Positions 1-64,000 of a stretch of 64,000 nt of DNA are shown in pieces. The position numbers and the translations under genes are program-made. The stretch lies in contig NZ_CP120737.1 of the NCBI RefSeq assembly GCF_029581195.1, forward strand, positions 558,001 through 622,000, given 5' to 3'. The notes under the pieces were generated by a model. That model did no database searches. It was not told the origin of the DNA and saw nothing but the letters and a program-made list of their open reading frames with translations. Source of the stretch: Solwaraspora sp. WMMD791. Its GTDB lineage: Bacteria > Actinomycetota > Actinomycetes > Mycobacteriales > Micromonosporaceae. The stretch's first letter is position 1. Each line of letters opens with the position of its first letter.

Positions 1-1
1 G

Positions 2-265
2 GAGATGCACCGGCTGGCCGCCGGGGCGGCCACGGCGACCCGCCGGGAGGTCGGCTCGTCGGTGTGGCAGGTCTTCAGTGGGCAGGCCACCGTCGAGCTC
101 GACGGCCGGGAACATCAGGTCCGCACCGGCGACCTGTTCGCCGTACCATCCTGGTGCCCGGTGCGGCTGCGGACCGGATCCGGCGCCGATTTGTTCCGGT
201 TCAGTGACGCGCCCGTCTACCAGGCGTTGCACCTGCACCACCAGCCGGCGGGTGATCCGGCATGA
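2..265 (+). CDS. Cupin-domain protein, C-terminal fragment (probable gentisate 1,2-dioxygenase)
   Basis: The frame is open from base 2, so the gene is cut by the left edge and its true start lies outside. The 86-88 visible residues form a cupin beta-barrel: a WQVFSGQATVELDGREH strand pair, a GDLFAVPSWCPV turn and an F-sxAPVYQALHL ending. This resembles the second cupin domain of gentisate 1,2-dioxygenase, a ring-cleaving Fe(II) enzyme that makes maleylpyruvate. The last bases overlap the next start codon (ATGA), so the two are co-translated. The two downstream genes encode the two following steps of gentisate catabolism, which is the main reason for the assignment; the fragment alone would only support 'cupin'. 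Confidence 0.7.
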   Translation, partial: EMHRLAAGAATATRREVGSSVWQVFSGQATVELDGREHQVRTGDLFAVPSWCPVRLRTGSGADLFRFSDAPVYQALHLHHQPAGDPA

Positions 266-1092
266 GACTGGCCACCATCCGTACCGGCGACCGGACCGCC
301 GCGGTCCGGGTCGACGCCGACGCGGCGGTCGAGGTCGGCGCCGCCGACCTCGGCGAACTGCTCACCGACCCCGCCTGGGCGCAGCGCGCCGCCACCGCCG
401 ACGGCACCCGGCACCCGATCGATGGACTCGACCACGCGCCGCTGGTCAGCCGGCCGGAGAAGATCATCTGCGTCGGGCTGAACTACCGCCGGCACATCCT
501 GGAAATGGGCCGCCAGCTGCCCGAACATCCGACGATCTTCGCCAAGTACCCACCGGCGCTGATCGGAGCCACCGACCCGGTCGTACTGCCGGCCGCCTCG
601 ACCGCGATGGACTGGGAGGCCGAACTCGCGGTCGTCGTCGGCAGCACGGTCCGGCACGCCGACCCCGAGCAGGCCGCCGCCGCGATCGCCGGCTACACCG
701 TGCTCAACGATGTCACCGCCCGTGACTGGCAGTACCGCACCCCGCAGTGGCTGGCCGGCAAGACCTTCGAGGCGACCACCCCGCTCGGACCCTGCCTGGT
801 CACCCCGGACGAACTCGACCTCGACGCCGGGCTCAGCGTCGAATGCCTGGTCAACGGCGAGGTGGTGCAGAGCTCCGACAGCACCGAGCTGGTTTTCGAC
901 CCGCCACGGCTGGTGGCGTACCTCTCCACCATCTGCACCCTGCGGCCCGGCGACGTGATCGCCACCGGGACGCCCGGCGGCGTGGGTCATGCCCGTAAAC
1001 CACCCCGGTACCTGGCCGACGGTGACGTTCTGGTCACCCGGATCGGTGGGGTCGGCGAGTGCCGCAACACCTGCCGGGCGGAGCGGCCGTGA
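262..1092 (+). CDS. Fumarylacetoacetate hydrolase family protein (probable fumarylpyruvate hydrolase)
   Basis: A 276-residue FAH-family enzyme. The catalytic C-terminal domain is complete: an ICVGLNYRRHILEMG entry motif, the metal-binding EAELAVVVG segment, YTVLNDVTARDWQ, GKTFEATTPLGPCLV and the terminal IATGTPGGVGHARKPP loop. FAH enzymes of this length use Mg2+ or Mn2+ to cleave C-C bonds in acyl-pyruvates. Next to a gentisate-dioxygenase-like gene and a maleylpyruvate isomerase, the expected reaction is fumarylpyruvate to fumarate plus pyruvate, in the cytosol. The start overlaps the upstream stop as ATGA, and the stop overlaps the next GTG start, so the three genes are translationally coupled. 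Other FAH activities, such as 2-oxohept-3-ene-dioate hydratase, cannot be excluded from sequence alone. Confidence 0.85.
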   Translation: MRLATIRTGDRTAAVRVDADAAVEVGAADLGELLTDPAWAQRAATADGTRHPIDGLDHAPLVSRPEKIICVGLNYRRHILEMGRQLPEHPTIFAKYPPALIGATDPVVLPAASTAMDWEAELAVVVGSTVRHADPEQAAAAIAGYTVLNDVTARDWQYRTPQWLAGKTFEATTPLGPCLVTPDELDLDAGLSVECLVNGEVVQSSDSTELVFDPPRLVAYLSTICTLRPGDVIATGTPGGVGHARKPPRYLADGDVLVTRIGGVGECRNTCRAERP

Positions 1093-1859
1093 CCGGCGAG
1101 GAGGCCGCCGCCACCATGGGCTGGCTGACCGCCGGGGAACAGCGGTGCCGGGAACTGGTCGACCAGCTCACCGACGCCGACGCGGCGGCACCGAGCCGGC
1201 TGCCCGGCTGGACCCGGGCGCACCTGGTCACCCACCTGGCCCGTAACGCCGACGCGCTGGTGAACCTGCTGACCTGGGCGCGGACCGGGTCGGTCAGCCC
1301 GATGTACGCCAGCGCCGCCCAGCGCGGCGCGGACATCGACGCCGGTGCCGGGCGCGGTGCCGACGCACTGCGCGCCGACCTGGCCGGCGCGGCGGGTCGG
1401 CTCGCCGACGCGGTCCGGTCGATGCCCGACGACGCCTGGTCGGCCACCGTCCGTACCGGTCAGGGCCGCGAGGTGCCCGCCGACCAGGTGCTCTGGCTGC
1501 GGGTCCGGGAAGTCTGGGTGCACCAGGCCGACCTCGACCTCGGCGGGACCCTGGCCGACCTGCCCGGTCCGCTCACCGACGCGCTGCTGAACGAGGTGAC
1601 CGCCACCTACAGCCACCGTGGCACGGGCCCGGCCGTGCGACTGCGGGCCACCGATCGGCGGCGGAGCTGGCGGGTGGAGACGGGGCCGGGGTCGCCCTCC
1701 GGTGCCGTCGGGGCCGGTGGTACCGACCCCGACCGCCCGGTGGAACTGTCCGGGACCGCCGGAGACCTGCTCGGTTGGCTGATCGGCCGGGTGCCGACCA
1801 GCCGTTTGACGGTGCGGCCGGTCGGGGCCGCAGTCGCGGCACCGCCACCGTGGATATGA
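1089..1859 (+). CDS. Mycothiol-dependent maleylpyruvate isomerase family protein
   Basis: A 256-residue protein of the DinB/MDMPI family. The start is the GTG that overlaps the upstream stop (GTGA). The N-terminal four-helix domain carries the family pattern RLPGWTRAHLVTHLARNADAL and later REVWVHQADLDL, whose histidines form the divalent-metal site. A smaller C-terminal domain follows. Family members isomerise maleylpyruvate to fumarylpyruvate with mycothiol as cofactor, which also fits an actinobacterial host. The gene sits third in a gentisate operon after the dioxygenase fragment and the FAH hydrolase. Many MDMPI-fold proteins have other, unknown mycothiol-linked roles; here context makes the isomerase role likely. 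Confidence 0.85.
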   Translation: MTGEEAAATMGWLTAGEQRCRELVDQLTDADAAAPSRLPGWTRAHLVTHLARNADALVNLLTWARTGSVSPMYASAAQRGADIDAGAGRGADALRADLAGAAGRLADAVRSMPDDAWSATVRTGQGREVPADQVLWLRVREVWVHQADLDLGGTLADLPGPLTDALLNEVTATYSHRGTGPAVRLRATDRRRSWRVETGPGSPSGAVGAGGTDPDRPVELSGTAGDLLGWLIGRVPTSRLTVRPVGAAVAAPPPWI

Positions 1860-1960
1860 CCCGGTCCGCTCGACCGACCCCGCTGACCAGGCGCGATGAC
1901 ATGATCGACTTTCGGTGTCCGTCGACTACGGCGAGTCACCGGCGATAGGAGGAGGCACCG

Positions 1961-3724
1961 GTGGACGGCAACGTGATCGAATCCGACGTACTCGTCATCG
2001 GTGGGGGAATCGCCGGCTGTGTGGCGGCCGTCCGGGCCGCCGAATCCGGGGCCTCGGTGGTCCTGGTCGACAAGACCAGATCGGTACGCCGTTCCGGCGA
2101 CGCCGGTCGGGGCCTGGCCTTCCTCACCACCTACCTTGATCTCGGCGAGCCCTGGGACACCCCGGAGGTCTTCGCCGAGTGGTACTGCGACATCGCCCTC
2201 GGACTGGTCGACATGGCGGTCGCCCGGCCGCTGGGCATCGAACCGTTGCCGGCCGTCTGCCGGTTCCTGGAGGAGTCCGGCGTGCCGCTGCGCAACGCCG
2301 ACGGCGACTACGAGCGGGTCGGCCGGATGTGGACGCCCGGGCCGATCGTGCTCAAGTTCGACGGCGCCGACATCAAGCCCCGGCTGGCGCAGCGGGCGGC
2401 GGCCACCGACGGGGTCCGGATCATCGGCGGGGTGCACGCCACCAGCGTGCAGCTCGACGACACCGGCCGCGCGGTCGGCGCGACCGGCTTCGACATCCGG
2501 TCCTGCGAATTCCTGACCTTCCGCGCCGGCGCGGTGATCGTCGCCACCGGCAACGCCGAACGGGTCATCTTCAACTCGCCCCGGCGCGACGCCTTCCACA
2601 CCTACCACCGGCCGTATCACGCCACCACCGGGTTCGCCCTCGCCGCGCGGGCCGGTGCGGTGGCCGCCAACATCGAGTTCCTCGGGACCTTCCTCTTCCC
2701 GCGTGGCTTCGCCACCGGCGCGATGGGCAACCTACTGGAGGCCGGTGGCCGGCTGGTCAACGGCAACGGTCAGCTCATCGCCGACCTGCCGGACGTCGAG
2801 GGGGAGCGGCGGTTCGGGTTCGGCATCGTCGGCAAGGCGGCCGGTGAGGTGCTCGCCGGCCGTGGCCCGGTGTACATCGACTGCACCCACCTGCCGCCCG
2901 CCGAGATCGCCGCGATCAGCGACTACATCTCCTACGACGCGCCGCTGTTCCTGGAGTTCCTGGAGCAGTCCGGCATCGACCTGGCCCGGCACCCGGTCGA
3001 GTTCGAGCTGTTCAACGGCGCATGGTCGGCCACCGGGTCGCCCAAGGGGGTGGTGGTCGGCGCGGACGGGCAGACCCGGGTCCCCGGGCTGTTCGCCGCC
3101 GGCGACCTGGCCACCCCGGCGTACGCCCTGGCCGGCTCGCTGGCCAGCGGGTACGTCATCGGCCGGACCGCCGCCGAGTTCGCCCGGTCCGCCGCCGCGC
3201 CGGTGCTGGACGCCTCGGCGGTGGCCGCCGAGCGACGGCGGACCCTGGCACCGCTGAACCGGACCAGCGGGATCGGCTGGCGTGAGTACGAGCACCAGCT
3301 GCAGGACCTGATGACCAAGTACGTCGGGATGGACCGCAACGAGATCGGACTGCGGCAGGCCGCCGAGTACCTGCGTGGGTACGCGGCCGCCGCCGGCGAG
3401 GTCCACGCCGGCAACGGCCACGAGCTGATGCGCGCTCATGAGGCGTTCGACCTGCGGCTGTTCGACGAGATGATGACCGCCGTCGCGCTGGAGCGCGACG
3501 AGAGCCGGTTCAGCTTCCTGATGGGCCACTACCGCACCGACCGGCCCGGCGCCGACGACCAGCGGTGGCTCGGCGTGTCGATCCTGGCTGGACACGACGG
3601 CGAGCAGCCGGTCCTGGAGCACACCGTGCCGACCCCGTCCTGGCGTGCGGCGCAACTGGAGAACCGGTCGGTCGTGGAACTGGTCGGTGAGCGGGGAGCA
3701 CGGCTCGCCGGGAAGGTGGGATAG
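1961..3724 (+). CDS. AprA-like FAD-dependent oxidoreductase (fumarate reductase/APS reductase alpha fold)
   Basis: A 587-residue flavoprotein starting at GTG behind a very strong AGGAGGAGG ribosome-binding site. The N-terminus has the dinucleotide fold VLVIGGGIAGCVAAVRAAESG, and a second FAD contact is LFAAGDLATPAYALAGSLASG near residue 380. The layout around residues 35-65 (VDKTRSVRRSGDAGRGLAFLTTYL) resembles the alpha subunit of adenylylsulfate reductase, and the next gene encodes an AprB-like ferredoxin 2 bp downstream. No sulfate-assimilation gene is nearby, so a role in APS reduction is doubtful. It probably transfers electrons between the ferredoxin and a C=C or C-C(H) bond of a catabolic intermediate. 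The substrate is unknown. It heads a tight operon running to 6375. Confidence 0.75.
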   Translation: MDGNVIESDVLVIGGGIAGCVAAVRAAESGASVVLVDKTRSVRRSGDAGRGLAFLTTYLDLGEPWDTPEVFAEWYCDIALGLVDMAVARPLGIEPLPAVCRFLEESGVPLRNADGDYERVGRMWTPGPIVLKFDGADIKPRLAQRAAATDGVRIIGGVHATSVQLDDTGRAVGATGFDIRSCEFLTFRAGAVIVATGNAERVIFNSPRRDAFHTYHRPYHATTGFALAARAGAVAANIEFLGTFLFPRGFATGAMGNLLEAGGRLVNGNGQLIADLPDVEGERRFGFGIVGKAAGEVLAGRGPVYIDCTHLPPAEIAAISDYISYDAPLFLEFLEQSGIDLARHPVEFELFNGAWSATGSPKGVVVGADGQTRVPGLFAAGDLATPAYALAGSLASGYVIGRTAAEFARSAAAPVLDASAVAAERRRTLAPLNRTSGIGWREYEHQLQDLMTKYVGMDRNEIGLRQAAEYLRGYAAAAGEVHAGNGHELMRAHEAFDLRLFDEMMTAVALERDESRFSFLMGHYRTDRPGADDQRWLGVSILAGHDGEQPVLEHTVPTPSWRAAQLENRSVVELVGERGARLAGKVG

Positions 3725-3726
3725 CC

Positions 3727-3966
3727 ATGGCACCACGGATCAATGAGAACCTCTGTACGCTCTGCGGGATCTGTCAGGACGTCTGTCCGGGCGACATTCT
3801 GCACATCGACCGGGGCGTGGCGGAGATGGTCCGCTACCCGGACGAGTGCAGCTACTGCGACGTCTGCCGGGTGGAGTGCCCGGCCGGCGCGATCGACATC
3901 GAGTTCACCTGGAGCATGCGGCAGCAGCCGATCTCCATCCTGCCGGGCCGGCCCGACCATGATTGA
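3727..3966 (+). CDS. 2[4Fe-4S] ferredoxin, AprB-like
   Basis: A 79-residue protein with two complete 4Fe-4S cluster motifs: CTLCGICQDVCP near residue 12 and CSYCDVCRVECP near residue 41. The C-terminal tail (FTWSMRQQPISILPG) resembles the tail of AprB that wraps around the flavoprotein. The start is 2 bp after the AprA-like stop, with a ribosome-binding site inside that gene, so the two are very probably subunits of one enzyme. The expected role is passing electrons to or from the FAD of the partner. The 3' end overlaps the next start by 8 bp. Confidence 0.85.
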   Translation: MAPRINENLCTLCGICQDVCPGDILHIDRGVAEMVRYPDECSYCDVCRVECPAGAIDIEFTWSMRQQPISILPGRPDHD

Positions 3967-4723
3967 GGCCAGCTACACCCTCGACATCGACGTCGGCGTC
4001 GACGAGGTGTGGTCGTTCGTCGAGGTGATCCCGAACTGGGCGCACTTCCTGGTCGGTTTCCAGAAGCTGGACCTGGTCGACGATCGGCGGTCGATCTGGA
4101 CGCTGCGCGGTGACGTCGGGGTCCTCGCCCGTGAGGTGGACCTGCAGGCCGACATCACCGTCTGGGAGCCGGGCCGGCGGGCCGAGTTCACCATCACCGG
4201 GCTGACCGAACGGATCACCGGGCAGGGCAGCTTCGACATCGAGCCGATCGACGCGCCGCCGGTGGCCGGTGACGCCACCGCGGCCGACTCGGGCGACGGT
4301 CTCTCGGCCTCGGGAGACCAGCGACGGCCCGAGCCGGAGGAACAGAACCGCCCCGGACTGCTGCGCCGGATCAGGTTCGCCCTGGCCGGCCGTCTACTGC
4401 GCTGGTTGAACCGCCGCCGGGCGACCCGCCCGCCAACCGGATCGGCGACCGACCCTCCGGCGGCGACCGACCCTCCGGCGGCGACCGACTCCCCGGCGGC
4501 GACCGACCCTCTGGCGGCGGCCGACCTGGAGCCGGGCATGCCCGTACCGTCCGGGCCGCCCCGGACGGGCCGGTCCCGGCTGCGCTTCCACCTGCAGCTC
4601 ACTCCGGGCGGGCCGATGGCCCCGATGGTCGAGCTGCTGATGGGACCGATGGTGGAGCCGACCGCCGAGGACTTCCTGCGCAACATCCGCCAGGCTCTCG
4701 AAGCCCGGCGGGCCAGCGCCTGA
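3959..4723 (+). CDS. SRPBCC-fold protein with low-complexity insert
   Basis: A 254-residue protein starting at the ATG that overlaps the ferredoxin stop by 8 bp. Residues 1-95 form the first half of a START/SRPBCC (CoxG/polyketide-cyclase-like) barrel: SYTLDIDVGVDEVWSFVEVIPNW, then WTLRGDVGVLAREVDLQADITVWEPGRR. Residues about 100-205 are a disordered, Pro/Ala/Thr/Asp-rich insert with a basic patch (RRIRFALAGRLLRWLNRR) and four ATDPPA-type repeats. The barrel then resumes with LRFHLQLTPGGPMAPMVELLMGP to the end. The fold binds hydrophobic ligands. Its place between a redox pair and a KstD-like enzyme suggests it holds or delivers the hydrophobic substrate. No catalytic function can be read. 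Confidence 0.7.
   Translation: MIEASYTLDIDVGVDEVWSFVEVIPNWAHFLVGFQKLDLVDDRRSIWTLRGDVGVLAREVDLQADITVWEPGRRAEFTITGLTERITGQGSFDIEPIDAPPVAGDATAADSGDGLSASGDQRRPEPEEQNRPGLLRRIRFALAGRLLRWLNRRRATRPPTGSATDPPAATDPPAATDSPAATDPLAAADLEPGMPVPSGPPRTGRSRLRFHLQLTPGGPMAPMVELLMGPMVEPTAEDFLRNIRQALEARRASA
4444..4515 (+). repeat. Four tandem 18-bp repeats inside the SRPBCC gene
   Basis: Four head-to-tail 18-bp units (4444-4461, 4462-4479, 4480-4497, 4498-4515). The first two are identical; the third and fourth differ by one or two bases. Each encodes ATDPPA or a variant. The units keep the reading frame, so copy-number changes would lengthen or shorten the insert without breaking the protein. Confidence 0.9.
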
Positions 4724-4740
4724 CGAGGCAGGAGACGAGC

Positions 4741-6375
4741 ATGCACGAGTTGCCACGACGTACCGACGTGGTGGTGGTCGGGACCGGGGCCGCCGGCCTG
4801 ACCGCGGCCCTGACCGCCGCGGCCGCCGGCCTGCGGGTCACCATCGTGGAGAAGGCCCCGGTGATCGGCGGCACCACCGTCGTCTCCGGTGGCTCCATCT
4901 GGGCCCCGGCGAACCGTTGGCTGGCCGAGGCGGGGGTGCCGGACAGCCGCGACGACGCAGTGACCTACCTGCGCAGACTCGCCCTGGGCCGGGTTCCCGA
5001 CCAGCTCATCGAGACCTTCGTCGATCAGGTCAACCCGATGCTGGACCTGGTGGTGGCGCACACCGGGCTGCGGTTCACCCCGAACCTGGAGCATCCCGAC
5101 TACCAGCCGGACCTGCCCGGCGCCCACCCCGGCGGACGCACCCTGCAGAGTGACCTGTTCGACGCGAATCTCCTCGGCGATCTGCGTGGCAGGTTGCGCC
5201 CGACCCACTCGACCGTGCCGGTCACCAAGCTCGAACTGGACCAGTGGGGGATGGACACGCTCGACCGGTGGGACTGGGCGCTGATCGCCGAACGCACCGC
5301 GAAGGGCGTCGTCGGGATGGGCGCCGCGCTGGTGGGTGAGCTCCTGCACGGCTGTCTGCGGCTCGGTGCCTCGGTGCATCCGCAGACCCGGGCGGTCCGG
5401 CTGCGGCGTACCGGTGGTCAGGTCGACGGGATCACCGTGGCCACCGGTGACGGCGAGGTGGAGATCGCCGTGGAGCGGGGCGTGGTCCTCGCCTCCGGTG
5501 GGTTCGAATGGGACCAGGAGATGGTCGGGCGCTTTCTCGGCGTACCGATGGACGCGCCGGCCAGCCCACCGGCGAACGCCGGGGACGGGCTGCGCATGGT
5601 GATGGAGGTCGGTGCCGCGCTCGGCAACATGAGCGAGGCCTGGTGGGGTCCGATGGTGTACGCGGTCGGTGACACCTACGACGGGGCGCCGCTGTTCCGG
5701 CCCACCTCGGGCCTGCGGGCGCTACCGGGCGGGATCATCGTCAACCGGCAGGGCCGGCGCTTCTCGAACGAGGCGATGAACTACAACGACCTGGGTAAGG
5801 CGATGGCCACCTTCGACCCGATCCGCTACGAGTACGCCAACCTGCCCTGCTGGCTGGTGTTCGACGACCGGTTCCGGTCGTCGTACTCGGTGGCCACGGC
5901 CACCCCGGACGCGCCGACTCCGGGGTGGATGGCGACGGCACCGAGCCTGACCGAGCTGGCTGACGCCGTCGGCATCGACCCGGACGGACTGACCGCGCAG
6001 GTCGCCGAGTTCAACCGGCATGCCGAGCACGGACGGGATCCGCAGTTCGGCCGCGGGACGACCGTCTACGACCGGTACCGGGGCGATCCGACGGTGACGC
6101 CGCACCGCAACCTGCGTCCGCTCGGCGCCGGTCCCTACTACGCGGTCCGGCTGCACCTGGGCTGTCTGGGCACCAAGGGTGGTCCGCTCTGCGACGGCAA
6201 CGGGCAGGTGCGCGGCGTCGACGGAGAGCTGATCGGTGGGCTGTATGCCTGCGGCAACGTCGCGGCGAGCCCGTTCGGGCCGGGTTATCCGGGTGCCGGG
6301 GCGACCCTGTCCGCCGGGATGACGTACGGCTACCTCAGCGGACGCTCGCTCGCGGCGAGACTCGCCGCAGGGTGA
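4741..6375 (+). CDS. 3-ketosteroid delta1-dehydrogenase-like FAD oxidoreductase
   Basis: A 544-residue flavoprotein of the KstD/fumarate-reductase superfamily. It has the N-terminal VVVVGTGAAGLTAALTAAAAG dinucleotide motif, a GGTTVVSGGSIWAP segment typical of KstD, and the C-terminal FGPGYPGAGATLSAGMTYGYLSGR motif that closes over FAD and the keto-substrate. KstD enzymes introduce a 1,2 double bond into 3-keto-steroids; relatives act on other cyclic ketones. It follows the SRPBCC gene by 17 bp behind an AGGAGA site, so it belongs to the AprA-like operon. The 3' end runs 46 bp into the convergent TetR gene. Exact substrate is uncertain, but presence in a KstR2-type regulon favours a steroid-like or terpenoid ketone. 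Confidence 0.75.
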   Translation: MHELPRRTDVVVVGTGAAGLTAALTAAAAGLRVTIVEKAPVIGGTTVVSGGSIWAPANRWLAEAGVPDSRDDAVTYLRRLALGRVPDQLIETFVDQVNPMLDLVVAHTGLRFTPNLEHPDYQPDLPGAHPGGRTLQSDLFDANLLGDLRGRLRPTHSTVPVTKLELDQWGMDTLDRWDWALIAERTAKGVVGMGAALVGELLHGCLRLGASVHPQTRAVRLRRTGGQVDGITVATGDGEVEIAVERGVVLASGGFEWDQEMVGRFLGVPMDAPASPPANAGDGLRMVMEVGAALGNMSEAWWGPMVYAVGDTYDGAPLFRPTSGLRALPGGIIVNRQGRRFSNEAMNYNDLGKAMATFDPIRYEYANLPCWLVFDDRFRSSYSVATATPDAPTPGWMATAPSLTELADAVGIDPDGLTAQVAEFNRHAEHGRDPQFGRGTTVYDRYRGDPTVTPHRNLRPLGAGPYYAVRLHLGCLGTKGGPLCDGNGQVRGVDGELIGGLYACGNVAASPFGPGYPGAGATLSAGMTYGYLSGRSLAARLAAG

Positions 6376-6986
6376 GCGGGTCCGGGCCGGTCGTTCTCGG
6401 TCGGGCGGGCGGCGAGGCCGTCGAGGAAGATCGCGGTGCACTGGTCGGCGAGTCGGCTGGTGGGGTAGTCCGGGGTGGGGTGGAACCACCGGACCGAGAG
6501 CCAGACGGCGTCGCGGATGAAGCGGTAGAAGACCCGGGTGTCGATGTCGGCGCGGAACGCTCCGCTGGCGACCCCGGCGTCGATCACTCCGAGCCAGGCG
6601 CTCTGCACCTCGCGGGCGACGTCCTTGAGGTAGTGGAACCGGGCCAGACCGCGCAGGTAGTTGACGTCGTTCTGGTAGATCTCGGTGGCGTGCGGGTGGG
6701 CCGCGGCAGTGTCCAGCGAAGCGCGCACCAGCTCGCGCAGCCGGGTCGCCGGATCGTTCTCCCCGGCCAGTACCTCGGCGTACCGCCGGCGCAGGTCCTC
6801 CAGGTAGGGGCCGAGGATCGCCTCGACGATCGCTTCCTTCGAGTCGAAGTGGTGGTACAGGCTGCCGGACAGGATGCCGACCTCGTCGGCGATCTGCCGG
6901 ACCGTGGTGGCGGCCACGCCACGACTGGCGAAGAAGGCCGCCGCGCAGGCGATGATCTGCTGTCGTCGATCCAGCGACTCTGCCAC
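6330..6986 (-). CDS. kstR2: KstR2-like TetR family transcriptional repressor
   Basis: A 218-residue TetR protein. Residues 8-57 are the helix-turn-helix; TTVRQIADEVGILSGSLYHHF is nearly the same as the recognition region I recall for mycobacterial KstR2. The ligand domain keeps the KstR2-like block VFYRFIRDAVWLSVRWFHP. KstR2 represses the HIP (steroid ring C/D) regulon and releases DNA when HIP-CoA binds. Directly upstream, and at five more promoters in this window, is the palindrome AnCAAGnnCTTGnT reported for KstR2, which strongly supports the call. The gene is divergent from the importer gene and shares its operator region, so autoregulation is expected. The C-terminal 46 bp overlap the KstD-like gene on the other strand. 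Confidence 0.85.
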   Translation of the reverse strand: MAESLDRRQQIIACAAAFFASRGVAATTVRQIADEVGILSGSLYHHFDSKEAIVEAILGPYLEDLRRRYAEVLAGENDPATRLRELVRASLDTAAAHPHATEIYQNDVNYLRGLARFHYLKDVAREVQSAWLGVIDAGVASGAFRADIDTRVFYRFIRDAVWLSVRWFHPTPDYPTSRLADQCTAIFLDGLAARPTENDRPGPAHPAASLAASERPLR

Positions 6987-7025
6987 GGTGCCTCTTTCGG
7001 GTCTGCGATGCGACGGGCGGGCGTC

Positions 7026-7054
7026 AGCATAGCAGTGTCAATCAAGCGCTTGGT
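7026..7054 (-). promoter_or_regulatory. KstR2-type operator S1 and -10 of the tetR promoter
   Basis: ATCAAGCGCTTGGT at 7041-7054 matches the KstR2 consensus AnCAAGnnCTTGnT at every fixed position. On the minus strand it is followed by TATGCT at 7031-7026, a good -10 for the tetR gene 40 bp downstream. The operator would sit between -35 and -10, fitting autorepression. Confidence 0.75.
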
Positions 7055-7110
7055 GCGCCGCCTGGCCGGATGACCTGCTCGGTCAGGTGGAGCTCGGGTA
7101 ACAATATCCA

Positions 7111-7148
7111 AGCGAGCGCTTGATTGGTGGCCGGGACGCGGCTAGTTT
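7111..7148 (+). promoter_or_regulatory. Importer promoter with operator S2
   Basis: TTGATT (7120-7125), a 17-bp spacer and TAGTTT (7143-7148) form a plausible vegetative promoter for the substrate-binding protein at 7197. The palindrome AGCGAGCGCTTGAT at 7111-7124 matches the KstR2 consensus with one mismatch and overlaps the -35, so bound repressor should block polymerase. Confidence 0.6.
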
Positions 7149-7196
7149 ACATGGCATTCACAAAGCCTCGGGCTTCACGGCTACCAGGAGAAGCAG

Positions 7197-8834
7197 ATGG
7201 CAACTGGTCGGAAACACAAGTGGAACGGGGCGTCCGCCCGCGTCGCGGTGGCCGGGCTGCTGCTCGCCAGCGTCGCCGCGTGCGGCGACGACAGCGATAG
7301 CAGCGAGACCGGCGGCATCCTCACCATGGCCACCTGGTCCGCCACCCAGTCACTCGACCCGGTCCAGGTCGCTGGCACCGGCAACTCCGGCGGCGCGGAA
7401 CTCGCGGCGCTCTACGACACGATCATGCGGTACGACCCGGCCGGCGGCACCTTCGAGCCGCAGACCGCCGAGTCGCTGACCCCTAACGACGACTTCACCC
7501 AGTGGACGCTCACCCTGCGCTCCGGGATCACCTTCAGCGACGGCGCGCCGTACGACGCGGCGGCGGTCGTGGCGAATCTGCAGCGGCACACCGAGGCACG
7601 GTCCAACGCCAGTTCGCTGGTCGCACCGATCACCGACTACGCCACCCCGGACGACCGCACGGTGGTGTTCACCCTGGCCTTCCCGTGGAACAACTTTCCG
7701 TTCGCCCTCGCCGGAACGCCCGGCATGGTGGTCAACCCGGCGGCCGTGGCCGCCCAGGGCGACGCCTTCGGCACCGACCCGCAGGGCGGCGGCGCGGGCC
7801 CCTTCACCATCGACGAGTTCCGCCCTGGAGAGTCGCTCACCCTGACCCGCAACCCTGAGTACTGGGGCGGCGACGTCCCGCTCGACGGGCTACGGTTCAT
7901 CCACGCGGGCGACGGACCGCAGACCTACGAGGCATTCCGGGCGGGCACGGTCGATCTGGCCTTCCTGCGCGACGCCGGGGCGATCGCGGACGCCGAGGCC
8001 GACGGCGCCGAAGGCATCCGGGTTCCGTACTCCGCCAACGACACGTTGATCATGAACAACGGGTTCCCGATCACCTGCCAGCAGGGCGAGCCGGCGCCGC
8101 GCTGCGAAGGCCAGCCCGACGGTACGCAGTTGGAGTCCACCGCTCCGACCGCCGACAAACGGGTCCGGCAGGCGGTCGCCGCGGCCATCGACCCCGAGAC
8201 GCTCAAACAACGGGTGTACGGCGGATCCGGCACCATGTCCACCGCGCTGATCTCCGCGGAGTCCCGGTGGTACGACGGCGTCGACGGACCCGCGTACGAC
8301 ATCGACCGGGCCCGCCAGTTGGTCGAGCAGGCCAAGGCCGACGGCTGGGACGGACGCATCCGGGTCAGCTGCCACACGGGTCTGCCGACCTGGGGGACCG
8401 CCGTACAGGGCATGTTGGAGGCGGCCGGCATGCAGGTCGAGCTCACCGACCAGCAGGAGATCGCCGCGAACACCTCGGCGGTCATCGTGCGCAAGGACTT
8501 CGACCTGGCCTGCTTCGGATCGTCGATCTCCGATGCCGAGCCGTTCTTCGCCCTCAACCGGGACTTCAACTCGACCTACGTCACCGCCGGCGGCGGGAAC
8601 TTCTCCGGCTACGTCAACCCCGCCGTCGACGAGGCGATCGCCGCAGGCCGGGCGTCCGGCAGCGAGGCCGAGGTCAAGGCCGCGATCACCACGATCGCCC
8701 GGGCGTACGCCGAGGACGTGCCGTTCCTCGCGCTGACCGCCCAGCCGGAAGTGGTGCTGGTCTCCGACGAGATCAGCGGCGTGCTGCAGAGCGTCAACAC
8801 CGTGGTGCTGCTCGGTGAGGCGACGCGGGGATGA
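7197..8834 (+). CDS. ABC importer substrate-binding lipoprotein, family 5 (Dpp/Opp type)
   Basis: A 545-residue protein starting at ATG behind an AGGAG site. A signal peptide ends in a lipobox (LLASVAAC, Cys about residue 29), so the mature protein is lipid-anchored outside the membrane. The body has the family-5 pattern: DPVQVAGTGNSGGAELAALYDTIMRYDP, a WTLTLRSGITFSDGAPYDAAAVVANLQRH block near residue 100, and GAGPFTIDEF. Family-5 proteins bind peptides, nickel, glycosides and other solutes. Two permeases follow downstream and two ATPases lie 5 kb away on the other strand. The operator at its promoter puts uptake under the KstR2-like repressor, so the ligand is probably the substrate of this cluster. 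The stop overlaps the next start (ATGA). Confidence 0.9.
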   Translation: MATGRKHKWNGASARVAVAGLLLASVAACGDDSDSSETGGILTMATWSATQSLDPVQVAGTGNSGGAELAALYDTIMRYDPAGGTFEPQTAESLTPNDDFTQWTLTLRSGITFSDGAPYDAAAVVANLQRHTEARSNASSLVAPITDYATPDDRTVVFTLAFPWNNFPFALAGTPGMVVNPAAVAAQGDAFGTDPQGGGAGPFTIDEFRPGESLTLTRNPEYWGGDVPLDGLRFIHAGDGPQTYEAFRAGTVDLAFLRDAGAIADAEADGAEGIRVPYSANDTLIMNNGFPITCQQGEPAPRCEGQPDGTQLESTAPTADKRVRQAVAAAIDPETLKQRVYGGSGTMSTALISAESRWYDGVDGPAYDIDRARQLVEQAKADGWDGRIRVSCHTGLPTWGTAVQGMLEAAGMQVELTDQQEIAANTSAVIVRKDFDLACFGSSISDAEPFFALNRDFNSTYVTAGGGNFSGYVNPAVDEAIAAGRASGSEAEVKAAITTIARAYAEDVPFLALTAQPEVVLVSDEISGVLQSVNTVVLLGEATRG

Positions 8835-9667
8835 CCAGCCGATCCGCGACCGACGCCGCTGACCCGTCGGCGCGGGTCAGCGGGCGGGGTGGTGCCGGCG
8901 CCGCCGGCACCACCCCGGCACCCCCGGTGGCCCTGATCACCGCAGCCGCCCACGGCATCGGGGCGGCCACCGCCCGGGTCTTCGCCGAGGCGGGACACCG
9001 GGTGGTCCTGGCCGATGTCGACGCCGACGGGCTGGCAGCCACCGCCGCCGACCTCGCCGGCAGCGGCCTGGACCCGGCGACGACGGTCGCGGTGGTCGCC
9101 GACGCGACCACCGAGGCCGGGGCCACCGCGGCGGTCGACGCGGCCGTCACCCGGTACGGGCGGCTCGACACGCTGGTGAACGTGGTGGGCGGCAGCCGGC
9201 CCGGCCGGACCGTGCTCGACATCGACCTCGCCGAGTGGGACCGCTGGGTGGCGCTCAACCTCACCTCGGTCTACCTGATGTGCCGGGCCGCGCTGCCGCA
9301 GCTGACGGCGGTCGGCGGGTCGATCGTCAACGTCTCGTCCGGGGCCGGCCTGCGGGGCATGCGGGCCAACCCGGCGTACTGCGCGGCCAAGGCCGGAGTC
9401 GTCGGACTGACCCGCGCACTGGCCATCGACCACGGTCCCGCCGGGGTCCGGGTCAACTGTGTCGCGCCCGGGCCGGTCCGGACCCCGTTGATGGAACGTA
9501 ACCGCACCGCGGCCGAGATCGACGCGATGGGGCGGATCGCGGTCCTCGGCCGGATCGGCAGGCCTGCCGAGATCGCCGCGGCGATCCGCTGGCTGGCCAG
9601 CGACGCCGCGTCCTACCTGACCGGTCAGACCATCGAGGTCGACGGCGGTCCGGCTCCGTTGGTGTGA
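8831..9667 (+). CDS. Short-chain dehydrogenase/reductase (SDR)
   Basis: A 278-residue classical SDR with a 35-residue disordered N-terminal extension. The cofactor loop is TAAAHGIGAA (Gly-rich, slightly degenerate), followed by an acidic residue in LADVDAD that favours NAD(H). The catalytic Ser is in NVSSGAG, and Tyr/Lys are in PAYCAAKAG; the C-terminal IEVDGGPAPLV is typical. It should oxidise or reduce a secondary alcohol or ketone. It overlaps the binding-protein stop by 4 bp and lies between the importer's binding protein and its permeases, so the alcohol is probably on the imported molecule or an early intermediate. Confidence 0.85.
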   Translation: MTSRSATDAADPSARVSGRGGAGAAGTTPAPPVALITAAAHGIGAATARVFAEAGHRVVLADVDADGLAATAADLAGSGLDPATTVAVVADATTEAGATAAVDAAVTRYGRLDTLVNVVGGSRPGRTVLDIDLAEWDRWVALNLTSVYLMCRAALPQLTAVGGSIVNVSSGAGLRGMRANPAYCAAKAGVVGLTRALAIDHGPAGVRVNCVAPGPVRTPLMERNRTAAEIDAMGRIAVLGRIGRPAEIAAAIRWLASDAASYLTGQTIEVDGGPAPLV

Positions 9668-9692
9668 CCCACGACGAGGGGAGGCAACGCTG

Positions 9693-10649
9693 ATGTTGCG
9701 GACCGTGGCGATCAAACTGGCCCTGCTCGTCCCAGTGTTGTTCCTGGTCAGTGTGGGCACGTTCGGGCTGCTCCAGCTGGGGCCGGGTGACCCCGCCGCC
9801 CAGGTGCTCGGCAACACCGGGACGGCCGCCGACTACCAGCGGATCCGTACCGAGATGGGGTTGGACCAGCCGCCGGTGCAGCGCTACCTCGAATGGCTCG
9901 GCGGCGTACTGCGCGGCGATCTCGGGCAGAACCTCGTCCCGCCGATCGAGAACGTCTCCGACCGGCTGCTGCGCGCGTTCCCGGTGAACCTGCAGCTCGC
10001 CGCGATGGCCATCGTGCTGGCCCTGCTGATCGCCGTCCCGCTGGCGATGTGGTCGGCCTACCGGGCCGGCGGGCTGGTCGACCGGTGGATCTCCGCCGGC
10101 ACCATCGGCGTCATCTCGGTCCCGCCGTTCCTGGTCGGCCTGCTCCTGCTGCTGGTGTTCGCCATCCAGCTCGGCTGGTTCCCGCTGGGGCAGTGGGCCC
10201 GGCCGTCCGACGCCGGGTGGGGGCAGAACCTGTGGCACGCGTTCCTGCCCGCGTTGACCCTGGCGCTGGCCGAGGCGCCGGTCTTCGCCCGCCTGCTGCG
10301 CGGCGACCTGGTCGCCACCCTGCAGGAGGACTTCATCCTGGCCGCGAAGGCCAAGGGCATGCCCGGCTGGCACATCATGCTCCGGGAAGCGCTGCGTCCC
10401 TCGTCGTTCTCGTTGATCACCCTCGCCGGGGTCAGCGCCGGCCGACTGCTGGGCGGCACCATCATCGTCGAAGCGGTCTTCGTGCTGCCCGGGGTGGGCA
10501 ACGTCATCATCACCGCCGCCCAGAACAACGACTACAAGCTGGTCCAGGGCGGTGTGCTGCTGATCGCGGTCATCTACCTGCTGCTGAATCTCGCCGTGGA
10601 CGTGCTGTACGGCTACCTCGACCCTCGGATCCGGAGACGGCATGCCTGA
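9693..10649 (+). CDS. ABC importer permease, DppB type
   Basis: A 318-residue inner-membrane permease behind a GAGGGGAGG ribosome-binding site. It has the DppB layout: a first helix LALLVPVLFLVSVGTFGLL, a periplasmic loop with GDPAAQVLG, five further helices, and the EAA coupling loop near residues 215-235 (ILAAKAKGMPGWHIMLREALRPS) that contacts the ATPase. The C-terminus DVLYGYLDPRIR is standard for the family. It overlaps the partner permease gene by 8 bp. It forms the translocation channel with that partner for the solute captured by the lipoprotein. Confidence 0.9.
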   Translation: MLRTVAIKLALLVPVLFLVSVGTFGLLQLGPGDPAAQVLGNTGTAADYQRIRTEMGLDQPPVQRYLEWLGGVLRGDLGQNLVPPIENVSDRLLRAFPVNLQLAAMAIVLALLIAVPLAMWSAYRAGGLVDRWISAGTIGVISVPPFLVGLLLLLVFAIQLGWFPLGQWARPSDAGWGQNLWHAFLPALTLALAEAPVFARLLRGDLVATLQEDFILAAKAKGMPGWHIMLREALRPSSFSLITLAGVSAGRLLGGTIIVEAVFVLPGVGNVIITAAQNNDYKLVQGGVLLIAVIYLLLNLAVDVLYGYLDPRIRRRHA

Positions 10650-11517
10650 ACTCAGCCGTACCCGACGGCGTCGGGCCGACCTCGCCTTCTGGCTCAGCGT
10701 CTGCTGGCTGGTCGTCCTCACCGGCTGCGCCCTGCTCGCCGATCTGCTGCCGCTGGGCAACGCCGACGACACCACCCTGACGATCGGCGTCGCCGGCTAC
10801 GCGCGGCCGGACCTGTTCTCGGCCAACCCGCTCGGCACGAACGGGTTCGGGCTCGACCTGCTGGCCCGGTCCATCCACGGAGCGCGGGTGAGCCTGCTGA
10901 CGGTCGGCTGCACCGTCGTGGTGAGCCTGCTGATCGGCGGTACGGTCGGGATGCTCGCCGGCTACTTCCGGGGCTGGGTCGACGTGGTCATCGGGATCTT
11001 CGCCGACGCCGCCCTGGTGATTCCCGCGCTCGTCCTGCTGATCGCCTTCGCCGCGGTGCTCGGTCCACCCCGCACCGTGCCGGAGGCGGTGCTCAAGAGC
11101 GGCCTGGCCCTGGCCGTGGTCGGCATCCCGACGATGATCCGGCTGGCCCGCGCCAACACGTTGCTCTTCGCGCAGCGGGAGTTCGTCACCGCCAGCCGGG
11201 CGATGGGTGCCCGGCACCGCCGGATCCTGTTCCGGGAGCTGCTGCCGAACGTGGCGTTGCCATTGGTCTCCTACGCCTTCATCGTCGCGGCGGTGCTGAT
11301 CGTCGCGGAGGGCTCGTTGGCCTTCCTCGGCCTCGGCCTGCAACAACCCGCACCGTCCTGGGGCAACATGATCGCCGAAGGCGGCCTGCGGGAGTTGCGT
11401 CGCCATCCGCACGTACCGCTGATTCCCGGCGTGTTCATGTTCCTCACCGTCTTCAGCCTGAACATCGTCGGAGAGCGCGCCCGGGCCCGGTGGGATCCCC
11501 GGGACTCCCAGGTCTGA
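10642..11517 (+). CDS. ABC importer permease, DppC type
   Basis: A 291-residue DppC-family permease. The N-terminal helix (LAFWLSVCWLVVLTGCALLADLLP) is followed by the family marker HPLGT-like NPLGTNGFGLDLLARSIHGARVSL, five helices, and the coupling loop FVTASRAMGARHRRILFRELLPN. The GERARARWDPR ending is typical of DppC. It pairs with the upstream DppB-type permease, with which it overlaps by 8 bp. Nothing suggests loss of function. Confidence 0.9.
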   Translation: MPELSRTRRRRADLAFWLSVCWLVVLTGCALLADLLPLGNADDTTLTIGVAGYARPDLFSANPLGTNGFGLDLLARSIHGARVSLLTVGCTVVVSLLIGGTVGMLAGYFRGWVDVVIGIFADAALVIPALVLLIAFAAVLGPPRTVPEAVLKSGLALAVVGIPTMIRLARANTLLFAQREFVTASRAMGARHRRILFRELLPNVALPLVSYAFIVAAVLIVAEGSLAFLGLGLQQPAPSWGNMIAEGGLRELRRHPHVPLIPGVFMFLTVFSLNIVGERARARWDPRDSQV

Positions 11518-11580
11518 CCGCAGTGTCCGGGGTCGGTCAGCCCTCGACCGCCCGTCGACCCGAGCAGCAGGAGGTACGTC

Positions 11581-12384
11581 ATGCGGATGGACGAGTCGGC
11601 GTTCCGGCTGGACGGCCGCGTCGCCGCGGTCACCGGCGCCGGCAGCGGAATCGGCCAGGCGGTCGCGCAGACCCTGGCCCGGGTCGGCGCGGCGGTGGTC
11701 GTCGCCGACGTCGACGCCGAGCGTGGCGCGGCGACCGTCGCCACCATCACCGACGCCGGCGGGCGGGCCAGCTTCCAGCACACCGACGTCACCCGGCGGG
11801 CCGACCTGGACGACCTGGCCGCCGTCGCCGTCGACCGGTACGGCGGTCTCGACGTGCAGTGCAACATCGCTGGCGTGCCGTCGCTGGTCCGCGACCTGAC
11901 CGAGGTCACCGCCGCGGACCTCGACGCCGAGTTCGCGATCAGCGTCAAGGGCGTGCTGTACGGCTGCCAGGCCGCCGCCACGGTGATGTCCCGGCGCGGC
12001 GGGGGCGCGATCGTGAACATCTCGTCGACCGCCGCCGACCTGCCCGCCGCCGGCTACGGGCTCTACCACCTCGGCAAGCTCGCCGTCGTCGGGATGACCC
12101 GGACCCTCGCCCTGGAGCTCGGACCGAAGGGGATCCGGGTCAACGCGATCGCCCCCGGTGCCACCCTGACCAACTTCAGTGCCCGCAACTTCACCGATCC
12201 GGACGGCACCGTCGACGCCGAGCGTAAGCGCCAGTGGTTGGCCGGCATGGCGGCCCGGTCACCGCTGAACATGGTCGGCGACCCGCAGGATCAGGCGCTG
12301 CTGGTGCTCTACCTGGTCTCCGACGCCGCCCGGTTCGTCACCGGGCAGCTGATCCGGGCCAACGGCGGATGGTCGATGGGCTGA
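11581..12384 (+). CDS. Short-chain dehydrogenase/reductase (SDR)
   Basis: A 267-residue classical SDR behind an AGGAGG site. It has TGAGSGIGQA for the cofactor, VVADVDAERG with an acidic residue that favours NAD(H), CNIAGVPSL in place of the usual NNAG, catalytic Ser in NISSTAAD and Tyr/Lys in YGLYHLGKLA. An FSARNFTDPDGTVDAERKRQW loop near residue 200 is the substrate lid. It acts on a secondary alcohol or ketone, probably in the pathway fed by the neighbouring importer. The stop and the following ATG overlap by one base (TGATG). Confidence 0.85.
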   Translation: MRMDESAFRLDGRVAAVTGAGSGIGQAVAQTLARVGAAVVVADVDAERGAATVATITDAGGRASFQHTDVTRRADLDDLAAVAVDRYGGLDVQCNIAGVPSLVRDLTEVTAADLDAEFAISVKGVLYGCQAAATVMSRRGGGAIVNISSTAADLPAAGYGLYHLGKLAVVGMTRTLALELGPKGIRVNAIAPGATLTNFSARNFTDPDGTVDAERKRQWLAGMAARSPLNMVGDPQDQALLVLYLVSDAARFVTGQLIRANGGWSMG

Positions 12385-13610
12385 TGACGTCCCGACCCGA
12401 GTTCGCCGCCCGTACCGTCGGAATGCGCCCGTCGAAGCTGCGGGAGCTGGTCGCGGCGGCGGCCGCGCCGCACGCGGACGCCGCGTCCGGGCCCGAGCCG
12501 CTCTCGCTCGGCGGCGGGCTGCCGCCTGCCGAGGCGTTCCCGGCGCAGGCGCTCGCCCGGGCGGCCGAGCGGGTGCTGACCGGCGCGGCCACCACCGCCC
12601 TGCAGTACTCGGCCACCGACGGCGACCCGGACCTGCTCGACCTGGTCGGCGCAGATCTGGCCGGGCGGTTGCGGCTGCCCGAACCGGCCGGGCGGCTGCT
12701 GGTCACCACCGGCTCGCAGCAGGCCCTCGACCTGATCGCCAAGGTGCTACTGGACCCCGGTGACGTGGCGGTGGTCGAGTCGCCGGCCTACGTCGGGGCG
12801 CTGCGGGCGCTGGCCGGCTACCAGCCGAGGATCGTCGAGGTGCCGGTCGACGGCGACGGGATGGACACCGAGGAGCTGGCCAGGCTGCTGCGGACCGGGC
12901 TGCGGCCGAAGCTGTGCTACCTGGTGCCGAACTTCTCCAACCCGAGCGGACGTACCCTGACCGCGCGGCGGCGTGTCCGACTGGCGGCTCTCGCCGCCCG
13001 GTACGGCTTCCTCATCGTCGAGGACGACCCGTACGGCCAGCTGCGGTTCGCCGGAGCGGACCTGCCGCCGATCGCCGCCGACGACGCCGAGCAGGTGGTC
13101 TATCTCGGCAGCTTCTCGAAGCTGGTGGCACCCGGGCTGCGGGTCGGCTACCTGGCCGCGCCCAGGTGGCTGCACCGCACGCTGACGGTCGCCAAGCAGG
13201 CGACCGACCTGAACTCGGCCGCGGTCAGCCAGCGGCTGCTCGTCGCGCTGCTGGCCGACCCGGACTGGTTCGCCGGTCACCTGGCCGGGCTGCGGGAGTT
13301 GTACCGCCGTCGGGCGGAGGCTCTGACCGGTGCGGTGGCCGACCGGCTGGCCGGTCGGCTGGCCACCCCGACGCCGGACGGCGGGATGTTCGTCTGGGCC
13401 AGCGTCCAGACCCCGGGGCCCGACGCGCTGGAGCTGGCCCGCGCGGCGATGCGCCGCGCCGTGTCGGTGGTGCCGGGCAACGAGTTCTCGCTGGCCGACG
13501 CCTTTCCCCGGCACCTGCGCCTGTCGTTCAGCATGCTGGACCCGGCGCGTCTGGTGAGTGCCGTCGACCGCCTCGGGGACGCCTTCGACGACCTGACGGC
13601 GTGCGGGTGA
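12384..13610 (+). CDS. PLP-dependent aminotransferase, class I/II (2-aminoadipate/MocR-like fold)
   Basis: A 408-residue fold-type I aminotransferase starting at the ATG that overlaps the SDR stop. The PLP lysine is in YLGSFSKLVAPGLRVGYL (about residue 245). The Asp that binds the pyridine nitrogen is in EDDPYGQLRF and the Tyr contact is in ESPAYVGAL. No GntR-type DNA-binding domain is present, so it is an enzyme, not a MocR regulator. It would transfer an amino group between an amino acid and a keto acid. Its co-transcription with a Dpp-type importer and SDRs suggests the imported compound carries or releases an amino acid, but this is inference. It is followed by a small hairpin at 13611-13627. 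Confidence 0.85.
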   Translation: MTSRPEFAARTVGMRPSKLRELVAAAAAPHADAASGPEPLSLGGGLPPAEAFPAQALARAAERVLTGAATTALQYSATDGDPDLLDLVGADLAGRLRLPEPAGRLLVTTGSQQALDLIAKVLLDPGDVAVVESPAYVGALRALAGYQPRIVEVPVDGDGMDTEELARLLRTGLRPKLCYLVPNFSNPSGRTLTARRRVRLAALAARYGFLIVEDDPYGQLRFAGADLPPIAADDAEQVVYLGSFSKLVAPGLRVGYLAAPRWLHRTLTVAKQATDLNSAAVSQRLLVALLADPDWFAGHLAGLRELYRRRAEALTGAVADRLAGRLATPTPDGGMFVWASVQTPGPDALELARAAMRRAVSVVPGNEFSLADAFPRHLRLSFSMLDPARLVSAVDRLGDAFDDLTACG

Positions 13611-13627
13611 GTCCGGCAGCGCCGGAC
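13611..13627. terminator. Short hairpin after the aminotransferase
   Basis: GTCCGGC, a 3-base loop and GCCGGAC give a 7-bp perfect GC stem directly after the aminotransferase stop, in the 56-bp gap between convergent genes. It has no U-tract; terminators in this group often lack one. Confidence 0.45.
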
Positions 13628-13666
13628 CCACCCGGGCCTGTCCGCGTCGACCGCTCAGCCGGCAGC

Positions 13667-14152
13667 TCAGCCTGCGGGTCGGGCGTCCGGCTGAGCGGCC
13701 GGCTGAGCTGCCGTGGTGAACCGGGGCACCGGCCAGACGGTCGGCGAGCTGGTGCTCCAGAGCACCCGGTGCACCCGTTCACTGATCCGCCACCCGGCGT
13801 CGGTACGGACCAACCGGTCGGCGTAGTGCAGTCCCCGGTGCACCACCTCGTGGCCGTCGGTGACCGGGCGGACCAGATGGGCCACCGTGTACGAGCTGGC
13901 GACCGCCGAGTCGCCGTCGACCTCGACGGTGGCCGAGCCGACCACGTGCTGGCTGGCGGCGAGTCGGGCCAGCGGCGCCATGTGCGCGACGATGTGGCGC
14001 ACCCCTGGCTCCAGCCGTCGACCGGAGTACTCCGCCCGGGCGTCGTCGGTGAAGCAGTCGCCGACCGCCTCGAACTCACGCCGGTCGCAGCACTGGGCGT
14101 ACCGGTTCAGCAATTCGACGATGGCCGCGCGGTCATCGGCGTATCCGGGCAT
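13667..14152 (-). CDS. SnoaL/NTF2-like protein
   Basis: A 161-residue protein starting at the ATG behind GAAAGG. It has the NTF2/SnoaL-4 pattern: IVELLNRYAQCCDRREFEAVGDCFTDDARAEYSG, a second strand block with GSATVEVDGDSAVASSYTVAHLV, and LVRTDAGWRISERVHRVLW near the end. The conical fold binds hydrophobic ligands and includes ketosteroid isomerase, limonene-epoxide hydrolase and ring-hydroxylase beta subunits. No fixed catalytic set can be read. It is divergent from another NTF2-fold gene at 14219, with a 66-bp shared promoter gap. Confidence 0.8.
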   Translation of the reverse strand: MPGYADDRAAIVELLNRYAQCCDRREFEAVGDCFTDDARAEYSGRRLEPGVRHIVAHMAPLARLAASQHVVGSATVEVDGDSAVASSYTVAHLVRPVTDGHEVVHRGLHYADRLVRTDAGWRISERVHRVLWSTSSPTVWPVPRFTTAAQPAAQPDARPAG

Positions 14153-14218
14153 CGTGCACACCTTTCGACGGGGCGCCGCCGCCACGGCGGCACCACTGCA
14201 GGGACGGGAGATCGAGTC

Positions 14219-14686
14219 ATGGACACACACACCGCCGACCGGTTGGCCATCGCCGATGTGGTGAACCGGTACTTCATGGCGATCGACAGCCGGGACTGGG
14301 ACCGGCTGCGCAGCTGCTTCACCCCTGACGTGGAAGGGATCTACGAGGGGGTACGGGTGGCGGGTGGGATCGAGCAGATCATGGCGTTCTTCACCGGCCG
14401 CTCGCCGGTACGCTTTCCGTTGGAGATCGTCGACCTGCGGGCGTCGATGCACTTCATCGGCAACCACTACGCCGAGGTGACCGGCGACCGCGCGGTGGCA
14501 CAGACCTACGCCCAGGCCCACCTGATCGACCGGCCGGCCACCGGCCCCCGGATGCGCACCCGGGGTCTGCGTTACCTCGACGAACTGGTCCGGGTCGACG
14601 GCCGCTGGCTGATCAGCCGTCGGGAACATGTGCTGGACTGGATGCGCCGCGACGAACTGCTGGTCGCGCCGGCCGCTGCGGACTGA
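14219..14686 (+). CDS. SnoaL/NTF2-like protein
   Basis: A 155-residue NTF2-fold protein: IADVVNRYFMAIDSRDWDRLRSCFTPDVEGIYEGVRVAGG at the N-terminus, then SMHFIGNHYAEVTGDRAVAQTYAQAHLI and LDELVRVDGRWLISRREHVLDWMR. It starts at ATG behind GGGACGGGAG. It is divergent from the paralogue at 13667 and ends 9 bp before the convergent ABC ATPase. Members of this fold often act as isomerases, dehydratases or hydrolases on cyclic substrates. The specific reaction is unknown. Confidence 0.8.
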   Translation: MDTHTADRLAIADVVNRYFMAIDSRDWDRLRSCFTPDVEGIYEGVRVAGGIEQIMAFFTGRSPVRFPLEIVDLRASMHFIGNHYAEVTGDRAVAQTYAQAHLIDRPATGPRMRTRGLRYLDELVRVDGRWLISRREHVLDWMRRDELLVAPAAAD

Positions 14687-14694
14687 CCCGCCCG

Positions 14695-15720
14695 TCACGG
14701 CCGTGGCCGGCCGGCGGTGGGTCCGTCGGCCGGCGCGTCCTGCGGGAAGTGACAGGCGACGTACTGGTCCGGACCGGTCCGGCGCAGCTGCGGCTCGGAC
14801 CGGGCGCAGATCTGCGCCGCCCGGGGGCACCGGGTGCGGAACCGGCAGCCGCTCGGCGGATCGAGCGCAGACGGCAGTTCAGCTGCGGTGCGAGCCGGTG
14901 CCGGGGAGCCGTCGTCCAGCTCCGGGATCGAGCGCAGCAACAGCGCCGTGTACGGGTGGGCGGGCCGGGCGAACAGCACGTCCGGCGAGGCGACCTCGCA
15001 GATCTTGCCGAGGTACATCACCACGATCCGGTCGCTGACCCGCTTCACCACCGCCAGGTCATGGGCGACGAACAGCAACGTCAGGCCGTATCGGCGTTTC
15101 ATCTCCTCGAGCAGGTTGAGGATCTGTGCCTGGACCGAGACGTCCAGCGCGCTGACCGGTTCGTCGCAGAGCAGCACAGCCGGTTCCAGCACCAGCGCAC
15201 GCGCGATGCAGACCCGCTGGCACTGCCCGCCGGACAACTCGTGCGGTCGCCGGTCGCCGACCAGCCGGGGGTCCAGCCCGACGGCGTCGAGGACCTCGTC
15301 GACCCGACGCCGGGCGGCGGCACCGCTGTCGCGGTGCCAGATCCGCAGACCTTCGGCGACGATGTCCCGGACGGTGCGGCGGGGGTTGAGCGACGAGATC
15401 GGGTCCTGGAAGATCATCTGCAGTCGGGTGCGGGTGCGGCGCAGTCGCTCGCCGCGCAGCGCGGTCAGCTCCGTGCCGTCGAACCGGACGGATCCGCCGG
15501 TCGGTGGAGGCAGCTGCAGGATCGCCCGGCCGGTAGTGGACTTTCCGCAGCCCGACTCGCCGACGAGGCCGACGGTCTCCCGGACCCGGGCGTCGAGGCT
15601 TATCCCGGCGACCGCTTGGACGGTGCGGCCCCGCCCGGCGGGGAATTCCACGGTCAGGTCCTCGACCCGCAGCACCACATCGTCGGTGTCGCGCAGATGC
15701 GCCTTGCCGGTGCCGGCCAT
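14695..15720 (-). CDS. ABC importer ATPase, DppF type
   Basis: A 341-residue ATPase. It has Walker A GESGCGKST near residue 55, signature LSGGQCQR, Walker B LLCDEP and the switch His in FVAHDLAVV. The C-terminal oligopeptide-transporter domain carries the CRFRTRCP and CHF cysteines expected of a Dpp/Opp ATPase. It overlaps the upstream ATPase gene at base 15720 and pairs with it under the permeases at 9693 and 10642. Both ATPases are on the opposite strand from the permeases, which is unusual but still inside one regulon. Confidence 0.9.
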   Translation of the reverse strand: MAGTGKAHLRDTDDVVLRVEDLTVEFPAGRGRTVQAVAGISLDARVRETVGLVGESGCGKSTTGRAILQLPPPTGGSVRFDGTELTALRGERLRRTRTRLQMIFQDPISSLNPRRTVRDIVAEGLRIWHRDSGAAARRRVDEVLDAVGLDPRLVGDRRPHELSGGQCQRVCIARALVLEPAVLLCDEPVSALDVSVQAQILNLLEEMKRRYGLTLLFVAHDLAVVKRVSDRIVVMYLGKICEVASPDVLFARPAHPYTALLLRSIPELDDGSPAPARTAAELPSALDPPSGCRFRTRCPRAAQICARSEPQLRRTGPDQYVACHFPQDAPADGPTAGRPRP

Positions 15721-16817
15721 CAGCTCACCGCCCCGTCGAGGGCGGACCGGTCGCTGCTGACCGCGGCGAGGTTCAGCCCGGCGCCGGTCCGGCCGTCGGC
15801 GAGGTTCTCGGCGAGGGCCCGGTCACCCGCCTCGGTGCCAACCGGGTAGAGGCAGGCGTACCGGTGCCCGGGGGCGTCGACCAGACGCGGGTCCTCCTGC
15901 TGACACCGGGGCCGAGCATGCCGGCAGCGGGGGGCGAATCGGCAGCCGGGCGGTGGATGCACCAGGTCGGGGGCGGTGCCGGCGATCACTTCCAGTGGGG
16001 TGTGGCTCGGCTGGTCGATCCGGGGGGTGGAGCGCAGCAGCGCTGCGGTGTACGGGTGCCGGGTGCGTCGGAACAGTTCCTCGGTGGGACCGATCTCGGC
16101 CACCCGGCCGGCGTACATGACCATGGTCCGGTCGGTGCGGCCGGACACCACGGTCAGGTCGTGACTGATCAGGATCATTGCCATCCGCAGTTCGGTGCGC
16201 AGCCGGGCGAGCAGGTCGAGGATCTCCTTCTGCACGGTCACGTCCAGCGCGGTGGTGGGCTCGTCGGCGATGAGCAGCTTGGGGGAGCAGGAGAGAGCGA
16301 TCGCGATCATGACTCGTTGCCGCATGCCGCCGGACAGTTCGTGCGGGTACTGGGTCAACCGTCGAGTCGGTTCGTTGATGCCGACCTCGGCGAGCAGTTC
16401 GGCGGCGCGGGCGGCGGCGGCCCGTCGGTTCAGCCCGAGGTGGTGACGCATCGGGTCGGTGAGCTGCCGTCCGATGGTGCGGACCGGGTTGAGCGAGGTC
16501 ATCGGGTCCTGGAACACCATGGCGACCTCGGCACCCCAGAAGTGCCGGGCGGCGGCGCCCCGGCGGTCGCGTACCTCGTGGCCCTCGAACAGGATCCGAC
16601 TGTCCGCCGCGACCTGCGCCTGCCGGGGCAGGATGTTCATGACGGTCCGGACCAGCACCGACTTGCCGGATCCGGATTCGCCGACGACGCCGAGTGCCTC
16701 GCTGGGCGCGAGGGTGAAGGAGATCCCGTCGACGGCGCGCAGCACACCGCGTGGCGTCGAGAAGCTCGTGGCGAGGTTCTCGACGGCGAGCAACGGAGCC
16801 GGTTCATCGGATCGCAC
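15720..16817 (-). CDS. ABC importer ATPase, DppD type
   Basis: A 365-residue ATPase with Walker A GESGSGKSV near residue 50, a Q-loop in VFQDPMTSLNP, signature LSGGMRQR, Walker B LLIADEP and switch ISHDLTVV. The C-terminal CRFAPRCRHARPRC cysteines are typical of DppD/OppD. It begins 12 bp from the KstR2-type operator S3, so the ATPase pair is probably repressed with the rest of the importer. The stop overlaps the DppF-type start. A 35-residue tail after the last cysteines (EAGDRALAENL...) is poorly conserved. Confidence 0.9.
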   Translation of the reverse strand: MRSDEPAPLLAVENLATSFSTPRGVLRAVDGISFTLAPSEALGVVGESGSGKSVLVRTVMNILPRQAQVAADSRILFEGHEVRDRRGAAARHFWGAEVAMVFQDPMTSLNPVRTIGRQLTDPMRHHLGLNRRAAAARAAELLAEVGINEPTRRLTQYPHELSGGMRQRVMIAIALSCSPKLLIADEPTTALDVTVQKEILDLLARLRTELRMAMILISHDLTVVSGRTDRTMVMYAGRVAEIGPTEELFRRTRHPYTAALLRSTPRIDQPSHTPLEVIAGTAPDLVHPPPGCRFAPRCRHARPRCQQEDPRLVDAPGHRYACLYPVGTEAGDRALAENLADGRTGAGLNLAAVSSDRSALDGAVS

Positions 16818-16818
16818 G

Positions 16819-16847
16819 TTGCCAGCCTAACAAGCGCTTGGTACTTT
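16819..16847 (+). promoter_or_regulatory. Promoter with operator S3
   Basis: TTGCCA (16819-16824), a 17-bp spacer and TACTTT (16842-16847) form a promoter for the NTF2-like gene at 16887. The operator AACAAGCGCTTGGT (16829-16842) fills the spacer and matches the KstR2 consensus fully. The same operator lies just upstream of the divergent DppD-type gene. Confidence 0.75.
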
Positions 16848-16886
16848 GAGCGAGACCCCGTTACCTGCCTGAAACGTGGAGACCCG

Positions 16887-17450
16887 ATGACTGACGACGA
16901 ACTCGACGAGCTGATCGCCGTGGTCCAACTGCCCGAGCGGACCCCGGAAACGGTCGAGCAGCGGGTGGCCCTCGCCGAGGACCACCGGCGGATCGCCGAC
17001 TTGGTGATGCTCTACGGCTGGCTGTGCGACCGCCGCCGCTGGGACGATCTGCTGGAGTACTACACCGAGGACTTCGAACGGCAGCTGCGCGGCACCCTGA
17101 ACGAGACCGTCAAGGGCAAGGAGAAGCTGCGCGAGCTGTACTTCCGTCCGGTCCTGCCCCGCTCCGGCGACGCCGACGGACCGCCGTCCGCCGACGTGAT
17201 CAACTCCTACGAACTGCGTCACCTCATCCACCCTCCGGTGATCCGGGTCGCCGACGACGGCCGGACCGCGTCGGTCGCCGCCGTCTACAGCCTGGTCGCG
17301 ACCAGCGGCGACGGCCCGCAGTTTCGTCGAGGTGAGCACGAAGGTGCCTACCTGTTCGGCATGCGCCGGGAGCCCGACGTCGGCTGGCGCTTCGCCACCA
17401 TGGTCGTGATCAGCGAAAACGCCCGCAACCCCCTGTTCCAGAAGGGCTGA
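16887..17450 (+). CDS. SnoaL/NTF2-like protein
   Basis: A 187-residue NTF2-fold protein, longer than its two relatives at 13667 and 14219. The N-terminal helix (QRVALAEDHRRIADLVMLYGWLCDRRRWDDLLEYYTEDFE) is followed by an insertion around residues 65-95 and then by RHLIHPPVIRVADDGRTASVAAVYSLVA and the final WRFATMVVISENARNP. The start ATG is 40 bp after the predicted -10. It is 4 bp from the next SDR and shares operator S3, so it is part of the KstR2-like regulon. A lyase or isomerase acting with the SDR is a reasonable guess; sequence does not fix the reaction. Confidence 0.8.
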   Translation: MTDDELDELIAVVQLPERTPETVEQRVALAEDHRRIADLVMLYGWLCDRRRWDDLLEYYTEDFERQLRGTLNETVKGKEKLRELYFRPVLPRSGDADGPPSADVINSYELRHLIHPPVIRVADDGRTASVAAVYSLVATSGDGPQFRRGEHEGAYLFGMRREPDVGWRFATMVVISENARNPLFQKG

Positions 17451-17454
17451 CCCG

Positions 17455-18216
<762 letters not shown>

Positions 18217-18335
18217 CGCGTCGACCGATACCATCCGGGAACCGCTCCGCGACATCAACCGAACAGTCCACCAGGGACACCGAACGCTGGAGTGTCGGCC
18301 AGCGGGTCCATGACCCTGCGCCGTAGTCTTTCGGC

Positions 18336-20540
18336 ATGGCCCCTGGACGCCACCGGCAGTGGCTGACCGCGCTGCGATCCTGGATGAGGGTCGGGGCGGA
18401 CCAGCCGCTGCTGCCGGTGGTACGCCGGGCCTTCCTGGCCTTCCTCCTCGTCTGCCTGGCCATCATCGTCGCGCAGTGGGTGGTCGCACCGGTGGTGCCC
18501 GCTGGACGGTCGTGGCCGGTGCTGATCGCCGTCGTCGTGCTGGCGGTGCTCGCCGTACGGCTGTACCGGCGGGAACGGCCGACCATCGGCCACGACCTGC
18601 TCGCCGCCGTCGCCGTCGGTGTGGTGATCTGGTCGGTCGGGGCGCTGCCGGCCGGCGGGGTGCTGTTCGTGGGCACCGCCCTGCGGGCACTCTACGGTGG
18701 ACTGCCCGGGGCGCTGCTGTCGGTCCTGTTCACCCTCACGGCGATGACCACCGGGGTGCTCGCCGCCGGTGGCTCGCCAGCCGACGTGCAGTTGGCCCAG
18801 TACGGGCCGGGCCTGCTGCTGTCGTCGTTGGCGTTGCGTCTGGTGCTGATGGCGGTGCGTCGGTACGAGGCCGGTACGGCGGCCCGGTTCGAGGCGGTCG
18901 TCCGGTCCTCGCGCGACGTGATCGTGCTGACCGACCGGGACACCACGGTCAGTTACCTGAGCCCGGCGGCGGCCGACGTCTTCGGCCTGCCCGCCGGCCT
19001 GCCCGGTGACCGGCTGCTGTCCTGGATCGTCGCGCCGGACCGGCCGGCCGCCGACGCGTGGCTGACCCGGCTGCTCGCCGAGCCCGGTGCCGCCGCCACC
19101 CTGCAGTGCCGGGTCCCCGGCCCGGGAGCCGGCCCGCCGACCACGGTCGAGATCAGCGGCCAGAACCTGCTGCACGATCCGAACGTACGGGGGCTGTCGT
19201 TCGCCGTACGGGACGTCACCGAGCGGGTGCTGCTCACCGAGCGGCTGCGCCACCAGGCGTACCACGATCCGCTGACCGGGCTGGCCAACCGGGCCCTGCT
19301 GCGGGAGCGAGTGACCACGGCGCTCGGCGCGGGCAGCGACGTCGCGTTGCTGCTGCTCGACATCGACTCGTTCAAGGTGGTCAACGACGCGCTCGGCCAC
19401 CATGCCGGGGACGCCCTGCTGGTCGAGGTCGCGCAACTGTTGACCGCGCGACTGGCCGGGACCGACCTGCTGGCCAGCCTCGGCGGCGACGAGTTCGCCG
19501 TACTGCTGACGGCCGACCGGGCGGCCGCGCGCGACACCGAGCAGATCGCCGACGACCTGCTCGCGGTCTTCGACCGGCCGATCCAGGTCGCCGGTGAGCT
19601 GCGACTGGTCTCGGCCCGGGTCGGCATCGCGGTCAGCCTCGACGGTGCCACCGATGTCGACCGACTCATGAGCGAGGCCGACATCGCCCTGCAGATCGCC
19701 AAGGGATCGGCGCGGACCCGTCGGGTGCGCTACCGCACCGAGCTGCACCAGCACGCGATCGACCGGATCCGGCTGCAGATGGAGGCGCAGGACGCGCTGT
19801 CGCGTCGCGAGTTCGTCCTCAACTATCAGCCGATCCACGCGTTGGCCGACGGTGCCGTACGCGGGGTGGAGGCGCTGGTCCGGTGGCGCCACCCGCAGCG
19901 GGGGGTCGTGCGACCGGACCAGTTCATCCCGTTGGTCGAGGCCAGTGGACTGATCGTGCCGCTGGGTCGCTGGATCCTGAGTCAGGCGTGCGTCAGCGGA
20001 GCCGGCTGGCAACGGCTCACCGGCCGTGCGCTGCAGATCAACGTCAACGTCAGCGTCCGCCAGTTCATGCTGGGTGACGTGGTCGCGGACGTGCTGGCCG
20101 CGTTGGAACGCTCCGGCCTGCCGCCGACGACGCTGACCCTGGAGATGACCGAGAGCGTCCTGGCCACCGAGCACGACGCGATCGAGTCGCAGCTGTCCGC
20201 GCTGCGCCGCCTCGGCGTCCGGATCGCCCTCGACGACTTCGGCACGGGGTTCAGCTCCCTCGGTCACCTGCACCGGTACCCGATCGACGAGCTGAAGATC
20301 GACAAGATGTTCGTGGCCCGGATCGGTGCCGACGACCCCACCTGCCTGCCGGTGGTCCGGGCGATCATGGCGATGAGTCACGGGCTGCGGTTGAGCACGG
20401 TGGCCGAGGGCATCGAGAACAACGACCAACGTACCGAGTTGACCGCGATGGGATGCGAGTTCGGTCAGGGCTTCGGCCTGTCCCGACCGGTGGAGGAGCC
20501 CGCCCTGCGGGCGCTGCTGCAGCGCTGCGCCGTGTCCTGA
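18336..20540 (+). CDS. Membrane-anchored GGDEF-EAL protein with PAS domain
   Basis: A 734-residue c-di-GMP-turnover protein. Residues 30-175 hold about five hydrophobic helices (for example RAFLAFLLVCLAIIVAQWVV and PVLIAVVVLAVLAVRL). A PAS domain (about 185-300) follows, then a GGDEF domain with an intact GGDEF motif at 383-387 and an EAL domain with EAL at 512-514, LEMTESV and DDFGTGFSSL. Both the cyclase and the phosphodiesterase signatures look intact. No ribosome-binding site is visible; TAGTCT sits 6 bp before the ATG, as in leaderless genes. It lies inside the catabolic cluster but has no KstR2-type operator, so it may be a local bystander. Confidence 0.9.
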   Translation: MAPGRHRQWLTALRSWMRVGADQPLLPVVRRAFLAFLLVCLAIIVAQWVVAPVVPAGRSWPVLIAVVVLAVLAVRLYRRERPTIGHDLLAAVAVGVVIWSVGALPAGGVLFVGTALRALYGGLPGALLSVLFTLTAMTTGVLAAGGSPADVQLAQYGPGLLLSSLALRLVLMAVRRYEAGTAARFEAVVRSSRDVIVLTDRDTTVSYLSPAAADVFGLPAGLPGDRLLSWIVAPDRPAADAWLTRLLAEPGAAATLQCRVPGPGAGPPTTVEISGQNLLHDPNVRGLSFAVRDVTERVLLTERLRHQAYHDPLTGLANRALLRERVTTALGAGSDVALLLLDIDSFKVVNDALGHHAGDALLVEVAQLLTARLAGTDLLASLGGDEFAVLLTADRAAARDTEQIADDLLAVFDRPIQVAGELRLVSARVGIAVSLDGATDVDRLMSEADIALQIAKGSARTRRVRYRTELHQHAIDRIRLQMEAQDALSRREFVLNYQPIHALADGAVRGVEALVRWRHPQRGVVRPDQFIPLVEASGLIVPLGRWILSQACVSGAGWQRLTGRALQINVNVSVRQFMLGDVVADVLAALERSGLPPTTLTLEMTESVLATEHDAIESQLSALRRLGVRIALDDFGTGFSSLGHLHRYPIDELKIDKMFVARIGADDPTCLPVVRAIMAMSHGLRLSTVAEGIENNDQRTELTAMGCEFGQGFGLSRPVEEPALRALLQRCAVS

Positions 20541-20565
20541 GCGGTCCGTCTGCGCAGAGGCGGGC

Positions 20566-21567
20566 TCAGACCAGTGTGTCGGCGAGGGTCTCCGGGGCGA
20601 ACAGCTCCGTCGGCTCCAGCAACCGCCGGGCGAGTCCCTGTTCGTACGAGTACCGCAGGAAGGTCTCCAGCACCCTGCGGTTGGGCTCGACGCCGTACGG
20701 CCAGAAGTCGTCACCCAGCAGCGCCGCCGCCTCCTCTGCGGCCGGCACCACCCACGGCAGGCCGACCTTGAGCGCGGTGGCCTCCCGCAGCTCGGCGTAG
20801 ACCCGGTCCTTCGCCTCGGTGAACGCGTCCAGCAGCGTCCGGGCCAGCCACCGGTGCCGGTGGTAGACGTCGCGGCGCAGCACCACGGTGTGCATGATCG
20901 GGAAGATCCCGGTGGCCTGCAGGTATGCCCGTTCGGTGGCGGCCGGGTCGGCGAACAGCCGACGGACCCGGTCCGGGCCGGCGGCCGGGTCGAACGACCG
21001 GGGTGCCCGCGCGGTGTACAGGGCGTCGATCGCGCCGGTTCGCAGCAGTCCGTCGAGGGTCTCGCCAGCTTCGATCGGTGCCACGTCGAACCGGTCCGGC
21101 AGGTCCAGACGCAGCTTCTCCTGCCGGCCGGCGTGGTGCAGGCCGCCGGTGCGGTACCTGACCGCGTCGACCGGCAGTCCGTGCTGTTCGGCCAGGATGC
21201 CGCGGATCCACACGGCGGCGGTCATCTGGTACTCGGGGATGCCGACGGTACGGCCGGCCAGGTCCGCAGGTGCACCGACCGGCGACCCGGGTGCCAGGTA
21301 GATCGAGCCGTGCCGGAACACCCGCGACGGGAAGACCGGGATCGCCACGAACGGCGGCTCGTCGGCGAACAGCGACAGCACGTACGACGACAGGGACATC
21401 TCGGCGACGTCGAACTCCTGCCAGCGCAACATCCGGAAGAAGGTCTCCTCCGGCGGCAGTGGCAGGTAGGTCAGGTCCACGCCGGCGGGCCGGACGGTGC
21501 CCTCCCGCAGCGCCCGGGTGCGGTCGTAGTCCCAGCAGGCCAGGCTGATCGGTAGGCGGTGCGTCAT
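20566..21567 (-). CDS. 4,5-dihydroxyphthalate decarboxylase-like protein
   Basis: A 333-residue protein starting at the ATG behind GGAGG. It begins PISLACWDYDRTRALREGTVRPAGVDLTYLP and includes FDVAEMSLSSYVLSLFADEPPFVAIPVFPSR, a pattern of the Pht5-type decarboxylases, which have a periplasmic-binding-protein-II fold but no signal peptide. The family decarboxylates 4,5-dihydroxyphthalate to protocatechuate; several members have unknown substrates. It is the last gene of the operon headed by the 3-hydroxybenzoate 6-hydroxylase-like gene. A role making a hydroxybenzoate that feeds this hydroxylase is attractive but unproven. Confidence 0.75.
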   Translation of the reverse strand: MTHRLPISLACWDYDRTRALREGTVRPAGVDLTYLPLPPEETFFRMLRWQEFDVAEMSLSSYVLSLFADEPPFVAIPVFPSRVFRHGSIYLAPGSPVGAPADLAGRTVGIPEYQMTAAVWIRGILAEQHGLPVDAVRYRTGGLHHAGRQEKLRLDLPDRFDVAPIEAGETLDGLLRTGAIDALYTARAPRSFDPAAGPDRVRRLFADPAATERAYLQATGIFPIMHTVVLRRDVYHRHRWLARTLLDAFTEAKDRVYAELREATALKVGLPWVVPAAEEAAALLGDDFWPYGVEPNRRVLETFLRYSYEQGLARRLLEPTELFAPETLADTLV

Positions 21568-21602
21568 GGTGCCTCCAGTGTTCGCGCCGATGTCGGAGAT
21601 CC

Positions 21603-22355
21603 TCAGTGGAAGGCGGCACCACCGTCGACGTTGACCGTCTGTCCGGTGATGAAGTCGCTGTCCGGTCCGGCCAGGAAGGCGACCACGCCGACCAGGTCGG
21701 CCGGCACCTGCCGCCGTCTGATCGCCTGACCGGCGACGATCGCGTGCTCCTGTTCCGGGGTGACGGTGGCCCGCGGGATCTCGGTCCGGGTGGCACCGGG
21801 GGTGATCGCGTTGACCCGCACCCCGGCCGGGCCCAGCTCGGTGGCCAGTGCCCTGGTCATCCCGATCAGAGCCGCCTTCGAGGTGACGTAGTGCAGGTAG
21901 TGCGGCCGGCCGATCCACACCGTGGCCGACGAGATGTTGACCACCTTGCCGTAGCCGGCCCGCCGCATCACCGGTGCGACCGCCCGGGTGCACAGGAACG
22001 GTCCGCGGACGTTGACCGCCATCACCAGATCCCATTCGGCCGGGTCGATGTCCTCGAACGGGCGCATCGCCAGGGTGGAGAAGATCGCTGCGTTGTTGAC
22101 CAGCACGTCGATTCCGCCGAACACGTCGGTACCGCGGCGGACCAGCGCGGCGACACTGTCGGGGTCGGCCACGTCGACCTCGACGGCGAGCGCGTCGGCG
22201 CCGATCTCGGTAGCGACGGCGGTGGCTGCGGCCATGTTGCGGTCCGCCACCACCACGCGCGCGCCGTCGGCCGCGAGCCGCTGCGCGAAGGCCCGGCCGA
22301 GTCCCTGTCCGCCGCCGGTGACAATGGCCACCCGGCCGGCCAGCCGGTCAGCCAT
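21603..22355 (-). CDS. Short-chain dehydrogenase/reductase (SDR)
   Basis: A 250-residue classical SDR: TGGGQGLGRA cofactor loop, VVADRNMAA, NNAAIFS, catalytic Ser in NISSATVW and Tyr/Lys in YLHYVTSKAA. The C-terminal region TGQTVNVDGGAAFH is complete. It overlaps the CrtI-like gene by 8 bp and precedes the decarboxylase-like gene by 35 bp. Substrate unknown; context points to an aromatic or alicyclic alcohol. Confidence 0.85.
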   Translation of the reverse strand: MADRLAGRVAIVTGGGQGLGRAFAQRLAADGARVVVADRNMAAATAVATEIGADALAVEVDVADPDSVAALVRRGTDVFGGIDVLVNNAAIFSTLAMRPFEDIDPAEWDLVMAVNVRGPFLCTRAVAPVMRRAGYGKVVNISSATVWIGRPHYLHYVTSKAALIGMTRALATELGPAGVRVNAITPGATRTEIPRATVTPEQEHAIVAGQAIRRRQVPADLVGVVAFLAGPDSDFITGQTVNVDGGAAFH

Positions 22356-23976
22356 CGCCGAGCCGGGACAGTTCGGTACGGGCGTCCATCGGCTGCCACC
22401 ACGGCTCGATGCCCAGGTCGCGGGCGATCACCCCGGCGGCGATGTACCCGGCGCCGCCGCTGATCGCCCCGTTGGGATGGCAGGCCGAGCCGGCCAGGTA
22501 GAGGTTCGGCAGCGGCGTGCGGTAGCCGAAGTGGTTGTGCAACACCTGGTCGGCGCTGAGCGCCCCCATGAAGATGTCGCCGTGGCGCATGTTGATCAGT
22601 TCCTGCGCGTACTCGTACGCGGTGTACGTGTACGAGCCCAGCACGGTGGCGTCGGTCAGGTTGGGCGCGTACTCCCGCCACTTGTCCATGATCGACGCGG
22701 CCATGTCGCCCTGCATACGGCGCAGGTTCTCGTGGTCGCCGTCGGGCGCCCACGGCACCACGTGCCAGGCGTACGCGGTGTGCTTGCCCGGCGGTGCCTG
22801 GCTCGGGTCGAGCACGCTCAGCGCCCCGGCGCCGAACTGCACGTTGGTCGGCACCCGGCCGCTGTCCACGTCGTCGTGCGCGGCCATCAGGCTGGCGATG
22901 GTCTCCGAGCCGATGTTGTACTTCAGCGCCCCGTTCACGTGCGGGTCGAAGGCCGCCGAGGTGTACGCCGGGGCCTCGTCGAGGGCCAGGTGCAGGCCGA
23001 ACAACGTCCAGCCGGTGTAGTGGAACGTGTCCAGCCGGGCCAGGTAGTCGGCGGGCAGTTGGTCCCGGCCGATCAGCGTCTCCAGGGTCTGGTGCAGGTC
23101 CAGCGTGCTGGCCACGAACTGGCGGGCCCGCATCGAGCGCCCGTCGGCGAGCGTGATGCCGGTGGCCCGGCCGCCCTCGACGACGATCCGCTCGACGTGC
23201 GCCTGGTTGACGAAGTGTCCGCCGGCGGCGATGAACTCCTCCATCAGCCCGCGGGCCAGGTTCCAGCTGCCGCCGGCGCAGAGTTCGTAGCCGGTGGTCA
23301 GGTCGAAGGCGCGGATCAGTGAGCCGAGCGGGCTGTGCGTGCCGAGCGTCTCGTGCAGCACGGTGCCGAACAGTGACAGCTTGAACAGGAACAGCACCTT
23401 GACCCGTTCGTCGGTGAACAGCTCCTCGACCACCTCGCCGGGTTGGCGCCGGGTCAGCTCCAGGAAGTCACGGCCCAACGCGGTACGGCCGAGCAGTTCG
23501 TCGCGGTCGTCCGGGCTCAGCGGCTCGCTGAACCGTTCCCGAAGGAAGATCCGCTGGGTCATCTCCTCGGCTTTGGCGTTCCACTCCCGGAAGGTGTCGG
23601 CATCGGCTTTGCTGAATCGGCCGATGCTGGCCAGCGTCTCGTCGAGGTCGCGGGAGAAGACCAGCGCGCTGCCGTCACGGTGCGGCTGTGCGAACTCGTA
23701 CCGAGGGGTCAGGTAGCGCACCCGGGCGGACAGCCCCAGGTCGCGGAACCACGGAGTCGACGTGATGCTGAAGTGGTTGATCGAGTGCAGGTTGTGCTGG
23801 AAACCGGGCAGGGTCCGTTCCTCGGTGCTCAGCCCGCCGCCGTGGCGCAGCCGCCGCTCGACCAGGAGCACCCGTAGCCCGGCCCGGGCCAGGTAGGTGC
23901 CGAGGATCAGGCCGTGCTGGCCCGCCCCGATGATGATGCCGTCGTAGGTGTCGGCCGGGTGGTCAGTGGTCGCCAC
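22348..23976 (-). CDS. CrtI/phytoene-desaturase-family FAD oxidoreductase
   Basis: A 542-residue flavoprotein. The start chosen is the GTG behind GAGGAGG, which overlaps the ALDH gene by 14 bp; an upstream in-frame start at 24009 has no such site. N-terminal FAD motif: GIIIGAGQHGLILGTYLARAG, followed by LLVERRLRHGGGLSTEE. The C-terminal NLYLAGSACHPNGAISGGAGYIAA motif is the typical FAD closure of this family. Members desaturate, isomerise or oxidise hydrophobic substrates. The gene lies in the operon of aromatic-degradation-type genes, which suggests a dehydrogenation step on a cyclic intermediate. No carotenoid genes (CrtB, CrtE) are nearby. Confidence 0.75.
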   Translation of the reverse strand: MATTDHPADTYDGIIIGAGQHGLILGTYLARAGLRVLLVERRLRHGGGLSTEERTLPGFQHNLHSINHFSITSTPWFRDLGLSARVRYLTPRYEFAQPHRDGSALVFSRDLDETLASIGRFSKADADTFREWNAKAEEMTQRIFLRERFSEPLSPDDRDELLGRTALGRDFLELTRRQPGEVVEELFTDERVKVLFLFKLSLFGTVLHETLGTHSPLGSLIRAFDLTTGYELCAGGSWNLARGLMEEFIAAGGHFVNQAHVERIVVEGGRATGITLADGRSMRARQFVASTLDLHQTLETLIGRDQLPADYLARLDTFHYTGWTLFGLHLALDEAPAYTSAAFDPHVNGALKYNIGSETIASLMAAHDDVDSGRVPTNVQFGAGALSVLDPSQAPPGKHTAYAWHVVPWAPDGDHENLRRMQGDMAASIMDKWREYAPNLTDATVLGSYTYTAYEYAQELINMRHGDIFMGALSADQVLHNHFGYRTPLPNLYLAGSACHPNGAISGGAGYIAAGVIARDLGIEPWWQPMDARTELSRLGDG

Positions 23977-25453
23977 GGTCGCCTCCTCGTGGGTGCTCGG
24001 TCGGCCCAAGGTGGATGGTGACCGACTTGGGCTGGGTGAACGAATGCAGTTCCTCGACGCTCTCCTCGCTGCCGAGGCCGGAGTCCTTGACCCCGCCGAA
24101 CGGCAGGCCGGCGAAGTGCCGGGACGCGGTGTTGATCCACACGTAGCCGGCGTCGACCGACCGGGCCCAGCGGTGCGCCCGACCGACGTCGCCGGTCCAC
24201 ACGCTGGCGGTCAGGCCGTACGGGGAGTCGTTGACCAGGCGCAGCGCCTCCCGCTCGTCGTCGAACGGGGTGACACAGAGCACCGGCCCGAATATCTCCT
24301 CGCGGGCCAACGGGCTGTCCGGCGGCACGTCGACGAAGACGGTGGGTTCGACGTACGCGCCGGGACCGGGCGGCAGGCCGCCGCCGGTGGCCAGGGTCAG
24401 CCCGGCATCGCGGCCCTGCCGCAGGAATCCGGCGATCCGGTCCCGGTGGGCGGCGGAAACCATGGTGCCCATCTCCGTGTCCGGGTCGAGCGGATCCCCG
24501 ACCCGGACGGCGCGGGTGCCGGCCACCACCCGCTCGACCACCTCGTCGACGAGCGAGCGGTGCACCAGCAGCCGGGAGGTGGAGCCGCACGACTGCCCGC
24601 CGGTCCAGTGGAAGTTCATCCCGGCGACCGCGCCGGCGCTGGCGGCGGCCACGTCGGCGTCGTCCAGGATCACCATCGGGTTCTTGCCGCCGAGCTCCAG
24701 CGACACCTGTTTGACGCCGTGCGCGGCGGCGGTGCGCAGCACCGCCTGGCCGGTACCGGTGCTGCCGGTGAACGCGATCCGCCGCACCAGCGGGTGGCCG
24801 ACCAGTGCCGGTCCGACGGTGGCCCCGTCCCCGGTCAGCACCGCCAGCACTCCGGCCGGCAGCAGGTCGGCGACCAGTTCACCGAAGCGCAGCGCGGACA
24901 GCGGTGTCTGGTCGGGGGCCTTGAGCACCACCGAGTTGCCGGCCAGCAGCGGTGCCGCGACCCGGGAGGCGGCGAACATGACCGGGTGGTTGTACGGCAC
25001 GATCCGGGCGACGACGCCGTACGGTCGCCGGGTGGTGTAGTGCAGGTGGTCATCGCTGCCGGGCAGGGTCCGGCCACCCAGCTGATCGGCCCAGTCCGCG
25101 AAGCGCTCCAGCAGGTCGGCGGCGAGGTCGACGTCGGCGGTCATCGCGGTCACCGGGTTGCCGCCGTCGGCCGCGTCGAGGTGGCCGAGTTCGGCGCGGT
25201 GCGCACGCAGCACGTCGGCCATCGCCCGTAGTACGGCGGCCCGTTGCCGGGGCGGGGTGGCCGCCCACCGGGGCTGCGCGGCGTGTCCGGCCCGTACGGC
25301 CCGGTCGACGTCGGCGACGGTGGCGGCGGGCGCCCGGCCCAGCACCGCGCCGGTGGCCGGTGACCGGGTCGGGGTCACCCCGCCGTCGCCGGCCGGGACG
25401 AGCTGCCCGTCGATCAGCAGTCGCCAGTCGCGTCCGGGGTCGGGAATCATCAC
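23963..25453 (-). CDS. NAD(P)-dependent aldehyde dehydrogenase
   Basis: A 496-residue ALDH-superfamily enzyme. Visible motifs are the substrate/cofactor Asn in RIVPYNHPVMFAA, FTGSTGTGQAV, the general-base Glu in SLELGGKNPMVI and the catalytic Cys in TGGQSCGSTSRLLV. EEIFGPVLCVTPF and PFGGVKDSGLGSEES close the fold. It oxidises an aldehyde to an acid. Its place after a 3-hydroxybenzoate hydroxylase-like gene fits oxidation of an aromatic aldehyde to a benzoate, but aliphatic aldehydes are also possible. The start overlaps the upstream stop by 4 bp. Confidence 0.85.
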   Translation of the reverse strand: MMIPDPGRDWRLLIDGQLVPAGDGGVTPTRSPATGAVLGRAPAATVADVDRAVRAGHAAQPRWAATPPRQRAAVLRAMADVLRAHRAELGHLDAADGGNPVTAMTADVDLAADLLERFADWADQLGGRTLPGSDDHLHYTTRRPYGVVARIVPYNHPVMFAASRVAAPLLAGNSVVLKAPDQTPLSALRFGELVADLLPAGVLAVLTGDGATVGPALVGHPLVRRIAFTGSTGTGQAVLRTAAAHGVKQVSLELGGKNPMVILDDADVAAASAGAVAGMNFHWTGGQSCGSTSRLLVHRSLVDEVVERVVAGTRAVRVGDPLDPDTEMGTMVSAAHRDRIAGFLRQGRDAGLTLATGGGLPPGPGAYVEPTVFVDVPPDSPLAREEIFGPVLCVTPFDDEREALRLVNDSPYGLTASVWTGDVGRAHRWARSVDAGYVWINTASRHFAGLPFGGVKDSGLGSEESVEELHSFTQPKSVTIHLGPTEHPRGGDRGDH

Positions 25454-26748
25454 GTCTCGTCTCGGCTCGTCGTCGGGGTGGCGGTCGGCGCGTCCGGCGG
25501 CATGGTCGCGACGGGACTCGCGGCGGGGGAGGAGCCGCGCTGGGCGGCGGTGTGGCCGAAGAGCCAGTCGGTGGCCCGGTAGTCGGTGGGTCCACGGTGG
25601 GCCAGGGCGTCGTCGCGCAGCGCCGCGGCGATGCCGTCGACATGCCAGATGTCGCCCCAGGTCCGGGCGTTGCGCTGCACCCGTGCCGTACGGGGTGCGC
25701 GTTCCCGGGCGAACTCGTGCAGCGCGACGCCGACCGGGGCGTCCGGGCCGAGCGGGCCGGCGGGCAGATGCCTCTCGACCGCCCCGGCGAGCGCGGCGGC
25801 GTCCTCCAACGCCTGGCAGGCACCCTGTGCCAGGTACTGCAGCATCGGATGGGCGGCGTCGCCGAGCAGGGTGACCCGGTCACCGATCACCCAGTTGTCG
25901 ATCGGCGTCCGGTCGTACATCGGCCACCGCTGGTCGGTCCGGATCGCCTGTACGGCGGTCCGCACGTGCGGACAGGCCCGGGAGAACGCCTCCCGGAGCT
26001 CCGCAGGGCCACCCCAGTCGGGGTCGCCCTGCCGGTACCGCTCGCTGCGGAACACCGCGACCTGGTTGTAGTAGCTGCCGCCGCGCAGGGCGTACTGCAC
26101 GAAGTGCATGCCGGGGCCGATGAAGGCGACCACGTCGGACAGATCGGCGGTCCGACTGGCCTGCTCGATCGGGATGGCCCCCCGGTAGGCGACGTAACCG
26201 CTGCATTCCGGCTCGTCGTCGCTGACCATGGCCCGGAACCGGGAGTGCAGGCCGTCGGCGGCGACGACGGCCCGGGCCCGGTAGCGCTGCCCGCTGGCGC
26301 AGTCGATCTCGACGGCGTCCGGGCCCGGCCGGATCGCTGTCACCTCACGGCCGGGTTCGAGTACCGCGCCGGCCCCGGCTGCCCCGGCCAGCAGCAGGTC
26401 GAGCAGGTCGCGACGGTGCGCGACGACGTACGGGGCCAGGTAGCGGTCGGTGAACGGCCCGGTGAGGTCGAGCCGGTTCAGCTCCCGGCCGGTGCGGGCG
26501 TCGGCGAGGACCAGGTGTCGGGGGACCAGCCCGGCGGTGATCAACCGGTCGAGCAGGCCCCACTCGCGTAGCAGCCGGGTGGCGTTGGGGGCGAGTTGGA
26601 TACCGGCCCCGACCTCGCCGAAGGCGCCGGCTCGCTCGAGCACCCGGACCTGTCGGCCGGCGCGGGCCAGGGCAAGTGCGGTGCCGAGCCCGCCGATGCC
26701 GCCACCGATCACGATGAACTCGTCGGGCTGCGTCTCGCTGGCCGTCAA
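25450..26748 (-). CDS. FAD-dependent aromatic hydroxylase, 3-hydroxybenzoate 6-hydroxylase-like
   Basis: A 432-residue group A flavin monooxygenase. It has GGGIGGLGTALALARAG, the DG motif in VVAADGLHSRFRAMV and GDAAHPMLQYLAQGACQALEDA. Several blocks follow what I recall of Rhodococcus 3HB6H closely: FTDRYLAPYVVAHRRDL, VAFIGPGMHFVQYALRGG, NQVAVFRSE, WPMYDRTPIDNW and TWGDIWHVDG. The product of that reaction is gentisate, and gentisate-cleavage genes open this window. It heads a five-gene operon running to 20566. The C-terminal 30 residues are a disordered Pro/Thr/Ala tail. Salicylate hydroxylase is the alternative, but the gentisate context favours 3-hydroxybenzoate. Confidence 0.82.
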   Translation of the reverse strand: MTASETQPDEFIVIGGGIGGLGTALALARAGRQVRVLERAGAFGEVGAGIQLAPNATRLLREWGLLDRLITAGLVPRHLVLADARTGRELNRLDLTGPFTDRYLAPYVVAHRRDLLDLLLAGAAGAGAVLEPGREVTAIRPGPDAVEIDCASGQRYRARAVVAADGLHSRFRAMVSDDEPECSGYVAYRGAIPIEQASRTADLSDVVAFIGPGMHFVQYALRGGSYYNQVAVFRSERYRQGDPDWGGPAELREAFSRACPHVRTAVQAIRTDQRWPMYDRTPIDNWVIGDRVTLLGDAAHPMLQYLAQGACQALEDAAALAGAVERHLPAGPLGPDAPVGVALHEFARERAPRTARVQRNARTWGDIWHVDGIAAALRDDALAHRGPTDYRATDWLFGHTAAQRGSSPAASPVATMPPDAPTATPTTSRDET

Positions 26749-26912
26749 CGTGCCTCCTGAGGGCTGTGGGGCCGGGTCGGTCCCGGACGCGGGGCCGGCC
26801 GAGGTTGCCCGACGCTAACCCCGCTTCTGTTCAGAAGAATCTGTGTCGACCAGCCTTTCTGGTGAGCAGAACGGCAACTGGTTGCCGGGTTGTCGGCCGC
26901 GCCGACCATGGC

Positions 26913-26938
26913 GTACCAAGCGCTTGTTAGGGTACGCT
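26913..26938. promoter_or_regulatory. Operator S4 between the hydroxylase operon and the thiolase
   Basis: ACCAAGCGCTTGTT at 26915-26928 matches the KstR2 consensus fully. On the minus strand CCTAACAAGCGCTTGGTAC (26931-26913) is identical to the S3 promoter at 16826-16844. On the plus strand TACGCT (26933-26938) lies 7 bp before the thiolase ATG, the spacing of a leaderless -10 box. The site could control both directions. Confidence 0.7.
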
Positions 26939-26945
26939 GCCCGCC

Positions 26946-28187
26946 ATGTCGCCCCGAGACTCCGCCGCTCCGCAGGCCGTGATCGTCGCCGCCGCCCGCT
27001 CGCCGATCGGCCGGGCGCGCAAGGGTTCGCTGACCACGCTGCGTCCTGACGACCTCGCCGTGGACATCACCCGGGCCGCGCTGGCGCAGGTGCCCGCCCT
27101 GGACCCGGCGCAGGTGCAGGACGTCCTGCTCGGTTGCGCCCAGCCGGCCGGCGAGCACGGCCACAACCTGGCCCGGATGGTCGCCGTCGGGTTGGGTCTG
27201 GACGACACCCCCGGCACCACCGTCCACCGGTACTGCGCCTCGTCGGTGCAGACCACCCGGATGGCCTTCCACGCGATCCGGGCCGGGGAGGGCGACGTCT
27301 TCGTATCCGCCGGGGTGGAGATGGTCTCCCGGTACGACGCCGGAAAGTCGGACAATTTGCCGGGCACCCGCAATCCGCGCTACGCGGCGGCCGGTGCCCG
27401 CAGCGCGGCGCGCGCCGCCGGTGGTGGTGGGCTGTGGCGGGACCCACGCGAGTCCGGGTCGCCGCCGGATCCGTACATCGCGATGGGGGAGACCGCCGAG
27501 AACGTCGCGCAGCGGTACGGGGTGAGCCGGGCCGACCAGGACGAGTTCGCGGTGCGCAGCCAGAATCTGGCGGAGAAGGCGATCGCCGCCGGCTTCGCCG
27601 CACGCGACATCACCCCGGTGACGTTGCCGGACGGCACCGTCGTCGACCGCGACGACAGCCCGCGTCCCGGCGTCCGGCTGACGTCGGTGGCCGCGCTCAC
27701 GCCGGTGTTCCGGCCGGACGGCACGGTGACCGCCGGAAACTGCTGTCCGCTCAACGACGGTGCCGCCGCGTTGGTGGTGATGAGTGCCGCCCGCGCCGCC
27801 GAACTCGACATCACCCCCCTGGCCCGGATCGTGGCTACCGGGGTCTCCGCGCTCAGCCCGGAGATCATGGGGCTCGGCCCGGTCGAGGCGACGCGGCAGG
27901 CGTTGCGCCATGCCGGGCTGACCATCGACGACATCGATCTGGTGGAGATCAACGAAGCCTTCGCGGCCCAGGTGCTGCCCTGTGTGCGGCTGCTCGGCAT
28001 CGACCTCGACCGGGTGAACGTCAACGGTGGAGCGATCGCGCTGGGCCATCCGTTCGGGATGACCGGTGCCCGGATCACCACCAGCCTGATCCGGGCGCTG
28101 CGGGAGCGCGACCGGCAGTTCGGGCTGGTCACCATGTGCGCGGCCGGAGGACAGGGGATGGCGATGGTGATCGAGCGGGTTGGCTGA
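26946..28187 (+). CDS. fadA6: Acetyl-CoA acetyltransferase (thiolase), FadA6-like
   Basis: A 413-residue thiolase with the full catalytic set: nucleophile Cys97 in HRYCASSVQT, NEAFA, His in GGAIALGHPFGMTGAR and the second Cys in MCAAGGQG. Thiolases cleave 3-oxoacyl-CoA with CoA. In mycobacteria FadA6 belongs to the KstR2 regulon and works after IpdAB opens the last steroid ring. Here operator S4 is 17 bp upstream and the Ipd operon starts 92 bp downstream, so the FadA6 role is likely. No ribosome-binding site precedes the ATG; a -10-like TACGCT 7 bp before it suggests a leaderless mRNA. Confidence 0.85.
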   Translation: MSPRDSAAPQAVIVAAARSPIGRARKGSLTTLRPDDLAVDITRAALAQVPALDPAQVQDVLLGCAQPAGEHGHNLARMVAVGLGLDDTPGTTVHRYCASSVQTTRMAFHAIRAGEGDVFVSAGVEMVSRYDAGKSDNLPGTRNPRYAAAGARSAARAAGGGGLWRDPRESGSPPDPYIAMGETAENVAQRYGVSRADQDEFAVRSQNLAEKAIAAGFAARDITPVTLPDGTVVDRDDSPRPGVRLTSVAALTPVFRPDGTVTAGNCCPLNDGAAALVVMSAARAAELDITPLARIVATGVSALSPEIMGLGPVEATRQALRHAGLTIDDIDLVEINEAFAAQVLPCVRLLGIDLDRVNVNGGAIALGHPFGMTGARITTSLIRALRERDRQFGLVTMCAAGGQGMAMVIERVG

Positions 28188-28195
28188 ACCCGGGC

Positions 28196-28224
28196 TGGCC
28201 AGCCAATCAAGCGCTTGGTACATT
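28196..28224 (+). promoter_or_regulatory. Ipd operon promoter with operator S5
   Basis: TGGCCA (28196-28201), a 17-bp spacer and TACATT (28219-28224). Operator ATCAAGCGCTTGGT (28206-28219) lies in the spacer and matches the KstR2 consensus fully. The whole 29-bp segment aligns with the S3 promoter with four differences. It should drive the ten genes from 28279 to 38340. Confidence 0.78.
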
Positions 28225-28278
28225 GCGAAGGCGTCGGTTCCGGCGTACCCGCACCCGCGACCAGCAAGGATCGAGTAG

Positions 28279-29142
28279 GTGGCGATGACCGACAAACGGA
28301 TGACCGCCGAGCAGGTCGTCGGCGAGCTGCGCTCCGGCATGACCATCGGCATCGGCGGCTGGGGTTCGCGCCGCAAGCCGATGTCCCTGGTCCGGGCGAT
28401 CCTGCGGTCGGACCTCGACGACCTGACCGTCGTCACCTACGGCGGCCCCGACGTCGGCCTGCTGCTCGCCGCCGGCAAGGTCCGTCGCCTGGTGTACGGC
28501 TTCGTCTCGCTCGACTCGATCCCGTTGGAGCCACACTTCCGGGCCGCCCGCCAGTCAGGCGCCGTCGAGGCCGTCGAGTACGACGAGGGCATGCTCTACC
28601 TCGGCCTGTACGCCGCCGCCTGCCGCCTGCCGTTCCTGCCCACCCGGGTCGGACTCGGCTCCGACCTGATGCGCATCAACCCGGACCTGCGGACCGTGCG
28701 GTCGCCGTACGACGACGAGGAACTGCTTGCCGTCCCGGCGCTGCGGCTGGACGCCGCCCTGGTCCACCTGCACCGGGCCGACATCCACGGCAACGCCCTC
28801 TGCCTGGGCCCCGACCCGTACTTCGACGACCTGTACTGCGCGGCCGCCGACCGCGCGTACGTCTCCTGCGAGCAGATCGTGCCGACCGCGCAGCTCACCC
28901 CGGCCGCCTCGGTGCTGGTCCGCCGCCACCAGGTACGTGGGGTGGTTCCGGCCGCCAACGGTGCCCACTTCACCTCGTGCGACCCGGACTACCCCCGTGA
29001 CGAGCAGTTCCAACGTGAGTACGCCGACGCGGCCGGCACCGACCGGTGGGCCGCGTTCCGCCAGCGCTACCTCGACACCGACGAGGCCGGCTACCAGCAG
29101 GCCGTCGCCGCCCGGGGACCGCAGATGGAGGTGATCCGGTGA
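28279..29142 (+). CDS. ipdA: IpdA-like subunit of COCHEA-CoA hydrolase
   Basis: A 287-residue class I CoA-transferase-fold protein. The GTG start is 8 bp from AAGGA; an ATG two codons later is the alternative. Sequence blocks match what I recall of mycobacterial IpdA closely: SGMTIGIGGWGSRRKPMSLVRAILRSD, VTYGGPDVGLL, VYGFVSLDSIPLEP, LPFLPTRVGLGSD and GAHFTSCDPDYPRDEQFQREYA. IpdAB hydrolyses the last carbocyclic ring (COCHEA-CoA) in steroid ring C/D catabolism and is not a true transferase. The next gene is the matching beta subunit, overlapping by 4 bp. This is one of the most specific markers in the window for HIP-CoA-type degradation. Confidence 0.9.
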   Translation: MAMTDKRMTAEQVVGELRSGMTIGIGGWGSRRKPMSLVRAILRSDLDDLTVVTYGGPDVGLLLAAGKVRRLVYGFVSLDSIPLEPHFRAARQSGAVEAVEYDEGMLYLGLYAAACRLPFLPTRVGLGSDLMRINPDLRTVRSPYDDEELLAVPALRLDAALVHLHRADIHGNALCLGPDPYFDDLYCAAADRAYVSCEQIVPTAQLTPAASVLVRRHQVRGVVPAANGAHFTSCDPDYPRDEQFQREYADAAGTDRWAAFRQRYLDTDEAGYQQAVAARGPQMEVIR

Positions 29143-29900
29143 CCGCCACCGCGCCGACACGCGCCGAGGTGTGCGTCGTCGCCTGCGCCGAGGCATGGCG
29201 TGGCGACGGCGAGATCCTGGCCAGCCCGATCGGGCTGATCCCGACGATCGGCGCCCGGCTGGCCCGGGCCACCTTCTCCCCGGAACTGCTGCTCACCGAC
29301 GGCGAAGCCGCCCTCGGCGTCGGCACCTGGCCGGTCGGTGGATCCCCGGCGCAGACCGAGGGAGCGTTGCCGTTCCGGCAGATCTTCGAGCTGATCTGGT
29401 CCGGCCGCCGGCACGTCATGATGGGGCCGGGCCAGATCGACCGGTACGGCAACGTCAACATCTCGGCGATCGGCGACTTCCACCGGCCGAAGGTGGCCCT
29501 GCTCGGAGTACGGGGCGCACCCGGCAACACGGTGAGCCACCCGTGCAGCTACTGGGTGCCCCGGCACAGCCGCCGGACCTTCGTCGCACAGGTCGACCTG
29601 GTCTGCGGCGTCGGCTACGACCGGGCGGCGGCGGCCGGGCCGTCCGCGTCGCGCTTCCATCAGCTGCGCCGGGTGGTGAGCGATCTCGGGGTCTTCGACT
29701 TCTCCGGCCCGGACCACCGGATGCGGCTCGTGTCGACCCACCCCGGAGTCAGCGTCGAACAGATCCGCGAGGCGACCGGGTTCGACCTGCTGATCGGCGA
29801 GGACGTGCCGCAGACCCGGCAGCCGACGGCGCAGGAGCTGGCCCTGATCCGTACCGCCATCGACCCGGCCGGCCACCGCGACACGGAGGTACGGCGATGA
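29139..29900 (+). CDS. ipdB: IpdB-like subunit of COCHEA-CoA hydrolase
   Basis: A 253-residue CoA-transferase-fold partner of IpdA. It starts at the GTG overlapping the IpdA stop, behind GGAGGTG. The conserved IpdB blocks are present: RAEVCVVACAEAWRGDGEIL, LLLTDGEAAL, GRRHVMMGPGQIDRYGNVNIS, LGVRGAPGNTVSHPCSYWV and VVSDLGVFDFSGPDHRMRLVS. With IpdA it should cleave the ring of a beta-keto cyclohexenyl-CoA thioester by hydrolysis. The stop overlaps the next ATG by 4 bp. Confidence 0.9.
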   Translation: MTATAPTRAEVCVVACAEAWRGDGEILASPIGLIPTIGARLARATFSPELLLTDGEAALGVGTWPVGGSPAQTEGALPFRQIFELIWSGRRHVMMGPGQIDRYGNVNISAIGDFHRPKVALLGVRGAPGNTVSHPCSYWVPRHSRRTFVAQVDLVCGVGYDRAAAAGPSASRFHQLRRVVSDLGVFDFSGPDHRMRLVSTHPGVSVEQIREATGFDLLIGEDVPQTRQPTAQELALIRTAIDPAGHRDTEVRR

Positions 29901-31033
29901 CCGACCGCCCGGCGCGGCCGGTCGACGGAGCGCGGCCGGTCGACGGAACGCCCCGGTCCCACCCGGCCCTGCGTACCCCGATCTGCGAACTGTTCGGGGT
30001 GCGTTACCCGATCGTGCAGACCGCCATGGGCTTCGTCTCCGGCCCTCGGCTGGTCGCGGCCACCGCCAACGCCGGAGGGTTGGGCATCCTCGCCGGCGCC
30101 ACCCTCGACCTGCCCGAACTGGCCACCGCGATAGCCGAGATCCGCCGCCGCACCAGCGCGCCGTTCGGGGTCAACCTGCGGGCCGACGCCACCGACGCCG
30201 CCGCGCGGGTCGATCTGCTGATCCGGGAGCACGTCCGGGTCGTCTCGTTCGCCCTGGCCCCGAAGCCCGAGCTGATCGCCCGGCTGCGCGACGCCGGGGT
30301 ACGGGTGGTGCCGTCGGTCGGCGCGCGCCGGCACGCCGAGAAGGTGGCCGGCTGGGGCGCCGACGCGGTCATCGTGCAGGGTGCCGAGGGCGGCGGCCAC
30401 ACCGGCGCGGTTCCGACCAGTCTGCTGCTGCCGCAGGTGGCCGACGCCGTCGACATCCCGGTGATCGGGGCCGGCGGGTTCTTCGACGGCCGGGGTCTGG
30501 TCGCCGCCCTCGCCTACGGCGCCGCCGGGGTGGCGATGGGCACCCGGTTCCTGCTCACCAGCGACACCACGGTCAGCCCGCAGGTGCAGCGGCGCTACCT
30601 CGACGCCGGGTTGGACGGCACCGTGGTCACCCGGGCGCTCGACGGCGTACCGCAGCGGGTGCTGCGGACCGATCTCATCGACCGGCTGGAACACGCCGGA
30701 CCGCTCCGCCGGCTGGTCCGTTCGGCCCGCAGCGCCGCCCGGTTCCGGCGACTCACCGGCACCCCGTGGCGGCACCTGCTCGCCGAGGGTCTGGCGATGC
30801 GCCGCAGCCGGGAACTGACCTGGAGCCAGGTGCTGCTCGCCGCGAACACCCCGATGCTGCTGCGTGCCGCGATGGTCGACGGGCGCGTCGACCTCGGCGT
30901 GATGGCGACCGGACAGGTCACCGGGCTGATCGACGACCTGCCGAGCTGCGCCGAGCTGATCGACCGGATCGTCGCCGAGGCGGTGGCGGTGCTGGACACC
31001 TTGCAGGAAGGACGATCCGATGGCGACCGCTGA
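29897..31033 (+). CDS. ipdC: IpdC-like FMN oxidoreductase (nitronate monooxygenase family)
   Basis: A 378-residue TIM-barrel flavoprotein of the 2-nitropropane-dioxygenase family, starting at ATG behind GGAGGT. The first 28 residues are a disordered extension with a doubled DGARPVDG-type motif; the barrel starts at LRTPICELFGVRYPIVQTAMGFV. FMN-phosphate motifs are VIVQGAEGGGHTG, VIGAGGFFDGRGL and GVAMGTRFLLT. In rhodococci and mycobacteria IpdC lies beside ipdAB and is needed for oxidation of hydroxylated HIP-CoA. Gene order (ipdA-ipdB-ipdC) is the same here, so the assignment rests on both fold and context. The last 14 bp overlap the SDR. Confidence 0.85.
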   Translation: MTDRPARPVDGARPVDGTPRSHPALRTPICELFGVRYPIVQTAMGFVSGPRLVAATANAGGLGILAGATLDLPELATAIAEIRRRTSAPFGVNLRADATDAAARVDLLIREHVRVVSFALAPKPELIARLRDAGVRVVPSVGARRHAEKVAGWGADAVIVQGAEGGGHTGAVPTSLLLPQVADAVDIPVIGAGGFFDGRGLVAALAYGAAGVAMGTRFLLTSDTTVSPQVQRRYLDAGLDGTVVTRALDGVPQRVLRTDLIDRLEHAGPLRRLVRSARSAARFRRLTGTPWRHLLAEGLAMRRSRELTWSQVLLAANTPMLLRAAMVDGRVDLGVMATGQVTGLIDDLPSCAELIDRIVAEAVAVLDTLQEGRSDGDR

Positions 31034-31823
31034 ACCGCCGGCCGGGCTGCGGCCGCCGGCCGGGCCGACCGGCCATGGCCTGCTCGCCGGCCGGACCGTG
31101 CTGGTCACCGCTGCGGCCGGCACCGGCATCGGCGCGGCGACCGCGCGACGCTGCGCCGAGGAGGGTGCCCGGGTGGCGATCAGCGACCGGCACGAAGCGC
31201 GCCTACGGACGACGGCCGCTGAGCTCGCCGCCGCGACCGGTGTGGAACCTCTCGCGGTCGTCTGCGACGTCACCGTCGAGTCGCAGGTGCAGGCGATGAT
31301 CGACCAGGTCGTCACCGGCTACGGCCAGCTCGACGTGCTGGTCAACAACGCCGGCCTGGGCGGCACCGCCCGGATCACCGAGATGACCGACGAGCAGTGG
31401 CACCGGGTGCTGGACGTCACCCTCACCGGCACCTTCCGGTGCACCCGCGCCGCGCTGCGGCACATGATGCCGCGCGGCAGCGGCGTGATCGTCAACAACG
31501 CCTCGGTGCTGGGCTGGCGGGCCCAGCAGGGCCAGGCGCACTATGCCGCCGCCAAGGCCGGGGTGATGGCGTTGACCCGGTGCAGCGCCGTCGAGGCCGC
31601 CGAGGCCGGGGTCCGGGTGAACGCAGTCGCGCCGAGCCTCGCCATGCACGCCAACCTGGCCAAGGTCACCGATGACGCCCTGCTGGCCGCGCTGGCCGAC
31701 CGGGAGGCGTTCGGCCGGGCCGCCGAACCCTGGGAGGTGGCGAACGTGATCGTCTTCCTGGCCAGCGACTACGCCTCGTACCTGGTGGGCGAGGTGCTCT
31801 CGGTCAGCAGCCAACACCCGTGA
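31020..31823 (+). CDS. ipdF: IpdF-like short-chain dehydrogenase
   Basis: A 267-residue SDR overlapping the end of ipdC by 14 bp. It has blocks I recognise from mycobacterial IpdF: HGLLAGRTVLVTAAAGTGIGAATARR, ISDRHEARLRTTAAEL, VNNASVLGWRAQ, HYAAAKAGVMALTRCSA and EAFGRAAEPWEVA, with the unusual C-terminus EVLSVSSQHP. Catalytic Ser, Tyr and Lys are present. IpdF oxidises the ring hydroxyl of 5-hydroxy-HIP-CoA-type intermediates to the ketone that EchA20 then acts on. Its position just before an EchA20-like gene agrees. Confidence 0.87.
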   Translation: MATAEPPAGLRPPAGPTGHGLLAGRTVLVTAAAGTGIGAATARRCAEEGARVAISDRHEARLRTTAAELAAATGVEPLAVVCDVTVESQVQAMIDQVVTGYGQLDVLVNNAGLGGTARITEMTDEQWHRVLDVTLTGTFRCTRAALRHMMPRGSGVIVNNASVLGWRAQQGQAHYAAAKAGVMALTRCSAVEAAEAGVRVNAVAPSLAMHANLAKVTDDALLAALADREAFGRAAEPWEVANVIVFLASDYASYLVGEVLSVSSQHP

Positions 31824-31833
31824 GGACCCGACG

Positions 31834-32655
31834 ATGACATCCACAAAGGACAGTACGATGGTCGTCGCGACCACCGGCGCCGACGGAGTGACCGAGATCG
31901 TGGTCGACCGGCCGCCGGTCAACGCGCTGCCGGTCGCCGGCTGGCACCGCCTCGCCGAGGTGGTCACCGCCGCCGGTGCCGACCCGGCGACCCGCGTGGT
32001 GGTGCTGCGGGCGCAGGGCCGCGGCTTCAACGCCGGGGTCGACATCAAACAGATCCAGGCCGATCCCGGCAACGACGCGCTGATCGGCGCGAACCGGGGC
32101 TGCTTCGCGGCGTTCGCCGCCGTCTACGACTGCCCGGTGCCGGTCGTCGCCGCCGTTCACGGCTTCTGCCTCGGCGGCGGCATCGGCCTGGTCGGCAACG
32201 CCGACATCATCGTGGCCAGCGACGACGCCACGTTCGGACTGCCCGAGGTGGACCGGGGCGCGCTCGGTGCCGCCACCCACCTGTCCCGGCTGGTGCCACA
32301 GCACCGGGCCCGGGCGATGCTCTACACGGCCGCGACCGCCACCGCCGCCGAACTGCACGCCTACGGGTCGGTGCTGCGCGTGGTTCCGGCCGCCGACCTG
32401 CGGGCCGCCGCGCTGGACGTCGCCCAGCAGATCGCCGCCAAGGATCCGGCGGTGATCCGGGCGGCGAAGGAGTCGCTCAACGGCATCGACCCGTGGGACG
32501 TCAAGCGCAGCTACCGCTACGAGCAGGGCTTCACCTTCGAGTTGAACCTGTCCGGTGTCGCCCACCGGGTCCGCGACGGCTTCGGTGACCGGCCCGCCGG
32601 GCCGGCGCGGCGACGCGGTGCCGGCCGGGCCGCCGACCCGGAGCGGGAGGGCTGA
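31834..32655 (+). CDS. echA20: EchA20-like ring-opening hydrolase (crotonase fold)
   Basis: A 273-residue crotonase-family protein. Close agreement with what I recall of EchA20 is seen in PPVNALPVAGWHRLAEVVTAAGA, RGFNAGVDIKQIQ, ANRGCFAAFAAVYDCPVPVVAAVHGFCLGGGIGLVGNADIIVAS, FGLPEVDRGALGAATHLSRLVPQH and RYEQGFTFELNLSGVA. EchA20 hydrolyses ring D in the diketo-indene carboxyl-CoA intermediate. A second start at 31858 (MVVATTG, behind AAAGGA) aligns better with the mycobacterial N-terminus and may be the real one. The C-terminal 25 residues (Arg/Ala-rich) are an extension. Confidence 0.87.
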   Translation: MTSTKDSTMVVATTGADGVTEIVVDRPPVNALPVAGWHRLAEVVTAAGADPATRVVVLRAQGRGFNAGVDIKQIQADPGNDALIGANRGCFAAFAAVYDCPVPVVAAVHGFCLGGGIGLVGNADIIVASDDATFGLPEVDRGALGAATHLSRLVPQHRARAMLYTAATATAAELHAYGSVLRVVPAADLRAAALDVAQQIAAKDPAVIRAAKESLNGIDPWDVKRSYRYEQGFTFELNLSGVAHRVRDGFGDRPAGPARRRGAGRAADPEREG

Positions 32656-32658
32656 CCG

Positions 32659-33798
32659 ATGGACCTGCGTCCGAATCCGGGCGACGAACAGTTCCGCGCC
32701 GAGGCCCGCGACTGGCTGCGTGCCCACCGGCCGACCCGGCCGTTGCCCTCCGGGGACACCCGGACCGGGTTCGCCGCCCATCTGGAATGGGAGCGGACGC
32801 TGCACGACGGCGGCTGGTCGGTGGTCTCCTGGCCCCGCCGCTACGGCGGCCGGGACGCCTCGCTGTGGCAGTGGCTGATCTTCGAGGAGGAGTACGCCGC
32901 CGCTGGCGCGCCGCAGCGGGTCACTCAGAACGGCATCTTCCTGCTCGCGCCGACCCTGTTCGAGTTCGGTACCGACGAGCAGCGGGACCGGATCCTTCCG
33001 GCGATGGCCGCCGCCGAGCAGCTGTGGTGTCAGGGCTGGTCCGAACCGGACGCCGGCAGTGACCTGGCCGCGCTGACCAGCCGGGCGGTCCGCGACGACG
33101 CGGCCGGTGGCTGGCGGCTGACCGGACACAAGACGTGGACCACCCGGGCGGCGTTCTGCACCCATCTGTTCGGCCTGTTCCGTACCGATCCGCAGCAGCA
33201 GCGGCACCGGGGGCTGACCTACTTCCTGGTGCCGCTGGACGCCCCCGGGGTGACCGTACGGGGATTCGGCCGGTTCGACGGCGACGAAGGGTTCGCCGAC
33301 GTCCACCTCGACGACGTCTTCGTCCCGGACACCGACGTGATCGGCGAGGTCGGGGCCGGCTGGCGGGTGGCGATGGCCACCACCGGCTCCGAACGCGGCC
33401 TCACCCTGCGCCCGCCGGGCCGGTTCACCGCGGCCGCCGCCCGGCTGGTCGAGCTGGCCGGCGACCGGCCGGACCAGCTCACCGGCCGGCTGCGCGAGCA
33501 GGTGGTCCGCGCCTGGCTCGGTGCCCGCGCCTACCACCTGTTCACCCTGGCCCAGGTGACCCGGATGCTCGACGGCGACCCGCCGGGCGCGGCGGCCAGC
33601 CTCAACAAGATCCACTGGTCCGAGCTGGACATCGCGCTGCACCGTACCGCCCTCGACCTGCTCGGCCCGGACGCCGAGGTCGACGCCGAGTGGACCCGTG
33701 GCTTCCAGTTCTCCCTGGCCGGCCCGATCTACGCCGGCACCAACGAGATCCAACGCGGCATCGTCGCCGAGCGGCTGCTCGGCCTGCCCCGACGCTGA
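32659..33798 (+). CDS. Acyl-CoA dehydrogenase, probable IpdE1 subunit
   Basis: A 379-residue acyl-CoA dehydrogenase, full length. FAD-binding motifs LWCQGWSEPDAGSDLA and KTWTTRA are clear, and the C-terminus IYAGTNEIQRGIVAERLLGLPRR is typical of the FadE30/IpdE1 group. In steroid degraders IpdE1 and IpdE2 form a heterotetramer that dehydrogenates 5-hydroxy-HIP-CoA; one subunit carries the FAD site and the other is degenerate. The next gene is a shorter dehydrogenase, matching this two-subunit pattern. The start ATG is 3 bp after the EchA20-like stop. Confidence 0.82.
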   Translation: MDLRPNPGDEQFRAEARDWLRAHRPTRPLPSGDTRTGFAAHLEWERTLHDGGWSVVSWPRRYGGRDASLWQWLIFEEEYAAAGAPQRVTQNGIFLLAPTLFEFGTDEQRDRILPAMAAAEQLWCQGWSEPDAGSDLAALTSRAVRDDAAGGWRLTGHKTWTTRAAFCTHLFGLFRTDPQQQRHRGLTYFLVPLDAPGVTVRGFGRFDGDEGFADVHLDDVFVPDTDVIGEVGAGWRVAMATTGSERGLTLRPPGRFTAAAARLVELAGDRPDQLTGRLREQVVRAWLGARAYHLFTLAQVTRMLDGDPPGAAASLNKIHWSELDIALHRTALDLLGPDAEVDAEWTRGFQFSLAGPIYAGTNEIQRGIVAERLLGLPRR

Positions 33799-33810
33799 GG
33801 AGGAGACGGC

Positions 33811-34857
33811 ATGCGGTTCGCCCTCACCGACGAGCAGGCCACGCTCCGCGACGCGGTCGACGACCTGCTCACCGCCGAATGCCCACCGTCGGTGGTCCGC
33901 GCCGCCTGGCCCGGTGGTGACCCGGCCCCGCTGGACCGGCTCTGGACCGCGCTCGCCGAGATGGGCGTGCTCGCCGCAGCTGTGCCGGAGTCCGCCGGTG
34001 GCCTCGGGCTGACCGAGGTGGACCTGGTGCCGCTGCTCACCGCCGCCGGGTACGCGGCGGTGCCGCTGCCGGTGGCCGAGACCGCCGTCGTCGCCGGACC
34101 GCTGCTGGCCGCCGCCGGCGACCCTGGTGGGCAGCTCGCCGCGCTCGTCGAGGGCCGCTGCCGGATCGCCGTCGCCGGGCCGGGCGGCCTGGTCCCGTAC
34201 GGGCAGCGGGCCGACCTGCTGCTGCTCCTGACCCCGCCGGACGGACCCCGACTCGTCCGGCCGGACGAGGTCGCGACCACGCCGGTGCCGACCATGGACG
34301 GCAGCCGGGCCGCGGTGCGACTCACCGGCGAGCCCGCCGCCGGGCCGTCCGTCGGCATCCGGCTCGACGTGCCGGCCGACCTGCTGTCGCTGACCGTCGA
34401 CCGGGCCACCCTGGCCGCATCGGCGCAGCTGGTCGGGCTCGGCCGCCGGATGCTCGACCTCACCATCGCGCACGTCGGCACCCGCCGCCAGTTCGGCGCC
34501 CCGGTCGGCAGCTTCCAGGCGGTCCAGCACCAGCTCGCCGACGTCCTGCTCGGGCTGGAACTCGCCGCCCCGGCCGTGCTCGCCGCCGGCTGGGCGGCCG
34601 CCACCGGGGCCGACAGCCGTCCGGCCGACGTCTCGGCCGGCTACCTGCTCGCCGCCGACGCCGCCGAACGGACCGCCCGCGCCGCGCTGCAGTGCCACGG
34701 CGCGATCGGCTACACGACCGAGTACGACCTGCACCTGTACGCCAAGCGAGCGTGGGCGCTCGTGGCCGCGACCGCCGGCACCGACCACCACCTCGACCGG
34801 CTCGGCACCGCGATCGGACTGCCCGCCGCCACCGCCGAGCAAGGAGGACGACCGTGA
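33811..34857 (+). CDS. Acyl-CoA dehydrogenase, probable IpdE2 subunit
   Basis: A 348-residue short acyl-CoA dehydrogenase behind GAGGAG. The N-terminal alpha domain (FALTDEQATLRDAVDDLLTAE) and the C-terminal domain (RRQFGAPVGSFQAVQHQLADVL, then ALQCHGAIGYTTEYDLHLYAKRA) are present, while the middle beta domain is short and lacks the usual SEP and T-S-W FAD motifs. This is the pattern of the second subunit of heteromeric actinobacterial dehydrogenases. It probably pairs with the product at 32659. The stop overlaps the next GTG by 4 bp. Confidence 0.82.
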   Translation: MRFALTDEQATLRDAVDDLLTAECPPSVVRAAWPGGDPAPLDRLWTALAEMGVLAAAVPESAGGLGLTEVDLVPLLTAAGYAAVPLPVAETAVVAGPLLAAAGDPGGQLAALVEGRCRIAVAGPGGLVPYGQRADLLLLLTPPDGPRLVRPDEVATTPVPTMDGSRAAVRLTGEPAAGPSVGIRLDVPADLLSLTVDRATLAASAQLVGLGRRMLDLTIAHVGTRRQFGAPVGSFQAVQHQLADVLLGLELAAPAVLAAGWAAATGADSRPADVSAGYLLAADAAERTARAALQCHGAIGYTTEYDLHLYAKRAWALVAATAGTDHHLDRLGTAIGLPAATAEQGGRP

Positions 34858-35774
34858 CCGACGCCGCCGCGAGCCCGTCACCACCCGCCGAGGACCGGCC
34901 GGGCGAGGCCGCCGACGCCCCCGTCGCCGACGAGGCGGTGGTCCGGTACGCCACCGACGGGCCGGTGGCGGTGGTCACCATGAACCGCCCCCGGTACGCC
35001 AACGCCCAGAATTCCGCGATGACCTACGCACTCGACGACGCCTTCGCCCGGGCCGCCGCCGACGACGACGTACGGGTGGTGGTGCTCGCCGGCGCTGGTA
35101 GGCACTTCTCCGCTGGCCACGACATCGGCACCCCCGGGCGCGACGCCGACCGCAGCTTCCCGCGCCGGGCCGGGCTGTGGTGGGACCACGTCGGCAAGGC
35201 CGGCGCGGAGAGCCGGTTCGCCCGCGAGTCCGAGGTCTACCTCGGCATGTGCCGGCGCTGGCGGGAGCTGCCCAAGCCGACCATCGCCATGGTGCAGGGT
35301 GCCTGCATCGCCGGCGGGCTGATGCTCGCCTGGTGCTGCGACCTGATCGTCGCCGCCGACGACGCCCGGTTCGCCGATCCGGTCGTTCGGATGGGCATCC
35401 CGGGTGTCGAGTACTTCGCCCACCCGTGGGTGATGGGGCCCCGCTTCGCCAAGGAGTTCCTCTTCCTCGGTGAACGGGTCGACGCCGACCGGGCGCTGAC
35501 TCTCGGCATGGTCAACCGGGTGGTACCCCGCGCCGAGCTGGAGCCGTACACGATGGAGCTCGCCGGGCGGATCGCCACCATGCCCCGGCTCGGTCTGGCC
35601 CTGACCAAGAAGGCTGTCAACCAGGCCGAGGACCTGATGGGTCTGCGGGCCGGGATGGATTCGGTGTTCGGCCTGCACCACGTGGCGCACGCGCACAACG
35701 CCGAGGTCGGCGACGATCCGCTGGCCGGGCACGACGCCCGCAGCATGCGCCAACGCACCGACGGTGCCGGCTGA
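34854..35774 (+). CDS. Enoyl-CoA hydratase/isomerase family protein
   Basis: A 306-residue crotonase starting at the GTG that overlaps the upstream stop, behind AAGGAGG. A 25-residue Pro/Ala-rich leader precedes VVRYATDGPVAVVTMNRPRYANAQN. The oxyanion-hole loop is AGRHFSAGHDIGTPG and the second is GACIAGGLMLAWCCDLIVAADDARFADPVVRMGIPGVEYFAHP. Catalytic-type acidic residues cannot be fixed without alignment. It is an extra crotonase beyond EchA20 in this operon and could hydrate a product of the IpdE pair or of later beta-oxidation. The last base is shared with the next ATG. Confidence 0.85.
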   Translation: MTDAAASPSPPAEDRPGEAADAPVADEAVVRYATDGPVAVVTMNRPRYANAQNSAMTYALDDAFARAAADDDVRVVVLAGAGRHFSAGHDIGTPGRDADRSFPRRAGLWWDHVGKAGAESRFARESEVYLGMCRRWRELPKPTIAMVQGACIAGGLMLAWCCDLIVAADDARFADPVVRMGIPGVEYFAHPWVMGPRFAKEFLFLGERVDADRALTLGMVNRVVPRAELEPYTMELAGRIATMPRLGLALTKKAVNQAEDLMGLRAGMDSVFGLHHVAHAHNAEVGDDPLAGHDARSMRQRTDGAG

Positions 35775-36676
35775 TGCGCGTCGACGTCCAACTGTTCGGC
35801 CTGCCGGCCACCGAGTACGCGCCGCTCGCGGTGCACGCCGAGCGGCTCGGCTTCGACACCGTGTGGCTGGCCGATCACGTGATCACCCCGGCCCGGTACG
35901 CGCCGACCTACCCGTACCGGTCCTCCGGCGACCCCGGTATCCGGCCGGACACCCCGCTGTCCGACGTGACGGTGACGCTCGGGCACCTGGCCGCCCGGAC
36001 CAGCCGGATCCGGCTCGGTACCGGCGTGCTGATCGCCCCGCTGCGGGACCCGTTCCACCTCGCCCGCGCCTGGGCGAGCCTGCAGCAGCTCTCCGCCGGC
36101 CGGGCGGTGCTCGGCGTCGGGGTCGGCTGGATGGCCGAGGAGTTCGCCGCACTCGGCGTCGACTTCGGCACCCGGGGCGCCCGGACCGACGAGATGCTGC
36201 GGGTCCTCGACCTGCTCTGGTCCGGCGAGCCGGTGGCACACCAGGGTCGGTTCTTCGACTTTCCGACCGTACACTTCGGTCCCTCGCCGCAGCCGCCGGT
36301 GCCGGTGGTGGTCGGTGGTCACAGCCCGGCCGCGCTGCGTCGGGCCGCCCGGCACGGTGCCGGCTGGTTCGGGCCCGACGTGGATCTGGCGACCTCGGCC
36401 CGGCTGTGCGGGCGGATAGCGCAGCTGCGGGAGCAGGTCGGCCGCGACGACGACTTCACCTACCACGTCCGACTGCACGGTGCGATCAGCGTCGCCACGG
36501 TGCGGGCGTACCGCGACGCCGGGCTGGACCACCTGGTCGTCGCTCCGTTCACCCGGCTGCCACCGGCGGCCACCCGGGCGGACCGGCTGGCCGCCCTGGA
36601 CTCCGTCGCCGAGCGACTCGCGTCGCTGTGGCCCGACCCGGCATCGACCGGCCACCCCGCAGGAGAGACCCGATGA
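35774..36676 (+). CDS. LLM-class F420-dependent oxidoreductase
   Basis: A 300-residue luciferase-like TIM barrel: LAVHAERLGFDTVWLADHVITP, RLGTGVLIAPLRDPFHLARAWASLQQLSAGRAVLGVGVGWMAEEFAALG, and VVVGGHSPAALRRAARHGAGWF. These match coenzyme-F420 members rather than FMN-dependent ones, consistent with an actinobacterium. It should transfer hydride to or from an alcohol, ketone or C=C. A member of this family is also encoded in the cholesterol region of Mycobacterium tuberculosis, but its reaction is not settled. The gene shares one base with the upstream stop and 4 bp with the next start. Confidence 0.85.
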   Translation: MRVDVQLFGLPATEYAPLAVHAERLGFDTVWLADHVITPARYAPTYPYRSSGDPGIRPDTPLSDVTVTLGHLAARTSRIRLGTGVLIAPLRDPFHLARAWASLQQLSAGRAVLGVGVGWMAEEFAALGVDFGTRGARTDEMLRVLDLLWSGEPVAHQGRFFDFPTVHFGPSPQPPVPVVVGGHSPAALRRAARHGAGWFGPDVDLATSARLCGRIAQLREQVGRDDDFTYHVRLHGAISVATVRAYRDAGLDHLVVAPFTRLPPAATRADRLAALDSVAERLASLWPDPASTGHPAGETR

Positions 36677-38340
36677 CCACTGTCGACCCACCGGCCGCCT
36701 TCGACCAGGAGACCATCGACGAGTACACCCGGGCCGGGCACTGGACCGGTGACACCATCGCGTCGATGGTGGCCGGGCACGCCGCCGCCCGGCCCGACGA
36801 TCCGGCGTTGCTCGCCACCGACGCCACGCTGACCTGGTCGCAGTACGACACACTGAGCACCCGGCTGGCCGGTGGCTACGTCCTGGCCGGCCTGCAACCA
36901 GGGGAGCGGATCGCCACCCTGCTCACCAACGGAGCGTTGGTGCACGTCGCGTACCTGGCCGCGCAGAAGGCCGGCCTGGTGACGGTCGGCATCGGACCGC
37001 GTGCCGGAACCGCCGAGGTACGGCACCTGATCCGGCGTACCGGGGCGAGCGCCCTGCTCACCCGGCCGGTGCACCGGGGCCGCGCCGCTGGCGACCTGGC
37101 CGCCGACCTGTGGGCCGTCGGCGTCCCGGTCGACCGGCCGACGCACCTGACCGCGCAGCTCACCGCAGCCGGTGAGCTGCACCTGCTTCGCGACGGCGAG
37201 CCACTGGACCTGCCCGACCTGGTGACCGCCGAGACCGCGATCGCCGGTCGCGGGCTCGGCGCCGACGACCTGTTCTTCCTCAACTCCACCTCGGGCACGA
37301 CCGGGCTGCCCAAGTGCGTGATGCAGACGATGAACACGCGCAAGTACTTCGGGCCGCTCGCGGCCGAGGCGGCCCGGTTCGGTCCGGACGAGGTCTTCGC
37401 CAGCGTGCTGCCCGCTCCGTACGGCTTCGGCCAGTGGAGCGGTCACGTGGTGCCGGCCATGTACGGCTATCCGACGGTGCTGGCCGAGGAGTTCGACGCG
37501 GAACAGACCTGGCAGCTGATCGAACTGCACCGGGTCACCGTTCTCGCCGCTGTGACCAGCCAGTTCGTGATGATGCTCAACGCCCAGGGGCGCGCCGCCC
37601 GGGACGTGTCGTCGCTGCGCGTGCTGTTCACCGGCGGGGAGCGGGTGCCGGCGGACCGGGCCGCCCGGTTCGAGGAGGAGACCGGCTGCGCCGTGCTGCA
37701 GTTCTACGGTTCCAACGAGGCGGGTCCGATCAGCGTGACCCGGGTCGACGACTCCCGGGAGCAGCGGCTGGGCACCGCCGGACGGGTGATCCCGCAGATG
37801 CGGGTACGGCTGTTCGACGCCGAGGGTGCCGACGTGACCGCAACCGGTGGCCCTGGTCAGTGCGCCGCGCGGGGACCGGGACTGACCCCCGGTTACTACG
37901 ACGACCCGCAGGCCAACCAGCAGCTGTTCCACCAACAGGGCTGGATGCTCACCGGTGATCTGGTCCGGATCGACCCGGCCGGTTACCTCACGGTGACCGG
38001 CCGGGTGGCGGATTTCCTGATCCGGGGTGGGCACAACGTCAGCGTGTTGGCGGTCGAGGAAGCGGTCGGCGGCTGCGAGCGGGTCGCCCAGGTCGCCGTG
38101 GTACCGGCCGCCGACGAGGTGCTCGGGGAGCGGGCCTGCGCCTACGTGGTGACCACCGACGGGACCGACCTGACCCTCGACGAACTCCGGGCCGACCTGG
38201 CCGCGCGGGGGATCTCCAAGTACGAGTGGCCGGAGCGGCTGGTCACCCTGGCGGAGCTGCCGTTGAGCGCGGGCGGCAAGGCGGACAAGGCGTGGCTGCG
38301 GGCCGATGCCGCGACCCGGTTCGGTCAGCCGACGCGGTGA
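36673..38340 (+). CDS. Acyl-CoA synthetase (AMP-forming), possible FadD3-type ligase
   Basis: A 555-residue ANL-family adenylating enzyme starting at the ATG that overlaps the LLM stop, behind AGGAGAG. The P-loop is NSTSGTTGLPKCVMQT, the A5 motif is QFYGSNEAGP, A7 is GWMLTGDLVRID and A8 is RVADFLIRGGHNVS; the catalytic Lys is in LSAGGKADKAWLR. It activates a carboxylic acid to its CoA thioester. In this operon the best candidate substrate is a HIP-like indane propionate or a related alicyclic acid, as for FadD3, but the sequence is not close enough for me to name it FadD3. The 3' end overlaps the convergent isochorismatase gene by 16 bp. Confidence 0.85.
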   Translation: MTTVDPPAAFDQETIDEYTRAGHWTGDTIASMVAGHAAARPDDPALLATDATLTWSQYDTLSTRLAGGYVLAGLQPGERIATLLTNGALVHVAYLAAQKAGLVTVGIGPRAGTAEVRHLIRRTGASALLTRPVHRGRAAGDLAADLWAVGVPVDRPTHLTAQLTAAGELHLLRDGEPLDLPDLVTAETAIAGRGLGADDLFFLNSTSGTTGLPKCVMQTMNTRKYFGPLAAEAARFGPDEVFASVLPAPYGFGQWSGHVVPAMYGYPTVLAEEFDAEQTWQLIELHRVTVLAAVTSQFVMMLNAQGRAARDVSSLRVLFTGGERVPADRAARFEEETGCAVLQFYGSNEAGPISVTRVDDSREQRLGTAGRVIPQMRVRLFDAEGADVTATGGPGQCAARGPGLTPGYYDDPQANQQLFHQQGWMLTGDLVRIDPAGYLTVTGRVADFLIRGGHNVSVLAVEEAVGGCERVAQVAVVPAADEVLGERACAYVVTTDGTDLTLDELRADLAARGISKYEWPERLVTLAELPLSAGGKADKAWLRADAATRFGQPTR

Positions 38341-39026
38341 TCGGGGGCCGGGTCGTCGGTCGACCCGGCCCATACCGCGACGATCTGCTCGCTCGTGGTC
38401 CAGTCCTCCGGGGCGAGCAGCGCCCGGAAGGCCGGTTCGCAGGCCGCGGTGAGCTCCGCGGTGTTGTTGGCGACGCAGTCGGCCGGTACGACGGTGAAGT
38501 AGTCCCGTTCGATCGCGTCGCGGACGGTGGACTCGACACATCCGGTGCCGGCTACCCCGGTCACGACCAGGCTGCGGATGTCCCTGCTGCGGAGCAGGTT
38601 CTCCAGCTGGGTGCCGACGAAGGCGCTGCGCCGCAGTTTCGCGAACACCACGTCCCCTGCCTGCGGGGCGAGCTCGTCCACGATCTCCCAGCCCCAGGTC
38701 CCGCGCATGCAGTGCATCGGCTCGAATCCGTGTCGGAGGTTGTCGGCCAGCCAGACCGGCGAGGCCAGCGACCCGTCCGGATGCTGCACCACCCGGCAGT
38801 ACAGCACCGCCGCGCCGGCGGCCCGCGCGGCGGCGGCGAGCCGACGGATCGGCGGGACCACGCCCTGGAAACCGGCGACCATCGGCCGGCCGAAGGACCT
38901 GGCGCAGTAGCCGTCGTCGTGTACGAAGTCGTTCTGCATGTCGACGATGAGCAGCGCCGTGCGGGCAGGATCGATCTTGAGGTCGAGGCGGTCGGGCAGG
39001 ACGTGACCGAGGTAGGTGCGGGGCAT
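38325..39026 (-). CDS. Isochorismatase-family cysteine hydrolase
   Basis: A 233-residue isochorismatase-fold hydrolase starting at the ATG with a GGGAG site upstream. The triad is visible: Asp in LLIVDMQNDFV, Lys in VFAKLRRSAF and Cys in VAGTGCVESTVRDA. Members hydrolyse amides, N-carbamoyl groups or nicotinamide. Operator S6 and a good promoter lie upstream, so it is likely in the KstR2-like regulon even though it is on the other strand. An amidase role would fit an N-substituted substrate and the aminotransferase at 12384, but this is speculation. Confidence 0.85.
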   Translation of the reverse strand: MPRTYLGHVLPDRLDLKIDPARTALLIVDMQNDFVHDDGYCARSFGRPMVAGFQGVVPPIRRLAAAARAAGAAVLYCRVVQHPDGSLASPVWLADNLRHGFEPMHCMRGTWGWEIVDELAPQAGDVVFAKLRRSAFVGTQLENLLRSRDIRSLVVTGVAGTGCVESTVRDAIERDYFTVVPADCVANNTAELTAACEPAFRALLAPEDWTTSEQIVAVWAGSTDDPAPDHRVG

Positions 39027-39086
39027 CGGGAACTCCCGGGGATCGACGGGGCGCGGGCACCGGGTGGTGCGCGGGTGCGGCTGCCA

Positions 39087-39139
39087 ATCAAATGCTTGGT
39101 TGATCTGTTGATCGTAGGCCGCACCGACCGGCCCGGCAA
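39087..39139 (-). promoter_or_regulatory. Isochorismatase promoter with operator S6
   Basis: On the minus strand TTGCCG (39139-39134), a 17-bp spacer and TACGAT (39116-39111) make a good promoter. ATCAAATGCTTGGT (39087-39100, plus strand) matches the KstR2 consensus with one mismatch and lies at the predicted transcription start, a position that fits repression. Confidence 0.65.
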
Positions 39140-39186
39140 TCCCGCCGTCGGTTCCCGGGCCGCACCCGGTCCTCAGCACAGCGACC

Positions 39187-39217
39187 GGGGGCGGTACGGC
39201 GACGCCGTACCGCCCCC
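39187..39217 (-). terminator. Perfect hairpin downstream of the GH10 gene
   Basis: GGGGGCGGTACGGCG (39187-39201), a single A, then its exact complement (39203-39217). The 15-bp perfect stem begins 18 bp past the GH10 stop, so it is a strong intrinsic-type terminator for that gene, without a U-tract. It also insulates the catabolic cluster from the glycan region. Confidence 0.75.
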
Positions 39218-39235
39218 GACCGGGGCTCACCCGTG

Positions 39236-42200
39236 CTAGTTGGTGGCGCAGTAGCCCACGCTGAACGTGCTGGCACCGGCCTTCAACGTCCGGTTCCAGT
39301 CCACCCCGTTGATCCGGTACGTCTGACCGTCGATCTGCCGCCGCTCGAAGTTCCAGGCGGTGTAGATGTCACCGGCGAGATCCACCACCCCCGACCACTC
39401 GACCGCAGCGGCGGAGGAGTTGGTCGCGACGATCTCCGCGCAGTAACCACCGCCGCTGTCCGAGTCCCACGAGGTGAACCGCCGTACCGTGATGTCGACG
39501 TTGGAGTCGGCGACCAGCCGGCCGACGCCCCAGCGGGCGGTCGTCTGATAGCCGATGCCTTCCTGCTCGGCCCAGTTGCGGATCGCCGTACGGGCACCGT
39601 CGGAGGCGTCGTTGACCTGGAAGTCCAGGCCGTGGAACGTACCGAGCCCGCCGTACTCGAGCAGGCTGACCGCCGCCTCGACGGTGTAGCCGCCGTCGGT
39701 GCGGGCCGTGGCGCTGCGGACCCGGGCCGCCTGGAAGCCCTCGTCGCCGGTGCCGAAGGAGACGACATTGTCGGCGTTGATCCGCACCTGCATGTCGTCG
39801 TAGCGGTAGGCACCGTTCTTGACGTTGCCCGCGTCGACGTAGATCTCGACCGAGTCCTGGGTCCACGGGTCGGAACCGGAGACGTCCACCACCGGATCCG
39901 CCACTTCGGCCAGCACGTACAGCGTCTGGTCCCGCCACAAGGTCCGTACGGTGGCGACCGCGCCGCCCGTACCGGAGACCTCCTTGTCGGTGGTGACCAC
40001 CCCGGCCTCGGCCCAGCCGGCGTCCACCGCACCGTCGACGACCGGGGCCACCGCGGCCTGCTTCACCTCCAGATAGGACAGCTCCTCGACCAGGGTGAGC
40101 GTGCCGACCGCGCCCGGGGTGTTCCACCCGGCGGTGGACCCGTCGACACCGACCTGCACGTCGAGAGTGAGCGTGTCGCCCTCGACGACCGCGTCCAGCG
40201 GCAGTTGCGCGACGAGGTCGTAACCGCCGGCCCGTTCGGTCACCACGGCGGGCACGTCGCCCGAGCCGTCCCGGGCCACCCGGTACGTCTGGCCCGCCAG
40301 CACGAAGTCGACCCCGTCGCCGGCGTCGGCCGCGTCGTCGGTGACCGTCACGAACGCGGTCAACTGCTCGGCCGTCCACCGCAGCTGGAACCCGGCGACG
40401 TCCTCCACCGGGTGCAGCGGGAGTTTGCTCCACTCCAACGCCGAGGTCACGCCGGGGGTCAGCGCGACCTCACCGGCGAAGACGTTCGCGGTCCGCAGCC
40501 GGGCCGGCAGGTCGGCGTCGACCGCGCCGTAGTACGCCGGCTTGGCCTGGAAGCCGTCGTTGAAGATCAGCGGCGCGCCGTTGCCGGACCGCCACGACCG
40601 CCCGTCGTTGAGCCCCCAGACCGTGACGACGAACAGGTCGTCGGTGTACGCCCGGAAGATCCGGAACGCGTCGCGGTAAAAGTAGCCCTGGTCGATCAGC
40701 CGTGCCTCGGTCACCGGCGTGCCGGTGGTGACGTCGAGTTCCGTGACCGCCTGGACCAGCGGCAGCTCGGCGAAGGTCGCCAACGCCGTCTCCAGACTGG
40801 CGACCGGCGTGGCCAGCGACACGTGGAACTGGTGGCCCACCCCGTCGATCGGCACGTCCCGCTCCAGCAGCCGCTGCACGAGCGCCTTGTACCGGGCCTG
40901 CTTGCCACTCTGCTCGGTGTTGTAGTCGTTGATGAACAGGGTGACCGGGTCGGTGCCGGGTACGGCGTACACGTCGTTGAACGCCTCCTCGGCGTACTGG
41001 AACGACAGGTCGATGAACTCCTCACCGAGGATCCGGTACCACTCGCTGCGGCGCAGCCCGTCGGCGAACTCGCCGCTGTCGCTGACCACCTCGTTGACCA
41101 CGTCGAAGGCGTTCATCGGATTGGTGTCCGAGCCGAACGGCCCGTACCGGTCGTGCAGCGACCCGGCCACGGCGAAGATGTGCTGGCGCATCCGGTCGCG
41201 CAGTACCTGCTGGTCGGCTTCGGAGGTGGTCAGCGGCTCACCGGCCGCGTCCTGGAACATCCACGCCGGGGTCTGGCTGTGCCACACCAGGACGTGTCCG
41301 TACACGCCGAGGTCGTTGGCGGCGGCGAAGTCCATCATGGCGATCGCCTGGTCGTGCGGCCGGAAGGTGCGCTCGTCGTCGTACCACGCCTCCGGCTTCA
41401 TGTGGTTCTCCGGCGTGATGTTGTTGAAGTGCCGGGTCAGCAGCTGCGCGGCGACCCCGACGGTCTCCCGGCTGTCGATCGCGACACCCACCGGGAACTC
41501 GGTGGTCTGGTGGATCCCGGTCAGATCCTCGACCACCGGCGGGTCCGGCACCCGGACCACGACGTCGTCGAGGAGGAAGTCGCTGGTGTTGCCGGTGACG
41601 TCCGCGCCCTGCCAGCTGGTCTCGAAGTAGAGGAACGCGGTGTCGAAGGCCGGCGCGGTGAAGCTCGCGGTGACCTCGGTCCAGCCGCTGTTGGTGACCG
41701 ATCCGAACTGGGCGAGGGTGCTGAACGACTCGCTGTCGCCGGTGGTGGTGGCGAGGCTCAACCAGATCTCGTCGGCCGGCTGCCCCTCGGCGAAGCGCAG
41801 CCACGCGGAGATCTCGTAGCCGACGCCGGCCTCGAACGCGGTGGTGACGTCCCGGCCGATGCCGGCGCCCTGGTTGACCCGGTCGGTGACGAGTGCGGCC
41901 GCCGCGCCGCCGTGGGCGATGTCGGTGAGTGCGACGGTCGGCGCACCCGGGCCGCCGTCACGCGGTTGCCAGCCGTCCAGACCGTCTTCGAAGTCGGTGT
42001 CGACGACGATGGTGCCCGGCGGCGGACCACCCGGGCCGGTGCGCGGTGCGGTGACGAGGATGTCGTCGACCAGGTAGGTCGCGGTCGCCTCGGCGGCCTC
42101 CAGGTAGACCTGGTACGCGGCCGGGTCGGCGTCGGCCGGCACGGTGAACTCACCACGGACCGTGGTCCAGTCGCCGGCGGTGACGGTGGTGTCGCCGATC

Positions 42201-43039
42201 CAGGTGTAGTCCGGCTTCATCACGAACCGGAAACCCGACGACTCCGGCCCGTCGGGCGCCAGCCGGGCCCGCGCCGAGAAGGTGTACGTGACGCCGGGGG
42301 CGAAGATGCCGGTCGGGCTCTGCAGCCCGTCGAAGCCCTCGGTACGGTCGCTGACCCGCAGCGCCCGGCCCGGATCGGCGTCCACCACGGTGAGCGTGGG
42401 GTTGCCGCTGGCCGTCCAGGTGCCGGTGGTGCCGTCCTCGAAGTCGACCGCGCTGACCGTCACCACGCCCGGTGCGTCGTCGGGGCCGGTGACGGCGACG
42501 TCGTCGACCAGGAACGGGGTGGTCCCGGCCGCCTCGATGTAGACGGTGGCGGCGCTCAGATCCGCCGGCATCGTGTAGCTGCCGCCGATGCGGACCCATT
42601 CGTCGGCGGTGGTCTCGGTGGCGTCGCCGATCCAGGTGTACGTGTTGTCGCCACCGCCGGCCGGGGTGGCCTCGACGGTGAAGTGGATGCCGGCGGCGCC
42701 CTCGGTGCCCGCCGGCAGCTTCACCCAGGCGGTGACCGAGTACGCCGTGCCGGGGGTGAACAGCGCGGTCGCGTCGGTCGACGGGCCCTGCCAGTCGGCG
42801 GTCCGGCCGGTCACCGACAGGCTGCTCGAGCTGTCGCGGCCCTCGTCGACGATCGCCAGGGTCACCTCGCCGCGCGGACTCCAGGGCGCGTACGAACCGG
42901 ATTCGAAGTCGTTGGCGAGAACGGTGGTGTCCGCCGTGGCGGACGGGGCGAGCGCGACCGAGGCGGCGAGCGCGCTCGCGCAGACCGCCGCGAGGACGGC
43001 GGTACGCAAAGGTGGACGGAACGGATATCTGCGGCGCAT
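39236..43039 (-). CDS. Secreted multi-domain GH10 endo-xylanase
   Basis: A 1267-residue secreted protein. A signal peptide (LRTAVLAAVCASALAASVALAPSATA) is followed by three consecutive CBM22/CBM4-type beta-sandwich modules (about 38-185, 185-335, 340-500), each starting with an NDFESG- or DFEDG-like motif. The GH10 barrel (about 505-840) has ENHMKPEAW, VLVWHSQTPAW, the acid/base Glu in VVNEVVSD near 649 and the nucleophile Glu in TELDV near 768. A CBM9-like domain (about 985-1170) and a C-terminal CBM2-like domain (about 1180-1267) with paired Cys follow. The architecture matches large actinobacterial xylanases that hold on to plant cell walls. It starts at ATG behind GGAG. Confidence 0.9.
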   Translation of the reverse strand: MRRRYPFRPPLRTAVLAAVCASALAASVALAPSATADTTVLANDFESGSYAPWSPRGEVTLAIVDEGRDSSSSLSVTGRTADWQGPSTDATALFTPGTAYSVTAWVKLPAGTEGAAGIHFTVEATPAGGGDNTYTWIGDATETTADEWVRIGGSYTMPADLSAATVYIEAAGTTPFLVDDVAVTGPDDAPGVVTVSAVDFEDGTTGTWTASGNPTLTVVDADPGRALRVSDRTEGFDGLQSPTGIFAPGVTYTFSARARLAPDGPESSGFRFVMKPDYTWIGDTTVTAGDWTTVRGEFTVPADADPAAYQVYLEAAEATATYLVDDILVTAPRTGPGGPPPGTIVVDTDFEDGLDGWQPRDGGPGAPTVALTDIAHGGAAAALVTDRVNQGAGIGRDVTTAFEAGVGYEISAWLRFAEGQPADEIWLSLATTTGDSESFSTLAQFGSVTNSGWTEVTASFTAPAFDTAFLYFETSWQGADVTGNTSDFLLDDVVVRVPDPPVVEDLTGIHQTTEFPVGVAIDSRETVGVAAQLLTRHFNNITPENHMKPEAWYDDERTFRPHDQAIAMMDFAAANDLGVYGHVLVWHSQTPAWMFQDAAGEPLTTSEADQQVLRDRMRQHIFAVAGSLHDRYGPFGSDTNPMNAFDVVNEVVSDSGEFADGLRRSEWYRILGEEFIDLSFQYAEEAFNDVYAVPGTDPVTLFINDYNTEQSGKQARYKALVQRLLERDVPIDGVGHQFHVSLATPVASLETALATFAELPLVQAVTELDVTTGTPVTEARLIDQGYFYRDAFRIFRAYTDDLFVVTVWGLNDGRSWRSGNGAPLIFNDGFQAKPAYYGAVDADLPARLRTANVFAGEVALTPGVTSALEWSKLPLHPVEDVAGFQLRWTAEQLTAFVTVTDDAADAGDGVDFVLAGQTYRVARDGSGDVPAVVTERAGGYDLVAQLPLDAVVEGDTLTLDVQVGVDGSTAGWNTPGAVGTLTLVEELSYLEVKQAAVAPVVDGAVDAGWAEAGVVTTDKEVSGTGGAVATVRTLWRDQTLYVLAEVADPVVDVSGSDPWTQDSVEIYVDAGNVKNGAYRYDDMQVRINADNVVSFGTGDEGFQAARVRSATARTDGGYTVEAAVSLLEYGGLGTFHGLDFQVNDASDGARTAIRNWAEQEGIGYQTTARWGVGRLVADSNVDITVRRFTSWDSDSGGGYCAEIVATNSSAAAVEWSGVVDLAGDIYTAWNFERRQIDGQTYRINGVDWNRTLKAGASTFSVGYCATN

Positions 43040-43216
43040 GAAGGCTCCTGCACGGACGGACGTACGTGTGGTCGGTGCCTGGTGAATCGCGCCAGCAGAT
43101 CCAGACGGCGGAAATGCTATCCGGGTCCGGCGGGTACGTCGAGCCCCTGGCCCGGCCGATCAGTGGCGACAGAGCGGTCGTTTCCGCCGCACGACACCTC
43201 GACTACGGCTGGACCG

Positions 43217-43864
43217 TCAGCAGTTGTTGCTGGTGACCGTGACGGTGTACTCGAAGTCGTCGTGGGTGATGCCCGACGGTACGCCGTCGAAGTAGGCCTC
43301 CACCTTCTGCCAGCCCCGGCGCTGCTCGTAGTGCAGGTGCGGGGCGCCGGAATTGCCGGTGCTGCCCACCAGCCCGATCTGCTGCCCCTGGGCGACCCGG
43401 TCCCCGGCGGCGACCAGGGGTGGTTCGAGCAGGTGCAGGTACTGGGTCTCCCAACGGCCACCGTGATCGATCTTCACCCAGTACCCGCCGCCCCGGCCCC
43501 GGGGACCCTGCGGGTTCTGCTCGGTCCGTCCGCCCAGCGAGCCGTTGATCCCGGCGACGGTCACGGTGCCGGCGTACGAGGCGAGCACCGGCCGACCCCA
43601 CGACTGCCCGTCGGTCGGGTACAGATCGACGTCGTAGTCGTCGTGGCCGGGGTAGGTGCCGAGCTGCCAGGTCTCCCCGCAGGCGACAGGCAACTGGAAC
43701 AACGGTCGGGGACCCGGCTCACGAAGCAGCGGTACGACGAACGTCACGGCAGCGCCGACCGCCGCGATCGCGACGACGGCCAGCGCGAACCGCAGGGTGT
43801 GGCGGCGCCGCCGGGTGCGGGCGGGACGGTGGTACGAGGGGGCGGTACTCACTCTTCCCAGCAT
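43217..43864 (-). CDS. Membrane-anchored M23-type peptidase-like protein
   Basis: A 215-residue protein with a basic N-terminus and one membrane helix (LRFALAVVAIAAVGAAVTFVVPLL), then a LytM/M23 fold: GHDDYDVDLYP as the first metal-site motif, PVLASYAGTVTVAG, WVKIDHGGRWETQYLHL, QGQQIGLVGSTGNSGAPHLHYEQ. The HLH motif is complete and the first His/Asp pair is present, so Zn2+ binding is possible. M23 enzymes cut peptidoglycan cross-bridges. A structural rather than catalytic role cannot be excluded. No clear ribosome-binding site is seen upstream of the ATG; a GTG four codons in is an alternative. Confidence 0.75.
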   Translation of the reverse strand: MLGRVSTAPSYHRPARTRRRRHTLRFALAVVAIAAVGAAVTFVVPLLREPGPRPLFQLPVACGETWQLGTYPGHDDYDVDLYPTDGQSWGRPVLASYAGTVTVAGINGSLGGRTEQNPQGPRGRGGGYWVKIDHGGRWETQYLHLLEPPLVAAGDRVAQGQQIGLVGSTGNSGAPHLHYEQRRGWQKVEAYFDGVPSGITHDDFEYTVTVTSNNC

Positions 43865-44001
43865 GGCAGACCGCTACCGCCGGGACCGGTCGGTGCTGTC
43901 CGCCCCACGAGATCCACAGCTGATCGGCAGCTCACGCACAGCTGGTGGTGGACGGGGCGACGTACCGTGGAATGCGTCGCGATGGCCTGGAGGAGCCCAC
44001 G

Positions 44002-44232
44002 GTGAGTAGCTTCGTCAAACGTTTCCTGCTGTCGATGGTCATGTCGAAGCTGAGCCGGTACACCCGGCGACGCGGCCACAATCGGGCGGTCACCGGCCTG
44101 CTGCGTGAGGTCGAGCGTCGGCTCGGCCGCCGCCACGGCCACGGCGGCCCGTACGGTCATGGCGGCCCGTACGGTCACTACGGTCACGGCCACCACGGCT
44201 ACCACGGTCACTACCGGCGCAAGCGGTGGTGA
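44002..44232 (+). CDS. Small His/Gly/Tyr-rich basic protein
   Basis: A 76-residue protein starting at GTG, 8 bp after GGAGG. Residues 1-42 are basic and helical (SSFVKRFLLSMVMSKLSRYTRRRGHN). Residues 43-70 are repeats rich in His, Gly and Tyr (HGGPYGHGGPYGHYGHGH), ending RRKRW. The repeat DNA is also duplicated (18 bp units at 44143-44178). Such tails can bind Ni2+, Cu2+ or Zn2+. I do not recognise a family. It is divergent from the M23-like gene and ends at a strong bidirectional terminator. Confidence 0.6.
   Translation: MSSFVKRFLLSMVMSKLSRYTRRRGHNRAVTGLLREVERRLGRRHGHGGPYGHGGPYGHYGHGHHGYHGHYRRKRW
44143..44178 (+). repeat. Two 18-bp direct repeats in the His-rich gene
   Basis: Units 44143-44160 and 44161-44178 differ at one base and encode GGPYGH twice. 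Confidence 0.85.
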
Positions 44233-44250
44233 GCGCCGGCACCGGTCAGC

Positions 44251-44281
44251 CGGCGACGGTGCCGCGCGGGCACCGTCGCCG
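44251..44281. terminator. Bidirectional hairpin terminator
   Basis: CGGCGACGGTGCC (44251-44263), a 5-base loop, and its exact complement (44269-44281). It lies between the convergent His-rich gene and carboxypeptidase gene, so it can serve both. Confidence 0.8.
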
Positions 44282-44289
44282 ACCGGCGA

Positions 44290-46749
44290 TCAGGTGTCGG
44301 AGATGATGGCGAATCCTCGGTTCCAGTTCTTCGCGTCGGTGTCCGGCCGGTAGTTGTTCTCGATGTTGCCGGCGGCGTCCACCGAGAACCAGAAGACCTT
44401 CGTTCCGTACGGCACGGTGAGTGTCTCGGCGCCCTCCCGGATGCCGGCCGAGGCGTAGAGGGTGGACTCGTACGTCGGTTTGCTGCCGTCGAGCGTGTAG
44501 AACACTGCCGCGGGCTCGCTGACTTCGAACCGGATGTCGACCGTGCCGTCGGTGGCGCCCGGCGCGGTGACCAGCGTGCTGGTCGGGCGTTTGCGGTCGG
44601 TGTCGAAGTCTCGGGCGACCCGCATCAACTCGGTCAGCCCGTTGGCGTACTCCATGGTCTGCTGGTGCGCCTCGTCCCAGGCCGGCTGGAACGACGTGCC
44701 CACCTCGAAGTTCCAGGCGTAGATGCCGTACTTGTACCAGAGCATGTCGCCCGAGTTGCCGGCCGCCGAGTACAGCACGTCGGAGATCGGGCCGGTCCGG
44801 GCCGGCGTGACCGCCAGGTTGCGGTGCCGCTTGATGGCGGTGAGAATCCGCGCCGACGCACCCCAGAAGAAGGACTCCTCGGCCAGGGTCGGCCGGGGCG
44901 CGGAGACCCGGCCCGGCGTGGCGTACGAGCCCGGTGACCACATGAAGTAGTTGCCGGACGAGTGCAGGTTCATCGAGAACTTCATGTTCGGCCGGCTGGC
45001 CAGCCAGTCCAGGTTCCGGTTCTCCGGCTCCGACAACTCGCTGGGCCCGGCGAAGACGTCGCTGGTGCAGCTGGTCGACGCCCCCGAGTAGCCGTCGAAC
45101 AGGCTGTACTCGGTGTAGTTGCGGTTGTTGTCCACACCCCAGGAGTTGCGGGCCAGGGCGTCGGTGGCACCGCCGGCCGCGCAGTGGTTGGTCATGTTGC
45201 GCCGTTGCGAGGCGAAATCGTAGAACGAGTAGTGCCCTCCGTCGGGGTTGATCGACGGTGCGATCCAGATGTCCAGCGTCCGCAGCAACTGCTTGGTGTT
45301 CTCGTCGGTACGGTGGTTGCGCAGCAGCCGCTCGGCGGTCTCGATGGCGACCAGCGGCGGCACCCATTCCCGGGCGTGCTCCTGCGCGTAGGCGAGCACC
45401 CCGGTCCGGGAACCGTCCCGGTACTTGCCGATCCGCAGCGCGTACACCGGGTGCGGCTCGCGGGAGACGCTCGCCGGGGCCGACAGGTTGTCGGACAGGG
45501 GTGTCGCCGCGACCGGCGCGACCACCCCGTCGCCGACGCTGCCGCGATAGGTGTACGCCGTGACCAGGTCGCCCGCCGCGGCGTTGATCGCGGCCGCGAC
45601 CTGGGCTGCGGTACTGACGATGGCCCCGGTGCCGTCGGTGGCCAGCGAGACGCGGATGGCGCTGCCGGAGACCGTGACGGCGAGGGCGCTGTCGGCGGTG
45701 CCGGGGTCGACCAGCTCGACGGTGAGGTCGTTGCCGCCCTCGTGACCCCAGGCGTGCGAGTCGACGGCGACCCGGTTCGCGGTGCTGGTGCCGATCACCA
45801 CCTGCGCCTTGCGGCGGTACCCGTTGGTCCGGTACGGCAGCTCCACGACCTCGGCGAGGTGCGGGAACTCCTGGGCCAGCCGGTTGATCCGGTCGTACAG
45901 CTCGGTCGGGGTGAGGTAGCTGGTGACGAAGTCCTTCTGGTAGCCCGGGCCTTCCGGGGACTCCCCGGGGATCGGCAGCCACTCCTTGACCTGGGCGACG
46001 GCGATGTCCCCGGTCGGGCTGACGATCTGGATCCGGTCCGGCCGGGTGGCGACCGTGGCGGCCCCGCGGTGGTAGAGGTAGACCCCGGCGTCGACGAACC
46101 GGGAGATCGTCTGGGTGCCGCCGGAGCCGAGTTCGGTGCCCGGCCCACTGTCGCGGGTGACCGTCAGGGTGTCGCCCGAGGTCTGTCCGTCGGCCCACTT
46201 GGCCTCCACCGACAGCACCTGGTTGGCGCCGGAGGTGTAGTAGTCGGCGCGGATGATCCGGACGTCGGCGACGTCGGCGTCCTGCTGGATGTCGGCGGTG
46301 AACGCCTGGTTGTTCGCCCGGTGCCCGGCGATCGTCGCCGCCCGCTCGGCGATGCGGGCCTCGGTGTCGTCGGCGTCGTGCAGGGTGGCACCGATGCGGT
46401 AGCCGAGTTCGCGCAGCCCGGCGAGCTCGCTGGGGGTCACCACGGCGTGCACCACGATGCCCGCCGAGGTCTGGGAGACGTGGTGGTCCAGGTCGACCCC
46501 GGTGGCGACCAGCCTGTCCAGCTCGTCGCGGTCGGCGACCATGACCTCCACGACATCGGCCTGCTCGCCGGCGAAGCGTTCGAGGACGGCGGGCCTGCTG
46601 TCGGTGCGGGCGTCGGTCGCCGACGGGTGGGTGTCGGTGGTGGTGGCGGGCACGGCGGTGGCCGGTCCGGCCAACAGGACGACGGCGGCAGCGGCGGCGG
46701 TGACCGCTGCTGTCCGCCGCCGCCACTGGGGCGGGTGCGACGGGTACAT
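44290..46749 (-). CDS. Secreted M14 zinc carboxypeptidase
   Basis: An 819-residue secreted protein. The ATG at 46749 is preferred because AAAGG lies 8 bp upstream; a GTG at 46764 is also in frame. The signal peptide is RRRTAAVTAAAAAVVLLAGPATA. A propeptide-like segment follows to about residue 270, then the peptidase: zinc ligands His and Glu in EHAREW (near 458) and His in MNLHSSGNY (near 596), and catalytic Glu in WNFEVGTS (near 681). The region 330-430 carries a beta-rich insert (HAWGHEGGNDLTVELVDPG...). The last 120 residues form a CHB-HEX-like beta domain (FYTLDGSKPTYESTLY). It removes C-terminal residues from peptides outside the cell. Confidence 0.87.
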   Translation of the reverse strand: MYPSHPPQWRRRTAAVTAAAAAVVLLAGPATAVPATTTDTHPSATDARTDSRPAVLERFAGEQADVVEVMVADRDELDRLVATGVDLDHHVSQTSAGIVVHAVVTPSELAGLRELGYRIGATLHDADDTEARIAERAATIAGHRANNQAFTADIQQDADVADVRIIRADYYTSGANQVLSVEAKWADGQTSGDTLTVTRDSGPGTELGSGGTQTISRFVDAGVYLYHRGAATVATRPDRIQIVSPTGDIAVAQVKEWLPIPGESPEGPGYQKDFVTSYLTPTELYDRINRLAQEFPHLAEVVELPYRTNGYRRKAQVVIGTSTANRVAVDSHAWGHEGGNDLTVELVDPGTADSALAVTVSGSAIRVSLATDGTGAIVSTAAQVAAAINAAAGDLVTAYTYRGSVGDGVVAPVAATPLSDNLSAPASVSREPHPVYALRIGKYRDGSRTGVLAYAQEHAREWVPPLVAIETAERLLRNHRTDENTKQLLRTLDIWIAPSINPDGGHYSFYDFASQRRNMTNHCAAGGATDALARNSWGVDNNRNYTEYSLFDGYSGASTSCTSDVFAGPSELSEPENRNLDWLASRPNMKFSMNLHSSGNYFMWSPGSYATPGRVSAPRPTLAEESFFWGASARILTAIKRHRNLAVTPARTGPISDVLYSAAGNSGDMLWYKYGIYAWNFEVGTSFQPAWDEAHQQTMEYANGLTELMRVARDFDTDRKRPTSTLVTAPGATDGTVDIRFEVSEPAAVFYTLDGSKPTYESTLYASAGIREGAETLTVPYGTKVFWFSVDAAGNIENNYRPDTDAKNWNRGFAIISDT

Positions 46750-47075
46750 GGGCGAACCTTTCACTGACGGATGCCACTGACCGGGTGGGATACCGGGCGG
46801 TACCGGACCGTGGGGATGGCCCGACGGTCCGGCGTCGACAGGTCACGTCGTCACCGTTGCCCGCGAGCTGGCTCCTGCTGACGACCGGGAGCTGCGGCCG
46901 GCATCGACGTGACAGGGCGGGAAAGATCGACAGGTACGGTTGGCCCATCCTGGACGGTGGCACCGGACCGTGTCAATGTCACCTGTGGGTGTCGCCCGAT
47001 GCCCGCCCACCTGCCGCCTACCACCGGCCCACCTGCCGTCTACCGCCACCTGCCGCCGGACCGCCCCGCCGCCTG
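46750..47075. other. Intergenic region, 326 bp
   Basis: Gap between the carboxypeptidase start and the 3' end of the hypothetical gene at 47076. It should hold the carboxypeptidase promoter; TTGACA on the minus strand (46976-46971) has no good -10 at standard spacing. CCACCTGCCG occurs three times (47007, 47029, 47046) in a pyrimidine-rich run. I see no RNA gene or convincing small ORF. Confidence 0.5.
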
Positions 47076-48212
47076 TCAGCCGGGGCCGGTGCCACCGGCC
47101 ATCGCCGAGCGCAGCTGCGCGCACGCCTGGTCGGCGGCCTGCCGGAGCCGATCCGTGGCATCCTCGGGAAGTCCACGCTGCACGGCCGTCCAGTCGATCC
47201 AGGCCGCCGCGACGGTCGGCATCAGCTCCCCGACGGCCGGGTCGGCGCCGGCCCGCGTGGCGAAGGCGGGCAGGCCCAGGACCGCGACGACCCGCCGGGG
47301 GCCCAACTGCAGTGGGTCGCAGGCGGCCTGCTCCACGAACTCGTCGACGAGCAGGTCGACCGCGCGCCTCGTCGCGTCTCCGCCGGGCAGTGCCGACATC
47401 TGGGACGAGGCGAGGAAGGAGCGCTTCAGCAGCTCGATTTCCACGCTGGTGGGGAAGGGCTCCTCCGCGGCGGGGGCCGCGCTCAGCCGCCGGGCACGGG
47501 CCAGGGTCAGCGCCCGCATCTTCCGGTACGCCACCGGCAGCGGGCTCAGTTCGTACTCCGGCCGTTCGGCCAGCTCGTCGGTGGTGGCGATCGCGTCCTC
47601 GAACAGTCGACGCGCCACCGCCGGATCCAGCTGCTCACTCACCAGGCCGTCGGCGGTGCCGTGGGCCCCGTCGACGATGGCGCGCAGCCGGTCCACCCGC
47701 GGACCGAGGGTGAGTTCGCGGAACCGGCCACCGCCGATGGCCCGGTCGATCACCGCGAGGATGCCGTGCTCGTCGTCACCGTCGTAGGAGAACCCGCAGA
47801 GCACCACGGCGACCTCGCCGTAGTGGTCGTGGGCCCACCAGCAGCCGTCCACCCGGACCCGGCCGATGGTCGACACCCAGGGCGGGTCCGGCAGGCCCTG
47901 CGCGACCAGCCGGTCGGCCTGCAGTCGGGCGAGGTCGCGTTGGGTGTCGACCGTACTCATCGCGGCGAAGCCGCGCAGCGCCGCGAGCGCGGTCGGGGTC
48001 ACCCGCCGCCCCAGCTCCTGGATGATCCTCGCGTCGTCCTGCGCCGCGTCGGACAGCCGCGGGCCGAATCCCTCGGCGCTCTCGTGGGCGAGCAGCTGGG
48101 TCATACCCTGCTCCACCGACCACGGTGAGTCCTCGGACATCAGCGAGAAGTTCCACTCGAGGAAGTCCGCCCCGGAGGCGGCACGGTGCAGCTGGCGCTC
48201 ACTGTCATCCAT
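47076..48212 (-). CDS. Hypothetical protein
   Basis: A 378-residue cytosolic protein; start chosen at the ATG of MDDSERQLHRAASGADFLEWNF. An in-frame ATG 24 bp upstream is possible. No signal peptide or membrane helix. It is mostly helical, with one stretch of more conserved appearance (STIGRVRVDGCWWAHDHYGEVAVVLCGFSYDGDDEHGILAVID) around residues 140-185. I do not recognise the family. It is divergent from the GH92-like gene across a 40-bp gap, so the two may share control. Confidence 0.7.
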   Translation of the reverse strand: MDDSERQLHRAASGADFLEWNFSLMSEDSPWSVEQGMTQLLAHESAEGFGPRLSDAAQDDARIIQELGRRVTPTALAALRGFAAMSTVDTQRDLARLQADRLVAQGLPDPPWVSTIGRVRVDGCWWAHDHYGEVAVVLCGFSYDGDDEHGILAVIDRAIGGGRFRELTLGPRVDRLRAIVDGAHGTADGLVSEQLDPAVARRLFEDAIATTDELAERPEYELSPLPVAYRKMRALTLARARRLSAAPAAEEPFPTSVEIELLKRSFLASSQMSALPGGDATRRAVDLLVDEFVEQAACDPLQLGPRRVVAVLGLPAFATRAGADPAVGELMPTVAAAWIDWTAVQRGLPEDATDRLRQAADQACAQLRSAMAGGTGPG

Positions 48213-48252
48213 GGCCGCGATTGTCGCAGCCGACATCGACCGATGCGACAAT

Positions 48253-50601
48253 GTGCGGCTGGCGCGCCGCCCCCCCGGCCGGGGTCGAGCAGCGACGCCG
48301 GCCAGCCGGAATTCATCTCGCGGAAACCCGTCGGGGCCGGCGCGTTGGTACCGTCCGGTCATTCTCGACGACATCGACCCGTTCATCGGCACCGGCGCGA
48401 CCGACCTGCCCCGGTCGTACGGCCCGGCCGCCACGTGGTGGTGGCCGAAGCCCCAGGTGGGCAACACCCATCCGGGCGCGACCTCGCCGCTGGGCATGGT
48501 GTCGGCCTGTGCCTACTCCGGTGCCTACCCGACCGGGTACGGCCGGTACTCGAAGAACACCGAGGGCGTGCCCGAGGAGATGTTCGACCGGCTGCAGGCA
48601 TCCGGGTTCACCCACTTTCAGCAGTCCGGCACCGGAGCGATCCGCAAGTACTACAACTACGTCCGGGTGACCCCGATGATCGAGCCGCTGGACGGGCTCG
48701 GCCAGGCCTGGGCGCTGCACGACGAGACCGCCGAGGCGGGCTACTACGCCGCGACGCTGGACACCGGGGTGCGCTGCGAGATCACCGTCGGCGCGAAGGT
48801 CGCCGTGCACCGGTACACGTTCCCCGCGCACCGCAGCGCCCGCGTGGTGGTCGACCTGTCCTGCGGTGGCCTGGACATCGAGCTCGGTCGCACGGTGCCG
48901 CTGCGGGCCCAGGTCGAAAGCATGGGCCACGGCCGGGCCCAGGCGACCGTGGTGATGGAGGGCGTGCCGCTGTCGGTCTACCTGGAGGTGGACAGCCCCG
49001 GCTGGCGCCAGATGCTCTGGTACGACCGGCGGCTCATCGACGGCGGTACCCGGCTGGACTTCGACAGCATCCGACACACCACGCTGCGGCCGTTCGGGAT
49101 GCTGATGATGGGTCCGGCCGCCGCCGGGCAGACCGTCGAGGTGCGGCTCGGCTTCTCGCTGCGCGGTTGCGAGCAGGCCCGGCGCAACCTGGAGCGGGAA
49201 TGCTGGCCGGCGCAGCCGGGGTTCGACCAGGTCCGGGTGGCGACCCGGACCCGGTGGGCCGAGCACCTGGACCGCATCCAGGTCGACGGCGGTACGCCGG
49301 CCCGCCGCACCGTCCTGGCCACCGCCGTCTACCACTCCCTGATCAAACCCTGCTTCGCCGACGACGAGAGCCCGTTCTGGCCGACCTCGGGGCCGTACGC
49401 CTTCGACATCTGCACGATGTGGGACATCTACAAGACGCAGCTGCCGCTGCTCGCCGCGATCGTGCCGCAGCGGGCCACCGATCTGCTGGAGTCGCTCATC
49501 CGGGTGTGCGAGGAGGAGGGCAACTTCCCGATCGGCTACCGGATGGCCCGTGGCGCCGACCGGTTCTTCCGCCAGGCGAGCGCGCTGGCGCACACCGCCC
49601 TGGCCGACGCCCACGCCCTCGGCTCGCCCGGGCTGGACTGGAACTGGGCGCTGGTACACATGGTCGACGACCTGCGCCGGCTCTACGGCGAGGACTTCTT
49701 CGAGCACGGCCTCGTGCATCCGATCACCCACACCCTCGATCTCGCCTACGCCCACCACTGCACCGCGCAGGTCGCCCGGGCGCTCAACGACCGGCGGCTC
49801 GCCGACGACCTGGAACGGCGCAGCCGGCAGTGGGTGAACGCGTTCGACCCGGCGACCGGGCTGCTGCGGGACTCGGAGTTCTACGAAGGCGGCAAGTGGA
49901 ACTACTCGTTCCGGCTGCTGCACGACATGGCCGCGCGGATCGCGCTCGCCGGCGGCGACGAGGCGTTCGTCGGCAAACTCGACCGGTTCTTCGGCTTCGG
50001 TGCCGACCCGGTGACCCAGCCCGGCCGGCGACCGTCGCCAGCGGAGATGGCCGCCGGGTACGCGCTGAACCGGTTCGAGGGGCTCAACAACGAACCGGAC
50101 ATGGAAGCACCCTGGGCGTACCACTACGCGGGCCGGCCCGATCGGACCGCGCAGGTCGTCCAGGCGGCACTGACCTGGCAGTTCGGCACGGGAGCGGGAG
50201 GGCTGCCGGGCAATGACGACTCCGGGGCGCTCAGCTCCTGGTACGTATGGGCCTCGCTGGGGCTGTTCCCGGTCGCCGGACAGAGCCTGTTCCTGGTCAA
50301 CACGCCGGCGTTCGCCCGGGCCGCGCTGCGGGTCGGCGACGCGGAGTTCGTGGTCGAGACCAGCGGGCACCGGGACACGCCGATCGGATCCGACGGCCTG
50401 GACCACGACCCGGCACCGCAGTACGTCCAGTCGGCGACCCTCAACGGCGAGCCGCTGCACACCACCTGTCTCACCGCCGCCGACGTGCACCGGGGTGGCC
50501 GGTTGCACCTGCGGCTGGGCCCGCAACCGTCCACCTGGGGATGCGAGAGCCGCCCACCGTCGCTGTCCGCGTTCCACCGTGCCGTAGAGGAAGCCCGTTG
50601 A
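48253..50601 (+). CDS. GH92 family alpha-1,2-mannosidase-like protein
   Basis: Up to 782 residues. The GH92 start motif is near the beginning: DIDPFIGTGATDLPRSYG...NTHPGATSPLGMVSACAYSG. Catalytic-region motifs are RYSKNTEGVPEE, FEGLNNEPDMEAPWAYHYAG with the acid Glu, and GLPGNDDSGALSSWYVWASLGLFPVAGQ with the base Asp pair. GH92 enzymes are Ca2+-dependent exo-mannosidases. No signal peptide is seen, so it may act inside the cell, unlike many GH92 proteins. The start is uncertain: the GTG used here gives a 36-residue basic leader, and no ATG, GTG or TTG lies between it and the domain; an ATT at 48361 would begin right at the domain. The stop overlaps the next gene (TTGA). Confidence 0.8.
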   Translation: MRLARRPPGRGRAATPASRNSSRGNPSGPARWYRPVILDDIDPFIGTGATDLPRSYGPAATWWWPKPQVGNTHPGATSPLGMVSACAYSGAYPTGYGRYSKNTEGVPEEMFDRLQASGFTHFQQSGTGAIRKYYNYVRVTPMIEPLDGLGQAWALHDETAEAGYYAATLDTGVRCEITVGAKVAVHRYTFPAHRSARVVVDLSCGGLDIELGRTVPLRAQVESMGHGRAQATVVMEGVPLSVYLEVDSPGWRQMLWYDRRLIDGGTRLDFDSIRHTTLRPFGMLMMGPAAAGQTVEVRLGFSLRGCEQARRNLERECWPAQPGFDQVRVATRTRWAEHLDRIQVDGGTPARRTVLATAVYHSLIKPCFADDESPFWPTSGPYAFDICTMWDIYKTQLPLLAAIVPQRATDLLESLIRVCEEEGNFPIGYRMARGADRFFRQASALAHTALADAHALGSPGLDWNWALVHMVDDLRRLYGEDFFEHGLVHPITHTLDLAYAHHCTAQVARALNDRRLADDLERRSRQWVNAFDPATGLLRDSEFYEGGKWNYSFRLLHDMAARIALAGGDEAFVGKLDRFFGFGADPVTQPGRRPSPAEMAAGYALNRFEGLNNEPDMEAPWAYHYAGRPDRTAQVVQAALTWQFGTGAGGLPGNDDSGALSSWYVWASLGLFPVAGQSLFLVNTPAFARAALRVGDAEFVVETSGHRDTPIGSDGLDHDPAPQYVQSATLNGEPLHTTCLTAADVHRGGRLHLRLGPQPSTWGCESRPPSLSAFHRAVEEAR

Positions 50602-51872
50602 CCAGACCCTCCCGCCGCCTCGTCATCGTGGTCCGCGCCGACCCGGTGATCTGCGGCCATTCCGGTGAGGCACGCAACCTCGCCGAGGTCGCGCTGACCC
50701 GTGGGTTCACCGACGTCCGCCTGTTGACCTGGCCGATCCCGACGCTGCAGGCGGCCGGGTTGCCACTCAAGCCACTGGATCGGCTGCTGCCGTACAGCCC
50801 GGGGATCACGGTGGAACGTCCGGAGGCGGTGGGCGACTACCGGGTGCCGGACGGGCGTCACCTCGCCGGGCTCACCGGCCGTCTGGTCGAGCTGCTCTCC
50901 GACGGGGTGCCCACCACCTGCCTGTCGATGTACCTGGTCCCGCACACCACCGTGGTACGGGACGCGGTGGCGGCGGCCCGCGCGGCGGGCTTCGCCCCGC
51001 AGGTGCACACGATCGCCAAGGCGGTCGGCTCGGACGTCACCAACGTGATCAGGTCGTGTCTGCGCGACGGGCAGTTCGGCGCGGCCACCGTGCTGTTCAC
51101 GACGTTCCTCGCCAACGACGAGGTCGTCGCGGTGTCGCAGTACACCCGCGACGAGATCGTGGCCGCCGCCGAACAGGTCGACGCGCACTGCGGCACCGGC
51201 TTCGCCGAGCAGTGCCGACGCCGGGTGACGGTCAGCTACCCGCCGATCGACACGTCGGCGTACCTTGGCGTCGACCCGGCGGCGGTCGACGCAGCCCTGG
51301 CCCGGCGTGGCCTGGAGCGCGGCGGCTACCTGCTGTTCCTGTCCCGCGTCGCACGGGCCAAGGGCATCTACGACCTGGTCGTGGCGTACGGCCAGATGCG
51401 CTGCCGCGACCAGGTCCGGCTGGTGGTCGCCGGTACCGGTCCGGCCCTGGAGCACGTCCAGGCGATGTCCAAGGAGGACGAGCGGATCACTTTCCTCACC
51501 GACGTCGACGACACCGAGAAGCCGTTGCTGATGGCCGGTTGTGCGGCGTACGTCCTGCCGACCAAACCGGAACCGGACTTCGTCGAGACGTTCGGGATCG
51601 CCCTGGCCGAGAAGGCGCTCGCCGGTGGCGGCCCGATCGTGACCACCCTGACCGGTGGCACCGGCGAGGCGGTCGGCGACACCGCCGTCATCGTCGAGTC
51701 CGGTGACATCGCCGCGCTGGTCGCGACGGTGGACCGGGTGGTGCTGGAGATGTCCGCGGCCGAGAAACTCGACCGCGAGGTGCGGGCCAGGGCGTACGCG
51801 ATGTCGTTCGACCGGGCTGCGGTCTTCGACCAGCTGCTCCCCACGGTGGCGCCGCCGGCGCCGGTGGGCTGA
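50598..51872 (+). CDS. Glycosyltransferase family 4-like protein
   Basis: A 424-residue GT-B protein starting at TTG overlapping the GH92 stop, behind AGAGGAAG. The N-terminal domain begins RRLVIVVRADPVICGHSGEARNLAEVA; the C-terminal domain has the nucleotide-sugar motif LLFLSRVARAKGIYDLVVAYG, VVAGTGPALEHV and the E-x7-E block EPDFVETFGIALAEKALAGG. It should transfer a sugar from a nucleotide donor in the cytosol. Coupling to a GH92 mannosidase suggests a mannose-type glycan, but donor and acceptor are unknown. Confidence 0.82.
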   Translation: MTRPSRRLVIVVRADPVICGHSGEARNLAEVALTRGFTDVRLLTWPIPTLQAAGLPLKPLDRLLPYSPGITVERPEAVGDYRVPDGRHLAGLTGRLVELLSDGVPTTCLSMYLVPHTTVVRDAVAAARAAGFAPQVHTIAKAVGSDVTNVIRSCLRDGQFGAATVLFTTFLANDEVVAVSQYTRDEIVAAAEQVDAHCGTGFAEQCRRRVTVSYPPIDTSAYLGVDPAAVDAALARRGLERGGYLLFLSRVARAKGIYDLVVAYGQMRCRDQVRLVVAGTGPALEHVQAMSKEDERITFLTDVDDTEKPLLMAGCAAYVLPTKPEPDFVETFGIALAEKALAGGGPIVTTLTGGTGEAVGDTAVIVESGDIAALVATVDRVVLEMSAAEKLDREVRARAYAMSFDRAAVFDQLLPTVAPPAPVG

Positions 51873-51899
51873 CCCTCCGCCGCCCCAGGACGGCCACCC

Positions 51900-51946
51900 G
51901 TCGCCGGGCCGGGCAGGGGCGCAAGGCCCGTGCCCGGCCCGGCGAC
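51900..51946. terminator. Bidirectional hairpin terminator
   Basis: GTCGCCGGGCCGGGCA (51900-51915), a 15-base loop and its exact complement (51931-51946). The 16-bp perfect stem separates the convergent glycosyltransferase and ThuA-type genes. Confidence 0.82.
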
Positions 51947-51949
51947 CGG

Positions 51950-54900
51950 TCACAGCGTGCGCAGCCGGACGTTGCGGAACTGCATCACGTCGCTGCCGCC
52001 ATGGTTCTGCAGTCCGATGAAGCCGCTGACGAATTGCCGCAGATCGGTCGGCGGGTCACCGGCGCGGGACGACTGCTTGCCGGGGACGTTGTCGAACTCG
52101 CTGATCGTCACGCCGTTGCGGATGATCGTGTAGCGCTGGCCGACCACTCTGATCTCGTAGTCGTTCCATTCGTCCTTCGGCGTCGGCCGGGCCTGTTCCA
52201 GGTTGGTGGGTTGGAAGTTGTAGACCGACCCGGTCTTCTGCGGTTCGCCGGTGGCACCGTCGTAGAGCTGGATCTCGTGACCGCAGTAGATCGCCACCCA
52301 GGCCTGCGAGCTGCGGGCCGAGCCGACGGTGCCGCAGCTGCCCGCCGGTCGGTCGTCCACCGGCACCGTCGGGTCGGGGAACCGGACGAACACCCCGCTG
52401 TTGGCCCGCACGTCCCCGGGCGAGACGTCCTTGAACTGCAGCCGCAGCGAGTAGTCGGCGAACTCCTCGGCACCGTACCAGAGCATCCCGAGCCCGCCCG
52501 AGGTGCTGATCCCACCGTCGGGCAGCAGCCGGAACGTGCCCCCAGGTGCCTGCCGCCAGGCGGCCAACGAATGACCGGTCCCGTCGAACAGCGGACGGTA
52601 TCCGGTCGTGCGCCCGATCGGGGACGCGTCTCCAGCTGCCCGCAGGGTCGCCACCTCGGCGGTGTCGAGCACCTCGTCGTCGTGCAGCTGCGCGAGCACC
52701 TCGTCGAGGTGGCTGGTGAACGAGCCCTGGTTCGGCCACTGCCGTTCGTCGTCGATGAGGTCGTTGACGGTGCAGCCGGCCGCCGCGTCACGGTTCGGTA
52801 CGCCGGTGTCGGTGTCGAGCAACCAGACCGTCTCCCGGGCGTCCGGGGCGTCGCAGCCGGTGTCGACCACGATGGTGTGCGTGGCCGCCTCACCGTCGGC
52901 GTAGGTGACCTTCACCGTCGCCTCGAACCGTCCGTGGGTGCGGTAGGTGTGCGTCGGGTGCGGCTGGTTCGACACCCGGTTGCCCTCGCCGAAGGTCCAC
53001 TCCCAGGCGACGCCACCCACCCGGTGGCTGGAGAAGGCCACCGTCCGTGGGTCGCTCGGGTCCGGCACCCGCGCCGAGGCGAGCTGCGGGCCGGGCGTCG
53101 GCGCGCCACCGTCGTAGACGATCCGGATCAGCTTCTGGTTGCCGTGCAGGGTGAAGAACCCGCCGCCGTAGTCCAGCAGGTACAGCGCCCCGTCCGGGCC
53201 GAACTTGGCGTCCATCCAGGACTGCAGCTGGTTACCGCCGCTGCCGCCCGGAATGATCGCCCGCAGATCCTCACCGAAGGCGGGCGCCCCCTGCTCGGGC
53301 ACCACTGCCGGGTCGACGGTGACCGCTACCCGGTTGGTGGAGTTCGACTGATCACCGATGAACCACTTGCCGTCCCAGTGCGCCGGCCAGGCCACTCCGC
53401 TGTCGGTGTCCACCTGTGACCGGTGGTACGTCGGTCCGTTCATCACGGCCTGGCCACCACCACGCAGGTACGGCCGGGTGAAGGTCTCCTCGCCGGGCAC
53501 GTACGTCGGCAGCCCGCTGCCGTCGGTACGGGTCGGGAAGACCGGCCCGCCGCCCTGCGGGGAGTACCAGATCATGCTGTCGCGGACCGGCGGCAGCTCC
53601 ACCAGCCCGGTGTTGCGTGGCGAGGTGTTGCGCGGGTTGGCGCAGTCGTACCAGCCGGTCAGCACCGTCGCGTCGGTGTTGCTGCGGTCCCGGTACGGCT
53701 GGCGGTTCCCCATGCAGTACGGCCAGCCCTGGTTACCGGCCGACGTGATGATCGTGGCGTGCTCGTACTTCGCCGGCCCCAGCTCAGGGTCCGGGTTGGT
53801 GGCGTCCGGGCCGACCCAGGCGGCGGTCAGCCAGTCGTTGACCGGGTCCCAGGCGATCCGCGACGGGTTGCGGACCCCCATCACGTAGATCTCCGGTCGG
53901 GTCTTGCCGCCCCCGGCCTCCTCACCGGTGAACAGGTTGCCCTCCGGGATGCTGTACGTACCGTCCGGTCGCGGTGTGATCCGCAGGATCTTGCCGTCGA
54001 GGCTGTTGGTGTTGCCGGCGGTACGGCGGGCATCCTGGAACGAGATCCCGGCGTACTCCTGGGTCCAGTTGTTGCCGGAGTAGCCGCTGGAGCCGCCGGA
54101 GGAGTTGGCGTCGCCGGTGCTGACGTACAGGTTGCCCGCCTCGTCGAAGGTCATTCCGCCGCCGGCGTGGCAGCAGCTGTGGATCTGGGTCTCCCAACTC
54201 AGCAGGTCCACCCGGGTGGCCTGGTCGATGCTGGACTCGTCGTGGTCGTAGGTGAACCGGGAGACGGTCCGCCGGCCGACGCGCTTGTCGCGGTCGATCG
54301 AGGCGTGCGGCATCCAGTACACGTAGAACCAGCCGTTGTCGGTGAACGCCGGGTCCAGGGTGATCCCGAGCAGGCCTTCCTCACTTTTGACCAGCTCGCT
54401 GCCGCTGCCCCGGTTGCCCATCACCTCCAGCGTGGTGAGCAGCGTGACCTGCTTGGTCCGGGGATCCCACTGATGGATGGTGCCGCAGCCCTTGCCGACG
54501 TTCGGGTTCGACCAGTCCGGGACGGCGCCGGTGGCGCAGGCGGCACGCCCGAGGTAGAACACGGTGCCGTCCGGGGCGATCGTCAACCCGTGCGGCTCGC
54601 CGATCTGGTCCATCTGCCCCTGCTGGTTGGTGCCGGTGAGCCGCTCCACCCGGTAGTTGGCGGCGATCGTCGCCTGGCAGTCACCGCGTACCGTCCCGGC
54701 GGTCCACCGGATCGCGCCGAGGATGTGGTCCCGGAACTGCTCGTCCTGCGCCCAGCTGGCCTCGGTGCGGCCCATGCCGGTGTAGAAGGACCGACCACCG
54801 TCGTAGTCGTGGCACCAGGCGACCGGGTGGAAGGGCCCGTTGCCGCTGAGCCCCGCGTCGTAGCTGGCCTCGTCGACCTGGGCGACGGTGTGCACCCGGC

Positions 54901-55960
54901 CGACCGGGCTCGGGTCCCAGTTGATCCACTGGTCGGACCGGGTCCAGTTCAGCGGCAGGTCCGTGGTCGCCGGGTGGTGGCGGTCGGTGACGTCGACCTT
55001 CGCCTGCTGCACCTGGGTCTCCGGTGCGGGGCCGGCGTCGGCACCGATCAGCCACAGCTCGGCGAGCTGGGTGAGCGGTTCACCGCTGTTCGCGGTGATG
55101 TTCAGCCGGTAGTGCTGGTAGGGCACGGTGTTGTCGACCGTGAACTGTCGGGTCAGGAAGCGTTGCGGGAAGCTCTGTCCGGTCCGCCGGTCCAGGTCGG
55201 TCCAGTTCTCGCCGTCGGTGGAGCCCTGCAGCGTCCAGTCCCGGGGGTCGCGGCCGGCGAAGTCGTTGGCCGAGGTCAGGGCGTACCGGGTGACCACGGT
55301 CGGGGCTGCCAGCCGCCCGGCGAGCCAGCCGGTGGGGGTACGGGTCAGCCACTTGGTGCCGGTCGCGCCGTCGAAAGCGTGCGCGGCGGTCTCGTTGGGC
55401 GGGTTGTTGCCGCTGGCGCTCGCCTCGACGACATCCTCCGACGGGGGCAGGGTCGGTGCCGGACGGGTGCCGATCAGCCCGGTGAACCACTCCGAACTCG
55501 GCTGGGCGTACGCGGCGTCGTGCACGCCGAGGAACCCGCCGCCACCCTTGACGTACGCCTGCAGTGCCGCCTCCTGTGCGGCGTCGAGGGTGATCCCGTG
55601 GGCGGACAGGAAGACGACGCTGCGGTAGCGGGCCAGGTTGTCGGCGTTGAACACCGCCGGGTCGTCGGCGGAGTGCACGTAGAAGCCGTGTTCGGTGCCG
55701 AGCCGGCGGATGACGTTGGTGGCGCGGCGCACCGGATCGTCCTGCTCGGCCTCGGGGCCGTGGAAGACCAGGACGTTGACCACCCGGTTACCCCAGGTCG
55801 GGGGCGCGGTGTACGCCTGGGCGGGGGAGACCGGGGCGGTCAGTAGCCCGGCCAGCAGGGTCACGGTCGCCGCCAGCGCGGTGCCGCGCCGGCGGGCGGC
55901 ACCCGATCGGGCGGGTCGGTGACGGAGTCGGGGGAAGGTGAAATGGCGTCGGTGTGCCAT
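51950..55960 (-). CDS. Secreted ThuA / F5-8C / PQQ-type sugar dehydrogenase / PKD / DUF1080 protein
   Basis: A 1336-residue secreted multidomain protein with an Arg-rich, long signal peptide (ALAATVTLLAGLLTAPVSPAQA). Order: ThuA-like domain (about 61-175 and 310-425), split by a discoidin/F5-8C module (about 175-310, HAFDGATGTKWLTR to LAELWLIGADA); a glucose/sorbosone-dehydrogenase beta-propeller (about 440-950, with EPHGLTIAPDGTVFYLGR, HSCCHAGGGMTFDEAGNLYVSTGD and VMGVRNPSRIAWDP); a PKD domain (about 955-1035); a Cys-containing module (1036-1115); and a C-terminal DUF1080 3-keto-glycoside-hydrolase-like domain (about 1120-1336, GYRPLFDGTGHSLAAW...GFIGLQNHG). The domains suggest extracellular oxidation of a sugar and cleavage of the keto-glycoside. 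Electron acceptor is unknown; a laccase and a cupredoxin protein follow. Confidence 0.85.
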   Translation of the reverse strand: MAHRRHFTFPRLRHRPARSGAARRRGTALAATVTLLAGLLTAPVSPAQAYTAPPTWGNRVVNVLVFHGPEAEQDDPVRRATNVIRRLGTEHGFYVHSADDPAVFNADNLARYRSVVFLSAHGITLDAAQEAALQAYVKGGGGFLGVHDAAYAQPSSEWFTGLIGTRPAPTLPPSEDVVEASASGNNPPNETAAHAFDGATGTKWLTRTPTGWLAGRLAAPTVVTRYALTSANDFAGRDPRDWTLQGSTDGENWTDLDRRTGQSFPQRFLTRQFTVDNTVPYQHYRLNITANSGEPLTQLAELWLIGADAGPAPETQVQQAKVDVTDRHHPATTDLPLNWTRSDQWINWDPSPVGRVHTVAQVDEASYDAGLSGNGPFHPVAWCHDYDGGRSFYTGMGRTEASWAQDEQFRDHILGAIRWTAGTVRGDCQATIAANYRVERLTGTNQQGQMDQIGEPHGLTIAPDGTVFYLGRAACATGAVPDWSNPNVGKGCGTIHQWDPRTKQVTLLTTLEVMGNRGSGSELVKSEEGLLGITLDPAFTDNGWFYVYWMPHASIDRDKRVGRRTVSRFTYDHDESSIDQATRVDLLSWETQIHSCCHAGGGMTFDEAGNLYVSTGDANSSGGSSGYSGNNWTQEYAGISFQDARRTAGNTNSLDGKILRITPRPDGTYSIPEGNLFTGEEAGGGKTRPEIYVMGVRNPSRIAWDPVNDWLTAAWVGPDATNPDPELGPAKYEHATIITSAGNQGWPYCMGNRQPYRDRSNTDATVLTGWYDCANPRNTSPRNTGLVELPPVRDSMIWYSPQGGGPVFPTRTDGSGLPTYVPGEETFTRPYLRGGGQAVMNGPTYHRSQVDTDSGVAWPAHWDGKWFIGDQSNSTNRVAVTVDPAVVPEQGAPAFGEDLRAIIPGGSGGNQLQSWMDAKFGPDGALYLLDYGGGFFTLHGNQKLIRIVYDGGAPTPGPQLASARVPDPSDPRTVAFSSHRVGGVAWEWTFGEGNRVSNQPHPTHTYRTHGRFEATVKVTYADGEAATHTIVVDTGCDAPDARETVWLLDTDTGVPNRDAAAGCTVNDLIDDERQWPNQGSFTSHLDEVLAQLHDDEVLDTAEVATLRAAGDASPIGRTTGYRPLFDGTGHSLAAWRQAPGGTFRLLPDGGISTSGGLGMLWYGAEEFADYSLRLQFKDVSPGDVRANSGVFVRFPDPTVPVDDRPAGSCGTVGSARSSQAWVAIYCGHEIQLYDGATGEPQKTGSVYNFQPTNLEQARPTPKDEWNDYEIRVVGQRYTIIRNGVTISEFDNVPGKQSSRAGDPPTDLRQFVSGFIGLQNHGGSDVMQFRNVRLRTL

Positions 55961-56009
55961 TCCTGCTCCTTATGGCGGCCCGGCGGGGTGCGCCGGGGTG
56001 GGGGAGGGA

Positions 56010-57338
56010 TCAGCGGTGTGCGGCGTGCGCCGCCGCGGCGTCGGCCGGTACGTCGGCGGCGTCGGCCGGTACGTCGGCGGCGTCGGCCGGCACCTGCGCG
56101 GCGTCGTCGGCCGCTGCGGGGGAGAGGAGCTGGCGGTGGTGGTGGCCGCCGGGTGGCATCTGCCCGTTCTCGTCGAGCACGTGCAGCGTGGTCGCCATGC
56201 CCAGATCGGAGTGGAACTGCATGTGGCAGTGCAGCATCCAGTGACCTGGTCCGACGGAGTCGCCGGCGACGATCGTGACGCCGAACGAGTCGCCCGGCCC
56301 GAGGGTCTTGTTGTCGATCACCGGGATCGAGTCGACGATGGCCTTGTTGTCGCCGGCCACCACTCCGGTGCGGGTGTCGGCCCACGAATGGCCGTGGACG
56401 TGCCAGGTGTGCATGTCGTCGCCGAGGCCGATGACGATGAACTCGACCCGTTCGCCGACCTGGGCGACGAAGCAGGCCGGGCCGGGCACCGGGTCGACCA
56501 GGTCGCAGTCGTCGGCCGCCGCGCCGCGCCGCAGGTTGATCGACTGCCGGTCACCGAAGGCGGTGACGTAGGTGCGGTCCGGTCGGGGGTCGCCCTGGCG
56601 GCGGACCACCAGTCCGCCGAAGAGACCCGAGTTGAGGCCCTGGGTGCCGTGCGGTCCGCCGACGACGTGGTCGTGGTACCACCAGTAGCCGGCGGTACCC
56701 GGGGATCCGGTGCGTGAGCTGCGCGGCTTCGCGTACCAGGTGTAGGTCCGTGACTCGCCCGGTGCCACGTACGACCCGCTGTGCACGGTGCCGTCGGAGT
56801 CCTGGGTGTACTTCACGCCGTGCACGTGCAGCGACACGCCCAGCGGATGCGCCGGGTTGGTGCGCAACTGCGCCAGCGTCTCGGCGGTCACCTGGTTGTG
56901 CAGCGTGATCGCGAGACATTCGCCTTCGATCATCTCCATCGTCGGCCCCGGGTAGGAGGCCGTCTGCGGGGTCAGGCCGTAACCCAGTCGGATCTGGTTG
57001 GTGACCGGGTCGCGGGGCAGCTCCACCGCGTACAGCTGCAGTTCGCGGTCGGGCGCGACGCAGCCGTCGGGTGCCGCGCCGCCCGCCGGCGCGGTCACAT
57101 CCTGGGCGAGGGCTTCGGTGCGTACGGCGTACGCGGCACCGGCGCTGGCGAAGGTGGCCGCCAGTACCGCCAGGACCAGCAGTGCCCGGCCGGTGCCGGC
57201 GCGCAGTCGGGCGGTGGGTGTAGCCGGTTCGCCGACCGGGCCGGTGAGGGTGTCTGTCGTGTGGTTCAACGTCTGTTCCTGTTCGCAGAGCCGGTGGGGG
57301 TCAGGGCAGGCGGGCACGTCCCGCCGGTCGCTGGTCAC
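56010..57338 (-). CDS. Two-domain laccase-type multicopper oxidase
   Basis: A 442-residue secreted oxidase with a membrane-type signal (RALLVLAVLAATFASAGAAYA) after a 50-residue leader. Four copper motifs are complete: SLHVHGVKY, YWWYHDHVVGG, HTWHVHGHSW and HWMLHCHMQFHSDLGM. Two cupredoxin domains in this size are typical of the small trimeric laccases of actinobacteria, which oxidise phenols or metals with O2. GTG at 57338 overlaps the upstream stop (GTGA); a TTG near LNHTTDTLTG is an alternative start that would shorten the leader. The C-terminus has three VPADAAD-type repeats. It lies in an operon with the DUF1080 proteins, so it may accept electrons from sugar oxidation. Confidence 0.88.
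   Translation of the reverse strand: MTSDRRDVPACPDPHRLCEQEQTLNHTTDTLTGPVGEPATPTARLRAGTGRALLVLAVLAATFASAGAAYAVRTEALAQDVTAPAGGAAPDGCVAPDRELQLYAVELPRDPVTNQIRLGYGLTPQTASYPGPTMEMIEGECLAITLHNQVTAETLAQLRTNPAHPLGVSLHVHGVKYTQDSDGTVHSGSYVAPGESRTYTWYAKPRSSRTGSPGTAGYWWYHDHVVGGPHGTQGLNSGLFGGLVVRRQGDPRPDRTYVTAFGDRQSINLRRGAAADDCDLVDPVPGPACFVAQVGERVEFIVIGLGDDMHTWHVHGHSWADTRTGVVAGDNKAIVDSIPVIDNKTLGPGDSFGVTIVAGDSVGPGHWMLHCHMQFHSDLGMATTLHVLDENGQMPPGGHHHRQLLSPAAADDAAQVPADAADVPADAADVPADAAAAHAAHR
56040..56102 (-). repeat. Three 21-bp tandem repeats at the laccase 3' end
   Basis: Units 56040-56060 and 56061-56081 are identical; 56082-56102 is diverged. They encode VPADAAD repeats in a His/Ala-rich tail. Confidence 0.85.
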
Positions 57339-59308
57339 GGGACCAGCGGGGCGACGCGGACGTTGCGGAAGCTGACGATGTCGTCGACGCCGTGCACCTG
57401 CAGGCCGAGGTAGCCTTCGGCCCGGTGGCGGCCCGCACCACCCGGGTCGCCGTCCCGGGGCGGATCGAAGACGAGGTCGGGCGTGTTGACGAAGTCGTTG
57501 ATCAGCTCGCCGTTGCGGAAGATCGAGTAGTGCTGCCCGACGACCCGGATCTCGTAGTCGTTCCAGGTGCCCTTCGCGGTGACGCCGGCGGTGCCGAGGT
57601 CGACGCCGTCGAAGCCGTACACCGAACCGGTCTTGTAGCGGTCACCGGCCGGGTCGTCGAGAATCTGCACCTCGTGGCCGTACTCGATCGCCACCCACTC
57701 CGGCCGGGGCTGGGTCGGGTGCTGGTGCACGGCGGGGAAGCGGACGAAGACGCCGCTGTTGGCCCGGGCGTCGCCCGGAGCGTCGTCGCGCCACTGCAGT
57801 TTCAGCGAGAAGTCACCGTAGGCGCGGATCGGGAACCAGAGCAGCCCGAGCCCGTCGACGGGCCTGCTGGTGATCGACCCGTCGGCGTTGCGGGTGAAGC
57901 CGCCCGCCCCGACCTGTTCCCACTGGGCGAAGGAGGCCCCGGACCGACCGAGGATCGACTGGTAGCCGGTCTGCGCGTCGGACTTGCCGACGGCCGACGC
58001 CGTGGCCGCCTCGATCAGCGTGGCCCGTTCGGCCGGGCTCACGACGCCGCGTGCCAGCAGATCCTTCGCCACCGCGCGGACGTGCCGCATGAACTCGTTG
58101 TGATTGAACCAGTTGCGTTCGCTGGCGATCAGGTTGTTGATCGTGCAGCCGGTGACGACCTGCCGGTTCGGCACCCGGCTGTTCACCGTGCCCAGCCACA
58201 CCGTCGCCCGGGTGTCGAGCACCGGGCACTGCGGATCGCCGCCGCCGGTGACGATGGTGAAGGCGACCGACGCGGGGTCGGAGACGTTGCCGGCGACGTC
58301 GGTGGCCCGGTAGCTCACCAGGTGATCGCCGGGGCGGTTGAGGGTCACCGGCGCCGTGTAGGTGGTGTACGGACCCTCGTCGAGGGCGTACTCCACACTG
58401 GCCACCCCGGAGTCGTCGTCGACGGCGGCCAGGGCGACTGTCGCCGTACCGAGGTAGGCGCCGTTGCCGTCGCGGGCGCCGGACACGGTGGCGGTCACTG
58501 ACGGTGCGGTGGTGTCCGGGTCCGGGGGTGCGACCACCGTGAAGGTCACCGACGCGGGGTCGGAGACGTTGCCGGCGACGTCGGTGGCCCGGTAGCGAAT
58601 CGTGTGCGGGCCGGGTTCGTTCACGGTGACCGGTGCGTCGTACGGCTCGAATCCACCGTCGTCGAGGGCGTACTCGATGGTGTCGACGCCGGAGCCGCTG
58701 TCGGTCGCGGTCAGGCTGACGGTGGCGGCACCGAGGTAGGCGCCGTCGTCGTCGCGTGGCCCGGACAACGCCGCGGTCACCGTCGGCGCGGTGGTGTCCT
58801 CGGTGGTGCCGTCGCTGACGACCAGGATGCCGTTCATCAGGCCGTGTCCCGGGATGGCGCAGAAGTAGCGGTAGGTGCCGGCGGTCAGCACCACGTCGAC
58901 GCTCCACCGACCACCGTTGGTGTCGAACGGGTCGGCCAGGATGTTGACGGCGACGTCCTGGTTGTACGTCGGATCCCCGGTCTCGAACGTGAGGGTGTGC
59001 TGCATGCCGCTGGTGTTGCCGGTCGCGGCGCTGTTTTCGAAGATCAGCGTCGCCGGGCCGGGGACCGCGGTCGCCGGGGCCTCGGTGTAGGCGGTGACGT
59101 CGTTGCCGGCGGTCCAGGTGAGCACCTGGGTGTCGCGGGCCGGGGCGGGTCCACCGTCGGTGGGCCGGGCGCTGACCGGCAGCGCGGCCAGCGTCGAGGT
59201 GAGCACCATGCCGACCAGGGCGATCAGCGCGGTGCTCACCCGCCTGCCGCTGATGGGTGGTCGGATGTGACGATCGGGTTCGCCGTACCTGGCGTGGGCA
59301 GCTGACAT
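57335..59308 (-). CDS. Secreted cupredoxin / Ig-like / DUF1080 protein
   Basis: A 657-residue secreted protein; the ATG is 11 bp from AAAGG. A signal segment (STALIALVGMVLTSTLAALPVSA) is followed by a plastocyanin-like domain (about 58-168) with a full type 1 copper set, His104, Cys150, His155 and Met158 in MQHTLTF and YFCAIPGHGLM. Two near-identical Ig-like repeats (about 170-265 and 270-355) follow, then a Cys-containing module (361-442) shared with the protein at 51950, and a C-terminal DUF1080 domain (about 445-657). A fused copper electron carrier and keto-glycoside-hydrolase-like domain is unusual. It probably works outside the cell with the neighbouring laccase and sugar dehydrogenase. 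The stop overlaps the laccase start. Confidence 0.85.
   Translation of the reverse strand: MSAAHARYGEPDRHIRPPISGRRVSTALIALVGMVLTSTLAALPVSARPTDGGPAPARDTQVLTWTAGNDVTAYTEAPATAVPGPATLIFENSAATGNTSGMQHTLTFETGDPTYNQDVAVNILADPFDTNGGRWSVDVVLTAGTYRYFCAIPGHGLMNGILVVSDGTTEDTTAPTVTAALSGPRDDDGAYLGAATVSLTATDSGSGVDTIEYALDDGGFEPYDAPVTVNEPGPHTIRYRATDVAGNVSDPASVTFTVVAPPDPDTTAPSVTATVSGARDGNGAYLGTATVALAAVDDDSGVASVEYALDEGPYTTYTAPVTLNRPGDHLVSYRATDVAGNVSDPASVAFTIVTGGGDPQCPVLDTRATVWLGTVNSRVPNRQVVTGCTINNLIASERNWFNHNEFMRHVRAVAKDLLARGVVSPAERATLIEAATASAVGKSDAQTGYQSILGRSGASFAQWEQVGAGGFTRNADGSITSRPVDGLGLLWFPIRAYGDFSLKLQWRDDAPGDARANSGVFVRFPAVHQHPTQPRPEWVAIEYGHEVQILDDPAGDRYKTGSVYGFDGVDLGTAGVTAKGTWNDYEIRVVGQHYSIFRNGELINDFVNTPDLVFDPPRDGDPGGAGRHRAEGYLGLQVHGVDDIVSFRNVRVAPLVP
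58266..58596. repeat. 49-bp perfect direct repeat, 282 bp apart
   Basis: 58266-58314 and 58548-58596 are identical. They encode the YRATDVAGNVSDPASV segment of each Ig-like module, which shows a recent in-frame duplication or gene conversion of the module. Confidence 0.9.
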
Positions 59309-59722
59309 GGCCGGCACACCTTTCACAAGTGTCCGTCGTGGTGTGTGGGATGGGTTCCGCCCGTGGGGTGCCGAAGGCGGATCAGGGCATGCGGTGGCCG
59401 CCCGCCGTCGACGACGGATGGCCGTGCTGCTTCCAGCCGCTGGCGGCGGGTGGTCGCGGGAGATCACGGAGCCGTCGACGTGGTCGGGGCAGGATTCGGT
59501 GGCGCGGGATGGACGGTGGCGGGACCTGGCTTGCCGTGGTGAAGGGGCGGGTGGGCGACGTGAGGGTGCTGGCGCGCGCCGCCGCGCCGATCAGATGTGC
59601 CATGTCCCGGGGGTGCCACGGCCCCGGCGGGGCGGTCTCGACAGGAGACCGACCCTTCCAGAGTGTCCGGTCGAGTGGGCCTCGCCGTTGGTTTCCCCGC
59701 CGTCGCACGCTGGTGAGGTCAG

Positions 59723-59752
59723 ACACTAGCCGACTTGATGTCGATGTGTCTA
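59723..59752 (-). promoter_or_regulatory. Candidate promoter of the DUF1080/laccase operon
   Basis: TAGACA (59752-59747), an 18-bp spacer and TAGTGT (59728-59723) on the minus strand. This predicts a leader of about 400 bp before the ATG at 59308, which is long and could hold regulation. Confidence 0.35.
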
Positions 59753-59790
59753 TGTCTTTCGGTCGACCGCACTAGACTTTCATTCAAATT

Positions 59791-59826
59791 GACAGAAGCT
59801 GTTGCTGGGGGCTCGATACTTCTGTC
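59791..59826. repeat. 8-bp inverted repeat
   Basis: GACAGAAG (59791-59798) and CTTCTGTC (59819-59826), perfect, with a 20-base loop, in an AT-richer patch 70 bp beyond the chorismate synthase stop. It could be an operator or weak terminator. Confidence 0.45.
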
Positions 59827-59897
59827 GGTGGGGCCGGCGACCCGGGGCGCCGCGCCACCCTGCATCATGGACCCGATCGGCCGACATGGGCGGTGGA

Positions 59898-61076
59898 TCA
59901 GCTGATGATCAGGCTCTCGAGGTAGCCGGCCAGGTTCCGGCGGATCTCCGCCACCGAGTCGCCACCGAACTTCTCGGTGGCCGCCTCGGCCAGGACGAGC
60001 GCCACCATGGCCTCGCCGACCACCCCGCCGGCCGGCACCGCGCACACATCGGAACGCTGATTGATCGCGGTGGCCGGCGCGCCGCTGACGACGTCGACGG
60101 TCCGTAGCGCCCGGTTCAGCGACGAGATCGGCTTGAGCGCGGCCCGCACCCGCAACGGCGCACCGATGGTGATCCCGCCCTCCAACCCACCGGCGCGACC
60201 GGTCGCACGCCGTACGCCGTCCGGTGTCGCGAATATCTCGTCGTGCGCCACCGACCCCCGCGACCGGGACTGGCGGAAGCCGTCGCCGATCTCCACACCC
60301 TTGACCGAGGGGATCGACATCAGCGCGGCGGCCAGCCGTGCGTCGAGTCGACGGTCCCACTGGACGTGCGAACCCAGACCCGGTGGCACACCGTAGGCGA
60401 GCACCTCCACGACGCCACCCAGGGTGTCCGCGTCCTTCCTGGCGGCGTCGACCTCGTCGACCATCCGGGCGCTGACCTGCGGGTCGACGCATCGCATCGG
60501 GTCGGCGTCGATTCTGTCACCGTCCACCGGACGGGGTACCGGTGCCTCGTCGTCGACCCGCACGTCGCCGATCGCGACGACATGCGACACGATCCGAACT
60601 CCGAACGCCTGTTGCAGCAGCGCCCGGGCGACAGCTCCTGCGGCGACCCGGGCTGCGGTCTCCCGGGCGCTTGCCCGCTCCAGCACCGGACGCGCGTCGC
60701 CGTGTCCGTACTTCTGCATCCCCGCCAGATCCGCGTGGCCTGGTCGCGGCCGGGTCAGGGGGGCACTGCGGGCCTGCGCCGCCAGTTCCTCGGCGGGGAC
60801 CGGGTCGGCCGCCATCACGGTGCGCCACTTCGGCCACTCCGAGTTGCCCACCCGGATCGCCACCGGAGAACCCAATGTCACCCCGTGCCGGACGCCACCG
60901 AGGATCTCGACCTCGTCCCGCTCGAACGTCATTCGGGCACCCCGGCCGTGGCCCAGTCGGCGGCGGGCGAGGTCGCGGGCAACGTCCTGGCCGGTCACCG
61001 TAACGCCGGCGGGCACGCCGTCGATCACCGACACCAGGGCCGGGCCGTGTGACTCGCCGGCGGTGAGCCAGCGCAT
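59898..61076 (-). CDS. aroC: Chorismate synthase
   Basis: A 392-residue enzyme of normal length and with canonical motifs: [24 protein letters not shown] at the start, [54 protein letters not shown] and [11 protein letters not shown]. It makes chorismate from EPSP with reduced FMN. In most actinobacteria aroC sits with aroK and aroB; here its neighbours are a Dabb protein, a PNPOx-fold protein, GAPDH and an exporter. This suggests a second copy, but the rest of the genome is not visible. The start is 1 bp from the upstream stop. Confidence 0.93.
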
Positions 61077-61077
61077 C

Positions 61078-61353
61078 TCAGAAGTCCACGATCGCGCGCT
61101 CGGCGAGGCGGGGGCCGAGCCAGCCGACCACCTCCAGGTGGCGGGGGTGTGCCTGGTAGGCGGCCAGACCGGCGGCGTCGTCGTGGGTGCTGATCAGAGC
61201 CAGATCCCAGGAGTACGGGCCATGGCCGACATCGGCTCCCACGACGAGCGACCGGCACTGCGGTACGTCGGCGGCGAGCCCGGCCAGCAGTTGCCGGGCC
61301 CGGGGCGCGTCCGCCGCGTCGGTGAGTCGCATCAGGACCACATGGGTCAGCAT
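61078..61353 (-). CDS. Dabb (stress-responsive A/B barrel) family protein
   Basis: A 91-residue protein starting at [85 protein letters not shown]. This is the full ferredoxin-like Dabb fold with its conserved central His region. Some Dabb proteins, such as olivetolic acid cyclase, catalyse polyketide cyclisation; most have no known function. It lies 1 bp from chorismate synthase and 1 bp from the PNPOx gene, so the three are one operon. Confidence 0.85.
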
Positions 61354-61354
61354 G

Positions 61355-62284
61355 TCAGCCAGCCTCCAGAACGGCGCCGTCGGTGGCACTCGGCGGGTTG
61401 TGACGGGAATAGCCGTGCAGTCGCCAACGCAGCGGGTGCGCCCGGTCGATCTGGACGACCTGGTCGATCTCGAATTCGACCAGTCGCAACGCACCCGGCA
61501 CGGCCGCGGCGCGACCCGGCTCCCAGTCGATCGTGCCGCGCCCGGTGAGCTGCAGGGTGTCGCCGGTCTCCCAGTCGATGAACAACAGCCCGCACCGGGA
61601 ATCGAGGACCATGTTGCCCAGCGTCATGTAGAACGAATTGCCGAAGTAGTCCGGCCAGGCGAGGCGCCGGGCGTCACGCACCTGGACGAAGCCGGGCATC
61701 CCACCGCGATGGGAGGCGTCGCCACCGTGTCCCGGGCCGTGACTGGCGATGAAGAACGTGTCGGCGGCCCGGATCAGCCGCTGCTGGGCGTCACTGAGCG
61801 CGGTGCCGCGCCGTACGGTGGCCTCGGCCTCGGTCGGGCACGGCTGCACCTCGACGATCTCTCGGGTCTGGATGTACTTGGGGCAGTTGCCGAGAACCTG
61901 ATCGGTGACCACGCTCAGACCGCCGTCGCGGCGGGTCGCTCGCCCGTTGATCCGGATCCGGCGGCGGGTCTGCGGTTCGATCGCCAGGATGCCGACCTCG
62001 CGCGTCGAGCCGAATGCGTCGCGGAGCGGGTCGCCGTGTGCCGGTAGCGCGTCGATCTCGACCGTGCGGTCGCTGGTCGGCCTCGCGAAGCCCGATGGGC
62101 CGGCGAGCACCGTCGCCCACAGCGCGTCGTCGTCGTCGCGGGCACCGACCACCAGCATCCGCTGGGCCAGGATGAAGCCATGGAAACCGATGGGTATCTC
62201 CGCGCTGAACATCGGTGAGCCCCAGCCGGGGTGTCCCTCCCCGGCCCGCCGCTGCACCGCCTGCTCGCCGTCGTGACGGATCAT
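61355..62284 (-). CDS. Pyridoxamine 5'-phosphate oxidase-fold FMN protein
   Basis: A 309-residue protein with ATG behind GGAGG (a GTG one codon upstream is also possible). It has a split-barrel flavin-binding region: FILAQRMLVVGARDDDDALWATVLAGPSGFA near residues 40-70 and FYMTLGNMVLDSRCGLLFIDWETGDTLQLTGRGTIDW near 225-265. It is longer than pyridoxamine oxidases and resembles the actinobacterial PNPOx-like flavoproteins that may use FMN or F420. The reaction is unknown. It overlaps no neighbour but is 1 bp from the Dabb gene. Confidence 0.8.
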   Translation of the reverse strand: MIRHDGEQAVQRRAGEGHPGWGSPMFSAEIPIGFHGFILAQRMLVVGARDDDDALWATVLAGPSGFARPTSDRTVEIDALPAHGDPLRDAFGSTREVGILAIEPQTRRRIRINGRATRRDGGLSVVTDQVLGNCPKYIQTREIVEVQPCPTEAEATVRRGTALSDAQQRLIRAADTFFIASHGPGHGGDASHRGGMPGFVQVRDARRLAWPDYFGNSFYMTLGNMVLDSRCGLLFIDWETGDTLQLTGRGTIDWEPGRAAAVPGALRLVEFEIDQVVQIDRAHPLRWRLHGYSRHNPPSATDGAVLEAG

Positions 62285-62364
62285 CACCGTGCCTCCTGTC
62301 GTACGGGGAACGCCGCGGGCGGGCCACGAACGGGGGCCCTCGTGGCCGCCCACGGCTGCTGGGT

Positions 62365-64000
<1,636 letters not shown>

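Follow-up and report, generated by a model that had tools for sequence, protein, structure and literature searches.

Ten KstR2-type operators predicted around an ipd gene cluster in Solwaraspora sp. WMMD791

What does a KstR2-like repressor control in an actinomycete of the family Micromonosporaceae, and for which substrate? The question is raised by a 64,000-nucleotide stretch of Solwaraspora sp. WMMD791 (contig NZ_CP120737.1, positions 558,001 to 622,000; hereafter the window, to which coordinates refer unless genome positions are stated). An earlier note had proposed that six KstR2-type operators over 32 kb place an importer, an NTF2/SDR pair, a thiolase, the Ipd operon and an isochorismatase under one control. 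The KstR2 regulon described for mycobacteria and rhodococci comprises 15 genes and three sites, and the Mycobacterium tuberculosis kstR2 promoter carries a site with the same CAAGCGCTTG core that was bound by KstR2 in EMSA experiments (PMC3068626, in part). KstR2 is released by HIP-CoA (PMC8399759, in part). Among the hits listed in searches of open-licence papers, none describes such a regulon in Micromonosporaceae.

Operator sites and their distribution

The six proposed sites are real: a pattern scan of the window found ANCAAGNNCTTGNT exactly at 7041, 16829, 26915 and 28206, and with one mismatch each at 7111 and 39087. All six lie between gene calls, as had been claimed, although a further one-mismatch match at 45284, within a gene, had been missed. 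This match was rejected as an operator, since it scored 8.6 bits with the matrix described below, lies in a gene, and is not conserved in either of the congener stretches (two of four) that hold an ortholog of that gene. At two or fewer mismatches, ANCAAGNNCTTGNT occurred 25 times in the window versus 4.65 ± 2.23 times in shuffled sequence, and 0/100 shuffles reached 25. Sites of the operator form AnCAAGnnCTTGnT, a feature of the KstR2 regulon, were present in promoters. The count of six over 32 kb was incomplete. Four additional sites were located up to 17 kb upstream of the window (genome 541061, 550971, 551054 and 556294), which gives a total of ten sites spanning 56 kb (genome 541–597 kb), all ten intergenic by our gene calls. 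If the isochorismatase ORF used a longer frame with a GTG start (38325–39230), it would cover the 39087 site. In front of a gene of the metallo-beta-lactamase fold, a candidate half-site (genome 539937) scored 7.4 bits here and 6.2–8.7 bits in four congeners.

The whole-genome motif scan suggested in the earlier note, done as a pattern search, spoke for the exact sites and not for the looser ones. In the 6.93-Mb genome, exact ANCAAGNNCTTGNT occurred only at the four window positions, whereas matches with at most one mismatch were not enriched (107 versus 119 for the backwards pattern; positions were given for 50 of the 107). The sites at 7111 and 39087 therefore need other support, which came from their scores with the independently trained matrix (19.7 and 19.5 bits) and from their presence in 4/4 congeners. 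The core CAAGCGCTTG was found five times, always between genome positions 541063 and 586217, and its backwards control also five times, so that the clustering and not the count is the evidence. An 18-bp form, CNANCAAGCGCTTGNTNG, picked after the sites had been seen, matched with at most one mismatch at eight places in the genome, 8/8 of them in the cluster (control: one).

A scoring matrix trained on other genera only was applied to 94 kb holding the cluster. It returned ten strong sites of 17.1–33.0 bits, with the next best at 8.6 bits, compared to 5.0 bits or less in 110.6 kb of control DNA from the same genome (105.8 kb distinct), including eight stretches chosen for holding one-mismatch matches. 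In 80-kb stretches of four congeners, 10, 10, 9 and 9 sites were kept at orthologous promoters, and all six window sites had a counterpart in each. The stretches of congeners G034 and G060 lacked the Baeyer-Villiger-type operon and its site too. The counterpart of the 39087 site was exact in G093; in G060 the site precedes the isochorismatase gene at its other place. Two further congeners (G079 and G105) had no ipdC match and were left outside the comparison. Among 80 loci with related TetR genes in other species, 84 exact sites were found in 1.54 Mb versus one in the reversed sequence; at least one site was present in 56/80 loci, none in 24/80, and in 43/80 loci an exact site lay no more than 500 bases from the TetR match. 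Judged from their sequence, linkage and conservation, the sites of the cluster resemble KstR2-type TetR operators.

Genes behind the predicted operators

Downstream of the sites are genes for two ABC importers of the oligopeptide type, for a thiolase and for further oxidoreductases, as well as the Ipd ring-opening operon and an operon of Baeyer-Villiger type. The relevant features in the window are as follows (operators carry no strand, and each was found in 4/4 congeners):

6330–6986, − strand: TetR repressor, KstR2 family, separate clade (Pfam TetR_N, TetR_C_24)
7041–7054: operator preceding the TetR gene, inferred to be autoregulatory (exact; 21.8 bits)
7111–7124: operator before importer 1 (one mismatch; 19.7 bits)
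7197–8834, + strand: SBP_bac_5 solute-binding protein, importer 1
8831–9667, + strand: SDR oxidoreductase
9693–10649, + strand: ABC permease, importer 1
10642–11517, + strand: ABC permease, importer 1
11581–12384, + strand: SDR oxidoreductase
14695–15720, − strand: Opp/Dpp-type ATPase, importer 1 (ABC_tran and oligo_HPY)
15720–16817, − strand: Opp/Dpp-type ATPase, importer 1 (ABC_tran and oligo_HPY)
16829–16842: operator in the divergent gap between ATPase and SnoaL/SDR genes (exact; 33.0 bits)
16887–17450, + strand: SnoaL_4 (NTF2-like) protein
17455–18216, + strand: SDR oxidoreductase
20566–21567, − strand: unnamed protein, last in the operon starting at 26748 (no match to Pfam at 1e-5 or to NCBIfam at 1e-30)
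21603–22355, − strand: SDR oxidoreductase
22348–24009, − strand: FAD amine-oxidase/CrtO-like flavoprotein (CrtO model, under its cut-off)
23963–25453, − strand: aldehyde dehydrogenase
25450–26748, − strand: flavin monooxygenase, nearest to the 3-hydroxybenzoate 6-monooxygenase model (334 bits, under the cut-off of 459)
26915–26928: operator in the gap between monooxygenase operon and thiolase gene (exact; 30.4 bits)
26946–28187, + strand: thiolase, PRK07851 type (36% to the Tomitella thiolase that follows kstR2)
28206–28219: operator before the ipd operon (exact; 32.5 bits)
28279–29142, + strand: ipdA-like subunit with CoA-transferase fold (name from homology and gene order)
29139–29900, + strand: ipdB-like subunit
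29897–31033, + strand: ipdC-like NMO/FabK-type enzyme
31020–31823, + strand: ipdF-like SDR (PRK07831 above cut-off)
31834–32655, + strand: echA20-like enoyl-CoA hydratase (PRK07938 above cut-off)
32659–33798, + strand: acyl-CoA dehydrogenase (56% to a Rhodococcus fadE from the kstR2 locus)
33811–34857, + strand: acyl-CoA dehydrogenase, IpdE2-like (120 bits, under the model cut-off of 450)
34854–35774, + strand: enoyl-CoA hydratase, PRK08290 type (85–89% to Dactylosporangium among the matches listed)
35774–36676, + strand: F420/LLM oxidoreductase
36673–38340, + strand: acyl-CoA ligase, under the FadD3 model cut-off (223 bits versus 657)
38325–39026, − strand: isochorismatase-family hydrolase
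39087–39100: operator before the isochorismatase gene (one mismatch; 19.5 bits)

Genes named ipdABC, ipdF and echA20 by homology and gene order thus follow an operator, on the last base of which (28206–28219) the hexamer TACATT starts. The thiolase was considered as a FadA6 orthologue; its identity to the thiolases encoded after kstR2 in Rhodococcus and in Tomitella was 34–36%. A 62% relative of the ligase at 36673–38340 ends the ipd operon in two Dactylosporangium stretches. A gentisate block with its own IclR gene adjoins the cluster. At gathering score, no Rfam family matched in the window, and no tRNA was found there.

The putative repressor and its paralogue

PDB matches of the TetR protein included 2ibd (1e-50) and M. 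tuberculosis KstR2 (4w97; 2e-44). In an alignment it had the helix-turn-helix stretch GILSGSLYHHF in common with KstR2, and its gene has its own operator at 7041. In two trees the protein fell in a separate, long-stemmed clade (100/100), apart from the sequences that represent canonical KstR2; whether sister or nested, it did not join those of Rhodococcus and Tomitella in one clade. The KstR2-3 signature, as given in part of PMC13176608, was not seen in the alignment of this protein.

A second TetR with 62% identity and the same helix-turn-helix stretch is encoded at genome 1,023,708–1,024,292. No good site was found in the 20 kb around it (best matrix score −6.5 bits), and no catabolic cluster was recognised among the surrounding gene calls, judged by eye. 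Conserved sites stand before the importer, NTF2/SDR, thiolase, Ipd and isochorismatase genes; given the second TetR, their control by one regulator is likely rather than certain.

Steroid-pathway markers

Degradation of HIP starts with fadD3 and fadE30, and this pair was not found in the genome. Searches of the five ipdC-bearing genomes of the genus (this one and four congeners) yielded in 5/5 cases no KshA (KshA_C), no FadD3-family match at E ≤ 1e-120, no HsaC-grade dioxygenase and no FadE30 orthologue. The HsaC model scored only 87–91 bits in the genus, compared to 193–337 bits in 31/42 ipdC genomes; its cut-off of 366 bits was reached by 0/42, so this marker rests on relative scores. The FadE30 query, chosen by gene order in one locus, had best matches of 41–44%, versus 61–71% in 35/42 ipdC genomes. 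A dioxygenase at genome 2.8157 Mb was rejected as HsaC (91 bits); by eye, it clusters with a ring-hydroxylating-dioxygenase-like gene. The ligase at 36673–38340 was considered as FadD3; its score lies under the cut-off of that model. The genome encodes seven FadD3-family ligases (214–334 bits).

In a survey of 200 genomes of the family, 25/25 genomes with a strong KshA carried ipdC, and 17/42 ipdC genomes were without a strong KshA. The tabulation of TetR clade against KshA covered the 42 except G017, G019, G038 and G187, in whose stretches no TetR was found; in it, weak KshA_C matches of 82, 81 and 126 bits (G121, G095 and G103) were counted as absent though over the Pfam cut-off.

As the HIP-entry and ring A/B markers searched for (FadD3, FadE30, KshA and HsaC) were not found, a steroid or HIP regulon cannot be assumed. 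The operators, the helix stretch and the ipd genes agree with the KstR2 regulon; the TetR clade and the failure to find these markers depart from it.

Proposed regulon and alternatives

We consider it quite likely, judging from sequence, that a KstR2-family repressor controls a regulon of about ten operators over 56 kb. Its dimer would sit on palindromes of the C[A/T]AnCAAGCGCTTGnT type and would control its own gene, two SBP_bac_5/Opp-type importers, the ipd operon and the thiolase, along with SDR/ALDH/flavoprotein operons, including the Baeyer-Villiger-type one, and the isochorismatase gene. Counted against this are the one-mismatch matches, as common as in the control, the 24/80 TetR loci without an exact site, and the Pseudomonas TetR AtuR/RdmA, which also binds the core (PMC9973270, in part). 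Products of the regulon would take up a bicyclic compound and cleave its rings along the IpdF/IpdC/EchA20/IpdAB route. We infer binding, repression, inducer and substrate alike. In our best reading, the substrate is a bicyclic compound that joins the C/D-ring pathway below HIP, or scavenged HIP handled by other entry enzymes. Since KshA, HsaC-grade dioxygenase, FadD3 and FadE30 were not found in the genus, the compound most likely enters at, or downstream of, the stage reached once the HIP side chain has been removed. We give entry below HIP an even chance. Other enzymes, such as the seven FadD3-family ligases, could fill the missing steps.

An otherwise ordinary KstR2 regulon of a HIP scavenger is somewhat unlikely. 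HIP released by steroid degraders would be imported and processed by another ligase, e.g. that at 36673–38340, and another acyl-CoA dehydrogenase. The Ipd core is present, importers lie under the sites, the ligase ends the ipd operon, and R. jostii takes up cholate metabolites with ABC and MFS transporters (PMC8399759, in part). All seven Dactylosporangium genomes among the 42, furthermore, lack a strong KshA and have a FadE30 orthologue and a FadD3 that passes its cut-off. However, D. fulvum has both FadD3 and the 62% ligase relative, so the ligase need not replace FadD3, and the FadE30 orthologue was not found here either. That the paralogue at 1.02 Mb is the main binder of the operators, or shares them with the cluster TetR, is improbable: its identity and identical helix-turn-helix stretch would allow it, but its surroundings offer neither good sites nor a recognised catabolic cluster, and it is the cluster TetR that adjoins two conserved sites. 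Separate regulators for each promoter, with the palindromes as chance or relics, would accord with the frequency of one-mismatch matches genome-wide and with the IclR gene of the gentisate block; against it stand the matrix scores, the clustering and the conservation in five genomes, which make it very improbable.

The predicted ten-operator regulon resembles the KstR2 regulon in its operator consensus, similar flanks, helix-turn-helix stretch, a site by the TetR gene, and ipdA/B/C-, ipdF-, echA20-like and fadE genes behind sites. It differs in its ten sites over 56 kb, its separate TetR clade, two Opp-type importers and a PRK07851-type thiolase with 34–36% identity to the Rhodococcus/Tomitella one, and in that FadD3, FadE30 and KshA were not found in this genome. 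Like CamABCD and CamM of R. jostii, its transporters may take up a partly degraded steroid, but the importers are of the SBP_bac_5/Opp type, and KshA and HsaC-grade markers were not found here (PMC8399759, in part). AtuR/RdmA of Pseudomonas is also a TetR with AGCAAGCGCTTGG-type palindromes, binding being predicted in our case; in contrast, it regulates acyclic terpene or DSF metabolism, with no mention of ipd genes (PMC9973270, in part).

Significance

The module may serve a food molecule other than a steroid. A bolder idea, which we regard as unlikely, is that a separate KstR2-family branch controls a module for C/D-ring opening that is uncoupled from steroid degradation. Its substrates would then directly give rise to a methylhydrindane carboxylate, without passing through HIP and its propionate side chain; in principle, a vitamin D-type secosteroid or a terpenoid with a hydrindane unit would qualify. 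The two Opp-type importers would bring the substrate in, and the other half of the molecule would fall to the neighbouring genes for ring oxidation and gentisate.

According to part of PMC4810484, no uptake system beyond the Mce4 group had yet been identified; the cluster supplies candidate importers for compounds of this kind. With 17/42 ipdC genomes lacking a strong KshA, ipd genes or KstR2-like operators alone could mislabel organisms as steroid or HIP degraders. The locus suggests that a steroid C/D-ring module may exist apart from steroid degradation, and it adds a repressor branch with the KstR2 operator and perhaps another inducer.

Predicted operator sites in the genome

The four exact matches to the KstR2 consensus reported in the earlier note (window 7041, 16829, 26915 and 28206) and its two one-mismatch matches (7111 and 39087) were recovered by pattern matching. 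Across the genome, a single contig of 6.93 Mb (window G000:C1:558001-622000), the exact pattern occurred at four places, every one in the window. One-mismatch matches prove nothing alone, since the pattern with up to one mismatch occurred at 107 places (50 of them listed) versus 119 for a backwards-read control. The core CAAGCGCTTG was found at five places, all within genome 541063-586217, and likewise at five in its control. An 18-bp form, picked only once the sites had been seen, matched with up to one mismatch at eight places, all in the cluster, versus one in the control.

A 24-bp matrix, trained on 73 distinct exact sites from 80 TetR loci of other species and applied to genome 528-622 kb, gave ten positions at 17.1-33.0 bits. 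All six sites of the earlier note scored at least 17.1 bits, but the set was incomplete: four further sites (genome 541061, 550971, 551054 and 556294) lay upstream of the window. The next-best scores were 8.6 bits (window 45284, within a gene) and 7.4 bits (genome 539937); controls peaked at 5.0 bits in 110.6 kb (105.8 kb distinct) taken from elsewhere in the same genome and at 3.8 bits in the reversed region. The 7.4-bit position lies upstream of the window by 18 kb and is a conserved half-site before a metallo-beta-lactamase-fold gene and a possible eleventh operator.

All ten sites fell between our gene calls, in agreement with the promoter-gap placement described before. TACATT and TACTTT start at the final base of the 14-mer at 28206 and 16829, respectively, which would fit a promoter covered by the repressor. 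The gene calls also bore out that predicted sites stand before the importer, SnoaL/SDR pair, thiolase, ipd operon and isochorismatase.

Predicted operators and the genes behind them (operon extents follow gene order)
Genome 541061: ALDH, SDR, OYE-type flavoenzyme, FAD protein
Genome 550971: importer 2, two permeases and fused ATPase
Genome 551054: Baeyer-Villiger-type monooxygenase (PtlE-model match below cut-off, 265 of 1100 bits), esterase, SDR
Genome 556294: importer 2 solute-binding protein
Window 7041: TetR gene (6330-6986, minus strand)
Window 7111: importer 1 binding protein, permeases, SDRs
Window 16829: importer 1 ATPases; in the opposite direction, SnoaL/SDR pair
Window 26915: flavin monooxygenase operon; in the opposite direction, thiolase
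Window 28206: first ipdA, ipdB, ipdC, ipdF-like SDR and echA20-like hydratase; later two acyl-CoA dehydrogenases, PRK08290, LLM enzyme, ligase
Window 39087: isochorismatase

None of the ten sites stood in front of the gentisate block, which extends from genome 557174 as far as the KstD-like gene (window 4741) and which an IclR gene adjoins. The run from genome 557174 to window 6375 encodes a gentisate-dioxygenase-like protein (below model cut-off), FAA hydrolase, a mycothiol maleylpyruvate isomerase domain, a fumarate-reductase-like flavoprotein with ferredoxin and a KstD/ChcC1-like dehydrogenase, with the IclR gene alongside. The catabolic cluster also contains a GGDEF-EAL protein (window 18384-20540) and a protein (20566-21567) that is 88-92% identical to its congener counterparts and has no Pfam/NCBIfam match at the thresholds applied. 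Rightward beyond window 39.2 kb lay glycosidases, peptidases and further genes that show no obvious connection.

In 80 kb read from each of four congeners, sites of at least 15 bits stood at orthologous promoters (nine each in G034 and G060, ten each in G093 and G114). The G034 and G060 stretches lacked the Baeyer-Villiger-type operon and its preceding site. In G093 the counterpart of 39087 was an exact match. The isochorismatase of G060 lay about 17 kb further along, and there too a site preceded it.

The predicted regulator and its relatives

The TetR (6330-6986) matched PDB entry 2ibd (1e-50) and Mtb KstR2 (2e-44). The 80 loci of its relatives held 84 exact sites in a total of 1.54 Mb versus one in reversed sequence; at least one occurred in 56 loci and none in 24, and in 43 of the 80 the TetR match had an exact site no more than 500 bases away. 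Among the sites in published work on the KstR2 motif and gel shifts is one with the core seen here (PMC3068626). The core is not KstR2-specific, since AtuR/RdmA of Pseudomonas bind it as well (PMC9973270). The helix-turn-helix stretch GILSGSLYHHF occurred in 41 of 43 displayed rows (eight rows with late starts left out), the other two differing by one residue, and also in the window's TetR, as aligned separately with its PDB match.

Two trees, of 44 and 51 proteins, both placed the window's TetR with Dactylosporangium, Nakamurella, Frankiales and others, separated with 100/100 support from Rhodococcus, Tomitella, Nocardioides, Saccharopolyspora and Nonomuraea. Its group may be a sister clade of KstR2 or may lie within it. 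Importers recur near this group: in Micromonospora yasonensis and two Nakamurella, branched-chain-type permease genes begin right after KstR2-type sites. Branched-chain-type ABC permease genes that directly follow KstR2-type sites adjoin TetRs of the group at loci L041 (5816-8567), L047 (13289-14219) and L048 (4745-5690). Loci L199-L200 (G064, taken as Dactylosporangium roseum) carry two adjoining TetR genes of the group and, within 40 kb, seven sites. Our genome encodes a second TetR (L029, genome 1,023,708-1,024,292; 62% identity, same helix-turn-helix stretch), around which no catabolic cluster was recognised and no good site lay nearby.

Steroid-pathway markers and the predicted substrate

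In the 200-genome family sample we searched for ipdC and KshA_C, and over the genomes with ipdC we compared matches to the FadD3 and HsaC models and to a FadE30 query picked by gene order in Rhodococcus locus L104. ipdC was present in 42 genomes. KshA_C matched in 31 genomes, strongly (E < 1e-80) in 25, all 25 with ipdC; none of the seven sampled genomes of this genus had a match. A TetR near ipdC was obtained from 38 of the 42 genomes. Strong KshA accompanied the canonical group in 20 and was missing in two (G041, G088), versus two with (G055, G075) and 14 without in the window's group; tree rows from KshA-bearing genomes were likewise divided 20 to two. The p value of this association (Fisher 1.3e-6, 38 genomes) overstates the number of independent events, as genomes cluster by genus.

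FadD3 was above cut-off in 33 of the 42 ipdC genomes, and nothing reached E ≤ 1e-120 in the genus's five, G020 and G103. For the FadE30 query, identity was 61-71% in 35 of 42; in G020, G088 and the genomes of this genus nothing was closer than 41-44%. HsaC-model matches reached 193-337 bits in 31 of 42 and 87-91 bits in this genus; six of 42 had nothing at 1e-20, and none exceeded the model cut-off (366 bits). G020 kept an HsaC-like match (285 bits), lacked KshA, FadD3 and FadE30, and has relatives of this genus's ligase (43%) and LLM enzyme (59%). G088, with a canonical-group TetR, lacked KshA, an HsaC-like match and FadE30, its best FadD3 match (434 bits) being below cut-off; near its ipd genes stands a gene related to the Baeyer-Villiger-type one (47%). 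The Nakamurella lactea TetR locus also contains the monooxygenase, esterase and SDR genes.

FadD3 starts HIP catabolism, with IpdF, IpdC, EchA20 and IpdAB acting later (PMC5380842), and KstR2 is relieved by HIP-CoA esters (PMC8399759). Scavenging of HIP, with its entry steps done by other enzymes, is a serious rival explanation. Since FadD3 and FadE30 were not found, the simplest reading is that a bicyclic compound would enter the pathway below HIP. On our reading, the KstR2-family repressor would control the import and ring opening of this bicyclic compound.
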